Source: Kastovskya adunca ATA6-11-RM4 (GTDB taxonomy: Bacteria; Cyanobacteriota; Cyanobacteriia; Cyanobacteriales; Coleofasciculaceae). From it: DNA of 64,000 nucleotides. A program made the position numbers and the translations under genes. The notes beneath the pieces were generated by a model. That model did not search any database. It was given only the letters and a program-made list of their open reading frames with translations, and was not told where the DNA came from. This document shows, piece after piece, positions 1 to 64,000 of the stretch. Position 1 is the stretch's first letter; every line of letters begins with the position of its first letter. The DNA lies in the NCBI GenBank assembly GCA_019359445.1, contig JAHHHJ010000019.1, positions 38,393-102,392 on the forward strand, in the 5' to 3' direction.

Positions 1-41
1 GTTGTTTAGTAATATTTTTTTCAAGTTTAATACTTGTAACT

Positions 42-473
42 ATGTCCAATATCAATCAAAGCGAAGGATTTGACTTAGGTGTCACATTAATCACCAAGGT
101 TTTCCGAAGTCAGGATAAAGCAATGGTGGAATCTTACAACCGTACTTTTACAGGCTTGTTTGGGTTTCCTTACACGCAAGATATGATGATGGCAGCCGTT
201 TTTAAATTAGCTAAAACTGATCCAGGTACCTGCCATTGGATCTTGCAAAATTTCAATGAACTAGACTTTTGCCTCGATATATTAGAAGCCACAATGACAT
301 TTGCTTTAGAGAAATTAACCCGTAAAGGATTCATCCTTGGTCAAGATTTTAGCGTGATTTATAAAAGAAAATTATTGATTAACGAACAGGCAAAGACGGC
401 ACTAATGAGTAGTGCTTCTCCTCCTGATCAGATATTTTTAGCCGCAGTTTTGACAGCAAGTACTCAGGTCTAA
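42..473 (+). CDS. hypothetical protein
   Basis: A 143-residue ORF starting with ATG, followed by a 550-base gap. I do not recognise the family. The product has no signal peptide or membrane segment. It looks like a small soluble, mainly helical protein, with a central stretch rich in Asp, Leu and Phe (around residues 70-90) and a basic patch (YKRKLL) near residue 107. Upstream context lies outside the window. The ORF is convincing by length and amino-acid composition, but no function can be assigned. Confidence 0.6.
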   Translation: MSNINQSEGFDLGVTLITKVFRSQDKAMVESYNRTFTGLFGFPYTQDMMMAAVFKLAKTDPGTCHWILQNFNELDFCLDILEATMTFALEKLTRKGFILGQDFSVIYKRKLLINEQAKTALMSSASPPDQIFLAAVLTASTQV

Positions 474-1025
474 TAGGTTATCAAGAGTAGAAAGAGAGGT
501 GAAAAATTAGTAATTGCTAAACAATACGTCATCAGTTTGGGGGAGTTATGTTTGGAGAGATTTAGAAAAATTTTGTGTAAAAAGTCAGGTTTAATATTAA
601 ATTCAGGTAATTACATAGAGTTTGTGGTTTAAGTCGGTCTTAGGGGGGAGGTATTTTAAATGGGAATTTGACCTAACTTGATATAAGACCTAACAAGATT
701 TCCCTCAATCCCCCACACACAGGGGAAGACAAGGAAAGGTTTTATGCCTGGGAGGGCACTAGGTAGAGTGGGGTAAAAATGCCTGCTGTTAAAATATGAG
801 TTTAAAAAACACTGTGGTTCACAACTATAAACTTCAGAACAAAACCTTGATTAAGTAATGGTCAGAGGGTCTGCCTTTTGCAGACACAGCGAGGAATCTT
901 CAGATTGAGCCAGGACGGTAAGTTCACAGGGCTAAAATAGGACTAAAACCGCTCCTAAGCGGGAAATTCAGCAACAAAACAACTAATCTGCTGTATAAAG
1001 CAGAGATTAACGAGGAAATGAACTA
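474..1025. other. 550-bp intergenic region, no gene seen
   Basis: No ORF of credible size. The region holds three short hairpins: GTCTGC/GCAGAC at 869-885, CCGC/GCGG near 949-963 and CTGC/GCAG near 990-1005. The last two lie just ahead of the downstream NYN gene, whose ATG is preceded by a GAGGAAATG ribosome-binding segment. The hairpins may belong to its 5' leader, but none matches an RNA family I know. Confidence 0.4.
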
Positions 1026-1667
1026 ATGAATATTTATAACAAAAAAGAGATTTTCAACGAATCGAGGAATAGTAGCAAAGAGGCGCAAGAGGCTCATGAA
1101 AGCGAAAGTCTGGCTCTAACTCGTTTAAATCGCGGTAGAGTGGCAATTTTTGTTGATGGCGCAAACTTATTTTACGCCGCCCTACAACTGGGGATGGAAA
1201 TTGACTATACCAAACTGCTTTATCGATTGACGGCGGGTTCTCAACTCTTACGGGCATTCTTTTATACCGGAGTAGACCCAAACAATGAAAAGCAGCAAAA
1301 TTTTCTGCATTGGATGCGTCACAACGGCTATCGCGTGATTGCAAAGGATTTAGTGCAGTTTCCTGATGGCTCGAAAAAAGCTGACTTGGATGTGGAAATC
1401 GCTGTCGATATGATCACTTTAGTGGATTACTACGATACAGCCGTTTTAGTCAGTGGGGATGGAGATTTAGCTTATGCGGTGAATGCCATAAGCTACCGAG
1501 GTGTGCGGGTTGAAGTCGTGAGTTTGCGCTCTATGACTAGCGACAGTCTGATCAATGTTTCTGACCACTACATTGATCTTGATTCAATTCGAGATCATAT
1601 CCAAAAAGCCTCGCGGTCTGGCTCGAATGGACTTACAGAGGTATCGTTGCGATCGCCTCACGTTTAA
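1026..1667 (+). CDS. NYN (PIN-like) domain protein, LabA/DUF88 family
   Basis: 213 residues. After a polar N-terminal extension of about 35 residues comes a NYN domain: a beta strand ending in FVDGANLFY (residues 42-50) supplies the first Asp, KKADLDVEIAVD (117-128) supplies further acidic residues, and SGDGDLAYAV (143-152) is the third acidic block. These are the metal-binding positions of PIN/NYN ribonuclease-like folds, and all appear intact. LabA, a cyanobacterial member, takes part in circadian feedback on KaiC-dependent transcription; other members are putative RNases. Which role applies here cannot be read from sequence. A Shine-Dalgarno-like GAGGAAATG precedes the ATG. No operon partner is evident; the next gene starts 197 bp later, after a palindromic repeat. 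Confidence 0.85.
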   Translation: MNIYNKKEIFNESRNSSKEAQEAHESESLALTRLNRGRVAIFVDGANLFYAALQLGMEIDYTKLLYRLTAGSQLLRAFFYTGVDPNNEKQQNFLHWMRHNGYRVIAKDLVQFPDGSKKADLDVEIAVDMITLVDYYDTAVLVSGDGDLAYAVNAISYRGVRVEVVSLRSMTSDSLINVSDHYIDLDSIRDHIQKASRSGSNGLTEVSLRSPHV

Positions 1668-1778
1668 GCGTAAAAGAGAGCCATGCGATCGCGTCTCTAG
1701 CAGATGCAATCGGTGATGTGTCAGCATTTGTTACAAAAAACGTCAAAAATTGGCTAATATGCCTCTAAATTGCCTATA

Positions 1779-1804
1779 GTAGGCAGGCGAGATGCCTGTC
1801 CTAC
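1779..1804. repeat. dispersed palindromic repeat (GTAGGCAGGC type)
   Basis: GTAGGCAGGC at 1779-1788 and GCCTGTCCTAC at 1794-1804 form a hairpin with one bulged base and a GAGAT loop. This resembles the GGCAAGATGCC-type hairpin repeats common in cyanobacterial intergenic DNA. No function is evident. Confidence 0.6.
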
Positions 1805-1864
1805 AGACATCTAAAGAGTTGTTGTCTTGGTCTTACCACGGCAACAATTTTTTTAGCATAGGTC

Positions 1865-2887
1865 GTGGGTTATCCTAAATCCACAATAGTTCTCTTTTGG
1901 AGGTCGCTCGTGGAATGGAACCCCAATCCAGTAGAAACAAAAATTGGCATCAATTTCAAAAACAGTGACATCCTCTACCTAGCCTTGAGCCATCGCTCTT
2001 ACGCGCAACACATCAACGAACCAGAGGCGAATAACGAGCGGCTAGAGTTCCTGGGTACTGCCATTTTGGATATGGTTGTGACTGATTACTTGTATCATCA
2101 CTGTCCGTATCTAGAAATCAGCAACCTCAAGGCTTTACGGAGCAAGCTGATGGAAGGGGAACGCCTCACACAGTTGTGGTATCAACTGGGGCTAGGGGAG
2201 GCTTACCCATTTTTAGGCTTGACAGAAGAACGGCATCGCCTCCGCCAGCAATCGCACAATCCCTTTGGGGCTGGTCTTGTTGCTTTAGCTGGTGCAATTT
2301 ATCTAGATCGAAGTTTTTCGCAGGTACAGACTTGGCTAACGAAGCATTTAATTGCACCCGTCTTGGAGCGTCACCTCAAAGACATCAAGGAGCGCTCCTC
2401 ACCGGATAAGCAAATCAAGTTTCTCGGTGATAGCCTGATCAAAGCGATCGCGGCTAGTTATCTGTATTGCCACCTCCCTTGTGTGAGTGCAGAACGGCTC
2501 AAAGAGTTGCACAAGGAGCTGATTTCTAAAAACCGTCAAGTTGGGTACACCAGTAAACTCAACTCCGGAGATTTGACAGCCCTGAATCTGGGGAGTATTG
2601 GGGATCTAGGTAAATCCTTCGAGGTATTGTTGGCGATGGTTTACCTAGAACACAGCACCTTAGAAGAAAAACGAGCCTTTAAAAACACCTCTACATGGTT
2701 TGAGGAGCGCTTTTTGGATGGTGATGAGATTTTGCGTCAGGCGATCGCGTTATTGCTAAAAGACGGCAAATCTCAAAAATGGATTGTTCGCCACGTAATG
2801 GGATACGAAAGCAAAGATTATCACGCCGGGAGAGACCATTTTAATGCCGTGCTGGAAGGAGAAAAAGCAATTCCTTCTGGCAACTAG
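1865..2887 (+). CDS. tandem RNase III-fold protein, probably catalytically dead
   Basis: 340 residues from GTG at 1865; GTG at 1910 is an alternative start. Two RNase III-like domains lie in tandem. Domain 1 (about 25-165) keeps the signature NERLEFLG (57-64), but the following catalytic Asp is Thr65, and the second acidic pair of the family is replaced by Ala136 and Val139 just before the conserved GAIYLD (143-148). Domain 2 (about 180-265) has KFLGD (185-189) with Glu replaced by Lys185 and Asp189 kept; in its second cluster Lys250 replaces Asp while Glu253 is kept. There is no double-stranded RNA-binding domain. A C-terminal tail (285-335, around KSQKWIVRHVMGYE) looks helical. Probably an RNA-binding or scaffolding relative of RNase III rather than a nuclease; this is inferred from the missing residues. 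Confidence 0.8.
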   Translation: MGYPKSTIVLFWRSLVEWNPNPVETKIGINFKNSDILYLALSHRSYAQHINEPEANNERLEFLGTAILDMVVTDYLYHHCPYLEISNLKALRSKLMEGERLTQLWYQLGLGEAYPFLGLTEERHRLRQQSHNPFGAGLVALAGAIYLDRSFSQVQTWLTKHLIAPVLERHLKDIKERSSPDKQIKFLGDSLIKAIAASYLYCHLPCVSAERLKELHKELISKNRQVGYTSKLNSGDLTALNLGSIGDLGKSFEVLLAMVYLEHSTLEEKRAFKNTSTWFEERFLDGDEILRQAIALLLKDGKSQKWIVRHVMGYESKDYHAGRDHFNAVLEGEKAIPSGN

Positions 2888-2967
2888 AAGTCGCGTCTAT
2901 ACCAGTACCGAGGTCGGCAGGCTAATTTATTTTACAGTTGATATCCAGAGATACTTTGGCACTCGCT

Positions 2968-4350
2968 CTACTTCCCAATGCAAAAGCGACTAAAAATCCG
3001 GTCGAGGACGGACTCTGTGACTTCTTCGCCCGTCACTTCTCCCAATGCTTGAATCGCTCCTCGGAGGTCAATTGACCAGAAATCTAGGGGAAGTTGGTCA
3101 GCAACTGTCCCTTGCACTTGCTCAAGGGCAGTTTTCGCCCGCGTTAAGGCGGCGGCTTGTCGCTGGTTAATTGCTAAATCCAGGTTTGCGGCTTGCACAT
3201 TATCGCTCTTGACGGTTTCGAGGATGGCTTGCTCTAAGCTATCGATGCCTTGATTATAGGCAGCCGCTGTAGTGACGACGCGCTTAATTCCCTGAGGGTA
3301 CTCTGTCGATTTTTCTGGGGCAAGGTCAGTTTTATTGCTCACAAGAATTAGGGGACGGTGAGAGACGTTGTCGTAAATCTCCTGATCCTCACTTGTCCAA
3401 CCCACTTGAGCATCAATGGTGAGGAGAACCAAGTCAGCCGCTTGCGCCGCAGAACGCGATCGCTCCACCCCAATTTTCTCCACTCGATCCACGGTATCCC
3501 GAATCCCTGCCGTATCTAGAACTTGCACCGGGATACCACCAACCACTAACTGCGACTCCACCACATCGCGGGTGGTGCCAGGAAGGTCAGTAACAATAGC
3601 GCGATCGCTCCGACTCCAGGCATTCAACAAACTCGACTTGCCGACATTCGGACGCCCGACAATTGCTACTTTCAAGCCTGTACGCAGCAGTTCTCCCTGC
3701 TCGGCAGTCGCTAATACTCTTGACAATTCGGCAGTTATATGATTTATTTGGGCGACAACGGCGGCTTCATCTAGAGGAGGCAAGTCCTCTTCAAAATCGA
3801 TGCGCGCTTCTACTTCTGCCAAAATGTCTAGACAGGTGGCGCGTAATTGGCGGATGGGGGCAGCTAATTTGCCTTGTAATCCCGCCAGTGCCATTTGGGA
3901 CGCTTGGAGCGATCGCGCCCCGACTAAATCCGCAATACTTTCTGCCTGAGTTAAATCCAATCGTCCATTCAGAAATGCCCGCAGCGTAAATTCTCCCGGT
4001 TGCGCCAGCCTTGCCCCCTGTTCGATGCACAGTTGCAACACCTGCTGAACGGGCATAATCCCACCGTGACAATGGAACTCCACCACATCTTCACGGGTGT
4101 AGGAACGAGGCGTTTTCATAATCAACAACAAAGCTTCATCCACCAAGGTTTTAGTTTGGGGATGACGCACGTAGCCGTAGAGAATTCGGTGGCTTTCCCA
4201 AGGCTGACTCCCTGGTGCCTCGAAGAGGGTGCGGGCGATCGCGATCGCCTCCATTCCCGACATCCGCACAATCCCCACACTTCCCTGTTGGGGGACTACC
4301 GCTGTAGCGATCGCGGCAATGGTTTCACTTTGTACGAACGTCTCGGACAT
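2968..4350 (-). CDS. mnmE: tRNA uridine-5-carboxymethylaminomethyl(34) synthesis GTPase MnmE
   Basis: 460 residues, the usual family length. MnmE, with MnmG, modifies the wobble uridine of several tRNAs in the cytoplasm, using a folate cofactor and GTP hydrolysis. The N-terminal folate-binding domain (1-120) is followed by the helical domain and an inserted G domain: P-loop GRPNVGKSS (232-240), switch region [12 protein letters not shown] and NKTD. The protein ends in the invariant FCIGK, whose Cys is typical of the family. The ATG start gives the standard [20 protein letters not shown] N terminus. The gene stands alone; the neighbouring plus-strand ORFs inside it are shadows. Confidence 0.97.
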
Positions 4351-5080
4351 CTTTGGGTAGGGGGAATGGGAGCAGGGGAGTTAGGAAGGAAGCAACTGTT
4401 TTGACTCCTTCCTAATTAGCCTAGCAAGGGAAAGGGGATGGCGGATAGTGAGCTTGTGATTAGCGGCTAGGTAGTCGGATTTTGGTGCAGTGGTGGCGAT
4501 CGCTCAAATCACGTAAGAGGCGATCGCACTGTCGTACACTCAGCGTGCATTTAACCCGATTTGGGTGAGGTGAGAGATTTTAACGCTAAATTTGGTTCAG
4601 TAACACCGCCAGCCGTCAAAAGTTTCCCCTTCAATAATGCTTGGGGCAAGATGAAATTATCAGTAAGACCACTTGATATTAGCTAAGTGAAGTATAAACC
4701 GCCTTAATTACTATCACTTAAAATAAAAACCCTAGCACCCCTAACCGATGAGGGTTTTCTGATATTAGAGCAGAGAATATTCTCTTCCTCGCATCTAACT
4801 TGATATAAGTTCCTTTATAAAGATAATTTTTTATTTTACTCAAGAAGTCAAATTTGCCAAGTAAAACGTCGTGCTGCTTTACACCAAGCTTTGATGCCAC
4901 TGACTCTATACAAATCTTTGTACAGATGCCACGAAATTTAAAGCTTGAAAATAATTGCTCGTTGTAATTTATATTTTGAGCGATCACTAGTTAAAAAATC
5001 TGTTCAAAATTCCAGTAAAATCTAATTAGAATTAGCTTGAGAATCAAACTAACTACTACTAGTTGGAGGCTGGATGTGCC
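4351..5080. other. 730-bp region upstream of mnmE, largely non-coding
   Basis: Contains HIP1 octamers near 4500-4530 and a hairpin with AAAACCCT/AGGGTTTT arms around 4727-4757 that could act as a terminator. One weak minus-strand ORF (4718-4987) is listed separately. Nothing else is recognisable. Confidence 0.4.
4718..4987 (-). CDS. doubtful small ORF, 89 aa
   Basis: ATG-started minus-strand ORF in AT-rich DNA. The product is Lys/Ile-rich and soluble, with a segment around ESVASKLGVKQHDVLL that could form a helix-turn-helix, but I recognise no family. Its 3' end runs through a hairpin (near 4727-4757). It may be a decayed gene or chance. Confidence 0.25.
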   Translation of the reverse strand: MIAQNINYNEQLFSSFKFRGICTKICIESVASKLGVKQHDVLLGKFDFLSKIKNYLYKGTYIKLDARKRIFSALISENPHRLGVLGFLF

Positions 5081-5266
5081 ATGAAAGAGTTTGAAATGAT
5101 GGATGCCCTAAAGTGGACACCAGAAGCTAAAGAAAAGCTGAAAAATATTCCTTTTTTCGTGCGAACTCAAGCCAAAGTCAGGATCGAGCAAATAGCTCGT
5201 GCTTCAGATTTAGATGTGATAACGGTGGAAATAGTAGAACAAGCCAGGACTGAATTTGGTCAGTAA
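5081..5266 (+). CDS. stand-alone PCP_red domain protein
   Basis: 61 residues. The core ([20 protein letters not shown], then VRIEQIAR and a C-terminal [13 protein letters not shown]) matches the PCP_red family, the small C-terminal domain of ChlB in light-independent protochlorophyllide reductase, which also occurs as separate small proteins in cyanobacteria and chloroplast-derived lineages. I chose ATG 5081 because GGAGG at 5065-5069 sits 11 bases upstream; the in-frame TTG at 5063 overlaps that site. The catalytic subunits are not nearby, so the role of this free-standing copy is open. Confidence 0.85.
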
Positions 5267-5342
5267 GGTCACAGCGCTCACTTACTGACTTTACTGATCT
5301 CAAGTAACTCTGGCTCAGTTCTGGCAATCATTAGCGATCAAG

Positions 5343-6365
5343 TTAATCTTGCAGTAACGCCTGAAACCCGTCGTTAATCCGGAAATTATCAAAAAGGGTG
5401 TTGTTTTTAGCTAACTGGCGATATTGCTCAGGAGCAAGAGCGATCGCTCGTTGCAAATGGCACATGACAAATTCAGAAGCCCCCAAGAAAGCATAACAGC
5501 AAGCTTTGTTGTAAAAGGCATTCGCCTGGTTGGGAGCGATTTCTAAAGATTTGTCGTAGTTAAGCAGTGCCTCTTCATAGCGACCGAGTTGTTCTAGGGC
5601 GACACCTCGGTTATACCAAGTAAAATCGTCTCGCTCATTTAATTTCAGAGCCTCATTGAAACAGGCAATAGCCTCCGTATGACGACCAGATTTACCTAAT
5701 GCTGCACCTCGGTTAGACCAAGCTTGACCGTTTTGAGGGTGCAGGGCGATCGCGCGATCGAAGCTAAGAACAGCCTTGTCATAGCGTCCTAGTTCGCTCA
5801 ACGTTGTACCTCGGTTGTGCCACACTTTCGCCCCATCCGGGTTAAATTCTAGCGCTCGATCAAAGCTATTGAGCGCATCTTCGTAGCGTCGCAACTGCAA
5901 TAGAGCATTGCCCCGGTTGTACCATGCCCAGTAGGCATCAGGTTGTAGTTTTAGCGATCGCTCAAAGCTGTCAACTGCCTTGTCATAACGACCCCAGTCA
6001 GTTAGGGTAATCCCTCGGTTGTGCCACACTTGAGCAGCATTGGGGTTAAACTCCAACGAACGGTCAAAGCTGTTGAGGGCTTCCCAGTAACGACCTAAGT
6101 TCCCTAGCGCAATACCTCGATTGTGCCAAATCCATCCACAGTCCGGACGAATTACCAAAGCTTCATCAAAGCTCTTGAGGGCTTGCTCATGAAGGCTTAA
6201 GTTGCCCAAGGCAATGCCTAGCTGAGACAAGGTGTTGTAGTCGTCGGGTTTGAACTTCAAAGCTCGGTTGAAATTGGTAACTGCCGCTTTGTAGTTTTTC
6301 GCGTTGCTCAAACGCAATCCCCACTGGAAAAAAAACTCGGCTTCAAGATATAGGGGCAGCTTCAT
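5343..6365 (-). CDS. tetratricopeptide repeat protein (nine TPRs)
   Basis: 340 residues made almost entirely of nine 34-residue TPR units, each following the pattern W-x-NRG-x-AL-x-x-LGRY-x-EAL-x-SFD-x-AL-x-x-NP. The first and last units are the most diverged. There is no signal peptide, membrane segment or fused enzymatic domain, so this is a cytoplasmic protein-protein interaction scaffold. The central units are very similar to each other, which suggests recent internal duplication. The partner is unknown. It is transcribed alone toward the PCP_red gene; 320 bp without genes separate it from the next ORF. Confidence 0.9.
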   Translation of the reverse strand: MKLPLYLEAEFFFQWGLRLSNAKNYKAAVTNFNRALKFKPDDYNTLSQLGIALGNLSLHEQALKSFDEALVIRPDCGWIWHNRGIALGNLGRYWEALNSFDRSLEFNPNAAQVWHNRGITLTDWGRYDKAVDSFERSLKLQPDAYWAWYNRGNALLQLRRYEDALNSFDRALEFNPDGAKVWHNRGTTLSELGRYDKAVLSFDRAIALHPQNGQAWSNRGAALGKSGRHTEAIACFNEALKLNERDDFTWYNRGVALEQLGRYEEALLNYDKSLEIAPNQANAFYNKACCYAFLGASEFVMCHLQRAIALAPEQYRQLAKNNTLFDNFRINDGFQALLQD

Positions 6366-6685
6366 AGACTTGGCATCTATCCATAGAATGACTTTGTCTT
6401 TAAGATTCCCAGAATCATAACATAACTCAACAAGTGGACTAGAAATTAGTCATTAGATTAATCTTGTGCCTCTTCTAGCTCCCAAAGGAATTAACATCCT
6501 AGGGCTTGGCGATCTCAGCTACGACCTTAAAGTCTTAACAAGAAGTAACAAATTAGAAACAATATTAATAAAGTGATTTATTACGACTAGTAGAACTACT
6601 GATGCCGTTTCCGTCTTTACAAATTCCGGAGGCATGACTGTGGCACTTGTAGTAAGCAACGACTTAACCTTCTCGGTAACTTCCC
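6366..6685. other. 320-bp divergent intergenic region
   Basis: Lies between the divergently transcribed TPR gene and the next small gene, so promoters for both are expected here. I see no recognisable operator, RNA or repeat. Confidence 0.35.
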
Positions 6686-6922
6686 GTGATAGACACTGAC
6701 AACTCTCTTTTGGAGATGCACCCAGTCAAGTACCGAGACTGGACGATCAGCACTAAGGTAATCAACAAACAACTGTGGTTACGTTGGCAGCACCCAAAAG
6801 AACAGGTTCCCCGCTACAGCTATCCTGTGATGGAAAAGGGTTTAGCGGAGACAATTCGCTATGTACGCTTCTTGATTGATTTGGCGATTAAGTTAGAAGA
6901 CGAAGCCCCGAAAGAGGGATAG
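6686..6922 (+). CDS. small conserved hypothetical protein
   Basis: 78 residues from GTG at 6686; ATG at 6716 is an alternative start, but the TTGGAG before it is too close to serve as its ribosome-binding site. The core (KYRDWTISTKVINKQLWLRWQHP, 25-47) looks like a short beta hairpin followed by a C-terminal amphipathic helix. I believe similar short proteins occur in other cyanobacteria, but their function is unknown to me. The gene ends directly at a tandem-repeat array. Confidence 0.6.
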   Translation: MIDTDNSLLEMHPVKYRDWTISTKVINKQLWLRWQHPKEQVPRYSYPVMEKGLAETIRYVRFLIDLAIKLEDEAPKEG

Positions 6923-6923
6923 G

Positions 6924-7045
6924 GTGAAGTATGAAGGGTGAAGTATGAAGGATGAAGTATGAAAGAGGTTATTGGTTCTCTTCCTCTCCCCTGCTCCCCT
7001 GCTCCCCTGCTCCCCTGCTCCCCTGCTCCCCTGCTCCCCCGCTCC
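6924..7045. repeat. tandem repeat arrays: GAAGTATGAA type then CTCCCCTG octamers
   Basis: 6924-6964 holds three degenerate copies of a GTGAAGTATGAAG-like unit. 6986-7041 holds six exact CTCCCCTG octamers plus a final CTCCCCCG. These are short tandemly repeated sequences of the sort known from filamentous cyanobacteria. The same two arrays in the same order and orientation recur at 8637-8757. Confidence 0.9.
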
Positions 7046-7073
7046 TCCTCTCCCCTACTCAGGACTCACCAAC

Positions 7074-7766
7074 TCACCGACTCAGGAACTCACCCTGTAT
7101 CGGTGCAAGCTGTGGGGTTCTCAGGCTTCCGGCACGGCAATCTCGCAACCAGAGTTTGATAGCTTGACCGAAAGCACTATTGCTGGTTTCCCGTGGGGGG
7201 GTAGGAGGGCGTCCAGGTACAGTAGAACCAAGTCGAGAATACATCAAGGCTAAACGCCAACCTTCAGGGGTCTGGGTAAGAAACACCCAGTGGTATTGCT
7301 GGAACCTGAACTCCCTTCCATCTGAGTATTTCCGTTCGAGGGTGGTGATGAAGACTTGCTGAGGAGGTTCCACCTCAGAACTGGGGATAACAGCAGTATA
7401 GTCACCGGGGCCAAGGCTGAGGGGTTCAAACTCAGGCTTTCCGGCAATCAGGACGTAACTAAACAAATCGACACTTCGACTCAAGCGGCGGGCCCGTTGA
7501 ATTTCCCGATTAGCATAACTGGGCAAATCCGGGAGCAGGAGCGTGATGAGAGTTTCTACATCCGTGGGGCAAGAGGATTGTACAGACACGCTATCGGGCA
7601 TCTGTAAGTTTTGAGAGAGTGGGGTGTGAGAGATTGCTGGGGAAGAAAAAGCGATCGCCCCCGGCATAGCAATCATTCCTCCCATAACACTCCCGCTCAA
7701 TCTGGCTATAAACAACCGCCAGTCATTCAAGGGAGTAAAGTTCCAATGACTAATTGCTAACTTCAA
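7074..7766 (-). CDS. hypothetical exported protein
   Basis: 230 residues. A hydrophobic stretch (about 23-42, containing GSVMGGMIAMPGAIAF) and a following Ser/Pro-rich linker suggest a signal sequence with a long N region, so the protein is probably exported. The middle (70-195) looks like a compact mixed domain with conserved-looking segments (LLPDLPSYANREIQRA, EFRFQQYHWVFLTQTPEGWRL). I recognise no characterised domain. The C-terminal residues are encoded next to the tandem-repeat region, so the 3' end may have been altered by repeat growth. It is followed on the same strand by nothing, and preceded by pyrF 50 bp upstream. Confidence 0.7.
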   Translation of the reverse strand: MKLAISHWNFTPLNDWRLFIARLSGSVMGGMIAMPGAIAFSSPAISHTPLSQNLQMPDSVSVQSSCPTDVETLITLLLPDLPSYANREIQRARRLSRSVDLFSYVLIAGKPEFEPLSLGPGDYTAVIPSSEVEPPQQVFITTLERKYSDGREFRFQQYHWVFLTQTPEGWRLALMYSRLGSTVPGRPPTPPRETSNSAFGQAIKLWLRDCRAGSLRTPQLAPIQGEFLSR

Positions 7767-7815
7767 AATACTGAGGCTGTTGAGAGTGAATTAGTTCCCT
7801 CAAATTAATACATGA

Positions 7816-8532
7816 CTAGGCATCTGCCAACTCTTGGCAAATTCGTTCCCAAGCGGCAGAAGGATCGGGCGCAGCAGTAATTGGACGCCCAATCACCAAA
7901 TAATCTGCACCGGATTTAATCGCTTCAAAAGGAGTACGCGATCGCCTTTGATCTCCACTTGTTGCCCATTTAGGACGCACACCCGGACAAATTAAGAGAA
8001 AATCATCCCCACAAGTTTGACGCAGTTGTTCAACCTCTTGAGGGGAACAAACCGCCCCGTTCAATTGAGTATCTTTGGCTAAGAGTGCCATATGTAATGC
8101 ATACTCTGGCAGTTCTAGGGGGATTTTTAGGTCAAACGCTAAATCGCGCGAGGTCAAACTGGTTAGCAGGGTAATAGCAACTAGCTTGGTTGGGGGGCAT
8201 CCGGCAGCTTGTGCGCCTTCTTGGACGGCGTTAAAGGAGGCTGTGAGAGCAGCACGACCCGCCGTTCCATGAACCGTGAGCAAATCAACCCCGTAGCCTG
8301 CGGCTGCCCGACAAGCCCCCGCCATTGTGTTAGGGATGTCGTGCAGCTTTAGATCGAGAAATATTCGTTTTTGCCGCTCTTTGAGCTGACTCAGGATACT
8401 AGGGCCACAGCTAACAAATAGCTCCAATCCCACCTTCCACCAGGTGACTTGGGGCAACTGCTCCACAAGAGCGATCGCTGCTTCCTCGCTCGAAACATCT
8501 AAAGGCACAATTATCCGGTCTTCTACAGCCAT
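7816..8532 (-). CDS. pyrF: orotidine 5'-phosphate decarboxylase
   Basis: 238 residues, the standard length for the bacterial enzyme. It catalyses the last step of de novo UMP synthesis, decarboxylation of OMP. The catalytic Asp-Lys-x-x-Asp array is visible in [12 protein letters not shown] (Asp60, Lys62, Asp65), and a phosphate-binding end appears near [13 protein letters not shown]. An N-terminal IIVPLDVSS beta strand starts the TIM barrel. tyrS lies upstream on the same strand, separated by 227 bp that contain a tandem-repeat block. That block is a duplicate of the one downstream of the following gene, so pyrF sits between direct repeats. Confidence 0.96.
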
Positions 8533-8607
8533 TGAGCTTGCTTTGTAAGGGTAAGGATTGGGGGAGAGAAGAGAGTCGGTGAGTCGGAGAGTGGGGGAGA
8601 AAGTATG

Positions 8608-8631
8608 TTCGGCGAAGCCGTTGCCGGAGGC
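8608..8631. repeat. dispersed GC-rich repeat (copy in plus reading TTCGGCGAAGCC)
   Basis: A 24-base segment between pyrF and tyrS whose exact reverse complement occurs at 13967-13990. A diverged copy is at 14882-14905. The element has a self-complementary core (GGCGAAGCC). It is a dispersed repeat, not coding. Confidence 0.75.
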
Positions 8632-8636
8632 GCTTG

Positions 8637-8757
8637 GTGAAGTATGAAGTATGAAGGATGAAGTATGAATAGGGTTGGTTATTGCTTCTCCGCCGCACCC
8701 CTGCTCCCCTGCTCCCCTGCTCCCCTGCTCCCCTGCTCCCCTGCTCCCCCGCTCCCT
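8637..8757. repeat. second copy of the GAAGTATGAA / CTCCCCTG tandem arrays
   Basis: GAAGTATGAA units at 8638-8670 are followed by five exact CTCCCCTG octamers and a closing CTCCCCCG variant (to about 8751), just outside the tyrS stop codon. The shared terminal variant shows common descent with the array at 6986-7041. Confidence 0.9.
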
Positions 8758-8759
8758 TA

Positions 8760-9995
8760 CTAAGGAACTAGGCGGACAAACTTCTTTTTCCCAACCTGTA
8801 AAACCTTACCATTGAGAGCATCAGGGTTTTCAAAGGTCAGGTCAATGTCAGAAACGCGATCGCCATCTAACTTCACCGCCCCGCCTTGAATTTGTCGCCG
8901 CCCCTCCCCGCTGCTTTTACACAAACCACTGGCGTTAAGGATGTAAAACAACTTTGCGGGAAATTCTACATCAGTTAGGCAAAATTCCGGTACAGCATCT
9001 CCCGTAGCCGTAGACCCTTTTTTTACAATGTCCTCTGCCGCTTGTTGGGCAGATGTCGCTTCTGCCTCACCATGGTATTGACTAACGATAGTGAGGGCGA
9101 GGAGTTTTTGGCGCTCTCGTGGAGATTCGGGGAGTTGTTCTAAGGGCAAATCCGTCAGCAGTTCAAAATACTGATCCAACAAATCGTCGGGCGTCTTTTC
9201 CAGCTTTGAGTACATTGTCAGCGCATCTTCCGATAAGCCGACATAATTACCCAAGGACTTCGACATTTTTTGCACGCCATCTGTCCCGATCAAAATTGGC
9301 ATCAGTAAGCCAAACTGAGGCGTTTGGTTAAAATGGCGTTGTAGATCTCGCCCTACGGCAATATTAAATTTTTGGTCAGTTCCTCCCAATTCAACATCGG
9401 CTTGCACCGCTACCGAATCGTACCCCTGCATCAAGGGATAGAGAAATTCATGTAGGAAAATTGCGTTTCCTTGTTTATAGCGTTCGGCAAAGCCTTCTTT
9501 TGCTAGCATTTGCCCTACGGTCATTGTTGCTAACAAATCCAGGATTTTTGCTAAATCTAAAGAACTCAACCACTCAGAGTTGTAGCGAATTTCCAGGCGT
9601 CCGGGCGTCTCAAAATCTAGAATGGGACGGACTTGCTCTAGGTAAGTTTGAGCATTTTGCTTTACTTCCGCTGGGGTGAGTTGGCGACGTACTTCTGATT
9701 TTCCGGTCGGGTCTCCAATCCGGGCGGTAAAGTCTCCAACAATCAAAACAGCAGTATGACCCGCATCTTGAAATGATCGGAGTTTCCGGAAGGGGATGCT
9801 GTGACCAAGATGAATATCTGTGCCTGTCGGGTCGATACCTAACTTGACTCGCAACGGTCGATCCGTTTGGGCAATGCGTTGTACCAGGTTCTCGTTGGGG
9901 TCTTGAGAGGTCGGTTGATGGGGAAAAATTTCATTGACCCCCCGCTCAAGCCAAGCAAGAGAATCAAGAAGTTTTGAAGATTTATTAGCACTCAT
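8760..9995 (-). CDS. tyrS: tyrosyl-tRNA synthetase
   Basis: 411 residues from ATG 9995. The ORF is open a further 19 codons upstream, but that extension has no family character. A class I synthetase that attaches tyrosine to tRNA(Tyr) in the cytoplasm. The HIGH-type motif is HLGH (62-65) after LGIDPTGTD, and KMSKS lies at 243-247. A C-terminal S4-like RNA-binding domain (about 340-411, with GGAVKLDG) completes the protein. It is divergently transcribed from the penicillin-binding protein gene; no T-box or other leader signal was seen. Confidence 0.96.
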
Positions 9996-10320
9996 GCTAA
10001 AAGAGGCATTAATGTGGGGCAGATGGGTCAAACTTGTCAAAATAGTGTGCAAATCTTTAAAGCCAGACTATTATTATTGGCAAAAAATGCCAGAATAGCC
10101 ATGCTGTTATTACATCAAACTTATCGCAGGATGCACTATTAATGGATATGAGTAAGGTTAGGGCTAGCGTTGCTGTTTTTTACCCAGCTACTGCTGCGAA
10201 CAATCTTGCCAATAGTCCGGCTGTTGCTACGAATTTCTGTAATCATCTATAGAAAGCCCTGACCGATTGCGTTTGTTCAGAACGCCTGCAATCTTTTTTG
10301 AGTGAGGAAGTGAAATCGCC
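9996..10320. other. 325-bp divergent region between tyrS and the PBP gene
   Basis: Must hold both promoters. The only decisive signal I see is GAGGAAG at 10304-10310, well spaced for the GTG start at 10321. No repeats or RNA motifs were recognised. Confidence 0.4.
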
Positions 10321-12243
10321 GTGTCATCTAGCACTATTCAACAGAAAAAAGAGCACAAAAGCGGTTTAACACCAGGTATTCGGTTTGTGCAGGGAGTCGC
10401 TAAGGCAACAGGCGGAACTGTCCTTGGCGTCACTATGCTCACCAGCTCCGTCGTCGCTGGCGGATTAGTCGGTCTGGCAGCCAGTTTCCGCAACCTCCCG
10501 GATGTCAGAGTTTTACGGGGTTATGTTCCTTCGGAAACGACCTATATTTACGATATCAAGGGCAAGCCCCTTGCTAGGCTGCATGGGGAAGCAAACCGAG
10601 AGGTAGTCAAGCTCGATCAAATTTCGCCTAACCTCAAGCGAGCAGTGATGGCGATTGAAGACAGCCACTTCTACATTCACCAAGGCATTAACCCCAATAG
10701 TGTCGGTCGGGCGCTGGTGAAAAACTGGCAGCAAGGGTCTGTAGTGGAAGGCGGCTCGACTCTGACGATGCAGTTGGTGAAGAATCTTTTCCTCTCACGC
10801 GATCGCAAATTTAGCCGCAAAATCGCTGAAGCCGTCTTAGCCATCCGCGTAGAGCAAATCTTCTCCAAAAATCAAATTCTGGAGATGTACCTCAATCAAG
10901 TCTATTGGGGTCACAACAACTACGGCATCGAAACCGCTTCCCAAAGCTACTTTGCTAAATCTGCTAAAGATTTAAATCTGTCAGAGTCAGCGTTGCTAGC
11001 AGGACTGATTCAAGCCCCGGAAGAATATAGTCCCTTTATTAACTACGACGAAGCTAAACGACGGCAATTTCAAGTCCTGACTCGAATGAGCAATCTAGGA
11101 TGGATCACCGCCAGTGAAGCAGACGCCGCTTTCAAAGAGCCGCTAAAAGTCGGAAAACCAACATCCTGGCAAAGCAGCGAACTACCCTATATCACCGAAG
11201 CGGTTGTAGCCGAGTTGAACGAACGCTTTGGGAAAGAGGCTGTCTTAAAAGGGGGAATGCGCGTTCAAACAACCATCGACGCCAAATTCCAGCGCATGGC
11301 AGAATCAACAGTGACCAGAGCGCATGCTAACTTGCGTCGCCGTGGTGTACGAGCCGATCAAGTTGCCTTAGCGGCGGTTGACCCTCGTACCCATTTCGTC
11401 AAAGCCCTGGTTGGTGGTGTCAGCTACGATAAAAGCCAATTTAACCGGGCAATTCAGTCCCGACGTCAGCCTGGATCGTCCTTTAAGCCTTTTGTTTACT
11501 ACACAGCCTTTGCGACGGGCAAATTCTCTCCCGGTTCTACGGTGTACGATTCCCCCGTCAGCTATCGCGATGGCAGTGGCTATTACTCTCCTAGAAACTA
11601 CGGTGGTGGGTACTCTGGCCCGATGAGCATTCGCACCGCTTTAATTCAATCTGCTAACGTTCCGGCGGTGAAGATTGGACGAGCTGTGGGATTGGATAAA
11701 GTCATTGAAGTCCTACGCACTCTGGACGTTAAGAGTCCGATGGAACCGGTGACTTCGTTGCCCTTGGGAGCAATTGGTATGACCCCGCTAGAAATGGCAG
11801 GTGCTTATGCCACCTTTGCGAGTAATGGTTGGCACTCAACACCAACTGTGATTGTGCGGGTGACAGATACCAGCGGCAATGTGTTGCTAGACAATACCCC
11901 GAAACCCAAACTTGTACTCGATCCGTGGGCAACTGCCTCACTCAACAGTGTGCTGCAAGGGGTAATTGCTGGCGGTACCGGGACAGCCGCCAATATTGGG
12001 CGTCCAGCAGCCGGAAAAACAGGAACAACCTCGTCTGAGCGGGACGTCTGGTTTGTGGGTTACGTCCCGCAGCTAGCGACTGCTGTTTGGATTGGTAATG
12101 ACAATAACCGTCCAATGGGCGGTGGGGTTACAGGCGGGGGCTATGCTGCACCCATCTGGCGAAGTTTTATGAGTCAGGCATTGCAGGGAGAGACTGTACG
12201 CTACTTCCCTCCAGCTTCTAACTTCGAGCGACCACGTAACTAG
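10321..12243 (+). CDS. class A penicillin-binding protein (bifunctional transglycosylase/transpeptidase)
   Basis: 640 residues from GTG, with GAGGAAG 10 bases upstream. It polymerises and cross-links peptidoglycan at the outer face of the plasma membrane. A membrane anchor (about 28-55) precedes a GT51 glycosyltransferase domain with AIEDSHFYIHQG (catalytic Glu113) and GGSTLTMQLVKNLFL. The transpeptidase domain has the active-site SSFK (386-389), SAN (444-446) and KTGTT (566-570). All three penicillin-binding motifs are intact. Cyanobacteria carry several class A enzymes, so I give no number. It is followed by a hairpin shared with the convergent DUF1825 gene. Confidence 0.95.
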   Translation: MSSSTIQQKKEHKSGLTPGIRFVQGVAKATGGTVLGVTMLTSSVVAGGLVGLAASFRNLPDVRVLRGYVPSETTYIYDIKGKPLARLHGEANREVVKLDQISPNLKRAVMAIEDSHFYIHQGINPNSVGRALVKNWQQGSVVEGGSTLTMQLVKNLFLSRDRKFSRKIAEAVLAIRVEQIFSKNQILEMYLNQVYWGHNNYGIETASQSYFAKSAKDLNLSESALLAGLIQAPEEYSPFINYDEAKRRQFQVLTRMSNLGWITASEADAAFKEPLKVGKPTSWQSSELPYITEAVVAELNERFGKEAVLKGGMRVQTTIDAKFQRMAESTVTRAHANLRRRGVRADQVALAAVDPRTHFVKALVGGVSYDKSQFNRAIQSRRQPGSSFKPFVYYTAFATGKFSPGSTVYDSPVSYRDGSGYYSPRNYGGGYSGPMSIRTALIQSANVPAVKIGRAVGLDKVIEVLRTLDVKSPMEPVTSLPLGAIGMTPLEMAGAYATFASNGWHSTPTVIVRVTDTSGNVLLDNTPKPKLVLDPWATASLNSVLQGVIAGGTGTAANIGRPAAGKTGTTSSERDVWFVGYVPQLATAVWIGNDNNRPMGGGVTGGGYAAPIWRSFMSQALQGETVRYFPPASNFERPRN

Positions 12244-12325
12244 AGACTAGGGGCTAGAGAGAAGTGTTTAACTTCCGTTATCAAGTTCTTGTCTCCTTGA
12301 CACTCTAGCCTTTAGCCTCTTTTTC
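12242..12325. terminator. bidirectional terminator between convergent genes
   Basis: An imperfect inverted repeat: AGAGACTAGGGGCTAGAG begins right after the PBP stop codon and its near-complement CTCTAGCCTTTAGCCTCT lies at 12303-12320, followed by a T run on the plus strand. The distal arm overlaps the last codons of the DUF1825 gene. Confidence 0.55.
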
Positions 12326-12634
12326 CAGTTCAGATTTCATTCGCTCCAAGGTCATTTGCATCTGGTCAAACATTTGCTGCGGAGTAACACCGAATTGATT
12401 AAGCTGGGTCTTGAGTTGCTGGATTGTCATTTGTGCCATGAAGTCATCAGACAACTCGAAGCGCTTCATAAAGACCTGATAGCGCTCCATCATGTCTTCC
12501 ATTTGCTGGATGTAAATTTTTTTACCTTCCAAGTCAAATTTACCGTAGCTGCTTCCGAGCTGGATTAGGGATTGATAATCTTCAAACAGCTGCTTTGCTT
12601 CTTGCTGGACTATTTCTGAATCAAAAAACCCCAT
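12305..12634 (-). CDS. DUF1825 family protein
   Basis: 109 residues from ATG 12634. AGGAG lies 5 bases upstream, so the five extra in-frame codons further up are not used. The protein starts MGFFDSEIVQQEAKQLFEDY, typical of this cyanobacterial family of unknown function. It is soluble, strongly helical and Gln/Met-rich (QMTIQQLKTQLNQFG, then FDQMQMTLERMKSELEKE), likely a coiled coil. No role is established to my knowledge. Its 3' end forms one arm of the shared terminator with the PBP gene. Confidence 0.9.
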   Translation of the reverse strand: MGFFDSEIVQQEAKQLFEDYQSLIQLGSSYGKFDLEGKKIYIQQMEDMMERYQVFMKRFELSDDFMAQMTIQQLKTQLNQFGVTPQQMFDQMQMTLERMKSELEKEAKG

Positions 12635-12839
12635 TGTTCTCCTACTCAACCGAAGTGGGTTGTACGGCTACCTTTAATCACATTTTAGTTTAGGGTAAGG
12701 CTCCCGTAAAATTCGGTTTTCCGTATGTCGGCGGGTTACAGACTATTTGACACAAAACAATGTCGAGGGAGTCAATATCATAGAAGAATGCCAAGCTGAT
12801 TTGGCTAAAATTCAGCCGTCTACACAGGTGAGTGCAAGG

Positions 12840-13235
12840 ATGTTGAGCAAGCCAAAAAATCGAAGAGTTGCTGCCCTTTTGGCCTTTTGTGGGGCGGTAT
12901 TTCCGATCGCCGGATTCCATAAGTTCTATCTGGGACAGCCGTTGTGGGGAGTAATGTATTTGTTGCTCTCTTGGACGCCCATTCCCAAAGTTGCCAGTGC
13001 GATTGAAGGGGTGTGGTATCTGGCACAAGAGCAAGATGAATTTAACCGGAATTTTAATTTGGGGGTGATACCTGCTAGTTCTCCTGTGGAGACGCCAGCA
13101 GTGACATTTGACCCCGCGCAAATCGGAGCGATCGCTGATGCCTTGCGCCAGTTGGATAGCTTACGCCAGGAGGGGTTAGTGTCAGAGTACGAATTTGAGC
13201 AGAAGCGCCGTCAGTTGCTCGATCGAATGCTGTAA
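12840..13235 (+). CDS. TM2 domain protein with SHOCT-like C terminus
   Basis: 131 residues from ATG 12840, which has AGGTGA 8 bases upstream; the frame is open to a TTG at 12747. The TM2 domain (about 8-70) has two hydrophobic segments: VAALLAFCGAVFPIAGFHKFYLG with the typical G-x-H-x-F-Y-L-G turn, and WGVMYLLLSWTPIPKVASAIEGVWYL. The C-terminal LDSLRQEGLVSEYEFEQKRRQLL is a SHOCT-like short helical motif seen on many membrane-associated proteins. Function unknown. The next gene starts 12 bp after its stop, so the two are probably cotranscribed. Confidence 0.85.
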   Translation: MLSKPKNRRVAALLAFCGAVFPIAGFHKFYLGQPLWGVMYLLLSWTPIPKVASAIEGVWYLAQEQDEFNRNFNLGVIPASSPVETPAVTFDPAQIGAIADALRQLDSLRQEGLVSEYEFEQKRRQLLDRML

Positions 13236-13247
13236 AGAGTACAAAAG

Positions 13248-13802
13248 ATGGCACTTTTTGACTGGTTATCTTCGACGGAGCGATCGCCTCGATTGCTCAA
13301 CTCCAACTGGCATCATATTCAGGTACGCATCCAAAGCGACCCCTACTATCGGCTGCGATCGCAGGACGAAATTGTTGTCGCTGCTGCCTTAGGTATTAAG
13401 ATTGATGTCAATCAAGCCAGCGTTGATGATTGGTTACGCCTGCCAGGGCTATCGATTCATCAGGCGCGATCGCTAGTTGAACTGACTAACCTGGGCGTCC
13501 AGTTTTACTGCACGGAAGACATTGCCGCCGCCTTGGGCGTACCCGCACAGCGACTAAGCCCGCTGAAACCGATTTTGAGCTTTTGTTACTACGATGGCGA
13601 GCTGTCTTGTACCCTCATCAACCCCAACACCGCCTCCGTTGAGCAACTAGCACAAATTCCCCTAGTCGATATGCCCCTAGCCAGAGCCATTATGCGCGAT
13701 CGCCTAGAAGCTGGCCCTTATCGCCACCTTGCTGATTTCCAGCGACGCCTCTCCCTCGCTCCTAAATTAATCTCCCAGCTAATGCATTACCTGCGCTTTT
13801 GA
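13248..13802 (+). CDS. helix-hairpin-helix (ComEA-like) protein
   Basis: 184 residues. Two helix-hairpin-helix modules are visible: DVNQASVDDWLRLPGLSIHQARSLV (about 46-70) and INPNTASVEQLAQIPLVDM (about 123-141). The second continues into a ComEA-type end (ARAIMRDRLEAGPYRHLADF). These motifs bind DNA backbone or mediate protein contacts. There is no signal peptide or membrane anchor, so this is not a canonical periplasmic ComEA receptor. It begins 12 bp after the TM2 gene and probably shares its transcript. Role unknown. Confidence 0.8.
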   Translation: MALFDWLSSTERSPRLLNSNWHHIQVRIQSDPYYRLRSQDEIVVAAALGIKIDVNQASVDDWLRLPGLSIHQARSLVELTNLGVQFYCTEDIAAALGVPAQRLSPLKPILSFCYYDGELSCTLINPNTASVEQLAQIPLVDMPLARAIMRDRLEAGPYRHLADFQRRLSLAPKLISQLMHYLRF

Positions 13803-13990
13803 AGGATGAAGTGAGTGCTGAGTCCTGAGTGCTGAGTCCTGAGTGGGAGAGATGGGGGCTGGGGGGATGAGGGTTTTAATAAACCACAGAGGCACAGAGG
13901 GCGCAGAGGTTGGAAAGAAGAGAGGGATGATGAGGAGATGAGGAGAAACGATAACCTCTTACTCTAGCCTCCGGCAACGGCTTCGCCGAA
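13803..13990. repeat. repeat cluster between the HhH and lepB genes
   Basis: 13810-13850 has two and a half copies of a GTGCTGAGTCCTGA unit. 13880-13910 carries the ACCACAGAGGCACAGAGG-type dispersed repeat, also seen in reverse at about 34790-34815. 13967-13990 is the exact reverse complement of the repeat at 8608-8631. No coding capacity. Confidence 0.8.
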
Positions 13991-14029
13991 TATACTTCAT
14001 CCTTTCTTCCGCACTCAGGATTTAATAAC

Positions 14030-14641
14030 TCATACCCACCCAATTCGGCTGAGGGGCCAGAAGCGGAAAGAGGCACGACCAATGACATTTTCCTGAGGAA
14101 GGAAGCCCCAAATGTGGGAGTCATTGCTGTTGTTGCGGTTATCTCCCATCACCAAAAGTTGACCTGATGGCACTTCCTCTGCTTCCCACTGATAGGCTGG
14201 AGCCTCAGCAATGTAGTCTTCTTTTTGAGGAATATTATTTAAATACACTTTGCCATCTTTCACTACCACCGTGCTTCCTGGTGTGCCAATGACCCGTTTG
14301 ATGAAGGCTTGATCTTTTGAGTAGCCTTGAATTTGTAACTGCTGAGGTGGGTCAAACACCACAATATCTAGCCTTTCTGGAGGGTGGAAATGGTAGGAGA
14401 TTTTTTCTACCACGATGCGATCGCCAATCTCCAGTGTCGGTAGCATTGAATCGGAAGGAATGTAGCGGGGTTCGGCAACAAATGTCCGAATCAGCAATGC
14501 CAAGACTAGGGCAACTACAATAATCTGTACATTTTCCTGGACTTGCTGCCAAAAGCCTAACTTTCCATCTTTGACTTCTGGCTGAGAAGTTGCCAATTTT
14601 GGAGCCTTATCTGATGCTAAATTTGGGTTCTCTGGGGACAT
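14030..14641 (-). CDS. lepB: signal peptidase I
   Basis: 203 residues from ATG 14641; the frame is open 15 codons further upstream without support. It cleaves signal peptides of exported proteins at the outer face of the plasma and thylakoid membranes. One N-terminal membrane segment (about 38-55) is followed by the S26 serine motif IPSDSMLPTL (catalytic Ser65), the lysine block FIKRVIGTPG (general base Lys115) and the C-terminal GDNRNNSNDSHIWG motif. The catalytic dyad is complete. The short single-anchor form is the usual cyanobacterial type. Confidence 0.95.
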   Translation of the reverse strand: MSPENPNLASDKAPKLATSQPEVKDGKLGFWQQVQENVQIIVVALVLALLIRTFVAEPRYIPSDSMLPTLEIGDRIVVEKISYHFHPPERLDIVVFDPPQQLQIQGYSKDQAFIKRVIGTPGSTVVVKDGKVYLNNIPQKEDYIAEAPAYQWEAEEVPSGQLLVMGDNRNNSNDSHIWGFLPQENVIGRASFRFWPLSRIGWV

Positions 14642-14881
14642 ACGAGGTTTCAAAAAAAAGCTGGTAGCGGCACCGTACCAGCACATAACTATCTTTATTG
14701 TTTCTCAGCCAAGATACCACGTATGAACTAAACAGTTGTCCGTTATGGGCAGGATCTAGAGCCGGGGCGTAGGAAAGCCAAGGCGCTGATTAGGGAAGCG
14801 CCCTCGTAGTCGGGTGAAATTAACAAAAGGGTGAAAAATCCTTAGCAATTAGCCATGAACGATTAACAATCTTCTAACCTA

Positions 14882-14905
14882 GCCTGCGGCTACGGCTACG
14901 CCGAA
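14882..14905. repeat. diverged copy of the dispersed GC-rich repeat
   Basis: GCCTGCGGCTACGGCTACGC at its start, a variant of the element at 13967-13990 with several substitutions. It lies between lepB and the following gene. Confidence 0.6.
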
Positions 14906-14929
14906 CAACTTGCTAACCTGAGTTCCATC

Positions 14930-15358
14930 TCAAACCCCCTGTTGCCAATCCCCTATTCTTATTCTCTCTATACGTGAGACGACTTTAATCTTTTTAGCCG
15001 TTATAGCCCAGCCATGAGAATTGGTACTTAGACCTGAGATCTTCACCCGCCGAGCTTTATCTAAGTCACCACTAGTCAAACTCACTTTTTTTCCACCTTT
15101 AGCGATGATAGTTGTACTTCGCGGTACAGTCACGTAATATCGACCAGACTCTGTTTGCACTACTATTTGGGGAGGAAAAATGCCCATCACCGTAATGATT
15201 TCACCTTCAATCGTCAGTACTTCATTAGAAATTGGTGTTGAGAGATTTTCTGGTGTGTTGCTAGAGGAGAGAACAGGTTGCTTAACGACATAGGTAAGGA
15301 AGAGCAAATTAAATACTGCTAAACTACCAAGGGAGAAATTTCTCAAGAAATTTGACAT
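14930..15358 (-). CDS. hypothetical membrane-anchored or exported protein
   Basis: 142 residues. The N terminus (NFLRNFSLGSLAVFNLLFLTYVV) is a signal anchor; the remaining 100 residues are predicted outside the cytoplasm. The folded part is beta-rich (EVLTIEGEIITVMGIFPPQIVVQ, YYVTVPRSTTIIAKGGK) and resembles an OB-like or SH3-like barrel. I do not recognise the family. An isolated gene, followed upstream by a 1-kb region without genes. Confidence 0.6.
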   Translation of the reverse strand: MSNFLRNFSLGSLAVFNLLFLTYVVKQPVLSSSNTPENLSTPISNEVLTIEGEIITVMGIFPPQIVVQTESGRYYVTVPRSTTIIAKGGKKVSLTSGDLDKARRVKISGLSTNSHGWAITAKKIKVVSRIERIRIGDWQQGV

Positions 15359-16381
15359 GATTCTTCCAGGTTAAAGCGGCTGTGCTCGTGTTGGGAATAT
15401 GGCTCAGGATGAGGTCTGTCTAAATCTGAAAATAGTCTGAAATCCCAAATCTGGACTTTTAAAACAGAGTGAGTGAGAGCAAATCTCTGTGAGCTTCATT
15501 GCCGCCAATCTGAAAAACTAACATAGTCTTTTCCCCAAGGTAGCGTCAACGCCTATGTTACAAATCTGCAATCTTTAGGTGTCAGCAAAGACAATAGGAT
15601 TGGCACGCGGTATGTAGTTTTCTGCTCAACCCCTTGTAAGAAAGCAGATGCACCCGACTTGCTACGCAGTGTTTCCTTCAGAATGACAACTAACCCTTTG
15701 GCGAAAAATTGAGTCAGTAAGTCTTAATACCTAGGTGGGGAAACTTGGCTAGAAGCGATCGCGCTTGTAATTTCTGGTATGAGTCAAAAACTCTCCTCTT
15801 CAATCTCGGTGCAACTGTTGACAGCAGAAAACAAGCTGAAATAGAAAGTTGCTAATTTTTACTGAGGACATTAATCATTGCAAATATAAATTGACTCTAG
15901 AGGGAGTTTCAACAGAGTAAATACGGAGGTTTATTAATTAACAACTATTTTTAAGGTCTAAACTATAAAACAAAATTCTTTTTTATGACAAGAGCCTAAG
16001 CTGCAATTACTAATTTATAAGGATTTTACAAGTTTGCTGCTATTCAAACTATTCACTAATAAAAATTAAGATTATGTAGCTAAAGAAACTTCCTATATTG
16101 ATAGCAGTGCAGTAATGGCTTTTTGCTTAATTATCTAGGTAGGTAACATTAAGTACATTCCCGAACCTTCTGGCGTTGGCACGAAGGCTTTAGCTGGGAT
16201 TAGCTTTTACAGGAACTTACGGATGTCGGCGTCGTAAGGTGAGTGCAAATTAGACTTTAAAACTTTTTAATAATCTGCTTATTCACCCTCTCGCTCCTCT
16301 TTTAGGGGTTGGGGGTTTTATGTGACCGGAAATGGCTTTAAAATTTTTGCGCTAGCGTAATAAGAAGTGAGCTTTGTTGTG
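15359..16381. other. 1-kb AT-rich intergenic region
   Basis: No credible ORF, tRNA or repeat. A palindrome-rich stretch at about 16160-16230 (GGCGTTGGCACGAAGGC, then TCGGCGTCGTAAGG) could be a structured leader of the SLH gene downstream, but it matches no family I know. Promoters for the divergent flanking genes are expected here. Confidence 0.35.
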
Positions 16382-17800
16382 ATGGTCGCCGTGCTGTTTA
16401 AGAAACGTCCGATTTTACTGGCTAGTTTATCTCTTTGCTTGCTTAGTGTATCGACTGCCTGTGCAACTGCTCCCAACGGGAAATCGTGGGAGAGTAGTTT
16501 TGCTGCTGACCCCAATTTGCCGGATAATGGTTTGACGCTGGATCAGTCTTCGCCGCAAGGTAATACACAACCGAATGCGATCGCCCAATTACCAGAAGAC
16601 TTCCCCTCTGAAATCCCTATTTATCCAGAAGTCCAACTGCAAGCAGCTTCTAATAGCGAACCTCGGTTAGCGCGTTGGACATCTCCTGACCCTAGTAACT
16701 TAATCCAAAGCTATTACCAAAAAGAATTTCAGTCCAACAACTGGGAAATTGTCACACAAAATGGTGACGATACCCGTAGCACCCTGGTGGCACGTCGAGA
16801 TGATCTGCAAGTGAACCTATCAGTTCAACCCACCAGCAGAGAAACGCCTGCTACATCAGAATCGCCCTCCACTGACGCTGCAACTGAACTAACTATCGAG
16901 TACAACCGCAATGCGGGTGAAGTTGCGATCGCAGAAAATTCGACATCTGAGCCAGATTCACTCTTAAGGGTAGGCAATATAGGTCAGCGTTTGGGGTTAA
17001 ATTCCCCAGGCTCATCAACGGCTGATAATTCTACCAATACGCCCCAGACAACAAGCGTTGCCTCAGAGTTTACTGACATTGAAAAAGTCCCCCAATTTCG
17101 TCCGTACATTGAAGATTTAGCAGTGTTAGGGGTATTGAAGCCCGACTCTGCCTCCAAAAGTAACTCCGCTAGCGGTGCCTTTGAACCGAACAAAGCCGTC
17201 ACCCGCCGCCAGTACGCTCGGTGGTTAGTTGCTGCCAATAATCAGGTTCATGCCAACCGCCCAGGGCAACAAGTTCGCTTGGCATCAGGAACATCTCAAC
17301 CGGCGTTTTCCGATGTTCCCCGTAGCGATCCAGATTTTGCAGCCATCCAGGGATTAGCGGAAGCGGGATTGATTCCTAGTACCCTCAGTGGTGACAGTAC
17401 TAACGTGCTGTTTCGTCCTGATGCTCCGTTAACGCGGGAAAACCTAGTGTTGTGGAAAACACCCCTTGATACTCGCTCTACCTTACCCAAGGCTTCTGTG
17501 GAGGCGGTGCAGGAAACCTGGGGCTTCCAAGATTCTGGCAAGGTTAACCCGACAGCACTACGGGCGGTGCTGGCAGATTTTCAGAATGGCGAGTCTTCCA
17601 ACATCCGTCGGGTGTTTGGTTATACAACTCTATTTCAACCCCAGAAAACTGTGACTCGTGCTGAAGCCGCCGCCGCCCTTTGGTACTTTGGCAGTCAAGG
17701 GGAAGGGCTTTCGGCAAAAGAGGCGCAGCAACTGAAGCGTCAACCGAGTCAGCCAACAGCACAATCGGAGGCTCCACCTACAGGTTCAGAGAATCAATAA
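16382..17800 (+). CDS. SLH-domain lipoprotein
   Basis: 472 residues from ATG 16382; GTG 16367 is an alternative. The N terminus has a basic region, a hydrophobic core (ILLASLSLCLLSVS) and a lipobox-like STAC, so it is probably a lipoprotein. Residues about 80-180 form a compact domain (QLPEDFPSEIPIYPEV onward) resembling a small extracytoplasmic module. Three S-layer homology repeats follow (about 225-285, 300-355 and 365-435), marked by FxDI or FSDV starts and the TRRQYARWL, TRENLVLW and TRAEAAAALWYF segments. SLH repeats bind secondary cell-wall polymers or peptidoglycan. There is no porin barrel, so the protein is a cell-wall-attached accessory rather than an outer-membrane porin. Confidence 0.85.
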   Translation: MVAVLFKKRPILLASLSLCLLSVSTACATAPNGKSWESSFAADPNLPDNGLTLDQSSPQGNTQPNAIAQLPEDFPSEIPIYPEVQLQAASNSEPRLARWTSPDPSNLIQSYYQKEFQSNNWEIVTQNGDDTRSTLVARRDDLQVNLSVQPTSRETPATSESPSTDAATELTIEYNRNAGEVAIAENSTSEPDSLLRVGNIGQRLGLNSPGSSTADNSTNTPQTTSVASEFTDIEKVPQFRPYIEDLAVLGVLKPDSASKSNSASGAFEPNKAVTRRQYARWLVAANNQVHANRPGQQVRLASGTSQPAFSDVPRSDPDFAAIQGLAEAGLIPSTLSGDSTNVLFRPDAPLTRENLVLWKTPLDTRSTLPKASVEAVQETWGFQDSGKVNPTALRAVLADFQNGESSNIRRVFGYTTLFQPQKTVTRAEAAAALWYFGSQGEGLSAKEAQQLKRQPSQPTAQSEAPPTGSENQ

Positions 17801-18152
17801 AAAATAGTTTCCACTCAGTTGTAGGTAAGCTAGTGGTGGCGTTTCGCAAAACGCCCTATTTTTTGTTCCTAAATATGATTCAACTCAACTATCGACAGGA
17901 GTATAATGCGGCGGCTCACGCTCCGGAGGTAAAATTAGTGCGTTTGCTAAGGTAGTGCCAGAGTATCAGCCCTAGGGGATGACGATTGATTTCATTTTTA
18001 TGTAGTTTTCCTTTGTATTCGCCTAATAGCCTGTAAAGAGGAACGTTGCCGGACATTTTGGTATCAATAATTTGGGCAAGTTCAGGCGATCGCCTGCTAG
18101 ATTATTTCAAGCTTGGTGCTTAAAGGCTAATGCTCAACAGTTGCCAGATCGG

Positions 18153-19088
18153 ATGAATAAACAGAAACTCTCTCACCTAGTTGGTATTCTCATTAGTTTA
18201 CTGTTGTTGAGTCTGGCGATTTGGGTAATTACTCGCGAACTGAAGGCGTACAATTACCGCGATGTATTGAATAGCCTGACAAGACTGCCGGACGATCGCC
18301 TGTTGATGGGGATAATACTCACAATTCTGGGTTATCTAGTAACGAGTGGGTATGATGTATTGGCGTTGCGCTACATCCGCCGTCAGCTTCCTTTCCCCAA
18401 AACGGCTCTGGCAGCATTTACCAGCTTTTGCATTAGCAATAGTGTGGGCTTTTCTTTTTTCACAAGTAGTGCGATTCGCTACCGTTTATATTCAGCCTGG
18501 GGTCTATCTAAGGTAGAGATTGCTAAGATCATTGCCTTTGGCAACCTGAGCTTTTGGCTGGGTATGTTTGCCGTTGGCGGTGGATTGTTTTTAGTAGAGC
18601 CACTGGCAATTCCTGAAACGCTGAATTTACCCATTACTTCAGCCCATCACATTGGTGGAATTTTTCTGGCTTTGGTGATGGGTTATCTCTTGTTGAGTGC
18701 TTGGAGTAAGCGCAAGAGTCTCAAAATCGGCAACACCATACTTGTACTTCCTTCTTTAGAGATCTCAATTGCTCAAATTGCTCTTTCAGCTATCGACTGG
18801 GCGATCGCGGGTGGGGTACTTTATGTTTTGTTAACAACCGAGTCAACTTTGTCTTTCCCCGCTTTTTTTAGCATTTACCTGCTGGCACAAGTTGCGGGGA
18901 TTGTCAGCCACGTTCCAGGTGGCTTGGGAGTTTTTGAGACAGTGGTGGTGCTGTTGCTTGCGCCGACTATCCCTGCTGATGTGGCGCTGGGGTCGTTACT
19001 AGCTTATCGAGGCATTTATTACTTTTTACCGTTGATGGTTGCCTTGTTATTGCTTGGCGGGTACGAGCTACGTCGCCGCCTAAATTAA
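18153..19088 (+). CDS. UPF0104 / lysylphosphatidylglycerol synthase TM-region-like membrane protein
   Basis: 311 residues from ATG 18153; the frame is open to TTG 18072. About eight hydrophobic segments span the sequence, and the family hallmarks ALAAFTSFCISNSVGFSF and GIVSHVPGGLGVFETVVV (around residue 255) are present, as in the membrane domain of MprF and related flippase-like proteins. The cytoplasmic aminoacyl-transferase domain of MprF is absent, so this is a stand-alone membrane domain, likely moving or binding lipids. Its substrate is unknown. No operon partner is evident. Confidence 0.85.
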   Translation: MNKQKLSHLVGILISLLLLSLAIWVITRELKAYNYRDVLNSLTRLPDDRLLMGIILTILGYLVTSGYDVLALRYIRRQLPFPKTALAAFTSFCISNSVGFSFFTSSAIRYRLYSAWGLSKVEIAKIIAFGNLSFWLGMFAVGGGLFLVEPLAIPETLNLPITSAHHIGGIFLALVMGYLLLSAWSKRKSLKIGNTILVLPSLEISIAQIALSAIDWAIAGGVLYVLLTTESTLSFPAFFSIYLLAQVAGIVSHVPGGLGVFETVVVLLLAPTIPADVALGSLLAYRGIYYFLPLMVALLLLGGYELRRRLN

Positions 19089-19099
19089 CTGAGTTCTTG

Positions 19100-19235
19100 A
19101 AGAGGTCTAATAGACTTCTTGCATGAATTGGAATTACCCCCCTTAATCCCCCCTTGGTAAGGGAGGAAACTATCTCCCTCCCCTTGGCAAGGGGAGGGTT
19201 GGGGAGGGGTCTAGAGGATTTGTGCAAGAGGTCGA
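19100..19235. repeat. dispersed hairpin repeat, copy 1
   Basis: Bounded by AGGTCTAATAGACTTCTTGC and the near-complement TTGTGCAAGAGGTCGAATGA, enclosing two hairpins of C-rich and G-rich arms (CCCCCCTTAATCCCCCC, then CTCCCCTTGGCAAGGGGAG). Similar elements lie at 54376-54502 and 63720-63915. Confidence 0.75.
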
Positions 19236-19288
19236 ATGACTGTTATCTGTTCTAATACTCCATCCCATCCCCAACAGACTAATAACTA

Positions 19289-19909
19289 ATGGCTGGCGCA
19301 AGTAAAAGCCAGGAATATTACCTAGATGAAAATCACTGTCAAAAGATTGTCACAGCCCTGTCAAATCTAATCGCTAAGCTACTGAGTAAGGTAAGTCTCC
19401 TCGCGGTAAGAGTTATGAATGAACAATACGACCCAAGAACAAAGAGCTTCATTAACGAGCAACTGACAGGAAGTGACTACGTTGTATCTCCTATCCAAGA
19501 CCTTACGACTGCTGAAGCTTTCCGCCAGCGCTGGGAGCAGGATATTACTAGCCGTTTCCGAGAAGCCAGAGCGCGCTTTCCCGAATTTTTTCCCTGTTTT
19601 GAGCTAAGGGACAACCCGCAAACAGGATTGCAGTATTCGATCCACTTTCAGCCGTTGACTGGACATGCCAAGGCACTAATCCAGTTTGCTCCCCAGTTCC
19701 CACACCAAAAGGAATTTAAGCCAATTGAGCAATTGTGGAACGAAGTCGGGCAAAGTGAGTTAGACATTCTGTTTGAGCGCGTTCCGACTCAGCTAAAGCT
19801 CAAGCCACCCAAACAGCTATGGAGTGTGCGGTGGGGCAAACTCATGTTGAGAGTGGGTAGTTTTCGCAAAATCAGATTTCCCGCCTCAATCGCCAGCAAC
19901 CTAGATTAG
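19289..19909 (+). CDS. hypothetical protein
   Basis: 206 residues from ATG 19289; ATG 19415 (MNEQYDPRTKSF) is an alternative start. Soluble, no signal or membrane segments. The central part (PIQDLTTAEAFRQRWEQDIT, then EARARFPEFFPCFELRDNPQ) is acidic to neutral; the C-terminal 60 residues are basic (LKLKPPKQLWSVRWGKLMLR). I do not recognise a family. It stands alone between a dispersed repeat and the protease gene. Confidence 0.6.
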   Translation: MAGASKSQEYYLDENHCQKIVTALSNLIAKLLSKVSLLAVRVMNEQYDPRTKSFINEQLTGSDYVVSPIQDLTTAEAFRQRWEQDITSRFREARARFPEFFPCFELRDNPQTGLQYSIHFQPLTGHAKALIQFAPQFPHQKEFKPIEQLWNEVGQSELDILFERVPTQLKLKPPKQLWSVRWGKLMLRVGSFRKIRFPASIASNLD

Positions 19910-20180
19910 TTTGTGCAATCTAGGCGTGGAGTTGTTGCGAGGGAGGGCGTTGTGACATTTTGCTATCATTTGTTGATTCGACCGTTTCTTTTTTAAGACA
20001 ACCTGATAAAAGGCTTAAGTTAGCGATCGCCTTTCCCCTTTAGAGGCTGAGACTGATTCCCCTTTAAAAAGAATTTTTATACCCAAGCTTTCACGTAGGG
20101 GAAACCAACTCTCCAGATAGAGCTTTAGATTGGGTGAACTTGAAACAATAAGAAACTATTGTGTTTCAGGCGATCCCTTC

Positions 20181-21065
20181 ATGGACTTTAACTTTTTTGA
20201 CCTATTTTGGATTTTTCTTGTATTCTCTTCGCTCCAACCTTGGTGGCAAAAACGCCAAATGGAAGCGAAGCGAGTGCAAGCCTTGCAGGGGTTTGAGCAA
20301 CAACGCAAAAGCCGCGTCATCTTGCTCATTCATCGCCAAGAGTCTATTAGCTTGCTAGGAATCCCCCTCTCTCGCTACATCTCAATTGAAGACTCTGAAC
20401 AAATCTTGCGGGCGATTCGTTTGACACCGCCTAATGTCCCCATTGACCTAATTTTGCACACCCCAGGTGGTTTAGTTCTCGCTACAGAACAAATTGCCAG
20501 AGCACTAATTCGTCACCAAGGCAAAGTCACGGTTTTTATCCCCCACTACGCGATGAGTGGCGGCACTATGCTTGCTCTTGCCGCTGATGAAATTGTCATG
20601 GATGCCAACGCTGTTTTAGGGCCCGTCGATCCTCAGTTAGGTCAAACAGCCGCTGCTAGCGTCCTCAAAGTGGTTGAACAAAAGCCGATTGATAAAATCG
20701 ACGACCAAACTCTGATTATGGCGGATCTATCTCGCAAAGCCATACAGCAGGTTCAGAATTTTGTCCGCACGCTACTCAAAGATGACTTTCCGACACAGAA
20801 GATTGCGCCGGAAAAAGTTGAGTCAATCATCGAAGCCCTGACCACCGGGCGAGTCACTCACGATTATCCGATTACCGTGGAAGAGGCAACCGATCTGGGT
20901 TTGCCTGTTACTGTCGGTCTGCCACCGTCCATTTACGGCTTGATGGATCTATATCCTCAACCTCAGGGAGGACGCCCATCTGTACAGTACATCCCCATGC
21001 CCTACGAACCCCGCCCTGCTTTACCCGCATCGAAAGGCAGACCGATGGAGGAAAGCAGACCGTAA
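20181..21065 (+). CDS. SDH family Clp-fold serine proteinase (SppA-like)
   Basis: 294 residues from ATG 20181; 17 more codons are open upstream but add no family sequence. An N-terminal membrane anchor (FNFFDLFWIFLVFSSL) is followed by the ClpP/crotonase fold typical of the serine dehydrogenase proteinase family. LILHTPGGLVLATEQIARAL forms the oxyanion-binding region and HYAMSGGTMLALAADEIVMD carries the nucleophile Ser, with Asp/Lys-containing segments after it (LGPVDPQLGQ). Family members are membrane-bound proteases; the name derives from an early assay and does not imply dehydrogenase activity. Substrates are unknown. Confidence 0.9.
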   Translation: MDFNFFDLFWIFLVFSSLQPWWQKRQMEAKRVQALQGFEQQRKSRVILLIHRQESISLLGIPLSRYISIEDSEQILRAIRLTPPNVPIDLILHTPGGLVLATEQIARALIRHQGKVTVFIPHYAMSGGTMLALAADEIVMDANAVLGPVDPQLGQTAAASVLKVVEQKPIDKIDDQTLIMADLSRKAIQQVQNFVRTLLKDDFPTQKIAPEKVESIIEALTTGRVTHDYPITVEEATDLGLPVTVGLPPSIYGLMDLYPQPQGGRPSVQYIPMPYEPRPALPASKGRPMEESRP

Positions 21066-21247
21066 AGCAAGAGCGCTGTCAGCACTGACTTAGCAGGACT
21101 GTTTCACTCCTTGGACTCTTACGGTTCGGCAGGGGGAGAAATTTCGCCTGATCAGCTTGAATTCCCGGTAGAGCCTTGAAGCAGTCAAGGAGGATTACAT
21201 CCCTCTCCTGAACTAATCAGGAGAATGAAACAACCCTGCCTGAAACC

Positions 21248-22132
21248 TTACGGGGAAGGGGAGGGTGATGGCGATGGCACCAGGGGCGATCGCGGTGGTA
21301 ATGGTGAGGACGATGGTACTACAGGCGATCCCTGTGGTGACGGCGATGGCGACGGTACTACAGGTGATCCCTGTGGCGATGGCGATGGCGACGGTACTAC
21401 AGGCGATCGCTGTGGCAACGGTGATGGCGATGGCGATGGTGATGGTACTACAGGCGATCGCTGTGGCGATGGCGATGGCGATGGTGATGGTACTACAGGC
21501 GATCGCTGGGGTGATGGCGAAGGAGAAGGCGATGGTACTACAGGCGATCGCTGGGGTGATGGCGATGGCGATGGAGAAGGAGAAGAAGATCGCTGGGGTG
21601 ATGGCGATGGTGATGGCGAAGGCGAGGGAGATGCCCCTGGTCTAGGTGCAGGTGCTGCTGGTTGTTTGCCCAGTATTTCCCTAGCTTGTCGGTCAAGAAG
21701 CTGACGTTGTCGTAGGGTGATAATACCCGTTACTGGCAAGTTGTTTTGTCTCTGGAACTCCCTGATAACCGCTTCTGTTCGTTCGTCATAAAACTGAGTA
21801 CGTTCCAAAGGTGGATTTGGCTTAACCACAAGATTCAAGTTGCCTTTGAGAATTCTTACCAAATCGGCAGCGAAATCTTGAGTGTTTGGGCCAGCGATGC
21901 CATCAACTTGCAACCTGTAGCCCCGCTGAAATTCCTGCACGGCGGCTCGCGTTGGCTGATCCCTCAGGCTGTCTCCTGGAGTGATGTTATAGCCAAAACC
22001 GCGCAAAAGGGTGCGAAATTCTCTGGGGCTATAATCTTGACTGCGAGCGGCTTGGACAGTTTCGTAACTTACTAAACTCGCAGTCAAACCAAAGCTGACT
22101 ATAGCCAGTGCTGCTCCATAGCGATTCCACAT
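21248..22132 (-). CDS. peptidoglycan-binding protein with Ser-Pro repeat tail
   Basis: 294 residues from ATG 22132 (MWNRYGAAL), with GAGGAG about 11 bases upstream; 15 further codons are open. A signal peptide (about 1-30) ends near VQAARSQ. Two peptidoglycan-binding-1-like modules follow: one centred on [21 protein letters not shown] and one on [19 protein letters not shown]. After a Pro/Ala linker the last 115 residues are almost pure SPSPSPSP interrupted by QRSPVVP units. The tail is likely an extended, wall-spanning stalk. The coding DNA is a minisatellite whose units often contain the HIP1 octamer or part of it, so tail length is expected to vary between strains. Confidence 0.85.
21250..21640. 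repeat. coding minisatellite (Ser-Pro tail)
   Basis: Degenerate repeats of GGTGATGGCGATGGC-like and GGTACTACAGGCGATCGC-like units, encoding the Ser-Pro and QRSPVVP blocks on the minus strand. The opposite frame is also open, as expected for such repeats. Confidence 0.9.
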
Positions 22133-22472
22133 ATTATTACTAAGCTCCTCACATTGATCACTAGAGTTAAATAGCAAGTAATTGAAATAAATACAATATA
22201 GGCATAATCGGAGAGATAGGAAATTTAATTTTCCAATCCTTTGTTTATTTCTGATGTTTTTTTCCGATTAATGATCATAATCCCCTAAAAAATAAACGTT
22301 CTCCTACCCTTGACTTGTTTTATGATTCATTGCATCGGTCAAGGGTGTATTAATTGCTACTATACTTGCGCTATTTTCCGATCTCGCTTGGGCAATAGTT
22401 TCTGATTGTTCGTTACTGACAATTAACCATTGACAAGTAAATAATGACGGAATAATTATTAATTATTGATTT
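22133..22472. other. 340-bp AT-rich divergent promoter region
   Basis: Separates the divergent peptidoglycan-binding and membrane-protein genes. No ORF or recognised regulatory motif. Confidence 0.35.
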
Positions 22473-23939
22473 ATGTCATCCCTCCGAAGACTGAGTTCAA
22501 AAACCTCCCATCGCCGTCGCAATCTCTGGTTTGAACGAGTGGTGGCAATTTTAGCCCTCACTAACTATGGAATTGTGTTATTTGACTTAAGTTACATTCC
22601 GTGGCGAGATTTTTATCTGCGAGCCTTTCCGGCATTTAGAGCAGACATCGGTGGATTAGATGTGCGGGTTCCTTCTTTAACAGACATTTATGATCCCATC
22701 AAGGGAATTGAACCAAATCGAGATACCCAGCGTTATATCGATGCTGTCAATGCGCTGAAAGCCCAAGTCGCACAAACAGGGTTGCAGTCACCAGAAGTTG
22801 AACCCTTGCTGGCGAGGTTACGCAATCTCAGCGCAGAAATGATTGACACCAATCCCTTTGAGGTAGCAAATAAGACAGGGGCATTGGAGAAAATTAAAAA
22901 TAGAATGCGATCGCACGTTCCTAATCAAGGCGATTCTTCCAAGCAAGCATTTCGGGAGTTTTGGAGTCAGGAGTACCTGTCTGGGCAAGGGTTTGCCCAA
23001 GCGATCGCCTTTTACAACCAAGAAATTCAGCCCCCCATTGAAACCAACTACTTCCGCCCCTTTGGGGAAACAGGCGACCTTGTTGATTACTTCTGGAAAA
23101 TCGACATCTGGTTTGCCAGCCTGTTCTTCATCGAATTTCTTCTCCGCACCTACTACATCCATCGGCGTCACGCAGGTTTGCGCTGGCTCGATGCTATGCT
23201 CTGGCGTTGGTACGACATCTTCTTGTTTTTACCCCTGTGGCGCTGGCTGCGGATTATCCCCATTGTCATTCGCCTCAACCAAGCCGACTTACTCGATCTC
23301 CTTCCTATCCAAAAGCAAATTAACCAGGGATTTGTTGCCAACTTCGCCGAAGACCTTACAGAAGTGATTGTTGTTCGCATCATCAGCCAAATTCAATACT
23401 CAATTCGTCAGGAAGATTTCAGCCGCTGGCTAGCGGGAGCCGAAGCCCAAACCTACATCGATCTCAACGACACCAATGAGGTGGAAGCCTTAGTTAAACT
23501 GGGGATGGAGATGGCAGTTTATCAGGTTTTCCCTAAAATTCGCCCGGACATTGAAGCTTTATTGCAACACAACATAGACAAAGTACTGAATCAAACGCCA
23601 GCGGTTCAGGGACTCCAGAAAGTCCCTGGCATGGAACAATGGCAACACCAGCTTACGGAAAAACTTGTTAAAGAAATCTGCCAAGCCGTATATGACACTG
23701 TTAACGGGGCTTTACAACCTGACCCCGTTGGAGGGCAACTCCTTGAGAGATTGATTCAAAATGCCAGCGTCGCCTTTGGTGCAGAACTGCAAGCCAAACA
23801 CACCCTAGAGCGAGTCAAGTACCTACTGATCGCCTTTTTAGAAGAGGTGAAGATCAACTACGTCGAACGCTTGTCTGAAGAAGACTTAGAGGCTGTATTA
23901 GAGCAAACTAGGGCCATCCATCGAATTGCACAACGGTAG
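22473..23939 (+). CDS. ion-channel-like membrane protein of unknown function
   Basis: 488 residues. A first membrane segment (about 24-45) is followed by a 150-residue extracytoplasmic or loop region. A second hydrophobic block (about 208-275) reads WFASLFFIEFLLRTYYI, then WYDIFLFLPLWRWLRIIPIVIRL. This order of an acidic FIEFLLR helix, a helix with D in its middle and an Arg-bearing helix resembles part of the S2-S4 sensor of voltage-gated channels, but no pore helix or selectivity filter follows. The C-terminal 210 residues are soluble and helical. The similarity is weak and inferred by eye; the family is otherwise unknown to me. It lies 161 bp upstream of rimP on the same strand. Confidence 0.7.
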   Translation: MSSLRRLSSKTSHRRRNLWFERVVAILALTNYGIVLFDLSYIPWRDFYLRAFPAFRADIGGLDVRVPSLTDIYDPIKGIEPNRDTQRYIDAVNALKAQVAQTGLQSPEVEPLLARLRNLSAEMIDTNPFEVANKTGALEKIKNRMRSHVPNQGDSSKQAFREFWSQEYLSGQGFAQAIAFYNQEIQPPIETNYFRPFGETGDLVDYFWKIDIWFASLFFIEFLLRTYYIHRRHAGLRWLDAMLWRWYDIFLFLPLWRWLRIIPIVIRLNQADLLDLLPIQKQINQGFVANFAEDLTEVIVVRIISQIQYSIRQEDFSRWLAGAEAQTYIDLNDTNEVEALVKLGMEMAVYQVFPKIRPDIEALLQHNIDKVLNQTPAVQGLQKVPGMEQWQHQLTEKLVKEICQAVYDTVNGALQPDPVGGQLLERLIQNASVAFGAELQAKHTLERVKYLLIAFLEEVKINYVERLSEEDLEAVLEQTRAIHRIAQR

Positions 23940-24062
23940 TCAAGAGTAGTCAAGAGTAAAGTCTACTTCTCTCCCCAGAGCATTCCGTTGTGCGCTACAC
24001 TCGGAAATAGAGACGGCAGCTAGTTTGTTTGTCTCTAGGCTTCTTGGAAAAGTTTTGCCTTG

Positions 24063-24087
24063 AAGTGGGTTAGCCCCACTTTTTTTG
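24063..24087 (+). terminator. terminator-like hairpin just upstream of rimP
   Basis: AAGTGGG at 24063-24069 and CCCACTT at 24075-24081 form a hairpin followed by a run of seven or more T, only a few bases ahead of the GGAG at 24091-24093. It could end upstream transcription or attenuate the rimP operon. Confidence 0.6.
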
Positions 24088-24100
24088 TTGGAGTTTTTCA

Positions 24101-24562
24101 ATGACTCATCCTGTAATCCCTCAATTGATTGATTTGGCAACACCAGTGGCAGAACAACTGGGATTGGAGATCGTTGGGGCAGTTTTTCACACCAATCAAC
24201 GCCCTCCAGTGCTGCGTGTAGATATCCGTAACCGCACTGCAGATACAGGGCTAGAAGACTGCGAACGGATGAGTCGTGCTTTGGAAGAGGAATTGGACGC
24301 CAGTGACTTACTTCCAGACGCTTATGTTTTGGAAGTTTCCAGCCCTGGGACTTCACGCCAGCTAATGACTGACCGAGAGTTTATTGCCTTTAAAGGATTT
24401 CCTGTCCTGGTCAAGACTTTTGCGCCATTTGAAGGACACAAAGAATGGCAAGGTCAGTTGATTAGCCGGGATGAAACAAATATTTACCTGAACCGCAAGG
24501 GGCGATCGTTTGCCATTCCCCGCGAATTGGTTGCTCGGGTACAGCTAGACGAGCAACGGTAA
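24101..24562 (+). CDS. rimP: ribosome maturation factor RimP
   Basis: 153 residues. RimP assists late 30S subunit assembly in the cytoplasm. The N-terminal alpha-beta domain has AEQLGLEIVGAVFHTNQRPPVLRVDI and the conserved DCERMSRALEEELD and YVLEVSSPG(T)SR segments; an SH3-like C-terminal domain (about 90-153) follows. GGAG lies 8 bases before the ATG. First gene of the rimP-nusA-ylxR-infB order conserved across bacteria, with a terminator-like hairpin in its leader. Confidence 0.95.
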   Translation: MTHPVIPQLIDLATPVAEQLGLEIVGAVFHTNQRPPVLRVDIRNRTADTGLEDCERMSRALEEELDASDLLPDAYVLEVSSPGTSRQLMTDREFIAFKGFPVLVKTFAPFEGHKEWQGQLISRDETNIYLNRKGRSFAIPRELVARVQLDEQR

Positions 24563-24692
24563 ATCACCAAACCGTCAGAGCGATTCGCTTTGCCGCTTTC
24601 CGTGTCGTAGTTTTGAATGTGTTGCCTCCGGTTGTTTTCCAGAGGCTAACTGCTAACTACTGCCCACTGAGTACATTACTGGAGTTTTGCTT

Positions 24693-26045
24693 ATGTCAAT
24701 TGTTAGTCTGCCTGGACTCAAAAAGATGATTGATGAGATCTCTCAAAGCCATAACCTGCCGAGGTCGGCTGTCCAGCAAGCGCTCCGAGAAGCGCTGATC
24801 AAAGGATACGAGCGCTACCGCCGTGCTCAACGCTTGGATCGCTTCCATTTTGATGAAGATTACTTTGATAACTTTGAAGTCGATCTCGACGTGGATGAAG
24901 AAGGCTTTCGCATCCTCGCCACAAAAACTATTGTTGAAGAAGTTAGCAGCAACGATCACCAAATCGATCTAACAGAAGTTCGGGAAGTCGCCCCTGAAGC
25001 CCAACCGGGAGCGGAAGTGGTGCTGGACGTCACTCCAGATCAACGGGAATTTGGTCGGATGGCAGCGATCCAAACCAAGCAAGTGCTGTCACAAAAACTC
25101 CGCGACCAGCAACGGAAATTAATTCAAGAAGAATTTGAAGAATTAGAAGGCACCGTTTTGCAAGCCAGAGCGCTACGCTTTGAGCGACAATCAGTGATTA
25201 TGGCACTGAGCAGCGGCTTTGGTCGCCCCGAAGTTGAAGCCGAACTGCCAAAGCGCGAGCAACTGCCTAATGATAATTACCGCATCAATGCCACCTTTAA
25301 AGTCTTTCTGAAGAAAGTGCGCGAAGGCCCACACCGGGGGCCTCAACTGGTTGTTTCCCGTGCTGCTGCTGGCTTGGTAGTGTATCTATTTGCCAATGAA
25401 GTGCCAGAAATTGAAGACGAAGTGGTGCGGATTGTTGCCGTTGCCAGGGAAGCCAATCCCCCATCACGTCATGTGGGCCCAAGAACCAAGATTGCTGTAG
25501 ATACCTTGGAGCGAGATGTTGACCCGGTGGGGGCTTGTATTGGTGCTCGGGGTTCCCGCATTCAGGTGGTCGTCAATGAATTGCGCGGGGAGAAAATTGA
25601 TGTTATTCGCTGGTCTCCTGACCCTTCAACTTATATTGCCAATGCTCTGAGTCCCGCACGAGTAGAGCAAGTGCTGCTTGTGAATCCCGAAGGACGGCAA
25701 GCTCATGTACTGGTGGCAGAAGACCAATTGAGTTTGGCAATCGGAAAAGAAGGACAAAATGTCCGTCTAGCCGCACGCCTGACGGGTTGGAAAATTGATA
25801 TCAAAGACGTGGCTAAGTACGATTACGAAGCAGAAGGCCGCAAGATGGAGGCGCTGCAAGCCGCTGCCTTAGAAGCCGCAGCTGATGCGGAAGATGAGCA
25901 GGAATTTGACGAAGAGTATGAAGATGACGTGATGGAATCTCCTATCATCACCAAGTCTAACGATTGGGATCAGGAGAATATAGACCCGGAAGCACAGCTT
26001 GATGAGGAAGAGGAAGAGGAAGAAGCCGTCGATTCTCCGACTTGA
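24693..26045 (+). CDS. nusA: transcription termination/antitermination factor NusA
   Basis: 450 residues from ATG 24693, with GGAG 8 bases upstream; TTG 24687 is in frame but overlaps no better site. NusA binds RNA polymerase and nascent RNA and modulates pausing and termination. An N-terminal polymerase-binding domain (1-125), an S1 domain (about 135-200) and two KH domains (KH1 around [21 protein letters not shown]2 around [19 protein letters not shown]) are present. The C terminus is a highly acidic tail (about 400-450), without the AR repeats of enterobacterial NusA. It lies 130 bp downstream of rimP. Confidence 0.96.
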
Positions 26046-26257
26046 GTTACGCTGAGGTTGGCAAAGGAGCAGAAGTGTGAAGGGTGTATATGCGGGATGG
26101 GGGTGCGCTAATCAACGTAGACTCTCGTAGCCCCGGATAAATTCATCAAGGGGGCTGGCGCTATTCGCCACTAGCTAATCACAACTGAGGGCCTAATTAC
26201 TCAGAACGTCAAAGTAACGGTTGCCCATCACTCCTTGAAGTACACTCATGATTTGGG

Positions 26258-26572
26258 ATGCTCGCATCAACGCCTATGGAACCTAACAACCGACGTTGTG
26301 TAAGCTGTCGTCAAGTGGCACCTAAGGCAGCCTTTTGGCGTATTGTTAGAGTCTACCCCTCAGGTTTAGTACAATTAGATGAGGGCATGGGACGTTCTGC
26401 TTACTTATGCCAAAACTCTAGCTGTCTGGCAGCGGCTCAAAAGAAGAACCGATTAGGGCGATCGCTACGAGCATCAGTGCCTGAAGAGATATACAAAACC
26501 CTATGGCAGCGTTTAGCCGCCATGCCAGTAGCAGAAAATGCCCAAGTGGCAACTCACTCTCCCAAAAAATAA
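26258..26572 (+). CDS. ylxR: YlxR family RNA-binding protein
   Basis: 104 residues from ATG 26258; ATG 26276 (MEPNNRRC) is an equally plausible start. The family signature is clear: RRCVSCRQ near the N terminus and GRSAYLCQNSSCLAAAQKK, followed by NRLGRSLRASVP. The fold is small, and members bind nucleic acid (reported RNase P or nucleoid partners in other bacteria). Its position between nusA and infB is the conserved one. Confidence 0.93.
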   Translation: MLASTPMEPNNRRCVSCRQVAPKAAFWRIVRVYPSGLVQLDEGMGRSAYLCQNSSCLAAAQKKNRLGRSLRASVPEEIYKTLWQRLAAMPVAENAQVATHSPKK

Positions 26573-26940
26573 TCCGTTTGCTGAATGAGTAGCAATCGTT
26601 AAAATAGATTAAGGAGAGACAAGTTGATCAAGAATGTTTGGAGGAAAAGGCGTTTTAGGCAAATTTATTAGCACATTGACCAAGCCAGCCGCCTAAGGTT
26701 GGAAAGCCAATCTGCTTTTGGAAAGATATTTGCCCGTTAAAAGAAAGAAAATTAGTCTACTCTTTAAGAAGTCGCTCGCTGGCTTCCTGTTAAGCGGGTT
26801 TGTTTAAGTGTCAGCGACAATGCAAAGCGTTAAATAGCAATTCTTTGTTCCACACACTCGGTATCAAGAAAATGAACAATTGGTTGTGCGAGCGGTGGTT
26901 TATGGTTTAACAACCCAATAGGTAGTAGGGGGGATAGTGG
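26573..26940. other. 368-bp gap between ylxR and infB
   Basis: Contains a 20-codon ATG ORF at 26634-26696 (MFGGKGVLGKFISTLTKPAA) with AGGAG 17 bases upstream, too far to be convincing, and a 16-codon TTG ORF at 26624 with better spacing. The purine-rich GTAGTAGGGGGGATAG just before infB supplies its ribosome-binding site. No other structure recognised. Confidence 0.35.
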
Positions 26941-29900
26941 ATGAACAACGGCAAAGTAAGAATTTACGAGTTATCACGGGAATTAAATTTGGATAATAAG
27001 GACATTTTGGGTATCTGCGACCAGCTCAACATCTCCGTCAAAAGTCACAGTAGCACGATTACAGAATCGGAAGCTGAACGCATACGCTCGGCGGCAGAAA
27101 AGTATTCTGACCGTCAAACAGCGGTAGCCAGCCGTGATTCTGCCTCCGCTGAAGGACCATCTTCTGCTAAGTCACTCAATCGTCCTGATGGTCAGCGGAA
27201 ACAACAAATTTTGGAGATTCGGAAGCCAAAGGCTCGTCCTGTTGCAAATACCCAATCAGGTACTAATGTAGCTACGCCTCCCCAGTCCCCTCAACCACCT
27301 AGCCGAGTGGTTGCTGCGTCTCCTAGCAAGCCCACGATCAGCCGACCGATGCCGATTGCCAGCAAGCCGGAAGCGAAACTGGACAAAGAGCAAGAGCCGG
27401 AGCTGGAACCGCAGCAGCCGGAAGAGACTGAACCCTCAGTAGCATCTGAGGAAACGTCAGAAGAAAAGTTGCAACTGGTCGAACCTCCTTCACGACCTAA
27501 ACGGGAGACGGCTCAACTAAGTCAGGTTGAGCGACCCCTTCTCAAGCGCGATCGCCCAGAAGCCCCGGTACCGGAAGCTAGGAGTGCACCTGCACCGCAG
27601 CGAGTCAGACCAGCGGTGGGCAAGCAACAGCCAGACTCTTCAGGCTCGTCTACAGAAGTCCGTCGTCCCGCACCACCGTCGATACCCGACTTGCAGCGTC
27701 CGCAACGGAGAGTCAAGCCTTCCCGCGATCAGGAACTTGAGGTTGGGGCAAGCACAGATGAAGATTCAGAAGAGGAACTAGAAACGGTAGATAGCGGGGA
27801 GTTGAATCTCCGACGCCCGACGCCTCCTCGGTTGGTGAAGCGCAAGTCCTGGGAAGAGGAAGAAGAAGAAGGACGCGAAACCGCAAAGCCGAACAAAAGC
27901 GGCAAACTGAAGCGGCGCACATCACTTTTGGACGAAGAAGACGAAGACTTCGATCCAGATGCAAGCGCAGAGACTGTTTCCTCCGTGGCGGTGAGCTTAT
28001 CGGTGGCACGTCCGCCTAAGCCAAAAAGCGCATCGGGAGCTTCTCCAGTTAGTCCTGGTCCCAACATCAGTCGTGGGAAAAAGCCACCAGCGACTAGAGG
28101 AGATCGCAGTGCGAGCAAATCCGACAGCCGCGATCGGCGTCGTGAGAAAAAAGCTGTACCTGAACGTCCCGATAAACTGCTTCTGACGACCAGTCTAAGC
28201 ATTCGCGAACTCGCTGAGGCATTAGAAGTCGCAGAAACAGAAATCATCAAGAAGCTATTCTTCAAAGGGATGGCTGTCAACATTACCCAAACTCTGGATA
28301 TTCCCACCGCCAAGATGGTGGCAGAAGAATTGGGAGTGGAAGTAGAGATAGGAGAAGAAGCTGCTGCCGCTACCAAAGTTACCGAAATGGTGGATGCGTC
28401 AGACAGCGAAAGCCTCCAGCGGCGTCCGCCAGTGGTCACTATCATGGGTCACGTTGACCATGGTAAAACTACCTTGCTGGATGCTATTCGGGAAACCAAA
28501 GTGGCACAAGGGGAAGCCGGGGGCATTACCCAGCACATCGGAGCCTACCATGTGGATGTTGAGCATGAAGGCAGAATGCAGCAGGTTGTCTTCCTCGACA
28601 CTCCAGGTCACGAAGCCTTCACCGCTATGCGGGCGCGAGGTACCCGGGTAACTGACATCGCCATCTTAGTAGTGGCAGCGGATGATGGGGTGCGACCACA
28701 AACCATCGAAGCCATCAGCCATGCCAAAGCCGCAGGCGTCCCAATGGTCGTTGCCATTAACAAAACCGATAAAGCTGAAGCTCAGCCAGACCGAGTTAAG
28801 CAAGAGCTGACAGAATACGGCTTAGTGCCGGAAGAGTGGGGCGGCGATACGATCATGGTTCCAGTCAGTGCTATCCAAAGAGAGAACTTAGACACTCTCC
28901 TGGAAATGATCCTACTGGTATCCGACATTGAAGACCTCTACGCTAACCCTGACCGTCTTGCTAAAGGCACGGTAATCGAAGCTCACTTGGATAAAGCGCG
29001 GGGACCTGTAGCATCGCTCTTGGTGCAAAATGGCACCTTGCGTGTGGGAGATACCCTCGTTGCTGGCTCTGTCTTAGGGAAAGTACGGGCAATGAGCGGC
29101 GACAGAGGAAACCGCGTCGAAGCAGCAACGCCGTCCTTTGCGGTGGAGTTATTGGGACTGAGTGATGTTCCCGCCGCTGGGGATGAATTTGAGGTCTTCG
29201 CTAACGAGAAAGAAGCCCGCTCGGTGGCAAGCGATCGCTCCGATGAGCAACGACAGTCTCGTTTGCAACAAGTCATGTCATCCCGTCGTGTCACCCTTAA
29301 TAGCTTGAGCGCTCAGGCTCAAGAAGGGGACCTCAAGGAACTGAACTTGGTTTTAAAAGCAGATGTTCAAGGTTCCTTGGAAGCGATTCTAGGATCTCTC
29401 AAACAGTTGCCGCAAAATGAAGTGCAAATTCGAGTTCTGCTCTCTGCACCGGGGGAAATCAGCGAAACTGACGTTGACTTAGCGGCAGCTAGTGGTGCCG
29501 TGGTCATCGGCTTCAACACAACCCTGGCAACAGGTGCGCGCCAATCTGCCGATCGAGCAGGCGTTGATATTCGCGAATACAACATCATCTATAAACTCTT
29601 AGATGATATTCAAGGCGCGATGGAAGGTCTCTTAGATCCAGAGCAAGTTGAAGAACCGTTGGGTCAAGTGGAAGTTCGAGCCGTCTTCCCTGTTGGTCGT
29701 GGTGCGGTGGCTGGTTGTTACGTACTCTCAGGCAAAGCCGTGCGTAACTGCAACATCCGCGTCCTGCGTAATGGTAAGCAAATCTACCAAGGTATTCTCG
29801 ATTCCCTCAAACGGATGAAAGAGGATGCTAAAGAAGTCAATGCTGGCTTCGAGTGCGGTGTCGGCGTCGATAAGTTTAACGACTGGCAAGAAGGTGACAT

Positions 29901-29952
29901 CATTGAAACCTTCAAGATGGTCAGCAAGCGACGGACGCTCTCGGCTACCTAA
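26941..29952 (+). CDS. infB: translation initiation factor IF-2
   Basis: 1003 residues, a normal length for cyanobacteria. IF-2 is the GTPase that delivers initiator tRNA to the 30S subunit and promotes subunit joining. The N terminus begins [20 protein letters not shown] (IF2_N), followed by a long Pro/Glu/Arg-rich linker (about 60-410), a second IF2_N domain ([12 protein letters not shown]) and the G domain: GHVDHGKT (503-510), DTPGHEAF and NKTDKAEA. Domains II to IV complete the C-terminal half. A purine-rich segment precedes the ATG. A hairpin follows the stop. Confidence 0.97.
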
Positions 29953-29963
29953 GGCAAAACTTA

Positions 29964-30005
29964 AAAAGGTAAAAGTCAAAGGAATTCTTTTGGCTTTTAC
30001 CTTTT
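29964..30005 (+). terminator. AT-rich hairpin after infB
   Basis: AAAAGGTAAAAG on the left and CTTTTACCTTTT on the right pair around a GAATTC centre, and TGCCTTTTTAC follows. Probable intrinsic terminator or attenuator between infB and the next gene. Confidence 0.55.
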
Positions 30006-30030
30006 GCCTTTTTACTTTTTACTGAAAAAA

Positions 30031-30654
30031 ATGCGTTCTTTCTGGTCTGAGCCTTTTTTGTGGATTCATCTAACAGGGTTGGCAGCATTACCCCTGGCGT
30101 TGGAAGTCGTTTGGCTGGGACTGGCAGTAGGGAACCCCCTCCTACCCGTCTGGCTGGAAGTGCTACTCGTCGCTGCCCTTGGCATCGCTCCGGTGCTGTG
30201 GATGCAGTTGACCCGTCCGTTTGATATTTTCAGCCTCTTATTCGTCGCTCTCAAGCCGGAACAGTTAACACCGTCTCAGCGAAAACTGTTGCGGGTATTT
30301 AAAAACCGCACTAACCCAGTGCTGACCATTACCGCTGCGGTGGTGATGCTGTGGGTCCTCTGGCAAATTTATAAGGCAGCCCCGATAGTGGCAGCAGTAG
30401 CTCCTTTGGGTTCAAGTTGGCGAATTGTCGGGCTTTTACTTGCCGGGTTGGCGTTTTTGGGAAGTAACTTGTTTTTGCAGGTGCCTTTGAGCGTTGCCCA
30501 AGTTCTCATGACCAGCGAGTCAGAATTCCTAGCCATGGAACCTTATTCTGTAGAAGAAATCCGACAAGCCTTTACTTTACCGGGCTTACCTGTCAACCAA
30601 ATTTTGCCCGTTGCGGTAACACAGGATTCAGACTTATCGAGTGAAGGTCACTAA
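30031..30654 (+). CDS. low-complexity tail membrane protein
   Basis: 207 residues from ATG 30031 (MRSFWSEPFLWIHL); nine more codons are open upstream. Membrane segments are visible at about 15-38, 42-60, 98-117 and 130-150. The N-terminal SEPFLWIHLTGLAALPLALE and VLWMQLTRPFDIFSLL segments match a cyanobacteria-restricted membrane family of unknown function whose C terminus is variable. Here the tail is short, ending in TQDSDLSSEGH. It lies 80 bp downstream of infB, beyond a terminator-like hairpin. Confidence 0.8.
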   Translation: MRSFWSEPFLWIHLTGLAALPLALEVVWLGLAVGNPLLPVWLEVLLVAALGIAPVLWMQLTRPFDIFSLLFVALKPEQLTPSQRKLLRVFKNRTNPVLTITAAVVMLWVLWQIYKAAPIVAAVAPLGSSWRIVGLLLAGLAFLGSNLFLQVPLSVAQVLMTSESEFLAMEPYSVEEIRQAFTLPGLPVNQILPVAVTQDSDLSSEGH

Positions 30655-30711
30655 ACTAAATAGTGTAGGGTCAAAGGCAAAATTCTCTGTTTTTGAGGTT
30701 TGAGGACATAT

Positions 30712-30912
30712 ATGGCAAGTTCAGCGACCAATACTAGCAACTTCTCTGAAGACCGTCACATCTGGGATAGTCTCAAGCAGGCGATCGCGGCGAGTTCCGG
30801 ATTTCAAAACTGGCAGCGAGAGCAGTCTCTAGGCAATCAACGTCAGGGGCACTCCCTAGATCAGCAAGTTCGTTGGTATCTCCGGGAAACACTAGAAACT
30901 CTGGCTTACTAG
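30712..30912 (+). CDS. small conserved hypothetical protein
   Basis: 66 residues from ATG 30712, preceded by TTGAGGACATAT with GAGG 6 bases upstream. Soluble, with SEDRHIWDSLKQAIAASSGF and QQVRWYLRETLETLAY predicted helical. I believe similar short proteins occur across cyanobacteria; function unknown. It is the last gene of the plus-strand series from rimP and converges on the DUF1400 gene, 21 bp away. Confidence 0.7.
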   Translation: MASSATNTSNFSEDRHIWDSLKQAIAASSGFQNWQREQSLGNQRQGHSLDQQVRWYLRETLETLAY

Positions 30913-30933
30913 GGACTGCCCAATTTGCTTAAT

Positions 30934-31509
30934 TTACAACCTGATGTTGATGTTGGGTAAACGTCCCAATACGTTACTAATTTGCCCGTAGACCTCAACG
31001 ATGCGATCGCCATCAACATGCACCTCGGGAGTCGGGTAGTTCTGTAGCACTTCAATCAAGGTAATATTTCTATCCTCCAATGCCGAGCCGACTAACGCCG
31101 CACGTAAAGACTGGCGATTGGCACTATTGGTGGGAGTATGAATGACCTGACTGACTTGATCTAAAAGCAATTCTCCCGGAGTGCTATTGAGCGTCCGATA
31201 AAGAAATATCGGATCGGCTTTGACCTCATTAGTCAATGCTTTCCGAAACTCCTCTGGATTTTGTCCTGCTAGCCGCAGGTAAGAGCGTAGCGAGCTAGAA
31301 AGTTCGCCCGTTTCCGCAAAGGTTGTCAGTTCAGGAACTGATACGCTTTCGCGTAGAAAGCGGTATCTCAGCACCACAGAGTCAGCCGCTTCGGCACTCA
31401 GGTTACCCAGCCAAATTCCGGCCCCGGCGGCAAAGCCACAGAATAAACGTAGTGATGCCGTTAAACGACTTGAGATTGCTCTTTTACTTTTAGGGATTTG
31501 GTTAGCCAA
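30934..31509 (-). CDS. DUF1400 domain protein, exported
   Basis: 191 residues. A signal peptide (basic N region, then LRLFCGFAAGAGIWLGNLSAEAA) precedes a domain typical of the cyanobacterial DUF1400 family (VVLRYRFLRESVSVPELTTFAETGELSSSLR). In longer family members this domain precedes an alpha/beta hydrolase; here the protein stops after the DUF1400 module, so no hydrolase activity is expected. Probably a periplasmic or lumenal small protein of unknown role. Confidence 0.85.
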   Translation of the reverse strand: MANQIPKSKRAISSRLTASLRLFCGFAAGAGIWLGNLSAEAADSVVLRYRFLRESVSVPELTTFAETGELSSSLRSYLRLAGQNPEEFRKALTNEVKADPIFLYRTLNSTPGELLLDQVSQVIHTPTNSANRQSLRAALVGSALEDRNITLIEVLQNYPTPEVHVDGDRIVEVYGQISNVLGRLPNINIRL

Positions 31510-31721
31510 TTTCTAATAAAACTTCCATAATTCAGCAATGGGACAAAGAACGACGGTTAAATATAAAACCTCTTCCTTGACCCTTCTCTTCCCAGGATAG
31601 AAGGGTTCTTATTATTCTGAAGATAAAAAATATTCTTTGTTCCAGATGCCTAAGTGCTGAGGAGAAAGCACCCCACTCTGTTCGTAGGGAGGAAGCTAGA
31701 TAGTTTTATGGCTTCTTTGCC

Positions 31722-32203
31722 TCAACTGACGCTGACAAAACGCGAGGCGGCTAATTGTCGCAGGCGTTGAACATCTTCACGACGCGAAACAGAGAGGGGA
31801 ACGAAAGTTTCCCCGCATCTAGCTTCAGTAGCGGCAGTTTCCATTCGCGAGCGATCGCTTTAGCTGCCAACGACTTCCCACAGCCTTGAATCCCCACTAA
31901 AAGAACCCCTTTTGGAGGAGTGAGATTAAGCGATCGCGCTTCTTTGCTAAACCCAACGTGCGCCCGTTCCAACCAGGCTTTGAGCTGGCTAAACCCTCCC
32001 AGTTGGTAGGTATTATCCTCCTCCGGGTAATATTCCAGCAGCCCTCCTTCGCGAATCATCTGGGCTTTGCGTTCCAGTACCCGCTTAATATCCGCACTCC
32101 ACAGCTTCCCATCCACTAAAGCGGCGTAAGCGATCGCTTGTCTTGCCTGATTGAGCGTCATCCCACTCATCGCTTTGAGCAGTCTCCACGGTTTCCATAA
32201 CAA
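31722..32203 (-). pseudogene. AAA+ ATPase (Ycf46-like) pseudogene with internal deletion
   Basis: The frame 32203-31751 encodes GMTLNQARQAIAYAALVDGK, a linker and the Walker A loop GVLLVGIQGCGKSLAAKAIA, then KLPLLKLDAGKL. The protein should continue with the Walker B and sensor motifs but instead runs into an unrelated end and stops. In the next frame, from about 31800 to the stop at 31722, the DNA encodes VPLSVSRREDVQRLRQLAAS, which looks like the natural C terminus of this family. So most of the ATPase core is missing and the two ends are out of frame. The N-terminal domain expected before residue 1 is also absent, since a TGA directly precedes the first codon. Confidence 0.75.
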
Positions 32204-32797
32204 TCACAGAGTGAAATGAAAGGATCAGGGTTTTCAGGTTGTGAATACTGGTGGGACAGCTCATTTTTAATCATTTGCGATCGCATCATTTAGTATCTAC
32301 AGTATTTCGTTCAGAAAATTCGGCTAACTAGAACCTATAGATAAAAACAAGCGGTGCGGTGGGATCAGCGTGAGTGTGGTGCTACAAAACCAGCGATCGC
32401 TTCACACTTCATTAACTCTCCACCAATAGAAAGATGCTGCATTGTGGCAAAGAAGAGAGAATCAAAACCAACTTCATTCATCTTTATAAAAAATCAGATG
32501 TAGTACAGACAAAGTATTGAACCACCAGTACTTCTCCGGCACAAGCGCCTTCCTGATCTACGACACATGCCCCCTGTAATCGGCTTGTTTAGTGGCTTTG
32601 CCAACAGACAAGCCATTAACTATCTGTATTCTGGAAGCTGTAGCGAGTGTTTAGGCAATATCGCATCATCTGAAGGAAGCTACACATCACCAGCAAACAG
32701 CAGCCAAGGGCGGAAGGTTCTGTTGCAACTAGGCTGGTGTCATGTCGCCATGTCAAAACAATTAAATCAAATTAGTTGAGAAAGAGGAATTTACCAA
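32204..32797. other. 594-bp region upstream of treZ, no clear gene
   Basis: A 70-codon plus ORF (32567-32779) has no family character and was not accepted. HIP1 sites occur near 32395. The region must contain the treZ promoter. GAGAAAGAGGAATTTACCAA just before the treZ ATG supplies the ribosome-binding site. Confidence 0.4.
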
Positions 32798-34618
32798 ATG
32801 CAAGTCGGAGCAAATTATCTAGGTGACGGTCGTTGTGAGTTTACCGTCTGGGCACCACTGCTGGATAGTGTTGCGGTGCAAGTCGTATCTCCCGAACAAC
32901 GAGCGATCCCCATGGAGAAGCAGGAGTGGGGGTACTGGAAAGCGATCGCCCAAGACATCGAACCAGGAACAGCGTACTTCTACAAACTCAATGGAGAAAC
33001 GGATCGACCCGATCCCGCCTCTCAATTTCAACCCAATGGTGTACATGAAGCCTCAGCCGTAGTTGACCATAGCACTATGCAATGGACAGACCAGCAGTGG
33101 TCGGGGGTTCCCTTAGAGGAGATGATTATCTATGAGCTGCATGTAGGGACGTTTACTCCCGAAGGCACCTTTGAGGCAATCATCCCCCGCTTAAAAGAGC
33201 TGTATGAGTTTGGGGTGAATGCGATTGAGATTATGCCCGTGGCACAATTTCCCGGCAGCCGCAACTGGGGCTACGATGGCGTCTATCCCTATGCCGTGCA
33301 AGATTCCTACGGCGGGCCAGAAGCCTTAAAAAAACTGGTTGACGCGGCGCACCAGCAGGGAATGGCAGTGATTCTGGATGTGGTGTACAACCACTTCGGG
33401 CCAGAAGGCAACTACATCAGCCAATTCGGGCCATACTTTACAGATACCTATCGCACACCTTGGGGTAGTGCAATCAATTTTGACGATGCCTACAGCTATG
33501 GGGTGCGGAATTACTTTATTGAAAATGCCCTTTATTGGTTCCGAGACTATCACTTTGATGCCTTACGCTTAGATGCTATCCATGCTATCTACGACCTAGG
33601 AGCAAAGCACCTCTTGCAGGAACTAGGAGAGGATGTTGCCGCCCTTTCCGAAGAAAAAGGTAGAAAGCTTCATTTAATTGCCGAAAGCGATCTCAACGAC
33701 GTTCGCGTTATTCGTCCGCCTGAGTTAGGCGGTCATGGAATGGATGCTCAGTGGAGTGATGATTTTCACCATGAAATTCACACCCTACTGACCGAGGAAC
33801 GAATTGGATACTATCAGGATTTTGGGCAATGTGAGCACCTTGCCCAAGCCTACAAAAATAGTTTTGTCCACTCTTGGGACTATTCAAACGCCCGCAAGCG
33901 ATATCACGGTAGTGATGCTAGCGATCGCCCCGGTCAACAATTCGTCGTTTGCACCCAAAACCACGACCAAGTTGGTAATAGAATGCTGGGTGAAAGATTA
34001 TCTCACCTAGTTCATTTTGAAGGCTTAAAACTTGCCGCCGGAGCCTTATTACTTTCTCCCAATATTCCCCTGATATTTATGGGAGAAGAATATGGAGAAG
34101 ATGCCTACTTCCTTTACTTCGTCAGCCATAGCGATCCCGGCTTAGTTGAGGCAGTACGAGAAGGACGCAAACGAGAATTTGCCGACTTTCACTTAGAAGG
34201 AGAATACTCAGATCCCCAAAGCGCTGAAACCTTCAACAAATCCAAACTAAACTGGGAATCTCGTCAAGAAGGCAAACATAAAGCATTGTTTGATTTGTAT
34301 CAACACTTAATTCAACTGCGTCGCACAAACCCCGTCTTAAAACAGTTGGACAAGCAGAACTTAGAAGCTTCCGCAATGGAGGACAAGAAATTAATGTTTC
34401 TGCATCGCTGGAATGAAGACAGCCAGATTTTCTGCATCATGAACTTCAAGCAAGAAAGTGTCACATTTGCACCTCAGCTTCCTCAAGGTAACTGGAGCAA
34501 AATCCTCGATTCCTCAGAAGAAAAATGGATGGGTGCAGGTTCACAAATGCCAGAACAACTAACCCCCGAACAACAACTAACAATTCAGCCTCAGAGTTTT
34601 GCCCTTTACCAAGGGTAA
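32798..34618 (+). CDS. treZ: malto-oligosyltrehalose trehalohydrolase
   Basis: 606 residues, typical length. It releases free trehalose from the end of maltooligosyltrehalose produced by TreY, in the cytoplasm. An N-terminal E-set beta domain (GRCEFTVWAPLLDSVAVQVV, 11-30) precedes a GH13 barrel. Catalytic residues fall at DALRLDAIHAIYD (nucleophile Asp259), LIAESDLND (acid Glu296) and TQNHDQVGNR (Asp390). The IHAI sequence after the nucleophile is characteristic of TreZ rather than of GlgB. treY follows 279 bp downstream on the same strand. That gap holds a strong hairpin without a T run. Confidence 0.95.
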   Translation: MQVGANYLGDGRCEFTVWAPLLDSVAVQVVSPEQRAIPMEKQEWGYWKAIAQDIEPGTAYFYKLNGETDRPDPASQFQPNGVHEASAVVDHSTMQWTDQQWSGVPLEEMIIYELHVGTFTPEGTFEAIIPRLKELYEFGVNAIEIMPVAQFPGSRNWGYDGVYPYAVQDSYGGPEALKKLVDAAHQQGMAVILDVVYNHFGPEGNYISQFGPYFTDTYRTPWGSAINFDDAYSYGVRNYFIENALYWFRDYHFDALRLDAIHAIYDLGAKHLLQELGEDVAALSEEKGRKLHLIAESDLNDVRVIRPPELGGHGMDAQWSDDFHHEIHTLLTEERIGYYQDFGQCEHLAQAYKNSFVHSWDYSNARKRYHGSDASDRPGQQFVVCTQNHDQVGNRMLGERLSHLVHFEGLKLAAGALLLSPNIPLIFMGEEYGEDAYFLYFVSHSDPGLVEAVREGRKREFADFHLEGEYSDPQSAETFNKSKLNWESRQEGKHKALFDLYQHLIQLRRTNPVLKQLDKQNLEASAMEDKKLMFLHRWNEDSQIFCIMNFKQESVTFAPQLPQGNWSKILDSSEEKWMGAGSQMPEQLTPEQQLTIQPQSFALYQG

Positions 34619-34648
34619 ACCATTGATGTAGAGTGCCAATAAATCCTG

Positions 34649-34681
34649 CCTCTAACTCCCCTCATTCAGGGGGGTTAGAGG
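34649..34681. repeat. strong hairpin in the treZ-treY gap
   Basis: CCTCTAACTCCCC at 34649-34661 pairs with GGGGGGTTAGAGG at 34669-34681 around a short loop. No T tract follows, so it is not a clear terminator. Its C-run/G-run arms resemble the dispersed hairpin elements elsewhere in the window. Confidence 0.6.
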
Positions 34682-34897
34682 AAATCCGCTACTAGTTGCT
34701 TAAAACCTCAAGTTACAACATTGTACAGTAGGCATCACCTACCAATAACGACTCGTAACCCTCTCTCTTCTCTCTTTCTCTATCTTCGCTTCCTCTGCGC
34801 CTCTGTGGTTAGTTTTTCCATAAATCATATGTCAATACCATAGAGAACACAGAAATTAAATAAACTGCTATCCCTTACTCAGGAGCATTAACTAACC

Positions 34898-37693
34898 ATG
34901 CGAATTCCAGCAGCAACATATCGAATTCAATTTCATGTTGGCTTTAACTTTGAAGCCGCAAAAAAAATTGTTCCCTACCTTTCAGAATTAGGAATTTCTG
35001 ACCTTTATGCCTCACCTATCTTCAAGGCAACAGAAGGAAGCACCCACGGTTATGATGTAGTCGATCCTACGGTACTTAATCCAGAATTAGGAACACCCGA
35101 AGATTTTAAGGTATTAGTCCAGGAACTTCAACAGCGCCAAATGGGATGGTTGCAGGACATTGTCCCCAACCACATGGCATACGCTGGTCAAAACCAGATG
35201 CTAATGGACGTGCTAGAAAATGGGCCTGATTCTGAGTTTTTTGACTATTTTGATATTGCCTGGGATCAGTCTTATGAAGATAGACGCGGACGCGTCCTCG
35301 CCCCTCTACTAGGAAACTTTTATGGCGACAGTTTAGAAAACGGTGAAATTCAGCTTCAGTATGATCAAACAGGATTAAGTGTTAATTACTATAATCTGAG
35401 ATTACCAATCAGAATTGAATCCTACGTCCAGTTCCTTACCCATGAACTAGGAAAGTTAGCGAGAACTCTAGGCAGACAGCATCCCGATTTTGTTAAATTA
35501 CTGGGGATTCTCTATCTCCTCAAAAATCTTCCTAGTGAAACTAAAGGGAGAGAACGCTACGATCACATTGCTTTTGTTAAAGGGCTTTTGTGGGAACTTT
35601 ACACCCAAAATCCTGCCGTTGAAGAATTTATTCAACATAATATCGAAACTTTTAATGGAGAATCTGGGAATTCTAAAAGCTTCGATCTTCTAGATAGTCT
35701 GCTTTCAGATCAGTTTTATCGTCTTGCTTTTTGGAAGGTTGGGGCTGAAGAAATTAATTACAGACGATTCTTCACTGTTAACGAGTTAATTTCGGTAAAG
35801 GTTGAAGAACTTAAGGTATTTAATAAAACTCACTCCTTGATCAGCCAACTTGTTGAAGAAGGAGCTATAACAGGTTTACGTATTGACCACATTGATGGAT
35901 TGTACGACCCTACTCAATACCTAGAACGTCTCAGAGAAAAGATGGGAGATGTTTACATCACTGTCGAAAAAATTCTTGAACTGGATGAACAGTTACCAAA
36001 CTTTTGGCCAATTCAAGGAACCAGCGGTTACAACTTCTTAAATTATGTCAATGGCATTTTTTGTAAAAGTGTGAATGAGGAAAGGATGAGGTCAATTTAT
36101 GCCCAATTCACAAACTTAGATGCACCTTACGAAGAGCTGGTTAAACAAAAGAAAGCTTTGATTGTTGAGAAGAATTTAGCAGGCGATGCTGATAATTTAG
36201 CCCAATTATTAAAGCGGATTTCCGGTCAAACCCGAGGCGGTAGTGACTTTACACAATACGGATTGAAGCGAGCGCTGGTTGAGATTTTAACGCTCTTCCC
36301 AGTTTACCGGACTTATGTCAACGAAGATGGTTTAGACGAATCAGATCGTCAGTATGTACAAGCGGTGATTGCCAAAGCTAGGGAAGATTTACCGCTACTG
36401 TCAAAAGAGCTTGATTATATCGAAGAGATTCTTTTGCAGAAAAACGGAGAGCCTTTAACCTCAGAACAAAAAGCAGAACGGCTTCACTTTGTTATGCGAA
36501 TGCAGCAGCTAACGGGCCCGTTGATGGCAAAGGGAGTAGAAGACACGCTTTTGTATGTCTACAATCTGCTGTTATCGCTAAATGAAGTGGGCGGAAATCC
36601 CGGTCATTTTGGTCTACAACCTGCTGATTTTCATGCCTTTAATCAGACCAGAAAAACTCATTGGTCTCAGGCGATGAGTGCAACGTCCACTCATGACACC
36701 AAACGCGGAGAAGATGCCAGAGCGAGAATCAATATCCTTTCGGAAATTCCTGATGAGTGGGAAACTCAGGTAAGAACTTGGAGCGAACTTAATCGCCAGT
36801 TTAAAAAACTAACTAAGAATCGGGCGATTCCTAGCAGTAACGATGAGTATTTCCTTTATCAAACATTAATCGGTGCTTTTCCGTTTGATGAGCGCGAATA
36901 TCCCGAATTTATTACTCGTGTCAAAGATTACATGATCAAGGCAGTCAGAGAAGCCAAGGTTTATACCGCTTGGCTACGTCCAGATAATGAATATGAAGAA
37001 GGGTTCATCAGCTTTGTAGAATCCATTTTGCAGCCTTCGGAGCAAAATCAGTTTTTGGAAAAATTTAGACCGTTCCAGAAGGTAGTTGCTGATTATGGGA
37101 TCTACAATTCTCTTTCCCAAATTTTGCTAAAAAACATGGCTGTGGGTGTTCCCGATCTCTATCAGGGAACGGAGTTGTGGGATTTGAGTATGGTTGACCC
37201 CGATAATCGGCGTCCGGTAGATTATGAACAGCGGGTTGCGTTTTTGCAAGACATCAAAGAAAAGGCGCAACAAGACATTTTGAAGCTGGTTAATGAGCTA
37301 CTTTCTACGAAAGAAGATGGCAAGATTAAGTTGTTTTTGACTTACAAGGTGCTACAGGCAAGAAATGAAAATATGGAGCTTTTCCTCAAGGGTGACTATT
37401 TGCCCCTGAAGGTGGTTGGCAAGTTTCAAGATTGTATTGTGGCGTTTGCTAGACAAGTGGGGGATAAAGTAGCCATTACTGTTGCGCCTAGATTACTCAC
37501 AAGTCTAGTAAATCCGGGAGAACGACCCCTCGGCGACGTGTGGGAAGATACCGCTATTCAACTCCCAGCGGGAATGCCGTCAGTTTGGAAAGATGCGATC
37601 GCGGCTCAAACTCTGCAAGGAAACGAGGCTATACCCGTCAGTGAGGTGTTGAAGAATTTTCCTGTGGCGCTACTATTTGGTCAAAGCAATTAG
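34898..37693 (+). CDS. treY: malto-oligosyltrehalose synthase
   Basis: 931 residues. TreY converts the reducing-end maltose unit of a linear alpha-1,4-glucan into a trehalosyl end by intramolecular transglucosylation. The start RIPAATYRIQFHVGFNFEAA and the motifs LGISDLYASPIFKATEGSTHGYDVVDP are family hallmarks. The catalytic site is visible as GLRIDHIDGLYDP (Asp330), YITVEKIL (Glu357) and SATSTHDTKRGEDARAR near residue 610. It works with TreZ, whose gene is directly upstream. AGGAG precedes the ATG, and an intrinsic terminator follows the stop. Confidence 0.96.
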   Translation: MRIPAATYRIQFHVGFNFEAAKKIVPYLSELGISDLYASPIFKATEGSTHGYDVVDPTVLNPELGTPEDFKVLVQELQQRQMGWLQDIVPNHMAYAGQNQMLMDVLENGPDSEFFDYFDIAWDQSYEDRRGRVLAPLLGNFYGDSLENGEIQLQYDQTGLSVNYYNLRLPIRIESYVQFLTHELGKLARTLGRQHPDFVKLLGILYLLKNLPSETKGRERYDHIAFVKGLLWELYTQNPAVEEFIQHNIETFNGESGNSKSFDLLDSLLSDQFYRLAFWKVGAEEINYRRFFTVNELISVKVEELKVFNKTHSLISQLVEEGAITGLRIDHIDGLYDPTQYLERLREKMGDVYITVEKILELDEQLPNFWPIQGTSGYNFLNYVNGIFCKSVNEERMRSIYAQFTNLDAPYEELVKQKKALIVEKNLAGDADNLAQLLKRISGQTRGGSDFTQYGLKRALVEILTLFPVYRTYVNEDGLDESDRQYVQAVIAKAREDLPLLSKELDYIEEILLQKNGEPLTSEQKAERLHFVMRMQQLTGPLMAKGVEDTLLYVYNLLLSLNEVGGNPGHFGLQPADFHAFNQTRKTHWSQAMSATSTHDTKRGEDARARINILSEIPDEWETQVRTWSELNRQFKKLTKNRAIPSSNDEYFLYQTLIGAFPFDEREYPEFITRVKDYMIKAVREAKVYTAWLRPDNEYEEGFISFVESILQPSEQNQFLEKFRPFQKVVADYGIYNSLSQILLKNMAVGVPDLYQGTELWDLSMVDPDNRRPVDYEQRVAFLQDIKEKAQQDILKLVNELLSTKEDGKIKLFLTYKVLQARNENMELFLKGDYLPLKVVGKFQDCIVAFARQVGDKVAITVAPRLLTSLVNPGERPLGDVWEDTAIQLPAGMPSVWKDAIAAQTLQGNEAIPVSEVLKNFPVALLFGQSN

Positions 37694-37730
37694 GTTAATT
37701 TAGCCCCGCTTATTGACAAATCTGGCATTG

Positions 37731-37760
37731 CCCAACCTATCTGTAGGTTGGGTTTTTTTT
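37731..37760 (+). terminator. intrinsic terminator after treY
   Basis: CCCAACCTA (37731-37739) and TAGGTTGGG (37744-37752) form a perfect 9-bp stem with a 4-base loop, followed by eight T. It ends the treZ-treY transcript. Confidence 0.9.
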
Positions 37761-38222
37761 GCACTTACTTCAGGTTAAGTAGCGATCGCTCCTATAAGTA
37801 GCACGGCGTAAATAGTTAAAGGTTTGTAGTCAAGGCTTCAGCCCTCAAAACACGAACCAATTTAAGAAATCTTACATTGCAACACCTGGTTTGATTGATT
37901 CTCGCCTACTTGATTGGCTGCACTTTTCAGCTAGCTGATGATAGCGGCGCACCTATCTGAGAGGGTGTAAAAGCGAAAGATTTCCCTGGGTGTGAAGTGT
38001 CCACCCGGAACAACTTAGGTGATATATTGAGAACTTAAGTCATTAAAGCAAACACTTAAGTAAGATCTTGCTGCGACTGAGAAGTTGACATCTCAGCCGA
38101 AAAGGCTTGTATAAGCTAAATACGCCAGTCTCTAGAGGACAATTAAGTTTTTTTTGGCGTGATGGTTTCTCAATTATTGAGACATTTTCTAAACAAAAGT
38201 TGATAGGAAGGAGAAGGGGAGT
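37761..38222 (+). promoter_or_regulatory. futA upstream region with three phased ACTTAAGT-like repeats
   Basis: ACTTAGGT at 38013-38020, ACTTAAGT at 38033-38040 and ACTTAAGT at 38054-38061 are spaced 20 and 21 bp start to start, about two helical turns, so they lie on one face of DNA. Such phasing suggests an operator for a cooperatively binding regulator. They do not match the Fur consensus. AGGAGAAGGGG just before the ATG supplies the ribosome-binding site. Confidence 0.45.
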
Positions 38223-39275
38223 ATGAAGCGTAGGAAATTCTTGACGTTTGTAGGACTAGCAGCGATCGCAGGTAGTTTAGTCGTTGCCTGTAATGGGGAA
38301 CCCACTGCAACCAACCCTTCTCCTGGAAATCCCGCTAGTCCTGCGGCGACAGGAGAGGAATTGACGATCTACTCCGGTCGTAATGAAGAACTGATTGGCC
38401 CCCTATTAAAGAAGTTTGAAGCGGAAACCGGAACTAAGCTCAACGTGCGTTATGGCGATACAGCAGAGCTAGCGGCAGCAATTTTGGAGGAAGGTCAAAA
38501 TAGTCCTGCGGATATCTTCTTTGGTCAAGATGCCGGGGCATTAGGGGCGCTGCAAACAGAAAATCGCACCCAAGCTTTACCCGACACAGTTCTCAACAAA
38601 GTCGATCAGCGCTTCCGTTCCCCTGAAGGGGAGTGGGTAGGAATTTCAGGTCGCGCTCGCGTGCTAGCCTACAATACCCAAGAGATTAACGAGAACGAAC
38701 TGCCCAATTCTATCTGGGACTTGACGGAGGAGAAGTGGCGCGGTCGAGTGGGTTGGGCACCGACGAATGGGTCATTTCAGGCGTTTGTCACAGCGCTGCG
38801 GGAGATAGAAGGGGAAGAGCGTGCCCTAGAGTGGCTCAGAGCAATGAAGGCGAATGGGACTCAATCTTATAAAAACAATACAACCATCATCGAAGCGGTT
38901 GGTCGTGGAGAAGTCGAAATTGGTTTAGTGAACAACTACTATCTGCCTCGCTTCAAGGCAGAAAACCCAAACCTTCCGGTTGCCCATCATTACACCCAAG
39001 AGGATGCTGGGTCGATGATCAACGTGGCAGGGGTCGCTCTCCTCGATGCTAGTGACAATGAGGAGCAAGCGATCGCCTTGGTTGAGTATCTGCTCATGCC
39101 GGAGTCTCAACAGTACTTTGCCAACGAAACTAACGAATATCCCCTAATTCAAGGCGTTGCCCCTTCGGAGGGTCAGGTGCCCCTCGCTGAAATCAATTCC
39201 CCAGGAATCGACCTAAGTAACCTCGAAGACCTCGAAGGCACCCTATCACTACTCCAGAAAGCTGAAGTGTTGTAA
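38223..39275 (+). CDS. futA: ferric iron ABC transporter substrate-binding protein (FutA type)
   Basis: 350 residues. The binding protein captures Fe(III) in the periplasm and passes it to FutB. The N terminus has a twin-arginine-like KRRKFLTF, a hydrophobic core and the lipobox LVVAC, so it is probably a lipoprotein that may use Tat export. A Pro/Ser/Thr linker leads to the family-1 binding fold starting LTIYSGRNEELIGPLLKKFE, with the conserved FFGQDAGALGAL and the Tyr-rich VNNYYLPRF, a usual iron-ligand site. futB follows 79 bp downstream on the same strand, past a terminator-like hairpin. No ATPase (futC) is in the window. Confidence 0.92.
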   Translation: MKRRKFLTFVGLAAIAGSLVVACNGEPTATNPSPGNPASPAATGEELTIYSGRNEELIGPLLKKFEAETGTKLNVRYGDTAELAAAILEEGQNSPADIFFGQDAGALGALQTENRTQALPDTVLNKVDQRFRSPEGEWVGISGRARVLAYNTQEINENELPNSIWDLTEEKWRGRVGWAPTNGSFQAFVTALREIEGEERALEWLRAMKANGTQSYKNNTTIIEAVGRGEVEIGLVNNYYLPRFKAENPNLPVAHHYTQEDAGSMINVAGVALLDASDNEEQAIALVEYLLMPESQQYFANETNEYPLIQGVAPSEGQVPLAEINSPGIDLSNLEDLEGTLSLLQKAEVL

Positions 39276-39286
39276 CCTAGAAAGCC

Positions 39287-39340
39287 GCAACAAACAATTA
39301 ACAGCACATTCTGTGTTGAGCGTTTGTTGCTCCTTTTTCT
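39287..39340 (+). terminator. intercistronic hairpin between futA and futB
   Basis: GCAACAAAC (39287-39295) and GTTTGTTGC (39322-39330) pair perfectly around a partly paired interior and are followed by TCCTTTTTCT. It would let the binding protein mRNA exceed that of the permease. Confidence 0.65.
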
Positions 39341-39354
39341 GACTCCATGTTGTA

Positions 39355-40989
39355 GTGTCAAATCAAGCATCACGTCCCGATAAAGCGACCCAAGTCGTGC
39401 GGGGAAAGTCTCGGGTAGCTAGACCTCCCCTGTTCCTTGTGGTGATGGGCACAATTACCGCCACTGCCATTGCCCTACCCTTGGCCTACCTCGTTATCCG
39501 GGCGCTGGGAATCGGTGGGGCGGAATTTTGGGCATTTGTGGCGCGAGAGCGCACGCTCGAAATTGTTTTCAATAGCATCGTTATGGCAGTGGCGGTGACC
39601 TGTTTATCGGCTCTGATTGCCATACCCCTCGCCTTCTTAACCGTTCGCACCGACCTACCCTGGCGGCGGTTTTGGTCGATTGTCACCACCTTGCCCCTAG
39701 CGATCCCCACCTACGTGGGCAGCTTTGCCCTGATTGCCGCCTTCGGGCCTAGGGGCAGCTTGTTGCAGTCCTGGCTTGCCCCTCTAGGCGTGGAGCAACT
39801 GCCTTCGATTTATGGATGGCCGGGGGTGATTGCCGCCATTACCCTCTTTTCCTACCCCTACCTGCTCTTGAGCGTCCGGGCTGGTCTTCAGGGAATTGAC
39901 CCGGCACTAGAAGAATCGGCTCAGAGCTTGGGTTATGGTTCTTGGTCTGTGTTTTTTAGCGTCACCCTGCCCCAATTACGACCCTCAATTGTGGCGGGTT
40001 CACTGCTGGTTTCCCTGTACGCGCTTCAAGACTTCGGGACTCCGTCGTTGATGCGGTTTGACTCCTTTACGCAGGCAATTTTTATCCAGTACCGTGCCAG
40101 TTTTAACCGCAGTCTTGCCGCCGCCTTAGCGTTGATGTTGGTGGTTTTGGTGCTGATTATTCTCTGGTGGGAGCATCAGGCGCGATCGCGGGCAACTTAC
40201 TACAGCCGAGGATCAAACTCGAGGCGATCGCGCCAACTAGTACCCTTGGGTCGCTGGAAACTTCCCGCCCTGGCATTTTGCTGTCTGGTGATGGGAATAT
40301 GTCTGATTTTACCCTTGGGAATAATCCTGTACTGGCTACTGCGATCGGCAACCCCTCTACAGGCTTTACACAATGTCATTCCCCTGACGTTGAATTCTGC
40401 CTGGGCCGCAGGACTCGCTGCCCTATTTTCTACCCTGTTTGCCTTGCCTGTGGCAATTTTGTCCGTACGGTTTCCAGGACGCCTGACCACGATGATAGAA
40501 CGCGGTACCTACATCGGTTTTGGTCTACCGGGGGTCGTTGTCGCTCTATCCTTAGTGTTTTTTGGTGCTAACTATCTACCTTGGCTCTACCAGACAATGC
40601 CGATGCTGGTCTTTGCTTATCTGGTGCTATTTTTGCCCCAATCGGTTGGTACTGTCCGGAGTTCCCTGCTGCAAGTCAACCCATCAATAGAAGAATCTGC
40701 CCGTTCTTTAGGGCGAACTTCCTGGCAGACTCTCAAGGAAGTAACAATCCCCTTAGTACGCTCCGGAATCGCCAGTGGAGCCGTGTTGATTTTTCTGACT
40801 GCGATTAAGGAACTGCCTGCAACGCTGCTGTTGTCGCCGATTGGTTTTAGAACCTTAGCCTCACAGATTTGGGTAGCAACAAGCGACGCCGTGTTTGCCG
40901 ATGCAGCAGCGGCGTCTCTAGCAATGCTGTTGCTGTGTGCCGGACTCACCTTAGTAGTGATCTCTCTAGAACGACACCGCCGCAAATGA
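39355..40989 (+). CDS. futB: ferric iron ABC transporter permease (FutB type)
   Basis: 544 residues from GTG. A two-fold permease of the plasma membrane with about 12 hydrophobic segments in two homologous halves. Each half carries the ABC permease contact loop: EESAQSLGYGSWSVFFSVTLP in the first and EESARSLGRTSWQTLKEVTIP in the second. This fused duplicated form is the usual cyanobacterial/bacterial Fe(III) permease. Partner of FutA; the ATPase must be encoded elsewhere. Its stop codon directly abuts the stop of the convergent glgX gene, with no intergenic base. Confidence 0.93.
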   Translation: MSNQASRPDKATQVVRGKSRVARPPLFLVVMGTITATAIALPLAYLVIRALGIGGAEFWAFVARERTLEIVFNSIVMAVAVTCLSALIAIPLAFLTVRTDLPWRRFWSIVTTLPLAIPTYVGSFALIAAFGPRGSLLQSWLAPLGVEQLPSIYGWPGVIAAITLFSYPYLLLSVRAGLQGIDPALEESAQSLGYGSWSVFFSVTLPQLRPSIVAGSLLVSLYALQDFGTPSLMRFDSFTQAIFIQYRASFNRSLAAALALMLVVLVLIILWWEHQARSRATYYSRGSNSRRSRQLVPLGRWKLPALAFCCLVMGICLILPLGIILYWLLRSATPLQALHNVIPLTLNSAWAAGLAALFSTLFALPVAILSVRFPGRLTTMIERGTYIGFGLPGVVVALSLVFFGANYLPWLYQTMPMLVFAYLVLFLPQSVGTVRSSLLQVNPSIEESARSLGRTSWQTLKEVTIPLVRSGIASGAVLIFLTAIKELPATLLLSPIGFRTLASQIWVATSDAVFADAAAASLAMLLLCAGLTLVVISLERHRRK

Positions 40990-43131
40990 TTAAGAGGTGG
41001 GGAGTCCTCGCATCTGGCGCAGCACCAGAATTGATCGCGCTACCACGGGTATCAATTGATTGCCTGTATAAACCTTCTCCTCAGTGAGGAAGCGAGGCTC
41101 TTTGGTGTCAATCACAACCGCCCATTCTCTCTCATCTAGCCCAGCGGGGAGGCCAAACTCAATCATTTCATAGTGAGCGTTAAAGAACAGGAAGAAACTA
41201 TCATCGCTAATGCGCTCGCCTTTTGGCCCCACAGTAGGAATCTCGTCTCCATTCAAGAAAACGCCAATCGCCTTAGCATAACCGATGTCCCATTGCTCCT
41301 GAGTCATCGCGGTGCCGTCGGGATTGAACCAACCGATATCGCTAACACCCGAACCGTGGATGGCGCGACCTTGAAACCACTTGCGCCGTCGAAATACCGG
41401 ATGCTGACGGCGGAAGTAGATTAGTTCGCGGGTAAAGTTCAGTAGATCCGCATTTCCCTCTGGCAAATTCCAATCAAACCAAGAGAGTTCATTGTCCTGG
41501 CAATAGGTATTATTGTTGCCTTCTTGTGTACGCCCCATCTCATCACCCCCCAGCAGCATCGGGATGCCCTGAGAGAGCATCAGAGTCGCCAGGAAGTTTC
41601 GCCGCTGCTTCTCCCGCAACAGCAACACTTTTACGTTATCCGTTTCCCCTTCAACTCCACAATTCCAACTTCGGTTGTGGTTTTCCCCATCCTGGCTATT
41701 TTCCCCATTCGCCTCGTTATGCTTCTCGTTGTAGCTAACCAAATCGTTGAGGGTGAAGCCATCGTGGGCGGTGATGAAGTTGATACTGGCATTCGGTCTA
41801 CGCCCATTCACCTCATAGAGGTCAGGGCTACCTGTGAAGCAGTAGGCAAATTGCCCCAATCCACTCTCCTCGCCGCGCCAGAAGTCCCGCACGGTATCGC
41901 GATACCTGCCATTCCACTCTGACCAGAGGAGCGGGAAGTTTCCGACTTGATAGCCACCTTCTCCCACGTCCCAGGGTTCAGCAATGAGCTTCACATCTGC
42001 CAGCACTGGGTCTTGGTGAATGATGTCAAAGAACGCCGCTAGGCTATCCACTTCAAAGAGTTCTCGTGCTAGGGCTGAGGCAAGATCGAAGCGGAAGCCA
42101 TCGACATGCATCTCTGTGACCCAGTAGCGCAGGCTATCCATGATTAACTTCAGGACTTGGGCTTGGCGCACATACAACGAGTTTCCGCAGCCTGTAAAGT
42201 CCATGTAGTAACGCGGATCGTCTTCCATCAGGCGGTAGTAAACAGCGTTGTCGATGCCGCGCAGTGTCAGGGTTGGGCCTAAGTGACTACCTTCTCCGGT
42301 GTGGTTGTAGACGACATCGAGGATCACTTCGATTCCGGCGAAGTGCAACGCTTTGACCATCTCCTTGAACTCGATGACCTGCTGACCTGACCCTCCACTG
42401 GCGCTGTAGCCGGAGTAGGGGGCTAAGTAGTTAATGGAATCATAGCCCCAGTAATTGCTGAGTTCTTTGTCAACGAGGTGTCCAGGACGGGAGAGGAAGT
42501 GATGCACCGGGAGCAACTCAACGGCGGTAATCCCAAGGGATTGCAGATAAGAAATTGCCGCCGAATGCCCCAGTCCGGCATAGGTACCGCGCAGTTCTTC
42601 TGGGATCTCCGGGTGCAGCTTGGTAAAACCCTTGACATGGGTTTCGTAGATTACTGTTTCATGCCACGCCGTTTTCAGTAATTTGTCATCCCCCCAATCA
42701 AAGGACTGATCGACGACAACCGACTTGGGGATCAGATGAGCGTCATCGAGATCGGACATGGATAGGTCTTCTTCGGAAGCGTCCCAAGAGTAGCCAAAGA
42801 GTTCTTCACCGTAGCCAATTTCCCCATCAATTGCTTTTGCATAGGGGTCAATCAGCAATTTGTTGGGGTTGAAGCGATGACCTGACTCCGGCGCATAGGG
42901 GCCATGCACTCGGTATCCGTAACGTTGACCCGGTGCCACCCCCGGCACATAACCGTGCCAGACGAAGTTGTTGACTTCAGTTAGGGACAAGCGTGTCTCC
43001 TCATCGTCTTCGTCAAACAAACAAAGTTCTACGCCTGTTGCATTTTCACTGAACAAAGCGAAGTTTGTCCCTTTGCCATCCCAATTTGCTCCCAAAGGAT
43101 AGACATCGCCAGGCCAGAGTGCATAGTACAT
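40990..43131 (-). CDS. glgX: glycogen debranching enzyme (isoamylase type)
   Basis: 713 residues. Cleaves alpha-1,6 branches of glycogen, giving linear chains that TreY or phosphorylase can use. A CBM48-like N-terminal domain (LGANWDGKGTNFALFSENAT) precedes the GH13 barrel with the GlgX signatures DGFRFDLASALARE (nucleophile Asp349), KLIAEPWDVGEGGYQVGNFP (acid Glu385) and ITAHDGFTLNDLVSYNEKHN (Asp457). The sequence LWSEWNGRYRD is typical of GlgX/isoamylase. It faces futB tail to tail with no spacer and lies 950 bp from the next gene. Confidence 0.96.
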   Translation of the reverse strand: MYYALWPGDVYPLGANWDGKGTNFALFSENATGVELCLFDEDDEETRLSLTEVNNFVWHGYVPGVAPGQRYGYRVHGPYAPESGHRFNPNKLLIDPYAKAIDGEIGYGEELFGYSWDASEEDLSMSDLDDAHLIPKSVVVDQSFDWGDDKLLKTAWHETVIYETHVKGFTKLHPEIPEELRGTYAGLGHSAAISYLQSLGITAVELLPVHHFLSRPGHLVDKELSNYWGYDSINYLAPYSGYSASGGSGQQVIEFKEMVKALHFAGIEVILDVVYNHTGEGSHLGPTLTLRGIDNAVYYRLMEDDPRYYMDFTGCGNSLYVRQAQVLKLIMDSLRYWVTEMHVDGFRFDLASALARELFEVDSLAAFFDIIHQDPVLADVKLIAEPWDVGEGGYQVGNFPLLWSEWNGRYRDTVRDFWRGEESGLGQFAYCFTGSPDLYEVNGRRPNASINFITAHDGFTLNDLVSYNEKHNEANGENSQDGENHNRSWNCGVEGETDNVKVLLLREKQRRNFLATLMLSQGIPMLLGGDEMGRTQEGNNNTYCQDNELSWFDWNLPEGNADLLNFTRELIYFRRQHPVFRRRKWFQGRAIHGSGVSDIGWFNPDGTAMTQEQWDIGYAKAIGVFLNGDEIPTVGPKGERISDDSFFLFFNAHYEMIEFGLPAGLDEREWAVVIDTKEPRFLTEEKVYTGNQLIPVVARSILVLRQMRGLPTS

Positions 43132-44083
43132 AGGGTAATAATCCAGTAAAAAGTGATAATGAGCCAGAATTAAGGTTTAAGAGGAGCGTTCCAGTCAGGG
43201 TACAGGCATTTACAGCCGTTTTCAGTTAACTAAGCCACATAGACGTGCAGAGGCACAAAGGTTTATGCCCTTAACTGCGATCGCTTCTTGGTGCAAGTTG
43301 CTGTAATCCATCAGCCCTAAAAAGCCTCAAGGACTGAGAGTGTGTTCAAAAAGTACTGTAGTCCTTCTGAGTTCAACAAAGTGAAGCTTACTAACTGCTT
43401 CGCGATCGCTCCCTAGGCGCTACGCGCAAGCTACGCCAACATCATGACATCTTCTCGCCCTTTCAAACACGTTCTGACGAAGGAACGCGATTGTGTTGTT
43501 CGACGCTATTAAGCTATTGGTTTGACTGAGGTTCAGGACTTAGGGGCTTTTGCCCTACAGCCCAACCTCTTCGTTATTTTAAAGAAATCTCTGTCAAGAA
43601 ACAACTTTATCCTTGATACCGATATAGCTCTGCAAGGATTCCTCTGTGATCCCTGTAACCTTAGCAATCTCAGCTAAGGAAAGTTTTCCTAACAGCAGCT
43701 TTTCAATCAAGTCCTTGGTTTTCCGAGGGATGACTTCGCTTGGGAAGTTTTGCATATAGCGGCTTGCTGTAAATTAGTGAGATCGCCGTAACAATTTTTC
43801 GCATGGCTTATACTATCTAAACTATCATCTAAGTAATTATTTGGCTGTCCGCTAGCGTACGGTGTTGTTTCTATAAGCCTCATGCGCCAACCCATAGCAT
43901 CCAACAACCTGCAATAGCTTCCCCCTAAACTGAAGTTGCTTACTTCATCAGAAGGCAAGAGGGTTACTATATAACTACCTGAGTACGTATCTTTATAACA
44001 AATTCATTTTTTGATTAAGTGAGAATTACCAGCTTTATTTATTTGCTTAGAGCAAGAACAATATTAATAAGGCTTTAATTTTT
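43132..44083. other. 950-bp region with a transposase-like fragment and repeat traces
   Basis: Upstream of both glgX and the Crp-like gene, so it holds both promoters. Besides the transposase-like fragment listed separately, 43405-43440 contains a GGCGCTACGCGCAAGCTACG dispersed repeat trace, and a CAGAGGCACAAAGG repeat trace lies near 43240. A minus ORF at 43707-43958 overlaps the fragment in another frame and looks spurious. Confidence 0.45.
43594..43755 (-). pseudogene. IS1-type transposase helix-turn-helix fragment
   Basis: 53 codons from ATG 43755 to TGA 43594. The segment VIPRKTKDLIEKLLLGKLSL, continuing AEIAKVTGITEESLQSY, closely resembles the helix-turn-helix part of cyanobacterial IS1-like transposases. 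The N-terminal zinc finger and the whole DDE catalytic domain are missing, and no inverted repeats are seen. Probably a remnant of an old insertion; a small functional DNA-binding protein is possible but less likely. Confidence 0.5.
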
Positions 44084-44815
44084 GTGTCTGAAAGCTTTCA
44101 CAATTCCAGTGGTAATAAACTTTTGGCAGCTCTACCTAGGGAGGACTATGAACGTCTCCTTCCTTATTTAGAGTCTGTCTTCCTTGATTTTAAGCAGTAT
44201 CTCTATCTGCCCAACCAACCCATCGAGTACGTTTATTTTCCCCTTGATGGCATCATTTCTCTACTGACGGTTTTGGGAGATGGTGGAACAATCGAAGTAG
44301 CGACGGTGGGCAATGAAGGAATGATCGGTATTCCTGTCTTGCTGGGAGTAGATCAGCTCCCTGCTGAGACTATGGTGCAGGTTCCTGGCAAGGCTCTGCG
44401 AATGCAGGTGGATGTATTCAAAAGGGAAGTACCTGTAGGTAGCTCCTTTCATAAGCTACTGCTACTCTATGTACAAGCGCGGGTCAATCATCTCATGCAA
44501 TCGGCGGGCTGCAACCGACTGCACTCGATTGAACAGCGATGCTGTCGCTGGTTGCTGCTGACTCAGGATCGAGTAGCTACAGATGAGTTTCCCTTGACTC
44601 AAGAGTTCCTCTCCCAAATGCTAGGGGTGCGCCGAGCTAGCGTCAGCGAGGTTGCTGCAACTCTCCAGAAGGAAGGATTAATTCGCTACAATCGCGGAAA
44701 AATGAAGGTTATCGATCGTGAGCGCTTAAAAGCTACTTCCTGTGAATGTTATCAAGTCTTCACTGAAGAATACGAGCGCATATTAGGATTTCCACCAATC
44801 AAAAATGAAGTATGA
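44084..44815 (+). CDS. Crp/Fnr family transcriptional regulator
   Basis: 243 residues from GTG. The N-terminal cyclic-nucleotide-binding-type beta roll (about 35-130: FKQYLYLPNQPIEYVYFPLDG, VATVGNEGMIGIPVLLG) lacks the Arg-Ser phosphate-cassette residues typical of true cAMP binders, so its ligand is unclear. The C-terminal winged helix has the Crp-type recognition segment TQEFLSQMLGVRRASVSEVA. Two Cys near position 152 and two (SCECYQ) at the end could bind a metal or respond to redox; this is inference. The final Glu-Val codons and stop lie inside a GAAGTATGA repeat unit. It is next to the glucan genes, but its targets are unknown. Confidence 0.9.
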   Translation: MSESFHNSSGNKLLAALPREDYERLLPYLESVFLDFKQYLYLPNQPIEYVYFPLDGIISLLTVLGDGGTIEVATVGNEGMIGIPVLLGVDQLPAETMVQVPGKALRMQVDVFKREVPVGSSFHKLLLLYVQARVNHLMQSAGCNRLHSIEQRCCRWLLLTQDRVATDEFPLTQEFLSQMLGVRRASVSEVAATLQKEGLIRYNRGKMKVIDRERLKATSCECYQVFTEEYERILGFPPIKNEV

Positions 44816-44900
44816 AGGGTGAAGTATGAAGGGTGAAGTATGAAGTATGAAGGGTGAAGTATGAAGTATGAAGGGTGAAGTATGAAGTATGAAGGGTGAG
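44806..44900. repeat. GAAGTATGAA tandem array overlapping the Crp gene end
   Basis: Alternating GAAGTATGAAGGGT and GAAGTATGAA units, about seven in number, running from the last codons of the Crp gene to about 44900, then a short CCCCTGCTCCCCC remnant. Related to the arrays at 6924 and 8637. Confidence 0.9.
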
Positions 44901-44959
44901 TGTAGTTATCCCCCTGCTCCCCCACTCAGGAGGACTCAGGACTTTGAGAGCTTGCTAAT

Positions 44960-45014
44960 TCCTTTTTTTACCAAAAAATTTTAGTATTCAGCCTTCTAAA
45001 GAAGGCTGAATACT
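44960..45014 (-). terminator. intrinsic terminator inside the 3' end of the CheB gene
   Basis: A perfect 15-bp stem (AGTATTCAGCCTTCT at 44983-44997 and its complement at 45000-45014) with a 2-base loop, followed on the minus strand by AAAATTTTTTGG. The hairpin encodes part of SAFFRRLNT of the protein. Confidence 0.75.
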
Positions 45015-45648
45015 TTCTCTGATCTAATACTACTTTTTGGGTCATTACTAACTCGCTTAGGGTGGAGGCGATCGCCTGAAGAGGGAGAATGAAATCAACT
45101 TTTCCAGTATCAATGGCAGACTTGGGCATACCGAAGTGCTCAGAAGTTGCCTCATCTTGGGCGATCACTATGCCGCCATGATTTTTGATTGCCACCACCC
45201 CTAGAAGACCATCGCTTTTCTTACCCGTGAGGACAACTGCGATCGCTTTTGATTTGAAGCTACTCGCTAGCGACACAAACAAATTATCGGCAGCGGGACG
45301 GACAAAGTTCACTTTGGGTGTATCTGACAGGGAAAGGGTGCCGTTTGGGTTGACCAACAGGTGCCTACCAGAAAGAGCAATGTAGACGTTCCCCGGACGC
45401 AACCGATCCCCTTCTTCTGCCTGTTTGACAGGTAGAGCTGTGCGCTGGCTGAGGATTTCTGCCATATAGCTGCGATACTCGCAACTCAGGTGCTGTACTA
45501 CGGTAATGGCTGCCGGAAAGTCTGACGGTAAGGCAGAAAGAACTTCACTAATAGCTTTCAGACCCCCGGTAGAAGCCGCTATTGCTACGACTTTCAAAGC
45601 GGCGTTAGGAATGTTAGATAAAACTCCCTGCTCCTGTTTTGTAGTCAT
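44968..45648 (-). CDS. CheB-type protein-glutamate methylesterase, no receiver domain
   Basis: 226 residues from ATG 45648; TTG 45669 is also in frame. A CheB catalytic domain without the response-regulator domain of classical CheB. The catalytic triad is in place: Ser in AIAASTGGLKAI, His in VVQHLSCEYRSYM and Asp in VLTGKKSDGLLGV. CheB hydrolyses glutamyl methyl esters or deamidates chemoreceptors, but no chemoreceptor or other che genes are nearby, so its substrate here is uncertain. The last 15 codons and stop lie in a hairpin with a T run, so the terminator overlaps the gene. Confidence 0.9.
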   Translation of the reverse strand: MTTKQEQGVLSNIPNAALKVVAIAASTGGLKAISEVLSALPSDFPAAITVVQHLSCEYRSYMAEILSQRTALPVKQAEEGDRLRPGNVYIALSGRHLLVNPNGTLSLSDTPKVNFVRPAADNLFVSLASSFKSKAIAVVLTGKKSDGLLGVVAIKNHGGIVIAQDEATSEHFGMPKSAIDTGKVDFILPLQAIASTLSELVMTQKVVLDQRKYSAFFRRLNTKIFW

Positions 45649-45953
45649 ATTAGTTTTTTCTTTGCTCAAGTGAACTGTATGCGAATGTCACTGACTTGAG
45701 TGGACAATGGTTGTTTTTGGGAAAAACCCAGCTTGGGGGGCTTCCCCCCAATCCCCCCACTCTTGGGATGAGTGCCTCCCCCAGACCCCCTGCACAAGGT
45801 TTAATCTGTTGTGATTTCTTACATTCAGTGACTTTGAACTATTTACCTTGCCTGGTTGGGCGATATATATGTACTCTAGCGTACATAACAAAAAAAATTA
45901 GGGGCGAACCTTGGTTCGCCCCTAATCCGATAAAACGACTATTTAATTGGATA
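45649..45953. other. 300-bp region between glgB and the CheB gene
   Basis: Contains G/C-run repeat DNA at about 45725-45805 (GGGGGGCTTCCCCCCAATCC and relatives), the glgB terminator, and a chance-level GTAN8TAC match at 45871-45884. No ORF accepted. Confidence 0.5.
45890..45926 (-). terminator. intrinsic terminator of the glgE-treS-glgB unit
   Basis: A 14-bp perfect stem, ATTAGGGGCGAACC (45897-45910) with its complement after a TT loop (45913-45926). On the minus strand it is followed by a run of eight T (45890-45897). It lies 28 bp downstream of the glgB stop. Confidence 0.9.
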
Positions 45954-47876
45954 TTAGCTGCGCTTAAAGAAGCAGACTGACATGGGTGGCAAGCTGATAT
46001 CTAATGAGTAATGTTGGTTATGCCAGCCAATAGATTCGGCATCCTTACCGCCCAAATTACCAACACCGCTACCACCGTATTCTGGTGCATCGCTGTTGAG
46101 CATTTCTTTCCAGAAACCGCCCTCAGGGACACCAATCCGGTAATTGTGGCGAGGCTCTGGGGTAAAGTTGCAGACGACTAACACTTTCTCCTCAGGGGAT
46201 TTGCCTTTTCTGAGTAAGCTTACGATGCTGTGTTGGTAATCGTCGCAGTCTACCCACTCAAACCCAGCCGGTTCGCAGTCGAGTTCGTGCATAGCAGTTT
46301 CACTGCGGTAAAACTGGTTCAAATCCGCTACCCACTTTTGCAAACCTGCATGAGCAGGGGACTCTAACAGATGCCAGTCTAGGCTGCGGTCGTGATTCCA
46401 TTCGCTCCACTGACCAAACTCGCACCCCATAAAGATCAGCTTTTTGCCGGATTGGCTGTACATGTAGCCAAAGAGCGATCGCAAATTTGCAAATTTTTGC
46501 CAGTAATCCCCCGGCATTTTGCCAATCAACGACCCCTTCCCGTGAACTACTTCATCATGGGAAAGCGGCATCACAAAGTTTTCGTTGAACGCATAAAGCA
46601 TTCTAAATGTCAACTGATTGTGATGATATTTCCGGTAAACCGAGTCATAAGACATGTAGTCGAGGGTGTCGTTCATCCAGCCCATATCCCACTTCATGCC
46701 AAAGCCTAAGCCACCGACATAGAGGGGGCGAGAAACCTGTGCCCAGGAAGTAGACTCTTCAGCGATCGTTTGCACATCCGGGAAGCGCTGGTAAACGGCT
46801 TCATTAAAGCGTTGCAGGAAGGAAACCGCCTCCAGATTTTCTCTACCGCCGTTGATATTGGGAATCCATTCCCCTTCTTTGCGGGAGTAATCCAGGTAAA
46901 GCATCGATGCCACAGCATCCACCCGCAGCCCATCAATATGGCACTTGTCTAGCCAGAAGAAGGCACTACTAATCAGAAAAGAGCGGACTTCATGGCGACC
47001 GTAGTTGAAAATGAAGCTGCCCCAGTCGGGATGGAATCCTTGACGCGGATCGGAATGTTCGTACAAATTCGTCCCATCAAAGAATGCCAGCCCATGCTCA
47101 TCGGTGGGGAAGTGGGAAGGCACCCAATCTAAAATTACGCCAATGTCATGTTGATGCAGGTAGTCCACCAAGTACATAAAGTCTTGGAGAGTACCGTAGC
47201 GGCTAGAAGCGGCAAAGAAGCCTGTGGTTTGATAGCCCCAAGAGCCAAAGAAGGGGTGTTCAGTCACCGGGAGAAACTCAACGTGAGTAAACCCCATTTG
47301 CTGCACGTAGTCAGCCAACTTATGGGCAAGTTCCCGGTAGGAGAGGGAGCGATTGCCATCCTCTGGAACTCGCATCCAAGAGCCGAGATGCACCTCATAA
47401 ACAGACATTGGTGCATTCAAGGCATTGTGACGCCGACGTTTTGCCATCCAATCCTGGTCATTCCAGGTATATTCGGTGTCCCAAATCACTGAGGCAGTCT
47501 TGGGAGGCACTTCATAGGAAATTGCCATCGGGTCAGCTTTTTCAACTTCGTAGCCGTTGTGCTGGGAGACGATGTGGTACTTATATATCTCGCCCTTTTT
47601 CAAACCCGGAATAAAGCCTTGCCAAATTCCTGAATCTCCTCGCTTCTGGAGGGGGTGAGTGTCTCGCCACCAGTTGTTGAAATTGCCTTTGACCGAGACA
47701 CTAGACGCATTCGGTGCCCAGACGGCAAAGTAAGTTCCTTCCACACCGTTGTGGGTCATGGAGTGAGAGCCTAGCTTTTCGTATAAGCCGAAGTGAGACC
47801 CTTCATTGAATAAGAACAGGTCATCATCCGTGATTAAGCTCACGTCAGTGTAAACGTTTGGGTATGTGGTTGTCAT
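45954..47876 (-). CDS. glgB: 1,4-alpha-glucan branching enzyme
   Basis: 640 residues from ATG 47876; 30 more codons are open upstream but overlap the treS gene. Introduces alpha-1,6 branches into glucan, here probably into chains made by GlgE. An E-set N-terminal domain ([20 protein letters not shown]) is followed by the GH13 barrel with the branching-enzyme signatures [16 protein letters not shown] (nucleophile Asp320), TIAEESTSW (acid Glu373) and [12 protein letters not shown] (Asp441), and the usual all-beta C-terminal domain. The start lies 8 bp after the treS stop, with AAGGA in the end of treS serving as its ribosome-binding site, so translation is likely coupled. Confidence 0.96.
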
Positions 47877-47884
47877 AACTAAAT

Positions 47885-50800
47885 TTAAGATCCTTGTGGT
47901 TTCCAATTGCTTAACGCGGAAGACTCTAATAACTGGAGAATCCGCTTCAGGGGAATATCTACCCAATCTGGGCGATTATTCAGTTCGTAGCCCAACTCAT
48001 AAATTGACTTCTCAAACAGATAAGCATCGAGAAGTACTTGCAACTCTTGGTTAGTCTTGGGGATGAATGAGGCATCGCTGGCTGTTGCTAGATAAGTATT
48101 CATGTAGGTGTTACTTACCCACTCAAACCAGAACTGCGACCATTGCTCCATCACTTGTTGGTTGTCGGGGCGAATCAGTCCGTTTTCGACTTCATTGCGG
48201 AACGCCAGGGTGATGGCGTAGTTGAAGGATTGCAACATTCCGGCAACATCCCGCAGGGGCGATCGCTTCATCCGTCGTTCACCTAAAGGACGGGCGGGTT
48301 CTCCCTCGAAGTCAATAATGATAAAGTCTTTACCCGTAAACAGCACTTGTCCGAGGTGGTAGTCTCCATGACAGCGGATTCGCATTGCCGTGATCTTTTG
48401 ATTCACCAAGGCTTTGAAGCGATCCATAATCTGCTCGTGGCGATTGAGAATCGTCTGCGCCAACTGTTGCGTCTCCGGTGGGAGTACGTCCAGCCGCTTT
48501 TTCAACAACAGCAATACCTGCCCGGTGAGGTTACGCATGTACTGATAAATCGAGCGCTGGTAGAACGAGGAAAACGCCTCTGGGGCAAAGTTAGGATTTT
48601 CCGTATCTGACGCTAAGGCAAGATGCAGTTCGGCTGTGCGCTGTGCCAAGAGTTCGGTACTACTTAAGTAGTTAGCGATCGCGTCGTAACCAATCGGGGG
48701 ATTTTCTGCATTCGGCTGCCCGCTTAGAGCTTCTGAGGGAAGTTGTATCTGCTGCAACTGCTCTTCGGGCAGTAGCATCACATGCTCGAAGTAATCCCGT
48801 AGACCATCAAGGGTGTAAGACCAAGCATCTCTGGTATCTGGGATAAATTCTTGTAATATCCCCAGAGTTATCATGCCCCCGTCTGAGGTGCGGTACTCTA
48901 AGGCACCTGCAACTGCCGCAAAGTGTTCTAAGACTTTTTTCTCGGTCAGGAAGCGTCCGATTTCTAGATCGGGGTTAATACCTTCTTCAACTTTGCGGAA
49001 CAGTTTGAGGATCAGGCGATCGCCATAATTGATCGAAGAATTGCTCTGTTCGCCCCGTAGCAGCGATGGCTCTAAGTGCGTCCCATTGAGACCCATGTTT
49101 TTGAGTACATCAGTAGACAGGGTTACTAAGTCCCCATGCTTCCCGGAGAACTTATGATGGTGGGCGATCGCCTCTAAGGGAATATTCAAAAAGTCCTTAT
49201 CAAAGAGAGCCTCGTACAGCACGCCACCCGTGTCTTGTCCTCGAATTTGGATGTTAGCCACCCCGTGCTCGTATTGAGCGCCGACCTGTTCGCTTCCCAC
49301 CGCTTCTTCCCCATAAGCTAGTGGCAACATATAAGTTTCGGGATCGCCTTCGGTGTACTCCACCTGTAGCAGCACCAAGTAGCCTTTATCTTCCTTGAAA
49401 GGCACAGGGATGGTTTCTCTGATATGGGTAGAGCGAATCTTCCGCGCCTTACCCCCAAACCAGCGACAGCTATAGAGATAATCTGCCAAGATCGACTCCA
49501 TCGTCGTTTTCGCTTCTGAGGCAGAAAATACCGTTTCCCAGCGGTCATTAACCACCACCGGGGAATGGGGTTTGTAAGTTTGAGGCATTTGCAGTTCTGC
49601 AGCTTGCGCCTGGAGGGTGAACCAATAAAAGGCGTGGGGGCCAAGGCTGAGGAAGTAAGGCTCCTCGCTGATTTCTGGAAACTCGGTACGACCAAAAATC
49701 TCAACTGGTTTCATGCCCGAAAAGGCGGATAAATCGACCTCTACTGCTTGGATAAAGCGGGACAAGTTCGCCACCACCAAGATATGTTCTCCGGCGTAGG
49801 TGCGCGTGAAGGCAAGCACTTTGCGATTTTCTGGGTGCAAAAATTCAAAGCTGCCGCGACCGAAGGCTTGGAAGCGCTGGCGGATGCCCAACATGCGTTT
49901 TGTCCACCACCAGAGGGAGTTGGAGTTGGCTTGTTGCGTCTCGACGTTAACGGCTTCGTAGTGATGTTCCGGATCGATAATTACCGGGAGATAAAGCTTT
50001 TGGGGATTGGCGCGACTAAAGCCGGCGTTGCGGTCTGCACTCCACTGCATCGGCGTGCGGACACCATTGCGATCGCCTAGATAAATGTTATCTCCCATGC
50101 CGATTTCATCCCCGTAGTAAATCACGGGGGTGCCGGGGAGAGCCAGCAATAGACAATTCATCAACTCAATTTGGTTGCGGTTACTCGCCATCAAGGGAGT
50201 GAGTCGGCGGCGAATCCCCAAATTGATTCTTGCCTGGGTATCTTTGGCATAGACCCGATACATATAGTCTCGGTCTTCATCGGTGACCATTTCCAGGGTC
50301 AGTTCATCATGGTTCCGCAAAAACAGCGCCCACTGACAGTTATCCGGAACCTGGGGAGTCTGCTGGATAATATCAATGAGGGGAAAACTATCCTCCATTT
50401 TCAGCGCCATGAATAGCCGAGGCATCAAGGGGAAATGGAAGTTCATGTGACACTCATTCCCTTGACCGTAATACTCAGCGGCATCTTCGGGCCACTGATT
50501 TGCCTCCGCTAGGAGCATCCGGTTGGAGAATTTTTCGTCTACATGCGATCGCATTTGCTTCAGAAACTCATGGGTTTCTGGCAGGTTCTCGCAATTCGTC
50601 CCCTCTCGTTCGTACAGATAGGGCACCGCATCCATACGTAGCCCATCAACTCCCATTCCTAACCAGAAATCGAGGACATCGAATACCGCTTCGCGCACCG
50701 CTGGATTATCGTAGTTAAGATCCGGCTGGTGAGAATAAAAGCGATGCCAGTAGTAAGCCTTGGCAACCGGGTCCCAAGCCCAGTTAGACGTCTCGAAATC

Positions 50801-51253
50801 TTGGAAGATAATTCGAGCTTCTTTGTACTTATCGGGAGTGTCACTCCAGACATAAAAATCCCGCTCCGGACTGCCCTCAGGGGCGAGGCGTGCTCGCTGA
50901 AACCAAGGATGCTGGTCGGAGGTATGGTTGATGATTAATTCAATAATTACGCGGATGCCCCGTTGGTGGGCAGCCTCTAAAAATTCTTTAAAATCATCTA
51001 ATGTCCCGTAAATCGGGTTGACGTTGTGATAGTCAGAAATATCGTAGCCATCATCCCGCAGGGGCGACGGAAAAAAGGGTAACAACCACACAGCGGTGAT
51101 GCCCAAATCTTGCAGGTAATCTAGCTTTCCAGTCAGTCCCCGAAAGTCACCAATACCATCACCATTGCTATCGGCAAAAGCGCGAACTGGCGCTTCGTAG
51201 ATAATGGCATCTTTAAACCACAGGGGATCGTCGTTCAGCATCAAGTTTGTCAT
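47885..51253 (-). CDS. treS: trehalose synthase/maltokinase fusion (TreS-Mak)
   Basis: 1122 residues, a fusion. The N-terminal GH13 part (about 1-550) is TreS, interconverting trehalose and maltose: [20 protein letters not shown], then [14 protein letters not shown] (nucleophile Asp208), [11 protein letters not shown] (acid Glu250) and [10 protein letters not shown] (Asp316). The C-terminal part (about 595-1110) is a maltokinase, phosphorylating maltose with ATP to maltose-1-phosphate: [13 protein letters not shown], the catalytic loop [12 protein letters not shown], the metal-binding IDFEGEP and [10 protein letters not shown]. In many actinobacteria these are two proteins; fusions are known. 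It lies between glgE (upstream, 100 bp) and glgB (8 bp). Confidence 0.96.
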
Positions 51254-51353
51254 TTGTCAGTCTTGTCTTAACGTTTCTAGGTAGATAGCGAGTGGCGCGT
51301 GCGCTCTCGAAAAAACCATTAGCAATGCTTCGAGAGCACAATTTCTATTACAG

Positions 51354-53312
51354 TTACTGTTTGAGCCAGAAAACATGAGCCGGAATTGCCCGAGGATCTA
51401 GCTCCACATAGTTGCGATCGCCTGACCAGGTATAGTGGGCATCATTGAGCATGTCGTGAAGCTGGTAAGGCTGGTAAGGGTAGATCCCCAAGGATTCTAG
51501 GGGCAAACTCACCCAACCCGATTGAGTATTGTAGGGGTCAAGGTTCACAATCATCAGCATCACATCAGAGGAATCCTCCGTTTGCTTGCTGTAACAGATA
51601 ATCTGCTCGTTATCAGTGGTGTGAAATTTCAAGCTACCGTCACTTTGCAATGCCGGATGTTTGTGACGAGCTTGATTCACCCGTGCAACCAAATACTTGA
51701 TGCTGTAAGGGCTATTTAAATCCCAATCCCGGATTTGATACTTCTCCGAGTTCAGATACTCTTCGCTTCCTGGCTTCAGCGCCCGGTTTTCACAAACCTC
51801 AAAAGCTGGGCCATAAATCCCGTAGCTCGCTCCCAAGGTGCCAGCGAGAACCAATCTGATTTTAAACGCCGCTTGCCCCCCATGTTGGAGAAACTTATGC
51901 AAAATGTCGGGAGTGTTGGGCCAAAGGTTGGGGCGAAAGAACTGATGAACTTTGGTCTGCGTCAGTTCTGTGAAATACTCGGTCAGCTCCCACTTTGCCG
52001 TGCGCCAAGTGAAATAAGTATAAGACTGGGTGAATCCCATCTTTCCTAAGCGATACATCACCTTGGGACGGGTGAAAGATTCTGACAGGAAAAGCACCTC
52101 CGGATGGGTTTGCTTGACTTCCTCAATCATCCACTCCCAAAACGGAAAGGCTTTGGTATGAGGATTGTCCACTCGAAAGATTTTTACTCCCCGGTCAACC
52201 CAAAACAGCACGACGCTTTTTAGTTCTTCCCAAAGGTTCTGCCAGTCTTCGGTTTCAAAATCAATCGGGTAAATGTCTTGATACTTCTTAGGCGGGTTTT
52301 CAGCGTACTGAATCGTACCATCAGGTCGATGCTTAAACCACTGGGGATGCTCCTTTACATAAGGATGATCCGGCGTGCATTGATAAGCTAAGTCTAAGGC
52401 AATCTCCATCCCGTACTCTTGGGCTTTGCGAACTAACTGCTGGAAATCTTCTAAAGTACCGAGTTTGGGGTGAACCGATTTGTGTCCTCCCTCAGAGGAG
52501 CCAATGCCCCAAGGCACTCCCACATCATCGGGTTCGGCAGTCGTGGTATTGTTTTTACCTTTGCGAAAGGTATAGCCAACGGGATGAATGGGCGGTAGGT
52601 AGAGGACATCAAAGCCCATTTCAGCAACATAGGGCAAGTGCTCGATACAGTCTATGAGCGTGCCGTGCTGTCCTGGTGCGCCGCAGGAGCGAGGAAACAG
52701 TTCGTACCAGCTACTAAAGCGGGCTTTCTCCCGATCTACGGTAATTTTGAGTTCTTTTTCGTAACTTGTTGCCAATTCCCGGTCGGGGTACTGAGTCATG
52801 AGAGCAATTCGCTCCTCTGACAGGGTTTGCATGTAGGGAATGTCTGCACCCTCTTTTTGCTGAGAACGGATAGTCATCGCCCAGTTTTTCAACTGTTCAG
52901 CATCTTGACCCGACGCCCGCTGACTTCCTTGCTCGATCAGTTCTGCACCTACGAGCCAATCTAGGGACACATCTTGCCCCGCCTCAATTTTCTTAATGAT
53001 GTCTCGTCGCCAAGACTTAAAGTGGTCAACCCAACCCATAACGGTGTAGACATAGCGACCCATCTCGGAAACGGTGAATTCCCCTTGCCAGCGGTCGTTG
53101 ACGAGGGGAGACAGCGGCGCTTCTAGCCACTGTTGGGATGTTTCCGGACGATACAAAATGACGCCAGAAATCGCATCATGGCTATCGCAGAACATATCGA
53201 CTTCCACCCGGACTTCCTCTCCGACTGTCCGTTTGATGGCAAAACGACCGCCGTTGATTTCTGGTGAGACTTCTTCAATCTGGACTCTTTTTCTCCCTTC
53301 AGTAGGCAGCAT
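51354..53312 (-). CDS. glgE: alpha-1,4-glucan:maltose-1-phosphate maltosyltransferase
   Basis: 652 residues from ATG 53312; GTG 53321 is in frame but only 3 bases from the GGAG. GlgE transfers maltosyl units from maltose-1-phosphate to growing alpha-1,4-glucan, an alternative to the ADP-glucose route. The beginning (RFAIKRTVGEEVRVEVDMFCDSHD, GRYVYTVMGWVDHFKSWRRD) is the family's N-terminal domain. The barrel shows the GlgE nucleophile motif VKIFRVDNPHTKAFPFWEW (Asp382) and the acid motif FLSESFTRPKVMYRLGK (Glu411). Here it begins an apparent operon glgE-treS/mak-glgB, which fits the known pathway order. Confidence 0.96.
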   Translation of the reverse strand: MLPTEGRKRVQIEEVSPEINGGRFAIKRTVGEEVRVEVDMFCDSHDAISGVILYRPETSQQWLEAPLSPLVNDRWQGEFTVSEMGRYVYTVMGWVDHFKSWRRDIIKKIEAGQDVSLDWLVGAELIEQGSQRASGQDAEQLKNWAMTIRSQQKEGADIPYMQTLSEERIALMTQYPDRELATSYEKELKITVDREKARFSSWYELFPRSCGAPGQHGTLIDCIEHLPYVAEMGFDVLYLPPIHPVGYTFRKGKNNTTTAEPDDVGVPWGIGSSEGGHKSVHPKLGTLEDFQQLVRKAQEYGMEIALDLAYQCTPDHPYVKEHPQWFKHRPDGTIQYAENPPKKYQDIYPIDFETEDWQNLWEELKSVVLFWVDRGVKIFRVDNPHTKAFPFWEWMIEEVKQTHPEVLFLSESFTRPKVMYRLGKMGFTQSYTYFTWRTAKWELTEYFTELTQTKVHQFFRPNLWPNTPDILHKFLQHGGQAAFKIRLVLAGTLGASYGIYGPAFEVCENRALKPGSEEYLNSEKYQIRDWDLNSPYSIKYLVARVNQARHKHPALQSDGSLKFHTTDNEQIICYSKQTEDSSDVMLMIVNLDPYNTQSGWVSLPLESLGIYPYQPYQLHDMLNDAHYTWSGDRNYVELDPRAIPAHVFWLKQ

Positions 53313-53616
53313 GTATAGCACCGTCTCCTTTTACTTTGTTTCAAACAGCAACGGATAATCTCCGCTGACCCGATAGAATGGGTCTGCCTGAAAAGATTCT
53401 TAATGATATTGGACTAAAAAACATGAGTCTTTAGGTTTAAATAATTGATTTCCAGCGGCAAATAAAATTAAATCTTTTTAAAGGTTTGGTAAAGATTGCT
53501 ATTATCAACCTCTGACACAGATTACTTCCTGGTAAAGGCAGAGGTTTTAGAGCAGGCGGGTTTGCTATTGTCTCAGTCGGGTCATTCCTTCTAGACCCAA
53601 GGAGAAGCAAAAGTCT

Positions 53617-54345
53617 GTGATTGTGAACCAACATCAGAAAGGGTGGGAGATAATTTACCATCGCGCCCATGCCTTGCTAGCGGCGCAACTGGCAGGACAA
53701 TGGCGGAGAAAGGATTCTCCCCCGCGCTTGTATGAGACAGTAGCCGCTATTTCCCACCACGATGACTTGGAACGGGAATGGGAAAGCGACCAACTCACCC
53801 CGGCGGGCGCACCGCTGGATTTTACCCTCAATACAGAAACATCGATTAAGCAGCTTCGCGAACATGTGAAGAATGCTCTCTACCGAGGACGGTGGGTAGC
53901 GATGTTAATTTCTATGCATATTAGCTTTCTGACTGAAGGCAAGCGGGGAGAGTCGGAGGAAATGGATAGCTTCCTAGATGAACAACTGGAACATCAAAAA
54001 CGCTGGCGACAAGAGTTGGGACTAACAAAGAAAGACGCTGATGCAGCTTATGCATTTATGGGGTGGTGCGATCGCTTATCGCTAATTCTCTGCCAACGTC
54101 ACCTGCCCGCAGGAGAACGTGCCTTAGAAATCACCACCGGGCCTAGCGGCAAGCGCTACGACGTGACAGAGCGCAGCGACGGGCGCGTTATCGTCACTCC
54201 TTGGCCCTTTGAAGACGATGAGTTTACCGTGAATGTCGAAGTTTCCTACCTAGATCAGGTCAAATTCGACAGCAACACCGCCCTCACCGAAGCTTTGCAA
54301 GCTGCCCCCCGCGACCTACTGGAGTGGACGTTTGTGAAGTCCTAA
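53617..54345 (+). CDS. DUF3891 family protein
   Basis: 242 residues from GTG, with AAGGAG about 14 bases upstream. Cytoplasmic, no signal. The N-terminal half carries histidines in an arrangement seen in this family (RAHALLAAQLAGQW, AISHHDDLE), suggesting a metal-dependent hydrolase-like helical fold related to HD domains, but activity is not established. RALEITTGPSGKRYDVTERS and the C-terminal VIVTPWPFEDDEFTVNVE are also typical. It is divergent from glgE across a 300-bp gap, and neighbouring genes suggest, without proving, a role in sugar metabolism. Confidence 0.85.
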   Translation: MIVNQHQKGWEIIYHRAHALLAAQLAGQWRRKDSPPRLYETVAAISHHDDLEREWESDQLTPAGAPLDFTLNTETSIKQLREHVKNALYRGRWVAMLISMHISFLTEGKRGESEEMDSFLDEQLEHQKRWRQELGLTKKDADAAYAFMGWCDRLSLILCQRHLPAGERALEITTGPSGKRYDVTERSDGRVIVTPWPFEDDEFTVNVEVSYLDQVKFDSNTALTEALQAAPRDLLEWTFVKS

Positions 54346-54375
54346 GCTGTCTTTCCCCATCGGGATGACAGCGAT

Positions 54376-54502
54376 CGGTTGATTAGACCTCTTGCAAAAA
54401 TGTACCAGACCCCTCCCCAACCCTCCCCTTAGTAAGGGGAGGGGGCAAGATTTCAAGTCTCCCCCCTTATTAAGGGGGGATTAAGGGGGGTCTATTGACC
54501 CA
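54376..54502. repeat. dispersed hairpin repeat, copy 2
   Basis: Begins GATTAGACCTCTTGCAAAAA and contains CCCTCCCCTTAGTAAGGGGA and CCCCCCTTATTAAGGGGGG hairpins before TCTATTGACC. Same organisation as the element at 19100-19235, in the reverse orientation. Confidence 0.75.
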
Positions 54503-54557
54503 CAACCCATAGGTGTGTAGGGACGCAAAGCTTGGTGTCCCTACCGAACACCCTTCC

Positions 54558-56507
54558 TCACGCTTCTCGTCCAGACGCCCATGTATCCCGCCACTTAACA
54601 GTTCCCTCACTGGCAATCACCCAGCGACGCGCGACGAGATTTTCTCGTAGGGGGGCTTTTCCTTCCCGCCACATGGCGTACTTATAAGCAATTGGCTTGC
54701 CGACACTTTCATCGAAGGGAATTTCTCCAAAACAGGTGTTGGTGTTGATGTATTCCAAGGGGTAAGCCTTAGCAATATCCCAGTTACCCAACTCCGGACA
54801 ATCTCCCGTTACTACAACGATTTCTCCTGGCTGCGTTTGGATGCCATTAAGTTGCACTCGTACAATGGTTTGTCCCTTTACCCGCTCCCCTACATGACTA
54901 AGGACAATGATTTGGTGGGAATCGAGTTCTAGGTTTGGGAGTTGCCCATCTATGACTTCATACTTGTTCCGCGTCATCACACAGGTATGTTCGCCGTCGG
55001 GTAACTCGGTATCGACGGCTTCTATTGTGACGGGTTCTCCCCGATTCATCGCCACAAAACAGCAAGAATCCCGATAACGCCGCACGTAACAGTAGACATC
55101 CGGCGTCAGATACTTTTGCCACTGGCTCCCCATAGAAACCGCTGGATTGAGTCGCCGCAAGCCTGAGAGTAAGCGAATATCCCGGTAAAGGGGTGATTCC
55201 GTGTCCCAAGATTCCATCATTGGGCGGTTGTAGGGGTCGTTGTTTCCGTAAGGGTTGTCGTCCCCATTGGTGTCATTGTGGAGATACTGTTCAGTACCGT
55301 AGTAGATGCAGGGGATACCGCGAGAAGTCATCAACAACGCGATCGCTAAATGCAACGCTTTCGGATCGGGATTTAGCGTCCCGAAGCGATGCACATCGTG
55401 ATTATCGATAAACGTAATCAGTTCTGTTGCCCCGCTGTAGCGATAATCTTGATCGAGAATATTTTGCACTAAGTGGAATCCGTCAGGGTCATAACTTCCT
55501 AATGCCAAGCGGATCGCCATACAAAGACCAAAATCTAAAAGGGTCATCCCAGAATCATTAGCAAATTCCACGGAGTCATTACTGGGATGACTATTAATCC
55601 ACTCACCAAAGATGAATACATCCGGTTTATGGCTTTGAATATCGGCATTAAATTCTTGCCAGAACCAGATCGGCATGTGCTTCACTGTATCGACGCGCAA
55701 GGCATCCACACCCCGGTCTAGCCATTGCTTAATCGCTGACTTAATGTAGTTGCGATACTCACTATTGTTTTCGTTGAATGTTGCCAGACCAGACAATTCG
55801 CAATTTTGCACCTGCCAGTCATCTTCCCAGTTTGTCACTTCACCATAATGGTGATACCAGTTATTTTTATCGTTGTTAAAGTCAGCAATTAACTCACCAT
55901 CGTCATAGAGGAGACCTTTTTTACCGCTAATATCGGGGCTACTGTGGTTACAAACGACATCCAGTATCAGCTTCATTTTTCGCTGATGCAACTCTTCAAT
56001 CAAACGGTCAAAAATGGTGTTTTTTGTTTCCTGGCTTTTATTAAGAGACGGTTCATCATCTTTATGAATGAAGCGAGGATTAATTCTTTTAAAGTCTTGC
56101 GTCCAATAGCCGTGAATTGCCGCACTTTCAATAAACAGGTCTTCAATTTGTTCAAATAAGGGAGTTAGCCAAATAGCCGTGACTCCTAAATTTTTTAAGT
56201 AGTCAAGTTTATCAATAATACCTTGCAGATCGCCGCCCCAATATTTTCCCCATTCTTGTTTTTCGGGGTCATAAAGTTCTGGATTAGGCCCTTCATTGTT
56301 TTCGGGATCGCCATCATAGAAGCGATCGACAACAACAAAGTAGATAGTTTCCTGCCGAAAGGCAATGTCTCTTGTGTAGAGAAACTCTAAATCGATATCG
56401 CTTTCTGGTTTAGTTTCCTCGATTAGTGTATTAAGTTCAGCTTCAACTTTTTCCTCTGTGACTTCGTATTGAGAAGAAGAGGATTGAGGGGAAGGTGTTG
56501 ATACCAT
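54558..56507 (-). CDS. cytoplasmic GH13 alpha-amylase-type enzyme with CBM20
   Basis: 649 residues. No signal peptide, so cytoplasmic. After an acidic 45-residue N terminus, the GH13 barrel starts ETIYFVVVDRFYDGD and has KLILDVVCNHSS, DALRVDTVKHMPIWFW (nucleophile Asp273), FIFGEW (acid Glu302) and FIDNHDVHRFG (Asp371). These resemble cyclodextrin glucanotransferase-type amylases. The C-terminal 100 residues (TIVRVQLNGIQTQPGEIVVV, with CPELGNWDIAKAYPL and a terminal WR block) form a CBM20 starch-binding domain. It probably acts on intracellular glucan granules, either hydrolysing or transglycosylating; specificity cannot be told from sequence. Confidence 0.93.
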   Translation of the reverse strand: MVSTPSPQSSSSQYEVTEEKVEAELNTLIEETKPESDIDLEFLYTRDIAFRQETIYFVVVDRFYDGDPENNEGPNPELYDPEKQEWGKYWGGDLQGIIDKLDYLKNLGVTAIWLTPLFEQIEDLFIESAAIHGYWTQDFKRINPRFIHKDDEPSLNKSQETKNTIFDRLIEELHQRKMKLILDVVCNHSSPDISGKKGLLYDDGELIADFNNDKNNWYHHYGEVTNWEDDWQVQNCELSGLATFNENNSEYRNYIKSAIKQWLDRGVDALRVDTVKHMPIWFWQEFNADIQSHKPDVFIFGEWINSHPSNDSVEFANDSGMTLLDFGLCMAIRLALGSYDPDGFHLVQNILDQDYRYSGATELITFIDNHDVHRFGTLNPDPKALHLAIALLMTSRGIPCIYYGTEQYLHNDTNGDDNPYGNNDPYNRPMMESWDTESPLYRDIRLLSGLRRLNPAVSMGSQWQKYLTPDVYCYVRRYRDSCCFVAMNRGEPVTIEAVDTELPDGEHTCVMTRNKYEVIDGQLPNLELDSHQIIVLSHVGERVKGQTIVRVQLNGIQTQPGEIVVVTGDCPELGNWDIAKAYPLEYINTNTCFGEIPFDESVGKPIAYKYAMWREGKAPLRENLVARRWVIASEGTVKWRDTWASGREA

Positions 56508-56889
56508 AAAGTTGCTTTAATGATGATAAAGGTTTGTCAACTGAATCGAGGTTGGCGTCATTTGTCTGCCAAAGCTGTCTTTTAATAGCAGCTTGATAAA
56601 ATCAATTTTACAAAATGAATTCTTTTTTGTATAGATGGATTGCCAGAGATTGAAAGCTGAGTAGATGATAAGAGGAATGGGGTTATAAAAACTGTTTACT
56701 AGCTAACCAAAAAACTTGTAAGTAAGTAGGGTTTGTTTTCCGGCTATCCAGTTGTTATAAGAAGGCAGAGAACCCAAAGGCGATCGCATCGGTTTTGTGC
56801 CGATCAATTCCCTCGTTGTCGTCAAGCACTTCCGGCTACCCTTGCCTAAAAAATTGACAAATTGGTAAACAAGTGATATAGTCTTCGAG
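56508..56889. other. 380-bp region upstream of the amylase gene
   Basis: AT-rich, no ORF. It must hold the amylase promoter and, toward its right end, the promoter of the riboswitch transcript. Confidence 0.35.
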
Positions 56890-57060
56890 TTTGAGTAAGT
56901 CAGCTTAATTCAGAACTTCACGTAAGCCGCCATCAATAGGTTTAAGTGAAACTGGAGCGGGGGAACCAACTTTGGGGCGTATTTCCGACATGGAGAAGGG
57001 CATCTCTCAGCCCTAGCCCGTCAGCTAACTCCGTCAGCATTGGGAGGAGACACTGAGAAA
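56890..57060 (+). ncRNA. c-di-AMP riboswitch (ydaO/yuaA type)
   Basis: The conserved blocks of this aptamer are present in order: CAGCTTAATTCAGAAC, then GCGGGGGAACCAACTTTGGG, GAAGGGCATCTCTCAGCCC, and AGCCCGTCAGCTAACTCCGT with GCATTGGGAGGAGA. ydaO aptamers bind cyclic di-AMP and in most bacteria repress genes for ion or osmolyte transport and cell-wall remodelling. The nearest substantial downstream gene on this strand is the NhaD-type antiporter at 57548. An expression platform is not obvious; two hairpins at 57345-57366 and 57404-57427 could be part of it. Confidence 0.85.
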
Positions 57061-57154
57061 GCGTGCCTTTTTAGGAAGTGCATTGCTCTTATTACAGTCT
57101 CTGGCTGGTACTGCTCATTTTTTGTACCTGCTCTTCAAGCCTGAGGCATCAAAT

Positions 57155-57274
57155 ATGACTTTTCCACTCAAATTGACAGCAATTCCTCTCTTAGCCGCAT
57201 TTTTTGTCAATTTAGCTTCCGCTACATCGTCAGCAGACATTGCATTCACCGGGCTTCAGTTGAGTCGAAGTTGA
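57155..57274 (+). CDS. possible small exported peptide downstream of the riboswitch
   Basis: 39 codons from ATG 57155; the frame is open from TTG 57083. The sequence TFPLKLTAIPLLAAFFVNLA followed by SATSSADIAF looks like a signal peptide with a very short mature part. Weak ribosome-binding context. Possibly a leader ORF or chance. Confidence 0.3.
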   Translation: MTFPLKLTAIPLLAAFFVNLASATSSADIAFTGLQLSRS

Positions 57275-57344
57275 AAGGCAAACAGCCCTGACAAGAAACA
57301 CAAAAAATTCGGTTGAGTAGAAGCCATATTTTCCTAATGGTGTT

Positions 57345-57427
57345 CCTCTTTATTTAAGAGGAATCTATCGTCTCAGCCTCAAATATTTCCTTTTTTTGTA
57401 GTCGTTCAGCCCTCTTTACTGAACGAA
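57345..57427 (+). promoter_or_regulatory. two hairpins between riboswitch and antiporter gene
   Basis: TTCCTCTT/AAGAGGAA at about 57347-57367 and TCGTTCAG/CTGAACGA at about 57403-57427. The first is followed 20 bases later by a T-rich CCTTTTTTTG. Either could act in termination control by the c-di-AMP aptamer. Confidence 0.4.
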
Positions 57428-57547
57428 GAATATCCCTAATCAGCTAAAGTCAACGTTGATTGGGAATGAACTTAATAGCACGTCTAACCAATCATCTAAC
57501 AGCTAAATACTGCCGATTTCGGATCAGAACTATTTTGAGGAAATTCA

Positions 57548-58885
57548 ATGGAAACGTGGCACGCCCTCATCGCAACTTCGACCTTCGTTGCTGTCATTTC
57601 CTTAATCATGACAGAGAAGATGCACCTAATGATTGCAGCATTTTTAGGTGCGATGATACTGGTTTTCACCAATATCATGACATTGACAGATGCCATTGGA
57701 TACATTGCTCACAGCTATGCTACGTTGGCATTATTTTTTGGGGTTATGGTGTTGGTACGGGCATTTGAACCCACCAAAATATTTGAATACTTAGCTATCC
57801 AGATGGTGTTAATGGCGAAAGGGCAAGGTAAGCGCTTGCTCTTGGGCATTGTAGCCATTACTACGCCCATTTGTGCGATTTTACCCAACGCCACCACCGT
57901 GATGTTATTGGCACCGCTGATTCCTCCCATTGCTCAATCAGTTGGGGTAGATTTTGTACCCTTGTTGATTTTGATGGTGTTAATTGCTAATAGTGCTGGA
58001 CTTCTAACTTTAGTGGGAGATCCGGCGACTTTTATTGTCGGAGATGCGATTAATATCAGCTTTAGTGAGTATCTGTTGCGCTTGAGTTTTGGGGGAGTAC
58101 TCGCCATTGTTACTGTTTTGGTGATGCTGCCGTTTTTGTTTCCTAAAACCTGGCGAAAGCGTTTAGAAAATGTAGATAACCTCCCCCATCCCAAAATTAA
58201 TCATCCGCGAGTTTTGGCAATGGGCGGTGTAATTGTTGCTTTTGTATTGCTGTTTTTTGTGGTGGGAGAGTCCCTACCCGTTCCAGTTTCTCCCGCCGCT
58301 GCTGCTTTGCTCGGTGCAGCCCTGGCGATGCTCCTGGCTCACCATAGCAAGATTGACTCGGTTAGCAATATCCTGCGGGATATTGATTGGAGCACTTTGA
58401 TATTTTTTATGTCTACGTTTGTGCTGATTGGAGGATTGCAAAAAACGGGTGTTATTAGTGGTATTTCAGGAATTCTTGCTGTGATTTTAGGAAAAAATAT
58501 TGCCTTTGGGGCGATCGCGTTGCTGGTTTTTGTCGGTTTACTATCGAGTGTCGTCCCCAATATTCCCCTAGTTGTGGCGATGGTACCGCTGTTGAAAGAG
58601 TATGTAGTCAATGTCGGGTTGGCAACTCCAGAAATATTAGACCCTAACTTCCAAGGACAGGTACCCCCCGAAGTGCTGCCGCTGTTTTATGCCATGATGT
58701 TTGGTGCGACGTTGGGCGGTAATGGAACATTAGTCGGTGCATCTTCTAATATCGTTGCTGCTGGGATTTCAGAATTGCACGGACGCCGGATTTCGTTTAA
58801 GAAATTTTTGCGGTATGGGTTACCCGTGATGGTGATGCAACTACTGGTAGCGGCGGTTTATGTGACTGTTTGTTTTTTGATGTGA
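57548..58885 (+). CDS. NhaD/ArsB superfamily ion antiporter
   Basis: 445 residues with about 11-12 hydrophobic segments. It belongs to the ion-transporter superfamily that includes NhaD sodium/proton antiporters, ArsB and citrate transporters. The conserved re-entrant motifs are clear: TPICAILPNATTVMLLAPLI with ANSAGLLTLVGDPATFIVGD in the first half, and VPNIPLVVAMVPLL with GATLGGNGTLVGASSNIVAA in the second. The GDP and NGT turns after the helices are typical of NhaD-like proteins. The transported ion (Na+, other cation or anion) cannot be decided. The c-di-AMP riboswitch upstream is consistent with an ion or osmotic role. Confidence 0.9.
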   Translation: METWHALIATSTFVAVISLIMTEKMHLMIAAFLGAMILVFTNIMTLTDAIGYIAHSYATLALFFGVMVLVRAFEPTKIFEYLAIQMVLMAKGQGKRLLLGIVAITTPICAILPNATTVMLLAPLIPPIAQSVGVDFVPLLILMVLIANSAGLLTLVGDPATFIVGDAINISFSEYLLRLSFGGVLAIVTVLVMLPFLFPKTWRKRLENVDNLPHPKINHPRVLAMGGVIVAFVLLFFVVGESLPVPVSPAAAALLGAALAMLLAHHSKIDSVSNILRDIDWSTLIFFMSTFVLIGGLQKTGVISGISGILAVILGKNIAFGAIALLVFVGLLSSVVPNIPLVVAMVPLLKEYVVNVGLATPEILDPNFQGQVPPEVLPLFYAMMFGATLGGNGTLVGASSNIVAAGISELHGRRISFKKFLRYGLPVMVMQLLVAAVYVTVCFLM

Positions 58886-58948
58886 ATTGGGTAATTAAGA
58901 ACCTACCGCAGGTTAAGGGGGTGGGGTAGTTCGCTCAAAGCTTTCTTT

Positions 58949-60403
58949 CTACAATGAGGTCAAAAAGCGCCGTAGTGCATTGCGATCGCGTTTTGACATT
59001 GTTCTGAATGCCTCTTGAGAGTTTTTTGCTTCACCACCATGCCAGAGAATTGCTTCCTCTAAAGTCCGCGCTCGACCGTCATGTAGATATCCCGAATAAG
59101 GTAGCACCGTCTGTGTTAGACCTAAACCCCATAAGGGCGGCGTTCGCCATTCTGATCCAGTGGCGGCAAAGTCCGGTCTGCCATCAGCTAGGCTTTGCCC
59201 CATGTCATGCAACAATAAATCGCTGTAGGGATAAATAGTCTGATTAGCGAGTGCCTGAATGGGATGCTCACCTGTACGGAGTTTTGCCACATGACAAGCG
59301 GCACAATTGGCTTGGCTAAATAACTCTTCGCCTCGCTTCACCTCTGGGTCATCCACTAAGGTACGGGCAGGAACTGCCAGGGTTTGGCTATAGAAGGTTG
59401 CTGCTTTTAGTGTCTTGTCATCAATATCGCTAGAACCATCTTTTTCTGGAAACAGGGGATTTGATACACCCATATCGTTGATATAGGCGGCGGCGGTTTG
59501 CTGTAGTAGGTTCGGCATATTTGCTTTATGACCAAAACGCCCTAGTGCCACAGCTTGTTTAGTTGCATCCCAAACTGGGTTAGGACGACCGGAGATGCCG
59601 TCACCATCTTGATCTTCTGGGTCAGCTAACGCCAAGATTGTTTTTTCGGGAATCGCTTCCATTAACCCCCGACCAAATACTGGGGTAGGGACACGCAAGG
59701 ACGTTAAGATATCGCGGGGTAGTGGCTTGCCGTTTTGCAGGGTAATTTTTGTTACAGGCGATCGCAATTTGTAAGCCGTGCCATCTCCATACTGACCGGA
59801 CTCTTCTCGCCACGACAATTCTACATTCGCCTCCGGTTTGTGACCGTAGATTGCCTGCCCTTGAATTTGGGTGCCGAGTCCGGGGACTGGAGGCGCATTT
59901 CCTAAGGTCACGGCTGCCTCTAAATGAGATTCACCAATCACTTGTTTCCCGGTATCAGCACCACCAGCGGAAATGGGTTTGTCTGCTTGCTGAAAGAGGG
60001 CTGGGTGAAGTGGTGGTAGGCTGACTCGCACCAGCAGTTGACCTTCAACGGGCATCCCGCGACCATCCCGACTGTGACAACCCACGCAGGAGGCATTGTT
60101 AAATAAGGGGCCTAACCCGGCATTGACTGGTGCTGGAGGAGTGACAAAAACCGCTTCAAAAGCGCGATCGCCCTCGATATGCTCGTCTAGCTCTGCTCTG
60201 CTCAAGTTGGGTGCGGGTTGTTCAAAGCTACGAGACGTGCGATTAAATACCGTTGTCTCTCCCCCTGCTAGCTGCATTTTTGGCTGGAACGCTGTGGGGT
60301 TAAGTAGGATTGATAGCGCTATCCCAGCGGCGATCGCTATGACAAAAAGACTCGCAAATTTGAGTTGTTTATTTCCAGGGAACTTCAGTAGCAAGGAGTC
60401 CAT
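58949..60403 (-). CDS. di-heme oxidoreductase (DUF1111, DHOR family)
   Basis: 484 residues. An N-terminal signal anchor (FASLFVIAIAAGIALSILL) directs it to the periplasm. Two c-type heme sites are present: CVGCH (106-110) and CAACH (367-371), the second followed by KLRTGEHPIQALANQTIYPYSDLL, a DHOR-type region. It ends DGRARTLEEAILWHGGEAKNSQEAF, typical of the family. These proteins resemble di-heme peroxidases and are often encoded with imelysin-type iron-regulated proteins, as here: its start is 13 bp after the imelysin stop. Electron donor unknown. Confidence 0.9.
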   Translation of the reverse strand: MDSLLLKFPGNKQLKFASLFVIAIAAGIALSILLNPTAFQPKMQLAGGETTVFNRTSRSFEQPAPNLSRAELDEHIEGDRAFEAVFVTPPAPVNAGLGPLFNNASCVGCHSRDGRGMPVEGQLLVRVSLPPLHPALFQQADKPISAGGADTGKQVIGESHLEAAVTLGNAPPVPGLGTQIQGQAIYGHKPEANVELSWREESGQYGDGTAYKLRSPVTKITLQNGKPLPRDILTSLRVPTPVFGRGLMEAIPEKTILALADPEDQDGDGISGRPNPVWDATKQAVALGRFGHKANMPNLLQQTAAAYINDMGVSNPLFPEKDGSSDIDDKTLKAATFYSQTLAVPARTLVDDPEVKRGEELFSQANCAACHVAKLRTGEHPIQALANQTIYPYSDLLLHDMGQSLADGRPDFAATGSEWRTPPLWGLGLTQTVLPYSGYLHDGRARTLEEAILWHGGEAKNSQEAFRTMSKRDRNALRRFLTSL

Positions 60404-60416
60404 AATGTTTCTCTGG

Positions 60417-61484
60417 CTAGCTTTTGACTACGGGCAGAACTTCCTGCTCCATGGTTTCTTTTAAGGTGATGATTGCGGTCTTTGCCGATTGAATAGCATC
60501 AGCGGTTTTTGGATCATTAAAAGATTCTTCCAAGGGGTCAGGAATCTTATCTAGCGCGTCCAGAGAGGCAAGAAATTCTTGCTTGACCCGTGCATCTAAA
60601 TCTGGGTTGACATTCGCAATATAGGCACTTAAGCCCGTCTCACTAGTATTGGTGTCCGGGAAACGACCGAGATAGACATTTTGAGCGCCCTTAACGTTGC
60701 TTTTTAAGTCGTTGAGGGTGTTGTGGCTAAATCGGCTTTCAAATAACTTCTCGTCTTTTGATTCAACGGGTTTAGCAATTTTTTCATTAGCCACCTCGTC
60801 CAGGCTGTCAATTATGCCCTGTACCATCTCCTGACCACCCGCCTCCAGCGTCAGATAGGTGCTGTTGCTACTTTCTCCAGCTGTCGCAATCACCTCCCGA
60901 TAGGCTGGCTGACCTGCGATTCCCTTTGTCCAGCTCGTTACTAGCTGATCGGCAACATTGCTAAAGTCTGTACTGAGAGCCTGTAGGTATTCCAACTCTC
61001 GTTGGCTGAAATCCGCCACGTTCTTATTGTTGTCTTCTCCAAATAGCAGATATTCGATGACGTGAAAGCCTTTTTCGGTATCTTGCCGTTTTTGAACGTA
61101 GTCTGAGGTCAGTTGGTCTTTGCTATTGATGATTGCCTTGAGGTCGGTTTCATTGACGGGCCAACTATCCAATGCTCCGTCATAACCTAAAGAGTCCGCT
61201 GGCCCAAAGGTGAAGCTTTCACTCTGCTCCCAAGGGGAACGGGCGGCAACCCACGCCTCCTGAGCCGCTTTCAGGGTTTGGTCGTTGGGACTCTTAACGA
61301 AGGTATTAACAGCGTCTGATAATTCCTGTGCTTTGGTGGCAAATTCCTGATTTGTCGGAATGACAACGCGATCGGCAAAGTCTATGAGAATTTGCTGATC
61401 GTTAAACTGAGCGCCTGCTGTAGAGGAGACGCGATTGTCGCAACCACTCGCGATCGCCAACCCCCCCATTAATAGAGCGATCAT
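60417..61484 (-). CDS. imelysin-family iron-regulated lipoprotein (IrpA type)
   Basis: 355 residues from ATG 61484; TTG 61571 is also in frame but gives an odd N terminus. A lipoprotein signal (MIALLMGGLAIASGC, Cys15) precedes an imelysin/M75 helical domain with the conserved GxHxxE motif GFHVIE (139-144) and the YDGALDSWPVNETDL region. Family members are iron-regulated; proposed roles are iron binding or haem handling, with peptidase activity doubtful. First gene of an operon with the di-heme oxidoreductase. A 7-1-7-like dyad at 61576-61592 lies about 90 bp upstream and could be an iron-regulator site. Confidence 0.9.
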   Translation of the reverse strand: MIALLMGGLAIASGCDNRVSSTAGAQFNDQQILIDFADRVVIPTNQEFATKAQELSDAVNTFVKSPNDQTLKAAQEAWVAARSPWEQSESFTFGPADSLGYDGALDSWPVNETDLKAIINSKDQLTSDYVQKRQDTEKGFHVIEYLLFGEDNNKNVADFSQRELEYLQALSTDFSNVADQLVTSWTKGIAGQPAYREVIATAGESSNSTYLTLEAGGQEMVQGIIDSLDEVANEKIAKPVESKDEKLFESRFSHNTLNDLKSNVKGAQNVYLGRFPDTNTSETGLSAYIANVNPDLDARVKQEFLASLDALDKIPDPLEESFNDPKTADAIQSAKTAIITLKETMEQEVLPVVKS

Positions 61485-61575
61485 AAATTTTGGCTGACCT
61501 GTTTGCCGGAATACCACTTTCAACGCTCCTATGACAGAAATTAAGGGCAAGATTTTGCCAACTTGTCTCAAGCAA

Positions 61576-61592
61576 TTGAGTTAGTATCTCAA
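61576..61592. promoter_or_regulatory. dyad upstream of the imelysin operon
   Basis: TTGAGTTAGTATCTCAA is an inverted repeat with TGAGTTA and TAACTCA-like arms around one base. It has the 7-1-7 layout of Fur sites but only about half the consensus bases, so it is only a candidate iron-responsive operator. Confidence 0.3.
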
Positions 61593-61686
61593 TAAGATGC
61601 CTCGATCTCAAGAGTTTGTTGAATAGTCTTAGCAATTAAGACTACCTCTATGCTGATCGTGTCTGCCAAAAATGGGGTCTTGCTCC

Positions 61687-62976
61687 CTACTGCTGTCCGG
61701 GTTTGATCACCACCACACCGTAAGCATCTGGTGCCAGATACGCTTGCGCGGCTGTTTGTAGATCAGCCGTACTTAAAGATTGAATGCGATCGGGATAGGT
61801 GAGTGCAGGTGCCAAGTCTCCGATCTGAGCGTAGTAGTAGCCATACAAAGTCGTGCGATCGCTTGGCTTCTCATTCCCAAAGATAAAGCGATTAGCAATT
61901 TGAGTGCGGATACGTGCCATCTCTGACTCAGCGACTAACTCATTTTGAATTGTACGAATATGTTCTGCGATCGCGGCTTCCACGACTTCTAAATTTTCCT
62001 CCGGTAACTGGGCGGAAATATAGAACACCCCTTGTAGGCGCTGCGTCATATTGCTGACACCAATGTGACTGACAAGCTGCCGTTCCTCGCGCAAATCCTG
62101 CACCAGACGCGAAGTCCGCCCTTGCCCTAAAATCGCTGCCAACACATCCAAAGCATAGGTTTGCTCCAACTGCATCAGCCCTGGAACTCGCCACGTCATG
62201 ATTAACCGTGCTTGCTGCAAGGTTTCATCGACAGACTCGCAGCGAACAATTTCCTTGAACGCAGGTTCCGGCTGAAAGTTGGTATTTGATAATTGGGAAG
62301 TCCCTTTCCCCGTTTTCCCTTGTCTTGTAAAGCTATCGGCGACAATTTCAATCAGTTCTTCCACGGGCAAATTACCGACAGCCACAGCCGTGATCGATTG
62401 CGGCTGATACCAATTGGCGTGAAAATCTCGCATTTGCTGAGCTTGGAGTTGCTCAATTACCTCAGAGGGGCCAAGTACCTGTCTTCTGTAGGGCAACTGC
62501 TCAAAGGCTGTCTCCATTGCCTTTCTGTAAGTGCGGCGACGGGGATTGTCATCTGAGCGACGAATTTCTTCCAACACCACCAAACGTTCCCGCTCAAATG
62601 CCTCATCGGGAATGCTGGGGTTTAATACCACATCAACCTGAAAAGGGGCGAGTTTAGCAAAATCCTGAGGAGCCGTAGTGATGTAATAGTGGGTGTAATC
62701 CTGGCTGGTAGCGGCATTAGTCACAGCACCGCGTTCTTCAATTAGACGCTCAAATTCCCCACTTTGCAAGCGTGGCGTACCCTTGAAAACCATGTGCTCT
62801 AAAAAGTGAGCCATGCCGTTAATATCATCGGATTCGACAGCAGAGCCAATATTAATCCACACGTTTAAGTTGACGGCTTCAACTGGCATCTGCTCTGCCA
62901 CAATCGTCAGACCATTGGGAAGTTGACGGATAGTTGGGGCGTTGAGCGGCGGAGTTTTGAGCAACGTTGAGGTCAT
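61687..62976 (-). CDS. M16 family zinc protease
   Basis: 429 residues, the length of a single M16B unit. The inverted zinc motif HFLEH (57-61: GMAHFLEHMVFKGT) is intact, and the third ligand Glu falls in RERLVVLEEIRR (Glu136). RQVLGPSEVIEQLQ and the C-terminal EKPSDRTTLYGYYYAQIGDL are family-like. No signal peptide, so cytoplasmic or associated with membranes. Bacterial members degrade peptides or processed presequences; in many cyanobacteria two M16 genes are adjacent (one active, one inactive), but only this one is visible here. Confidence 0.94.
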   Translation of the reverse strand: MTSTLLKTPPLNAPTIRQLPNGLTIVAEQMPVEAVNLNVWINIGSAVESDDINGMAHFLEHMVFKGTPRLQSGEFERLIEERGAVTNAATSQDYTHYYITTAPQDFAKLAPFQVDVVLNPSIPDEAFERERLVVLEEIRRSDDNPRRRTYRKAMETAFEQLPYRRQVLGPSEVIEQLQAQQMRDFHANWYQPQSITAVAVGNLPVEELIEIVADSFTRQGKTGKGTSQLSNTNFQPEPAFKEIVRCESVDETLQQARLIMTWRVPGLMQLEQTYALDVLAAILGQGRTSRLVQDLREERQLVSHIGVSNMTQRLQGVFYISAQLPEENLEVVEAAIAEHIRTIQNELVAESEMARIRTQIANRFIFGNEKPSDRTTLYGYYYAQIGDLAPALTYPDRIQSLSTADLQTAAQAYLAPDAYGVVVIKPGQQ

Positions 62977-63319
62977 CGGTTGTTAATTATGAAGAACGCA
63001 CACAAATACTCTTTTATCTTAGCTAGAGGAATTTAGCTACGACACGACACCCCCTGAATCAGCCTTGCCCCTTTCCTGCCGTTGTCTCCAATGGGCTTGA
63101 CTACTCCCTTGATTAAAATCTCATACTTAATGAAAAATATTTGCAATTGCTGGCAACAATCCGCTAATCTATACCGAGATGTTTGTTGATGGCTATTCTC
63201 AACCTCTAGGAGTTAAAACTTGCTTCTACTTAGTTGACAACTTATCTCAATAAACTTATAGTGTTTTTCAGTATCCTCCTCGCGTTCTACACCAACGAGT
63301 CTGAAAGAGCAAATCGATC

Positions 63320-63422
63320 CCAGCTAGGACTTACGCACTGACCCCGAAATTGCGTCATTCTGAGCGATAGTGAAGAATCTCAAACCCTTGTTCTAGCGTT
63401 ACGGTGCGTAAGTCCTACCAGC
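63320..63422. mobile_element. 93-bp MITE with 5-bp target duplication
   Basis: Terminal inverted repeats TAGGACTTACGCAC (63325-63338) and its exact complement GTGCGTAAGTCCTA (63404-63417) bound a 93-bp non-coding element. CCAGC stands directly on both sides (63320-63324 and 63418-63422), a perfect target duplication. The TIR would suit a transposase encoded elsewhere. The inside has no ORF. Confidence 0.8.
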
Positions 63423-63719
63423 TTCAAATTCAAGCTATTAATTGGCTTTAAAGGGACAGAGTGAGCGATCGCTTCCTCTTTCTTCCTCGTTTTACATATT
63501 GAGAAAATATGGCATTTACAGAAAAGGTTTCCAACTTTGCCAACCTAATTTATTAAGAATAATTCTCAAATAATTTAGAGAAATCTTGCCACAGCCACGG
63601 TTAGCTCCTCAGTCATCTGAGTTGGTTCCAATTAAGTCTTCTTAGTTTCAATCCTTTTTCTAGGTAAATACAGGAGTAAATATGTCAAAGATTGGTCTTT
63701 TCCTAGAACACAAGCATTC

Positions 63720-63915
63720 GTCATTAGACATCTTGCACAAAGCCTCTAAACCCCTCTCCTTAGCAAGCTACCGTGTATACACAACCTTAAAATCAAGCTT
63801 TACCCCCCTAACCCCCCTTATCAAGGGGGGAACTAGGTTCAAAGTCCCCCGTGATATCAAAGGCGAAGCAACAATCTAGCTTCCCCCTTTTTAAGGGGGA
63901 CGGGAGGGGGATCTC
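63720..63915. repeat. dispersed hairpin repeat, copy 3
   Basis: Begins CATTAGACATCTTGCACAAA like the other two copies. It continues with CCCCCCTAACCCCCCTTATC against AAGGGGGGAA, and a further CCCCCTTTTTAAGGGGG hairpin near 63885. The middle is longer and more diverged than in copies 1 and 2. Confidence 0.65.
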
Positions 63916-64000
63916 CGAGGCTCACAGGTGTAGGTTTTTTACAATCAAGCGGAGTTGAAGAAAGTCACAGTTGTAGTCGCAGACAAAGGACCCAAAGAAA

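Follow-up and report, generated by a model that had tools for sequence, protein, structure and literature searches.

The 64,000 nucleotides of Kastovskya adunca DNA that were analysed (the window) contain, at positions 32798–56507, a cluster of seven genes for glucan and trehalose enzymes, all recovered in profile searches: treZ, treY, glgX, glgB, a treS–mak fusion, glgE and an amylase of family GH13 with a CBM20 domain (Table 1). The host genome comprises 5.09 Mb in 37 contigs and is 99.99% complete. The original prediction had put these seven genes within 24 kb, and each was found in its place with NCBIfam or Pfam matches over the cut-off. Its enzyme assignments were also borne out: five genes pass curated NCBIfam cut-offs with six models (treZ, treY, glgX, glgB and, separately, the TreS and maltokinase halves of the fusion), and GlgE and the amylase are assigned by their Pfam domains. 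Judged by sequence, the family scores lie too far above the cut-offs to be chance matches.

Table 1 Features of the glucan and trehalose locus, in window coordinates, with profile scores in bits
Feature	Position	Strand	Basis
treZ, malto-oligosyltrehalose trehalohydrolase	32798..34618	+	TIGR02402, 755 (cut-off 538.8)
treY, malto-oligosyltrehalose synthase	34898..37693	+	TIGR02401, 967 (cut-off 498.65)
ABC transporter substrate-binding protein	38223..39275	+	PF13343, PF13416; locus member by position only
ABC permease	39355..40989	+	PF00528, two matched stretches; locus member by position only
glgX, glycogen debranching enzyme	40990..43131	-	TIGR02100, 1030.4 (cut-off 640.9)
CRP-family protein, candidate regulator	44084..44815	+	PF13545, PF00027
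glgB, branching enzyme	45954..47966	-	NF003811, 988.7 (cut-off 741); match starts at residue 49
treS–mak fusion, 1122-aa ORF	47885..51253	-	TIGR02456, 914.6 (cut-off 678.35); TIGR02457, 460 (cut-off 375.05)
glgE, maltose-1-phosphate maltosyltransferase	51354..53321	-	PF11896, 191.4 (cut-off 25); PF21702, 110.5 (cut-off 27)
GH13 enzyme with CBM20, amylase/cyclomaltodextrinase-like	54558..56507	-	PF00128, 171.3 (cut-off 22); PF00686, 38.9 (cut-off 23.3)

The enzyme genes are spread over both strands. Between them lie genes for a pair of ABC transporter components, a CRP-like regulator, and proteins with CheB and DUF3891 domains. In another genome, G455, a protein matching the window's CRP-family protein (61% over 93 aa) is encoded between treS–mak and treY. 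The genes glgE, treS–mak and glgB follow one another on one strand in a known order, with the glgB ORF overlapping the end of treS–mak by 82 bases if a TTG start is used. The window GlgE aligns over nearly its full length with the solved GlgE structure 3zss (E value 1.6e-186), and has the N/S domain together with the conserved motifs of a GlgE-pathway enzyme: RVDNPHTK, the Glu of FLSESFTRP and the Asp of TPDILH, residues that we take to be catalytic. The treS–mak product is matched by trehalose synthase and maltokinase structures in the PDB. Its TreS half retains D208, E250 and D316, presumably the catalytic Asp/Glu/Asp triad (assigned by motif), and its kinase half retains all 14 of the nucleotide-, metal- and maltose-binding residues that were checked. 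TreY and TreZ, both over their curated cut-offs, make up the TreY/TreZ trehalose pathway. The GH13 enzyme with CBM20 falls under every NCBIfam cut-off among the best 25 of its 34 matches and has no obvious signal peptide by eye; it is likely to supply linear glucan ends.

Cyanobacteria are usually taken to store carbon as glycogen made from ADP-glucose. The enzymes of that route, of the ADP-glucose type, are encoded elsewhere in the genome (glgA on contig C3, glgC on contig C16), as is a second GlgB, and the locus adds beside GlgC and GlgA a second, putatively trehalose-fed, glucan route in one cyanobacterial genome. A profile search of the genome returned neither a GT20 enzyme (OtsA or GgpS type) nor a convincing GH37 trehalase, which makes TreYZ the likely source of trehalose and TreS–Mak with GlgE its likely exit. 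The sole match to the trehalase family PF01204 (25.6 bits, cut-off 21) lies in a debranching-enzyme-like ORF that in Pfam matches GDE_N_bis and other glycoside hydrolases best, and was rejected. A 552-aa ORF on contig 14, considered as a second TreZ, reaches 221 bits against the cut-off of 538.8 and is only TreZ-like.

Distribution and relationships of GlgE

The original prediction took the GlgE route to be uncommon in cyanobacteria. This holds for the phylum and the order, in which HMM searches found GlgE in 4 of 386 and 19 of 388 sampled genomes, respectively, but not for the window's own family, where 10 of the 20 genomes listed carry it. The adjacency of glgE and treS–mak, which had been proposed as a check, proved to be shared: the tight glgE, treS–mak, glgB order occurs in 10 of the 16 other cyanobacterial loci with enough flanking sequence, and in other phyla, from which it has already been described (passages of PMC8084333 and PMC7935935). 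The core arrangement is thus not special to this genome, although GlgE itself is uncommon, and the locus adds a member to a known kind. At NCBI, GlgE is already annotated in Allocoleopsis, Coleofasciculus, Ancylothrix and Oculatella. A search of the open-licence literature found no paper joining GlgE with Microcoleus. Passages of PMC8009434 list GlgE among the genes of a stream metagenome and do not tie it to cyanobacteria, and a survey of bacterial reserves describes, in the part available, the complete pathway as dominantly restricted to Actinobacteria (PMC6686919).

The nearest named relatives of the window GlgE include proteins of Coleofasciculus, Symplocastrum and Limnofasciculus; outside the cyanobacteria, the nearest named matches listed come from Chloroflexota, Alphaproteobacteria and Thermodesulfobacteriota MAGs. 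A quick tree of 64 rows was built, for which ten rows were added from the at least 120 proteins listed, four with a best aligned stretch shorter than 390 residues were dropped, and five loci duplicating genomes already included were omitted. In it, 25 cyanobacterial rows, the window included, form one fully supported set with an unnamed protein (P0091), and the GlgE of genome G330 stands apart from this main set beside a Chloroflexales MAG with a support of 80. Nesting among actinobacterial sequences, raised in the original prediction, is not suggested by this tree, in which Actinomycetota are represented by one MAG, with no Streptomyces or Mycobacterium. One MAG, L041, carries a Synechococcaceae label but falls with Competibacteraceae; it is probably mislabelled and was not counted as cyanobacterial.

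The maltokinase half in genomes with and without GlgE

The fusion is more common than GlgE, with TreS–Mak in 25 of 386 genomes of the phylum sample and 118 of 388 of the order sample. TreY over the cut-off accompanies it in all 25 genomes of the phylum sample and occurs in 46 of the 386 overall. The kinase half of the fusion differs with the presence of GlgE. All 19 TreS–Mak proteins from GlgE-bearing genomes keep the 14 checked kinase residues, and the window protein belongs to this intact group, whereas 98 of the 102 proteins from genomes without a GlgE match are altered in at least one of six essential residues, at which mutation abolishes or nearly abolishes the activity of mycobacterial maltokinase (according to passages of PMC4306142). 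For 81 of these 102 genomes, partly drafts, GlgE absence rests on a single HMM search; in the other 21 it was rechecked with the whole protein, and all 21 kinases are altered at essential residues. Across all 123 proteins checked, TreS keeps its catalytic residues. Relatives of the window organism offer a natural experiment, in which absence of the sink enzyme goes with decay of the kinase that would feed it.

The substitutions in genomes lacking GlgE (D305N/A/K/Q, D322N/H, N137K/H/Y/D, S136D/K/R, E324G/K and changes at Y416 and Y420) differ from clade to clade, and only 55 of the 102 proteins are changed at N137, D305 or D322. Among relatives lacking GlgE, Kamptonema formosum has N137H and D305N, and Spirulina subsalsa has D305A as one of its changes. 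The count depends on residue choice. A first set of eight residues found lesions in 94 of the 100 scorable proteins, leaving six without (G437 and G503 are truncated and could not be scored with it); K413, Y416, Y420, R334, R342 and D343 were added post hoc from passages of PMC4306142, once the exceptions were known, and the added tyrosines explain four of those six. With the 14-residue set, which accepts either Ser or Thr as intact at position 136, the exceptions are members of the genus g190 (G460, G493 and the partial G503), which have no GlgE match and no lesion at the checked residues. One further protein without GlgE (G643) has E324G and R334Q and none of the six essential residues altered. 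Omission of K413 leaves the class of every protein unchanged. Twenty-six named TreS–Mak proteins, taken from at least 120 relatives listed, were kept out of these counts because the presence or absence of GlgE is established for just a part of them; of the 26, 15 carry lesions and 11 lack them.

At 57 Mak sites the mean violation is 0.1% in 18 GlgE-bearing rows (leave-one-out) and 16.3% in 97 rows without GlgE, with disjoint ranges; the sites are those invariant in GlgE-bearing and non-cyanobacterial rows, a choice that itself favours changes elsewhere, and the TreS half, treated identically as a control, gives 0.33% and 0.60%. The dN/dS ratio (own script) of Mak is 0.18 in 439 pairs without GlgE and 0.12 in 5 pairs with it, and that of TreS is 0.047 and 0.041, respectively, the pairs being non-independent and those with GlgE few.

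These data suggest that cyanobacterial TreS–Mak is an active kinase only in company with GlgE, and that GlgE has been lost repeatedly, after which the kinase site was disabled by differing substitutions and a full-length pseudokinase persisted under purifying selection on a live TreS; we regard this as probable. The kinase probably stays functional only where GlgE is present to consume maltose-1-phosphate, and loss of GlgE likely leads to its inactivation while TreS is kept. Alternatively, the association could reflect shared ancestry or sampling, GlgE being found in lineages whose kinase has changed little. Independent pairs are indeed few and the sign test falls short of 0.05: the supported branches of a TreS tree of 115 rows (8-residue set) give five pairs, none opposite (median p 0.0625), and 51 rows, one per genus and state (14-residue set), give four pairs in the same direction and one with no difference (p 0.125). 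Six of the 121 rows, each under 1000 aa (G565, G643, G388, G533, G503 and G437), were left out of these trees. Rows with and without GlgE nevertheless interleave on the TreS trees, with seven changes of GlgE and no opposite pair, the lesions vary between clades, the TreS half has no comparable gap, and one genus holds both G330 (GlgE present, kinase intact) and G175 (GlgE absent, N137Y), so that shared ancestry or sampling is a very improbable explanation.

If the kinase does depend on GlgE, proteins annotated as maltokinases in cyanobacteria lacking GlgE would make no maltose-1-phosphate, and the contrast provides residue-level predictions of which 'maltokinases' are dead. A search of the open-licence literature found no paper combining TreS, maltokinase and pseudokinase.

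Proposed pathway and comparison with known systems

With a probability of roughly 0.8, we propose that the locus releases trehalose from linear glucan through TreYZ and GlgX, and rebuilds branched glucan via maltose-1-phosphate through glgE, treS–mak and glgB, with GlgE as a required sink. GlgC and GlgA would convert ADP-glucose to linear glucan, GlgX and the CBM20 enzyme would free linear ends, and TreY and TreZ would cut trehalose from them. TreS would then isomerize trehalose to maltose, the fused maltokinase would use ATP to form maltose-1-phosphate, and GlgE would transfer its maltose to glucan, to which GlgB would add branches. This succession from glucan through trehalose and maltose-1-phosphate back to glucan supports the logic of the original prediction, but not its 'reversible' store: each direction is a route of its own, the way back to glucan costs ATP, and the two operating at once would form a futile cycle unless regulated. 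The drying or salt role once suggested for the locus may apply. The sink role is proposed for GlgE because the kinase half is nearly always altered at essential residues in the sampled cyanobacteria without a GlgE match while TreS is intact. Toxicity of maltose-1-phosphate may be the selective force. Escherichia coli given the chlamydial TreS–Mak gene formed no colonies, which the authors presumed to be due to maltose-1-phosphate (passages of PMC7935935), but a glgE deletion of Pseudomonas aeruginosa is described as viable with maltose-1-phosphate raised almost 8-fold (passages of PMC8084333), so that such toxicity is not universal.

The locus might instead be mainly a one-way trehalose maker for drying or salt (TreYZ with TreS), along the lines suggested for desert cyanobacteria, its kinase and GlgE being a minor overflow. 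Consistent with this, passages of a review (PMC9736550) link desiccation tolerance in Leptolyngbya ohadii to treZY together with a long, 1127-aa TreS, and 21 of the 25 TreS–Mak genomes in the phylum sample have TreY without GlgE. The kinase and GlgE would, however, drain trehalose rather than produce it, and the kinase residues are invariant where GlgE is present, which renders a mainly one-way maker unlikely. The L. ohadii protein resembles the window's, with a maltokinase domain on its TreS and treZY in the genome (as available in PMC9736550). The kinase half is predicted to be inactive in most cyanobacteria without GlgE compared here; the L. ohadii protein lies outside that comparison. The proposed dependence on GlgE bears on published work (passages of PMC9736550) that links the maltokinase domain of desert cyanobacteria to their tolerance of drying: if the dependence is true, tolerance credited to this domain would stem from TreS or from a structural role.

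The chemistry of GlgE, TreS, maltokinase and GlgB is shared with the actinobacterial pathway of Mycobacterium and Streptomyces, to which the window locus adds TreYZ, GlgX and the CBM20 enzyme, and the organism GlgC and GlgA. TreS and Mak are separate proteins in mycobacteria (passages of PMC6509496) and fused in the window. Gene order and fusion are as in the chlamydial glgE–treS–mak–glgB2 operon, for whose fusion both activities were assayed in vitro (passages of PMC7935935); the cyanobacterial copy, whose activities are predicted, is accompanied by TreYZ. In P. aeruginosa PAO1, passages of PMC8084333 describe a network of glgE, treS/pep2 and glgB with glgA, treZ, malQ, treY and glgX. It resembles the window in its three-gene glgE group with fused treS/pep2 and in treY, treZ and glgX, and differs in placing glgA and malQ within the treYZ cluster and, as described there, in lacking glgC, with UDP-glucose as the suggested donor. 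Deletion of treS/pep2 in that species is reported to raise trehalose and abolish GlgE-made glucan (passages of PMC8084333), and trehalose is associated with osmotolerance and GlgE glucan with desiccation tolerance (passages of PMC8084333 and PMC11046441). With a glgC gene, and with glgA on a different contig from treYZ, the window genome is not of the P. aeruginosa type.

Glucan and trehalose genes of the locus

The genome of Kastovskya adunca ATA6-11-RM4 (G000; 5.09 Mb, 37 contigs), in which the window occupies G000:C5:38393-102392, carries seven enzyme genes of glucan and trehalose metabolism at this locus, interspersed with genes for a CRP-like regulator, a CheB-domain protein and a DUF3891 protein. 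Curated NCBIfam cut-offs are exceeded by five of the seven enzyme genes (six models), and Pfam cut-offs by GlgE and the CBM20 enzyme. Residues 12–651 of the 655-residue GlgE align with the solved GlgE 3zss (E 1.6e-186), a Streptomyces enzyme. In the fused treS-mak product, solved trehalose synthases align with the TreS half and solved maltokinases with the C-terminal half.

Features of the locus and its surroundings, in window positions
Feature	Position	Strand	Remark
treZ	32798-34618	+	
treY	34898-37693	+	ABC transporter pair next after
ABC transporter substrate-binding protein and permease genes	38223-40989	+	between treY and glgX
glgX	40990-43131	-	
CRP-family regulator gene	44084-44815	+	between glgX and glgB
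CheB-methylesterase domain protein gene	44968-45669	-	directly downstream of glgB
glgB	47966-45954 (transcription order)	-	
treS-mak	51253-47885 (transcription order)	-	
glgE	53321-51354 (transcription order)	-	
CBM20 enzyme gene	56507-54558 (transcription order)	-	first of four, then glgE, treS-mak, glgB
DHOR (di-haem oxidoreductase) and imelysin (M75) genes	58949-61571	-	adjacent; possibly metal-related pair

Genes about 40% similar to the ABC transporter pair adjoin glgB-glgE-treS-mak in bacterium Ww567 (L032). The CRP-family regulator is a candidate for control of the trehalose genes and may regulate them, because a similar gene (61% match over 93 amino acids) lies between treS-mak and treY in genome G455 (L257).

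Elsewhere, G000 encodes GlgC (755 bits against a cut-off of 537, NF002772), GlgA of the ADP-glucose type (536 bits against 328.45, TIGR02095), a second, longer GlgB and an α-glucan phosphorylase of TIGR02094 type. The latter, with DUF3417, is the sole PF00343 match in the genome (L140, 811-3390, minus strand) and scores far under the TIGR02093 phosphorylase cut-off. GgpS belongs to family GT20; the genome search gave no match to GT20 enzymes of either OtsA or GgpS type, and the single match to GH37 trehalase (PF01204) is a debranching-enzyme-like open reading frame, which together point to TreYZ as the likely route to trehalose and to TreS-Mak with GlgE as the likely route out.

Occurrence of GlgE and TreS-Mak

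In a phylum sample of 386 genomes, which takes in many small ones from outside the window's class, 4 have the GlgE N/S domain; the figures are 19 of 388 for an order sample and 10 of the 20 genomes listed for the window's own family. TreS-Mak (TIGR02457, E up to 0.001) occurs in 25 phylum-sample genomes, with the curated cut-off exceeded in 19, and TreY exceeds its cut-off in 46, including all 25 with TreS-Mak. The order sample yielded 120 genomes with TIGR02457 matches (92 over the cut-off), reduced to 118 by dropping the weak partial matches of G446 and G647. TreS-Mak accompanies GlgE in 4 of 4 genomes of the phylum sample and 18 of 19 of the order sample, the sole exception (G515) being an 88%-complete assembly of 950 contigs. 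GlgE was not found in 21 of the 25 phylum-sample TreS-Mak genomes, where a recheck with the whole protein brought up nothing beyond short GH13 matches.

The treZ query matches about 1,210 amino acids in adjacent stretches of G465 and G404 (L100, L110-L111), which suggests tandem copies; treY of G332 (L150) is spread over two adjacent open frames, suggesting a frameshift or split gene.

Kinase residues with and without GlgE

The maltokinase half was scored by alignment in 121 TreS-Mak proteins of cyanobacteria, of which the order sample supplied 118 and the phylum sample a further 3; numbering follows Mycobacterium vanbaalenii maltokinase, and most positions were checked by eye against solved maltokinases. 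The 14 residues comprise eight active-site or supporting residues and six (S136, N137, D322, K413, Y416 and Y420) whose mutation left the maltokinase of M. vanbaalenii or M. tuberculosis with little or no activity (PMC4306142). All 14 are intact in 19/19 proteins from genomes with GlgE, whereas 98 of the 102 from genomes without it are changed at one of the six mutated sites, and 99 at any of the 14; the 98 include those of 21/21 genomes whose lack of GlgE was rechecked with the whole protein. Residues are missing in five rows lacking GlgE (partial frames in G388, G437, G503 and G533; a gap in G665). In 33 rows chosen for inspection, the changes in the motif blocks did not resemble alignment slips. 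The catalytic residues of TreS are unaltered in 123/123 rows (115 cyanobacterial, 8 others).

The exceptions at the mutated sites are G643, which carries E324G and R334Q with the six residues unchanged, and G460, G493 and the partial G503, all of genus g190 (L202, L230, L254), where the checked residues are unlesioned yet no GlgE was found; g190 may have lost GlgE recently, may have a GlgE gene that was missed, or may use maltose-1-phosphate in some other way. Every member is lesioned at a mutated site in 36 of 38 genera lacking GlgE, the other two being g190 and, through G643, g10. Genus g72 is mixed (G330 with GlgE and intact, G175 without it and with N137Y), as is g144, in which the TreS of the member lacking GlgE sits in another clade.

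Of the kinase-half sites, 57 do not vary among 18 rows with GlgE and 8 non-cyanobacterial rows; violations at them average 0.1% with GlgE (leave-one-out) versus 16.3% in 97 rows without, and the ranges are disjoint (maximum 1.7% with GlgE, minimum 3.5% without). Choosing sites by invariance favours changes in rows outside the choosing set; the TreS half, treated alike (183 sites), gives 0.33% versus 0.60%. Rows with and without GlgE interleave in TreS trees, with 7 changes. The first set of eight residues gave five independent pairs on supported branches, on average 4.6 of 5 in the same direction and none opposite (p 0.0625), and the larger set, with one row per genus and state, gave four alike, none opposite and one equal (p 0.125). 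A value of 0.05 would take at least six pairs, so the association, though strong by count, is drawn from few independent events.

To our knowledge, GlgE alone, among known pathways, uses maltose-1-phosphate, the kinase product. Escherichia coli given a chlamydial TreS-Mak gene formed no colonies, for which the authors presumed maltose-1-phosphate responsible (PMC7935935), but Pseudomonas aeruginosa remained viable after deletion of glgE, with its maltose-1-phosphate raised (PMC8084333). We infer that GlgE loss favours loss of kinase activity in cyanobacteria. Trees alone do not tell gain from loss; the loss direction is preferred because recovery of a kinase that carries several lesions is unlikely and because the non-cyanobacterial rows derive from glgE loci. 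The kinase domain of proteins from genomes lacking GlgE is probably retained for structure, since 97/102 of these proteins are of 1,000 amino acids or more and pooled dN/dS of this half is 0.18 (0.12 with GlgE); the mycobacterial maltokinase docks on TreS (PMC6509496). The window's TreS-Mak represents the complete and apparently working state, the best sequence evidence that the GlgE route there is in use. The open-licence literature searched yielded no account of GlgE and the kinase half being kept or lost together in this way.

Gene order and origin

GlgE is already named by NCBI in several cyanobacteria, and the locus type is already known: glgE, treS/pep2 and glgB share one cluster in Pseudomonas (PMC8084333), and the tight glgE>treS-mak>glgB order is in print for Chlamydiae (PMC7935935). 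Among 20 other cyanobacterial glgE loci, four had too little flank; of the 16 usable, ten keep this tight, same-strand order, a gap of roughly 8–13 kb interrupts the same order and strand in G195 and G409, G530, G538 and G170 have glgE>treS-mak with that glgB not adjoining, and G330 has glgE and treS-mak on separate contigs. Loci of Chloroflexales, Nitrospirae, Bacteroidota and alphaproteobacteria share the tight order. The GlgE tree places 25 cyanobacterial rows and one unnamed protein in one supported set, with G330 apart, and TreS trees place the cyanobacterial rows on one side of a supported branch. The GlgE of L041, a MAG contig labelled Synechococcaceae, groups with Competibacteraceae, and the contig is probably mislabelled or misbinned.
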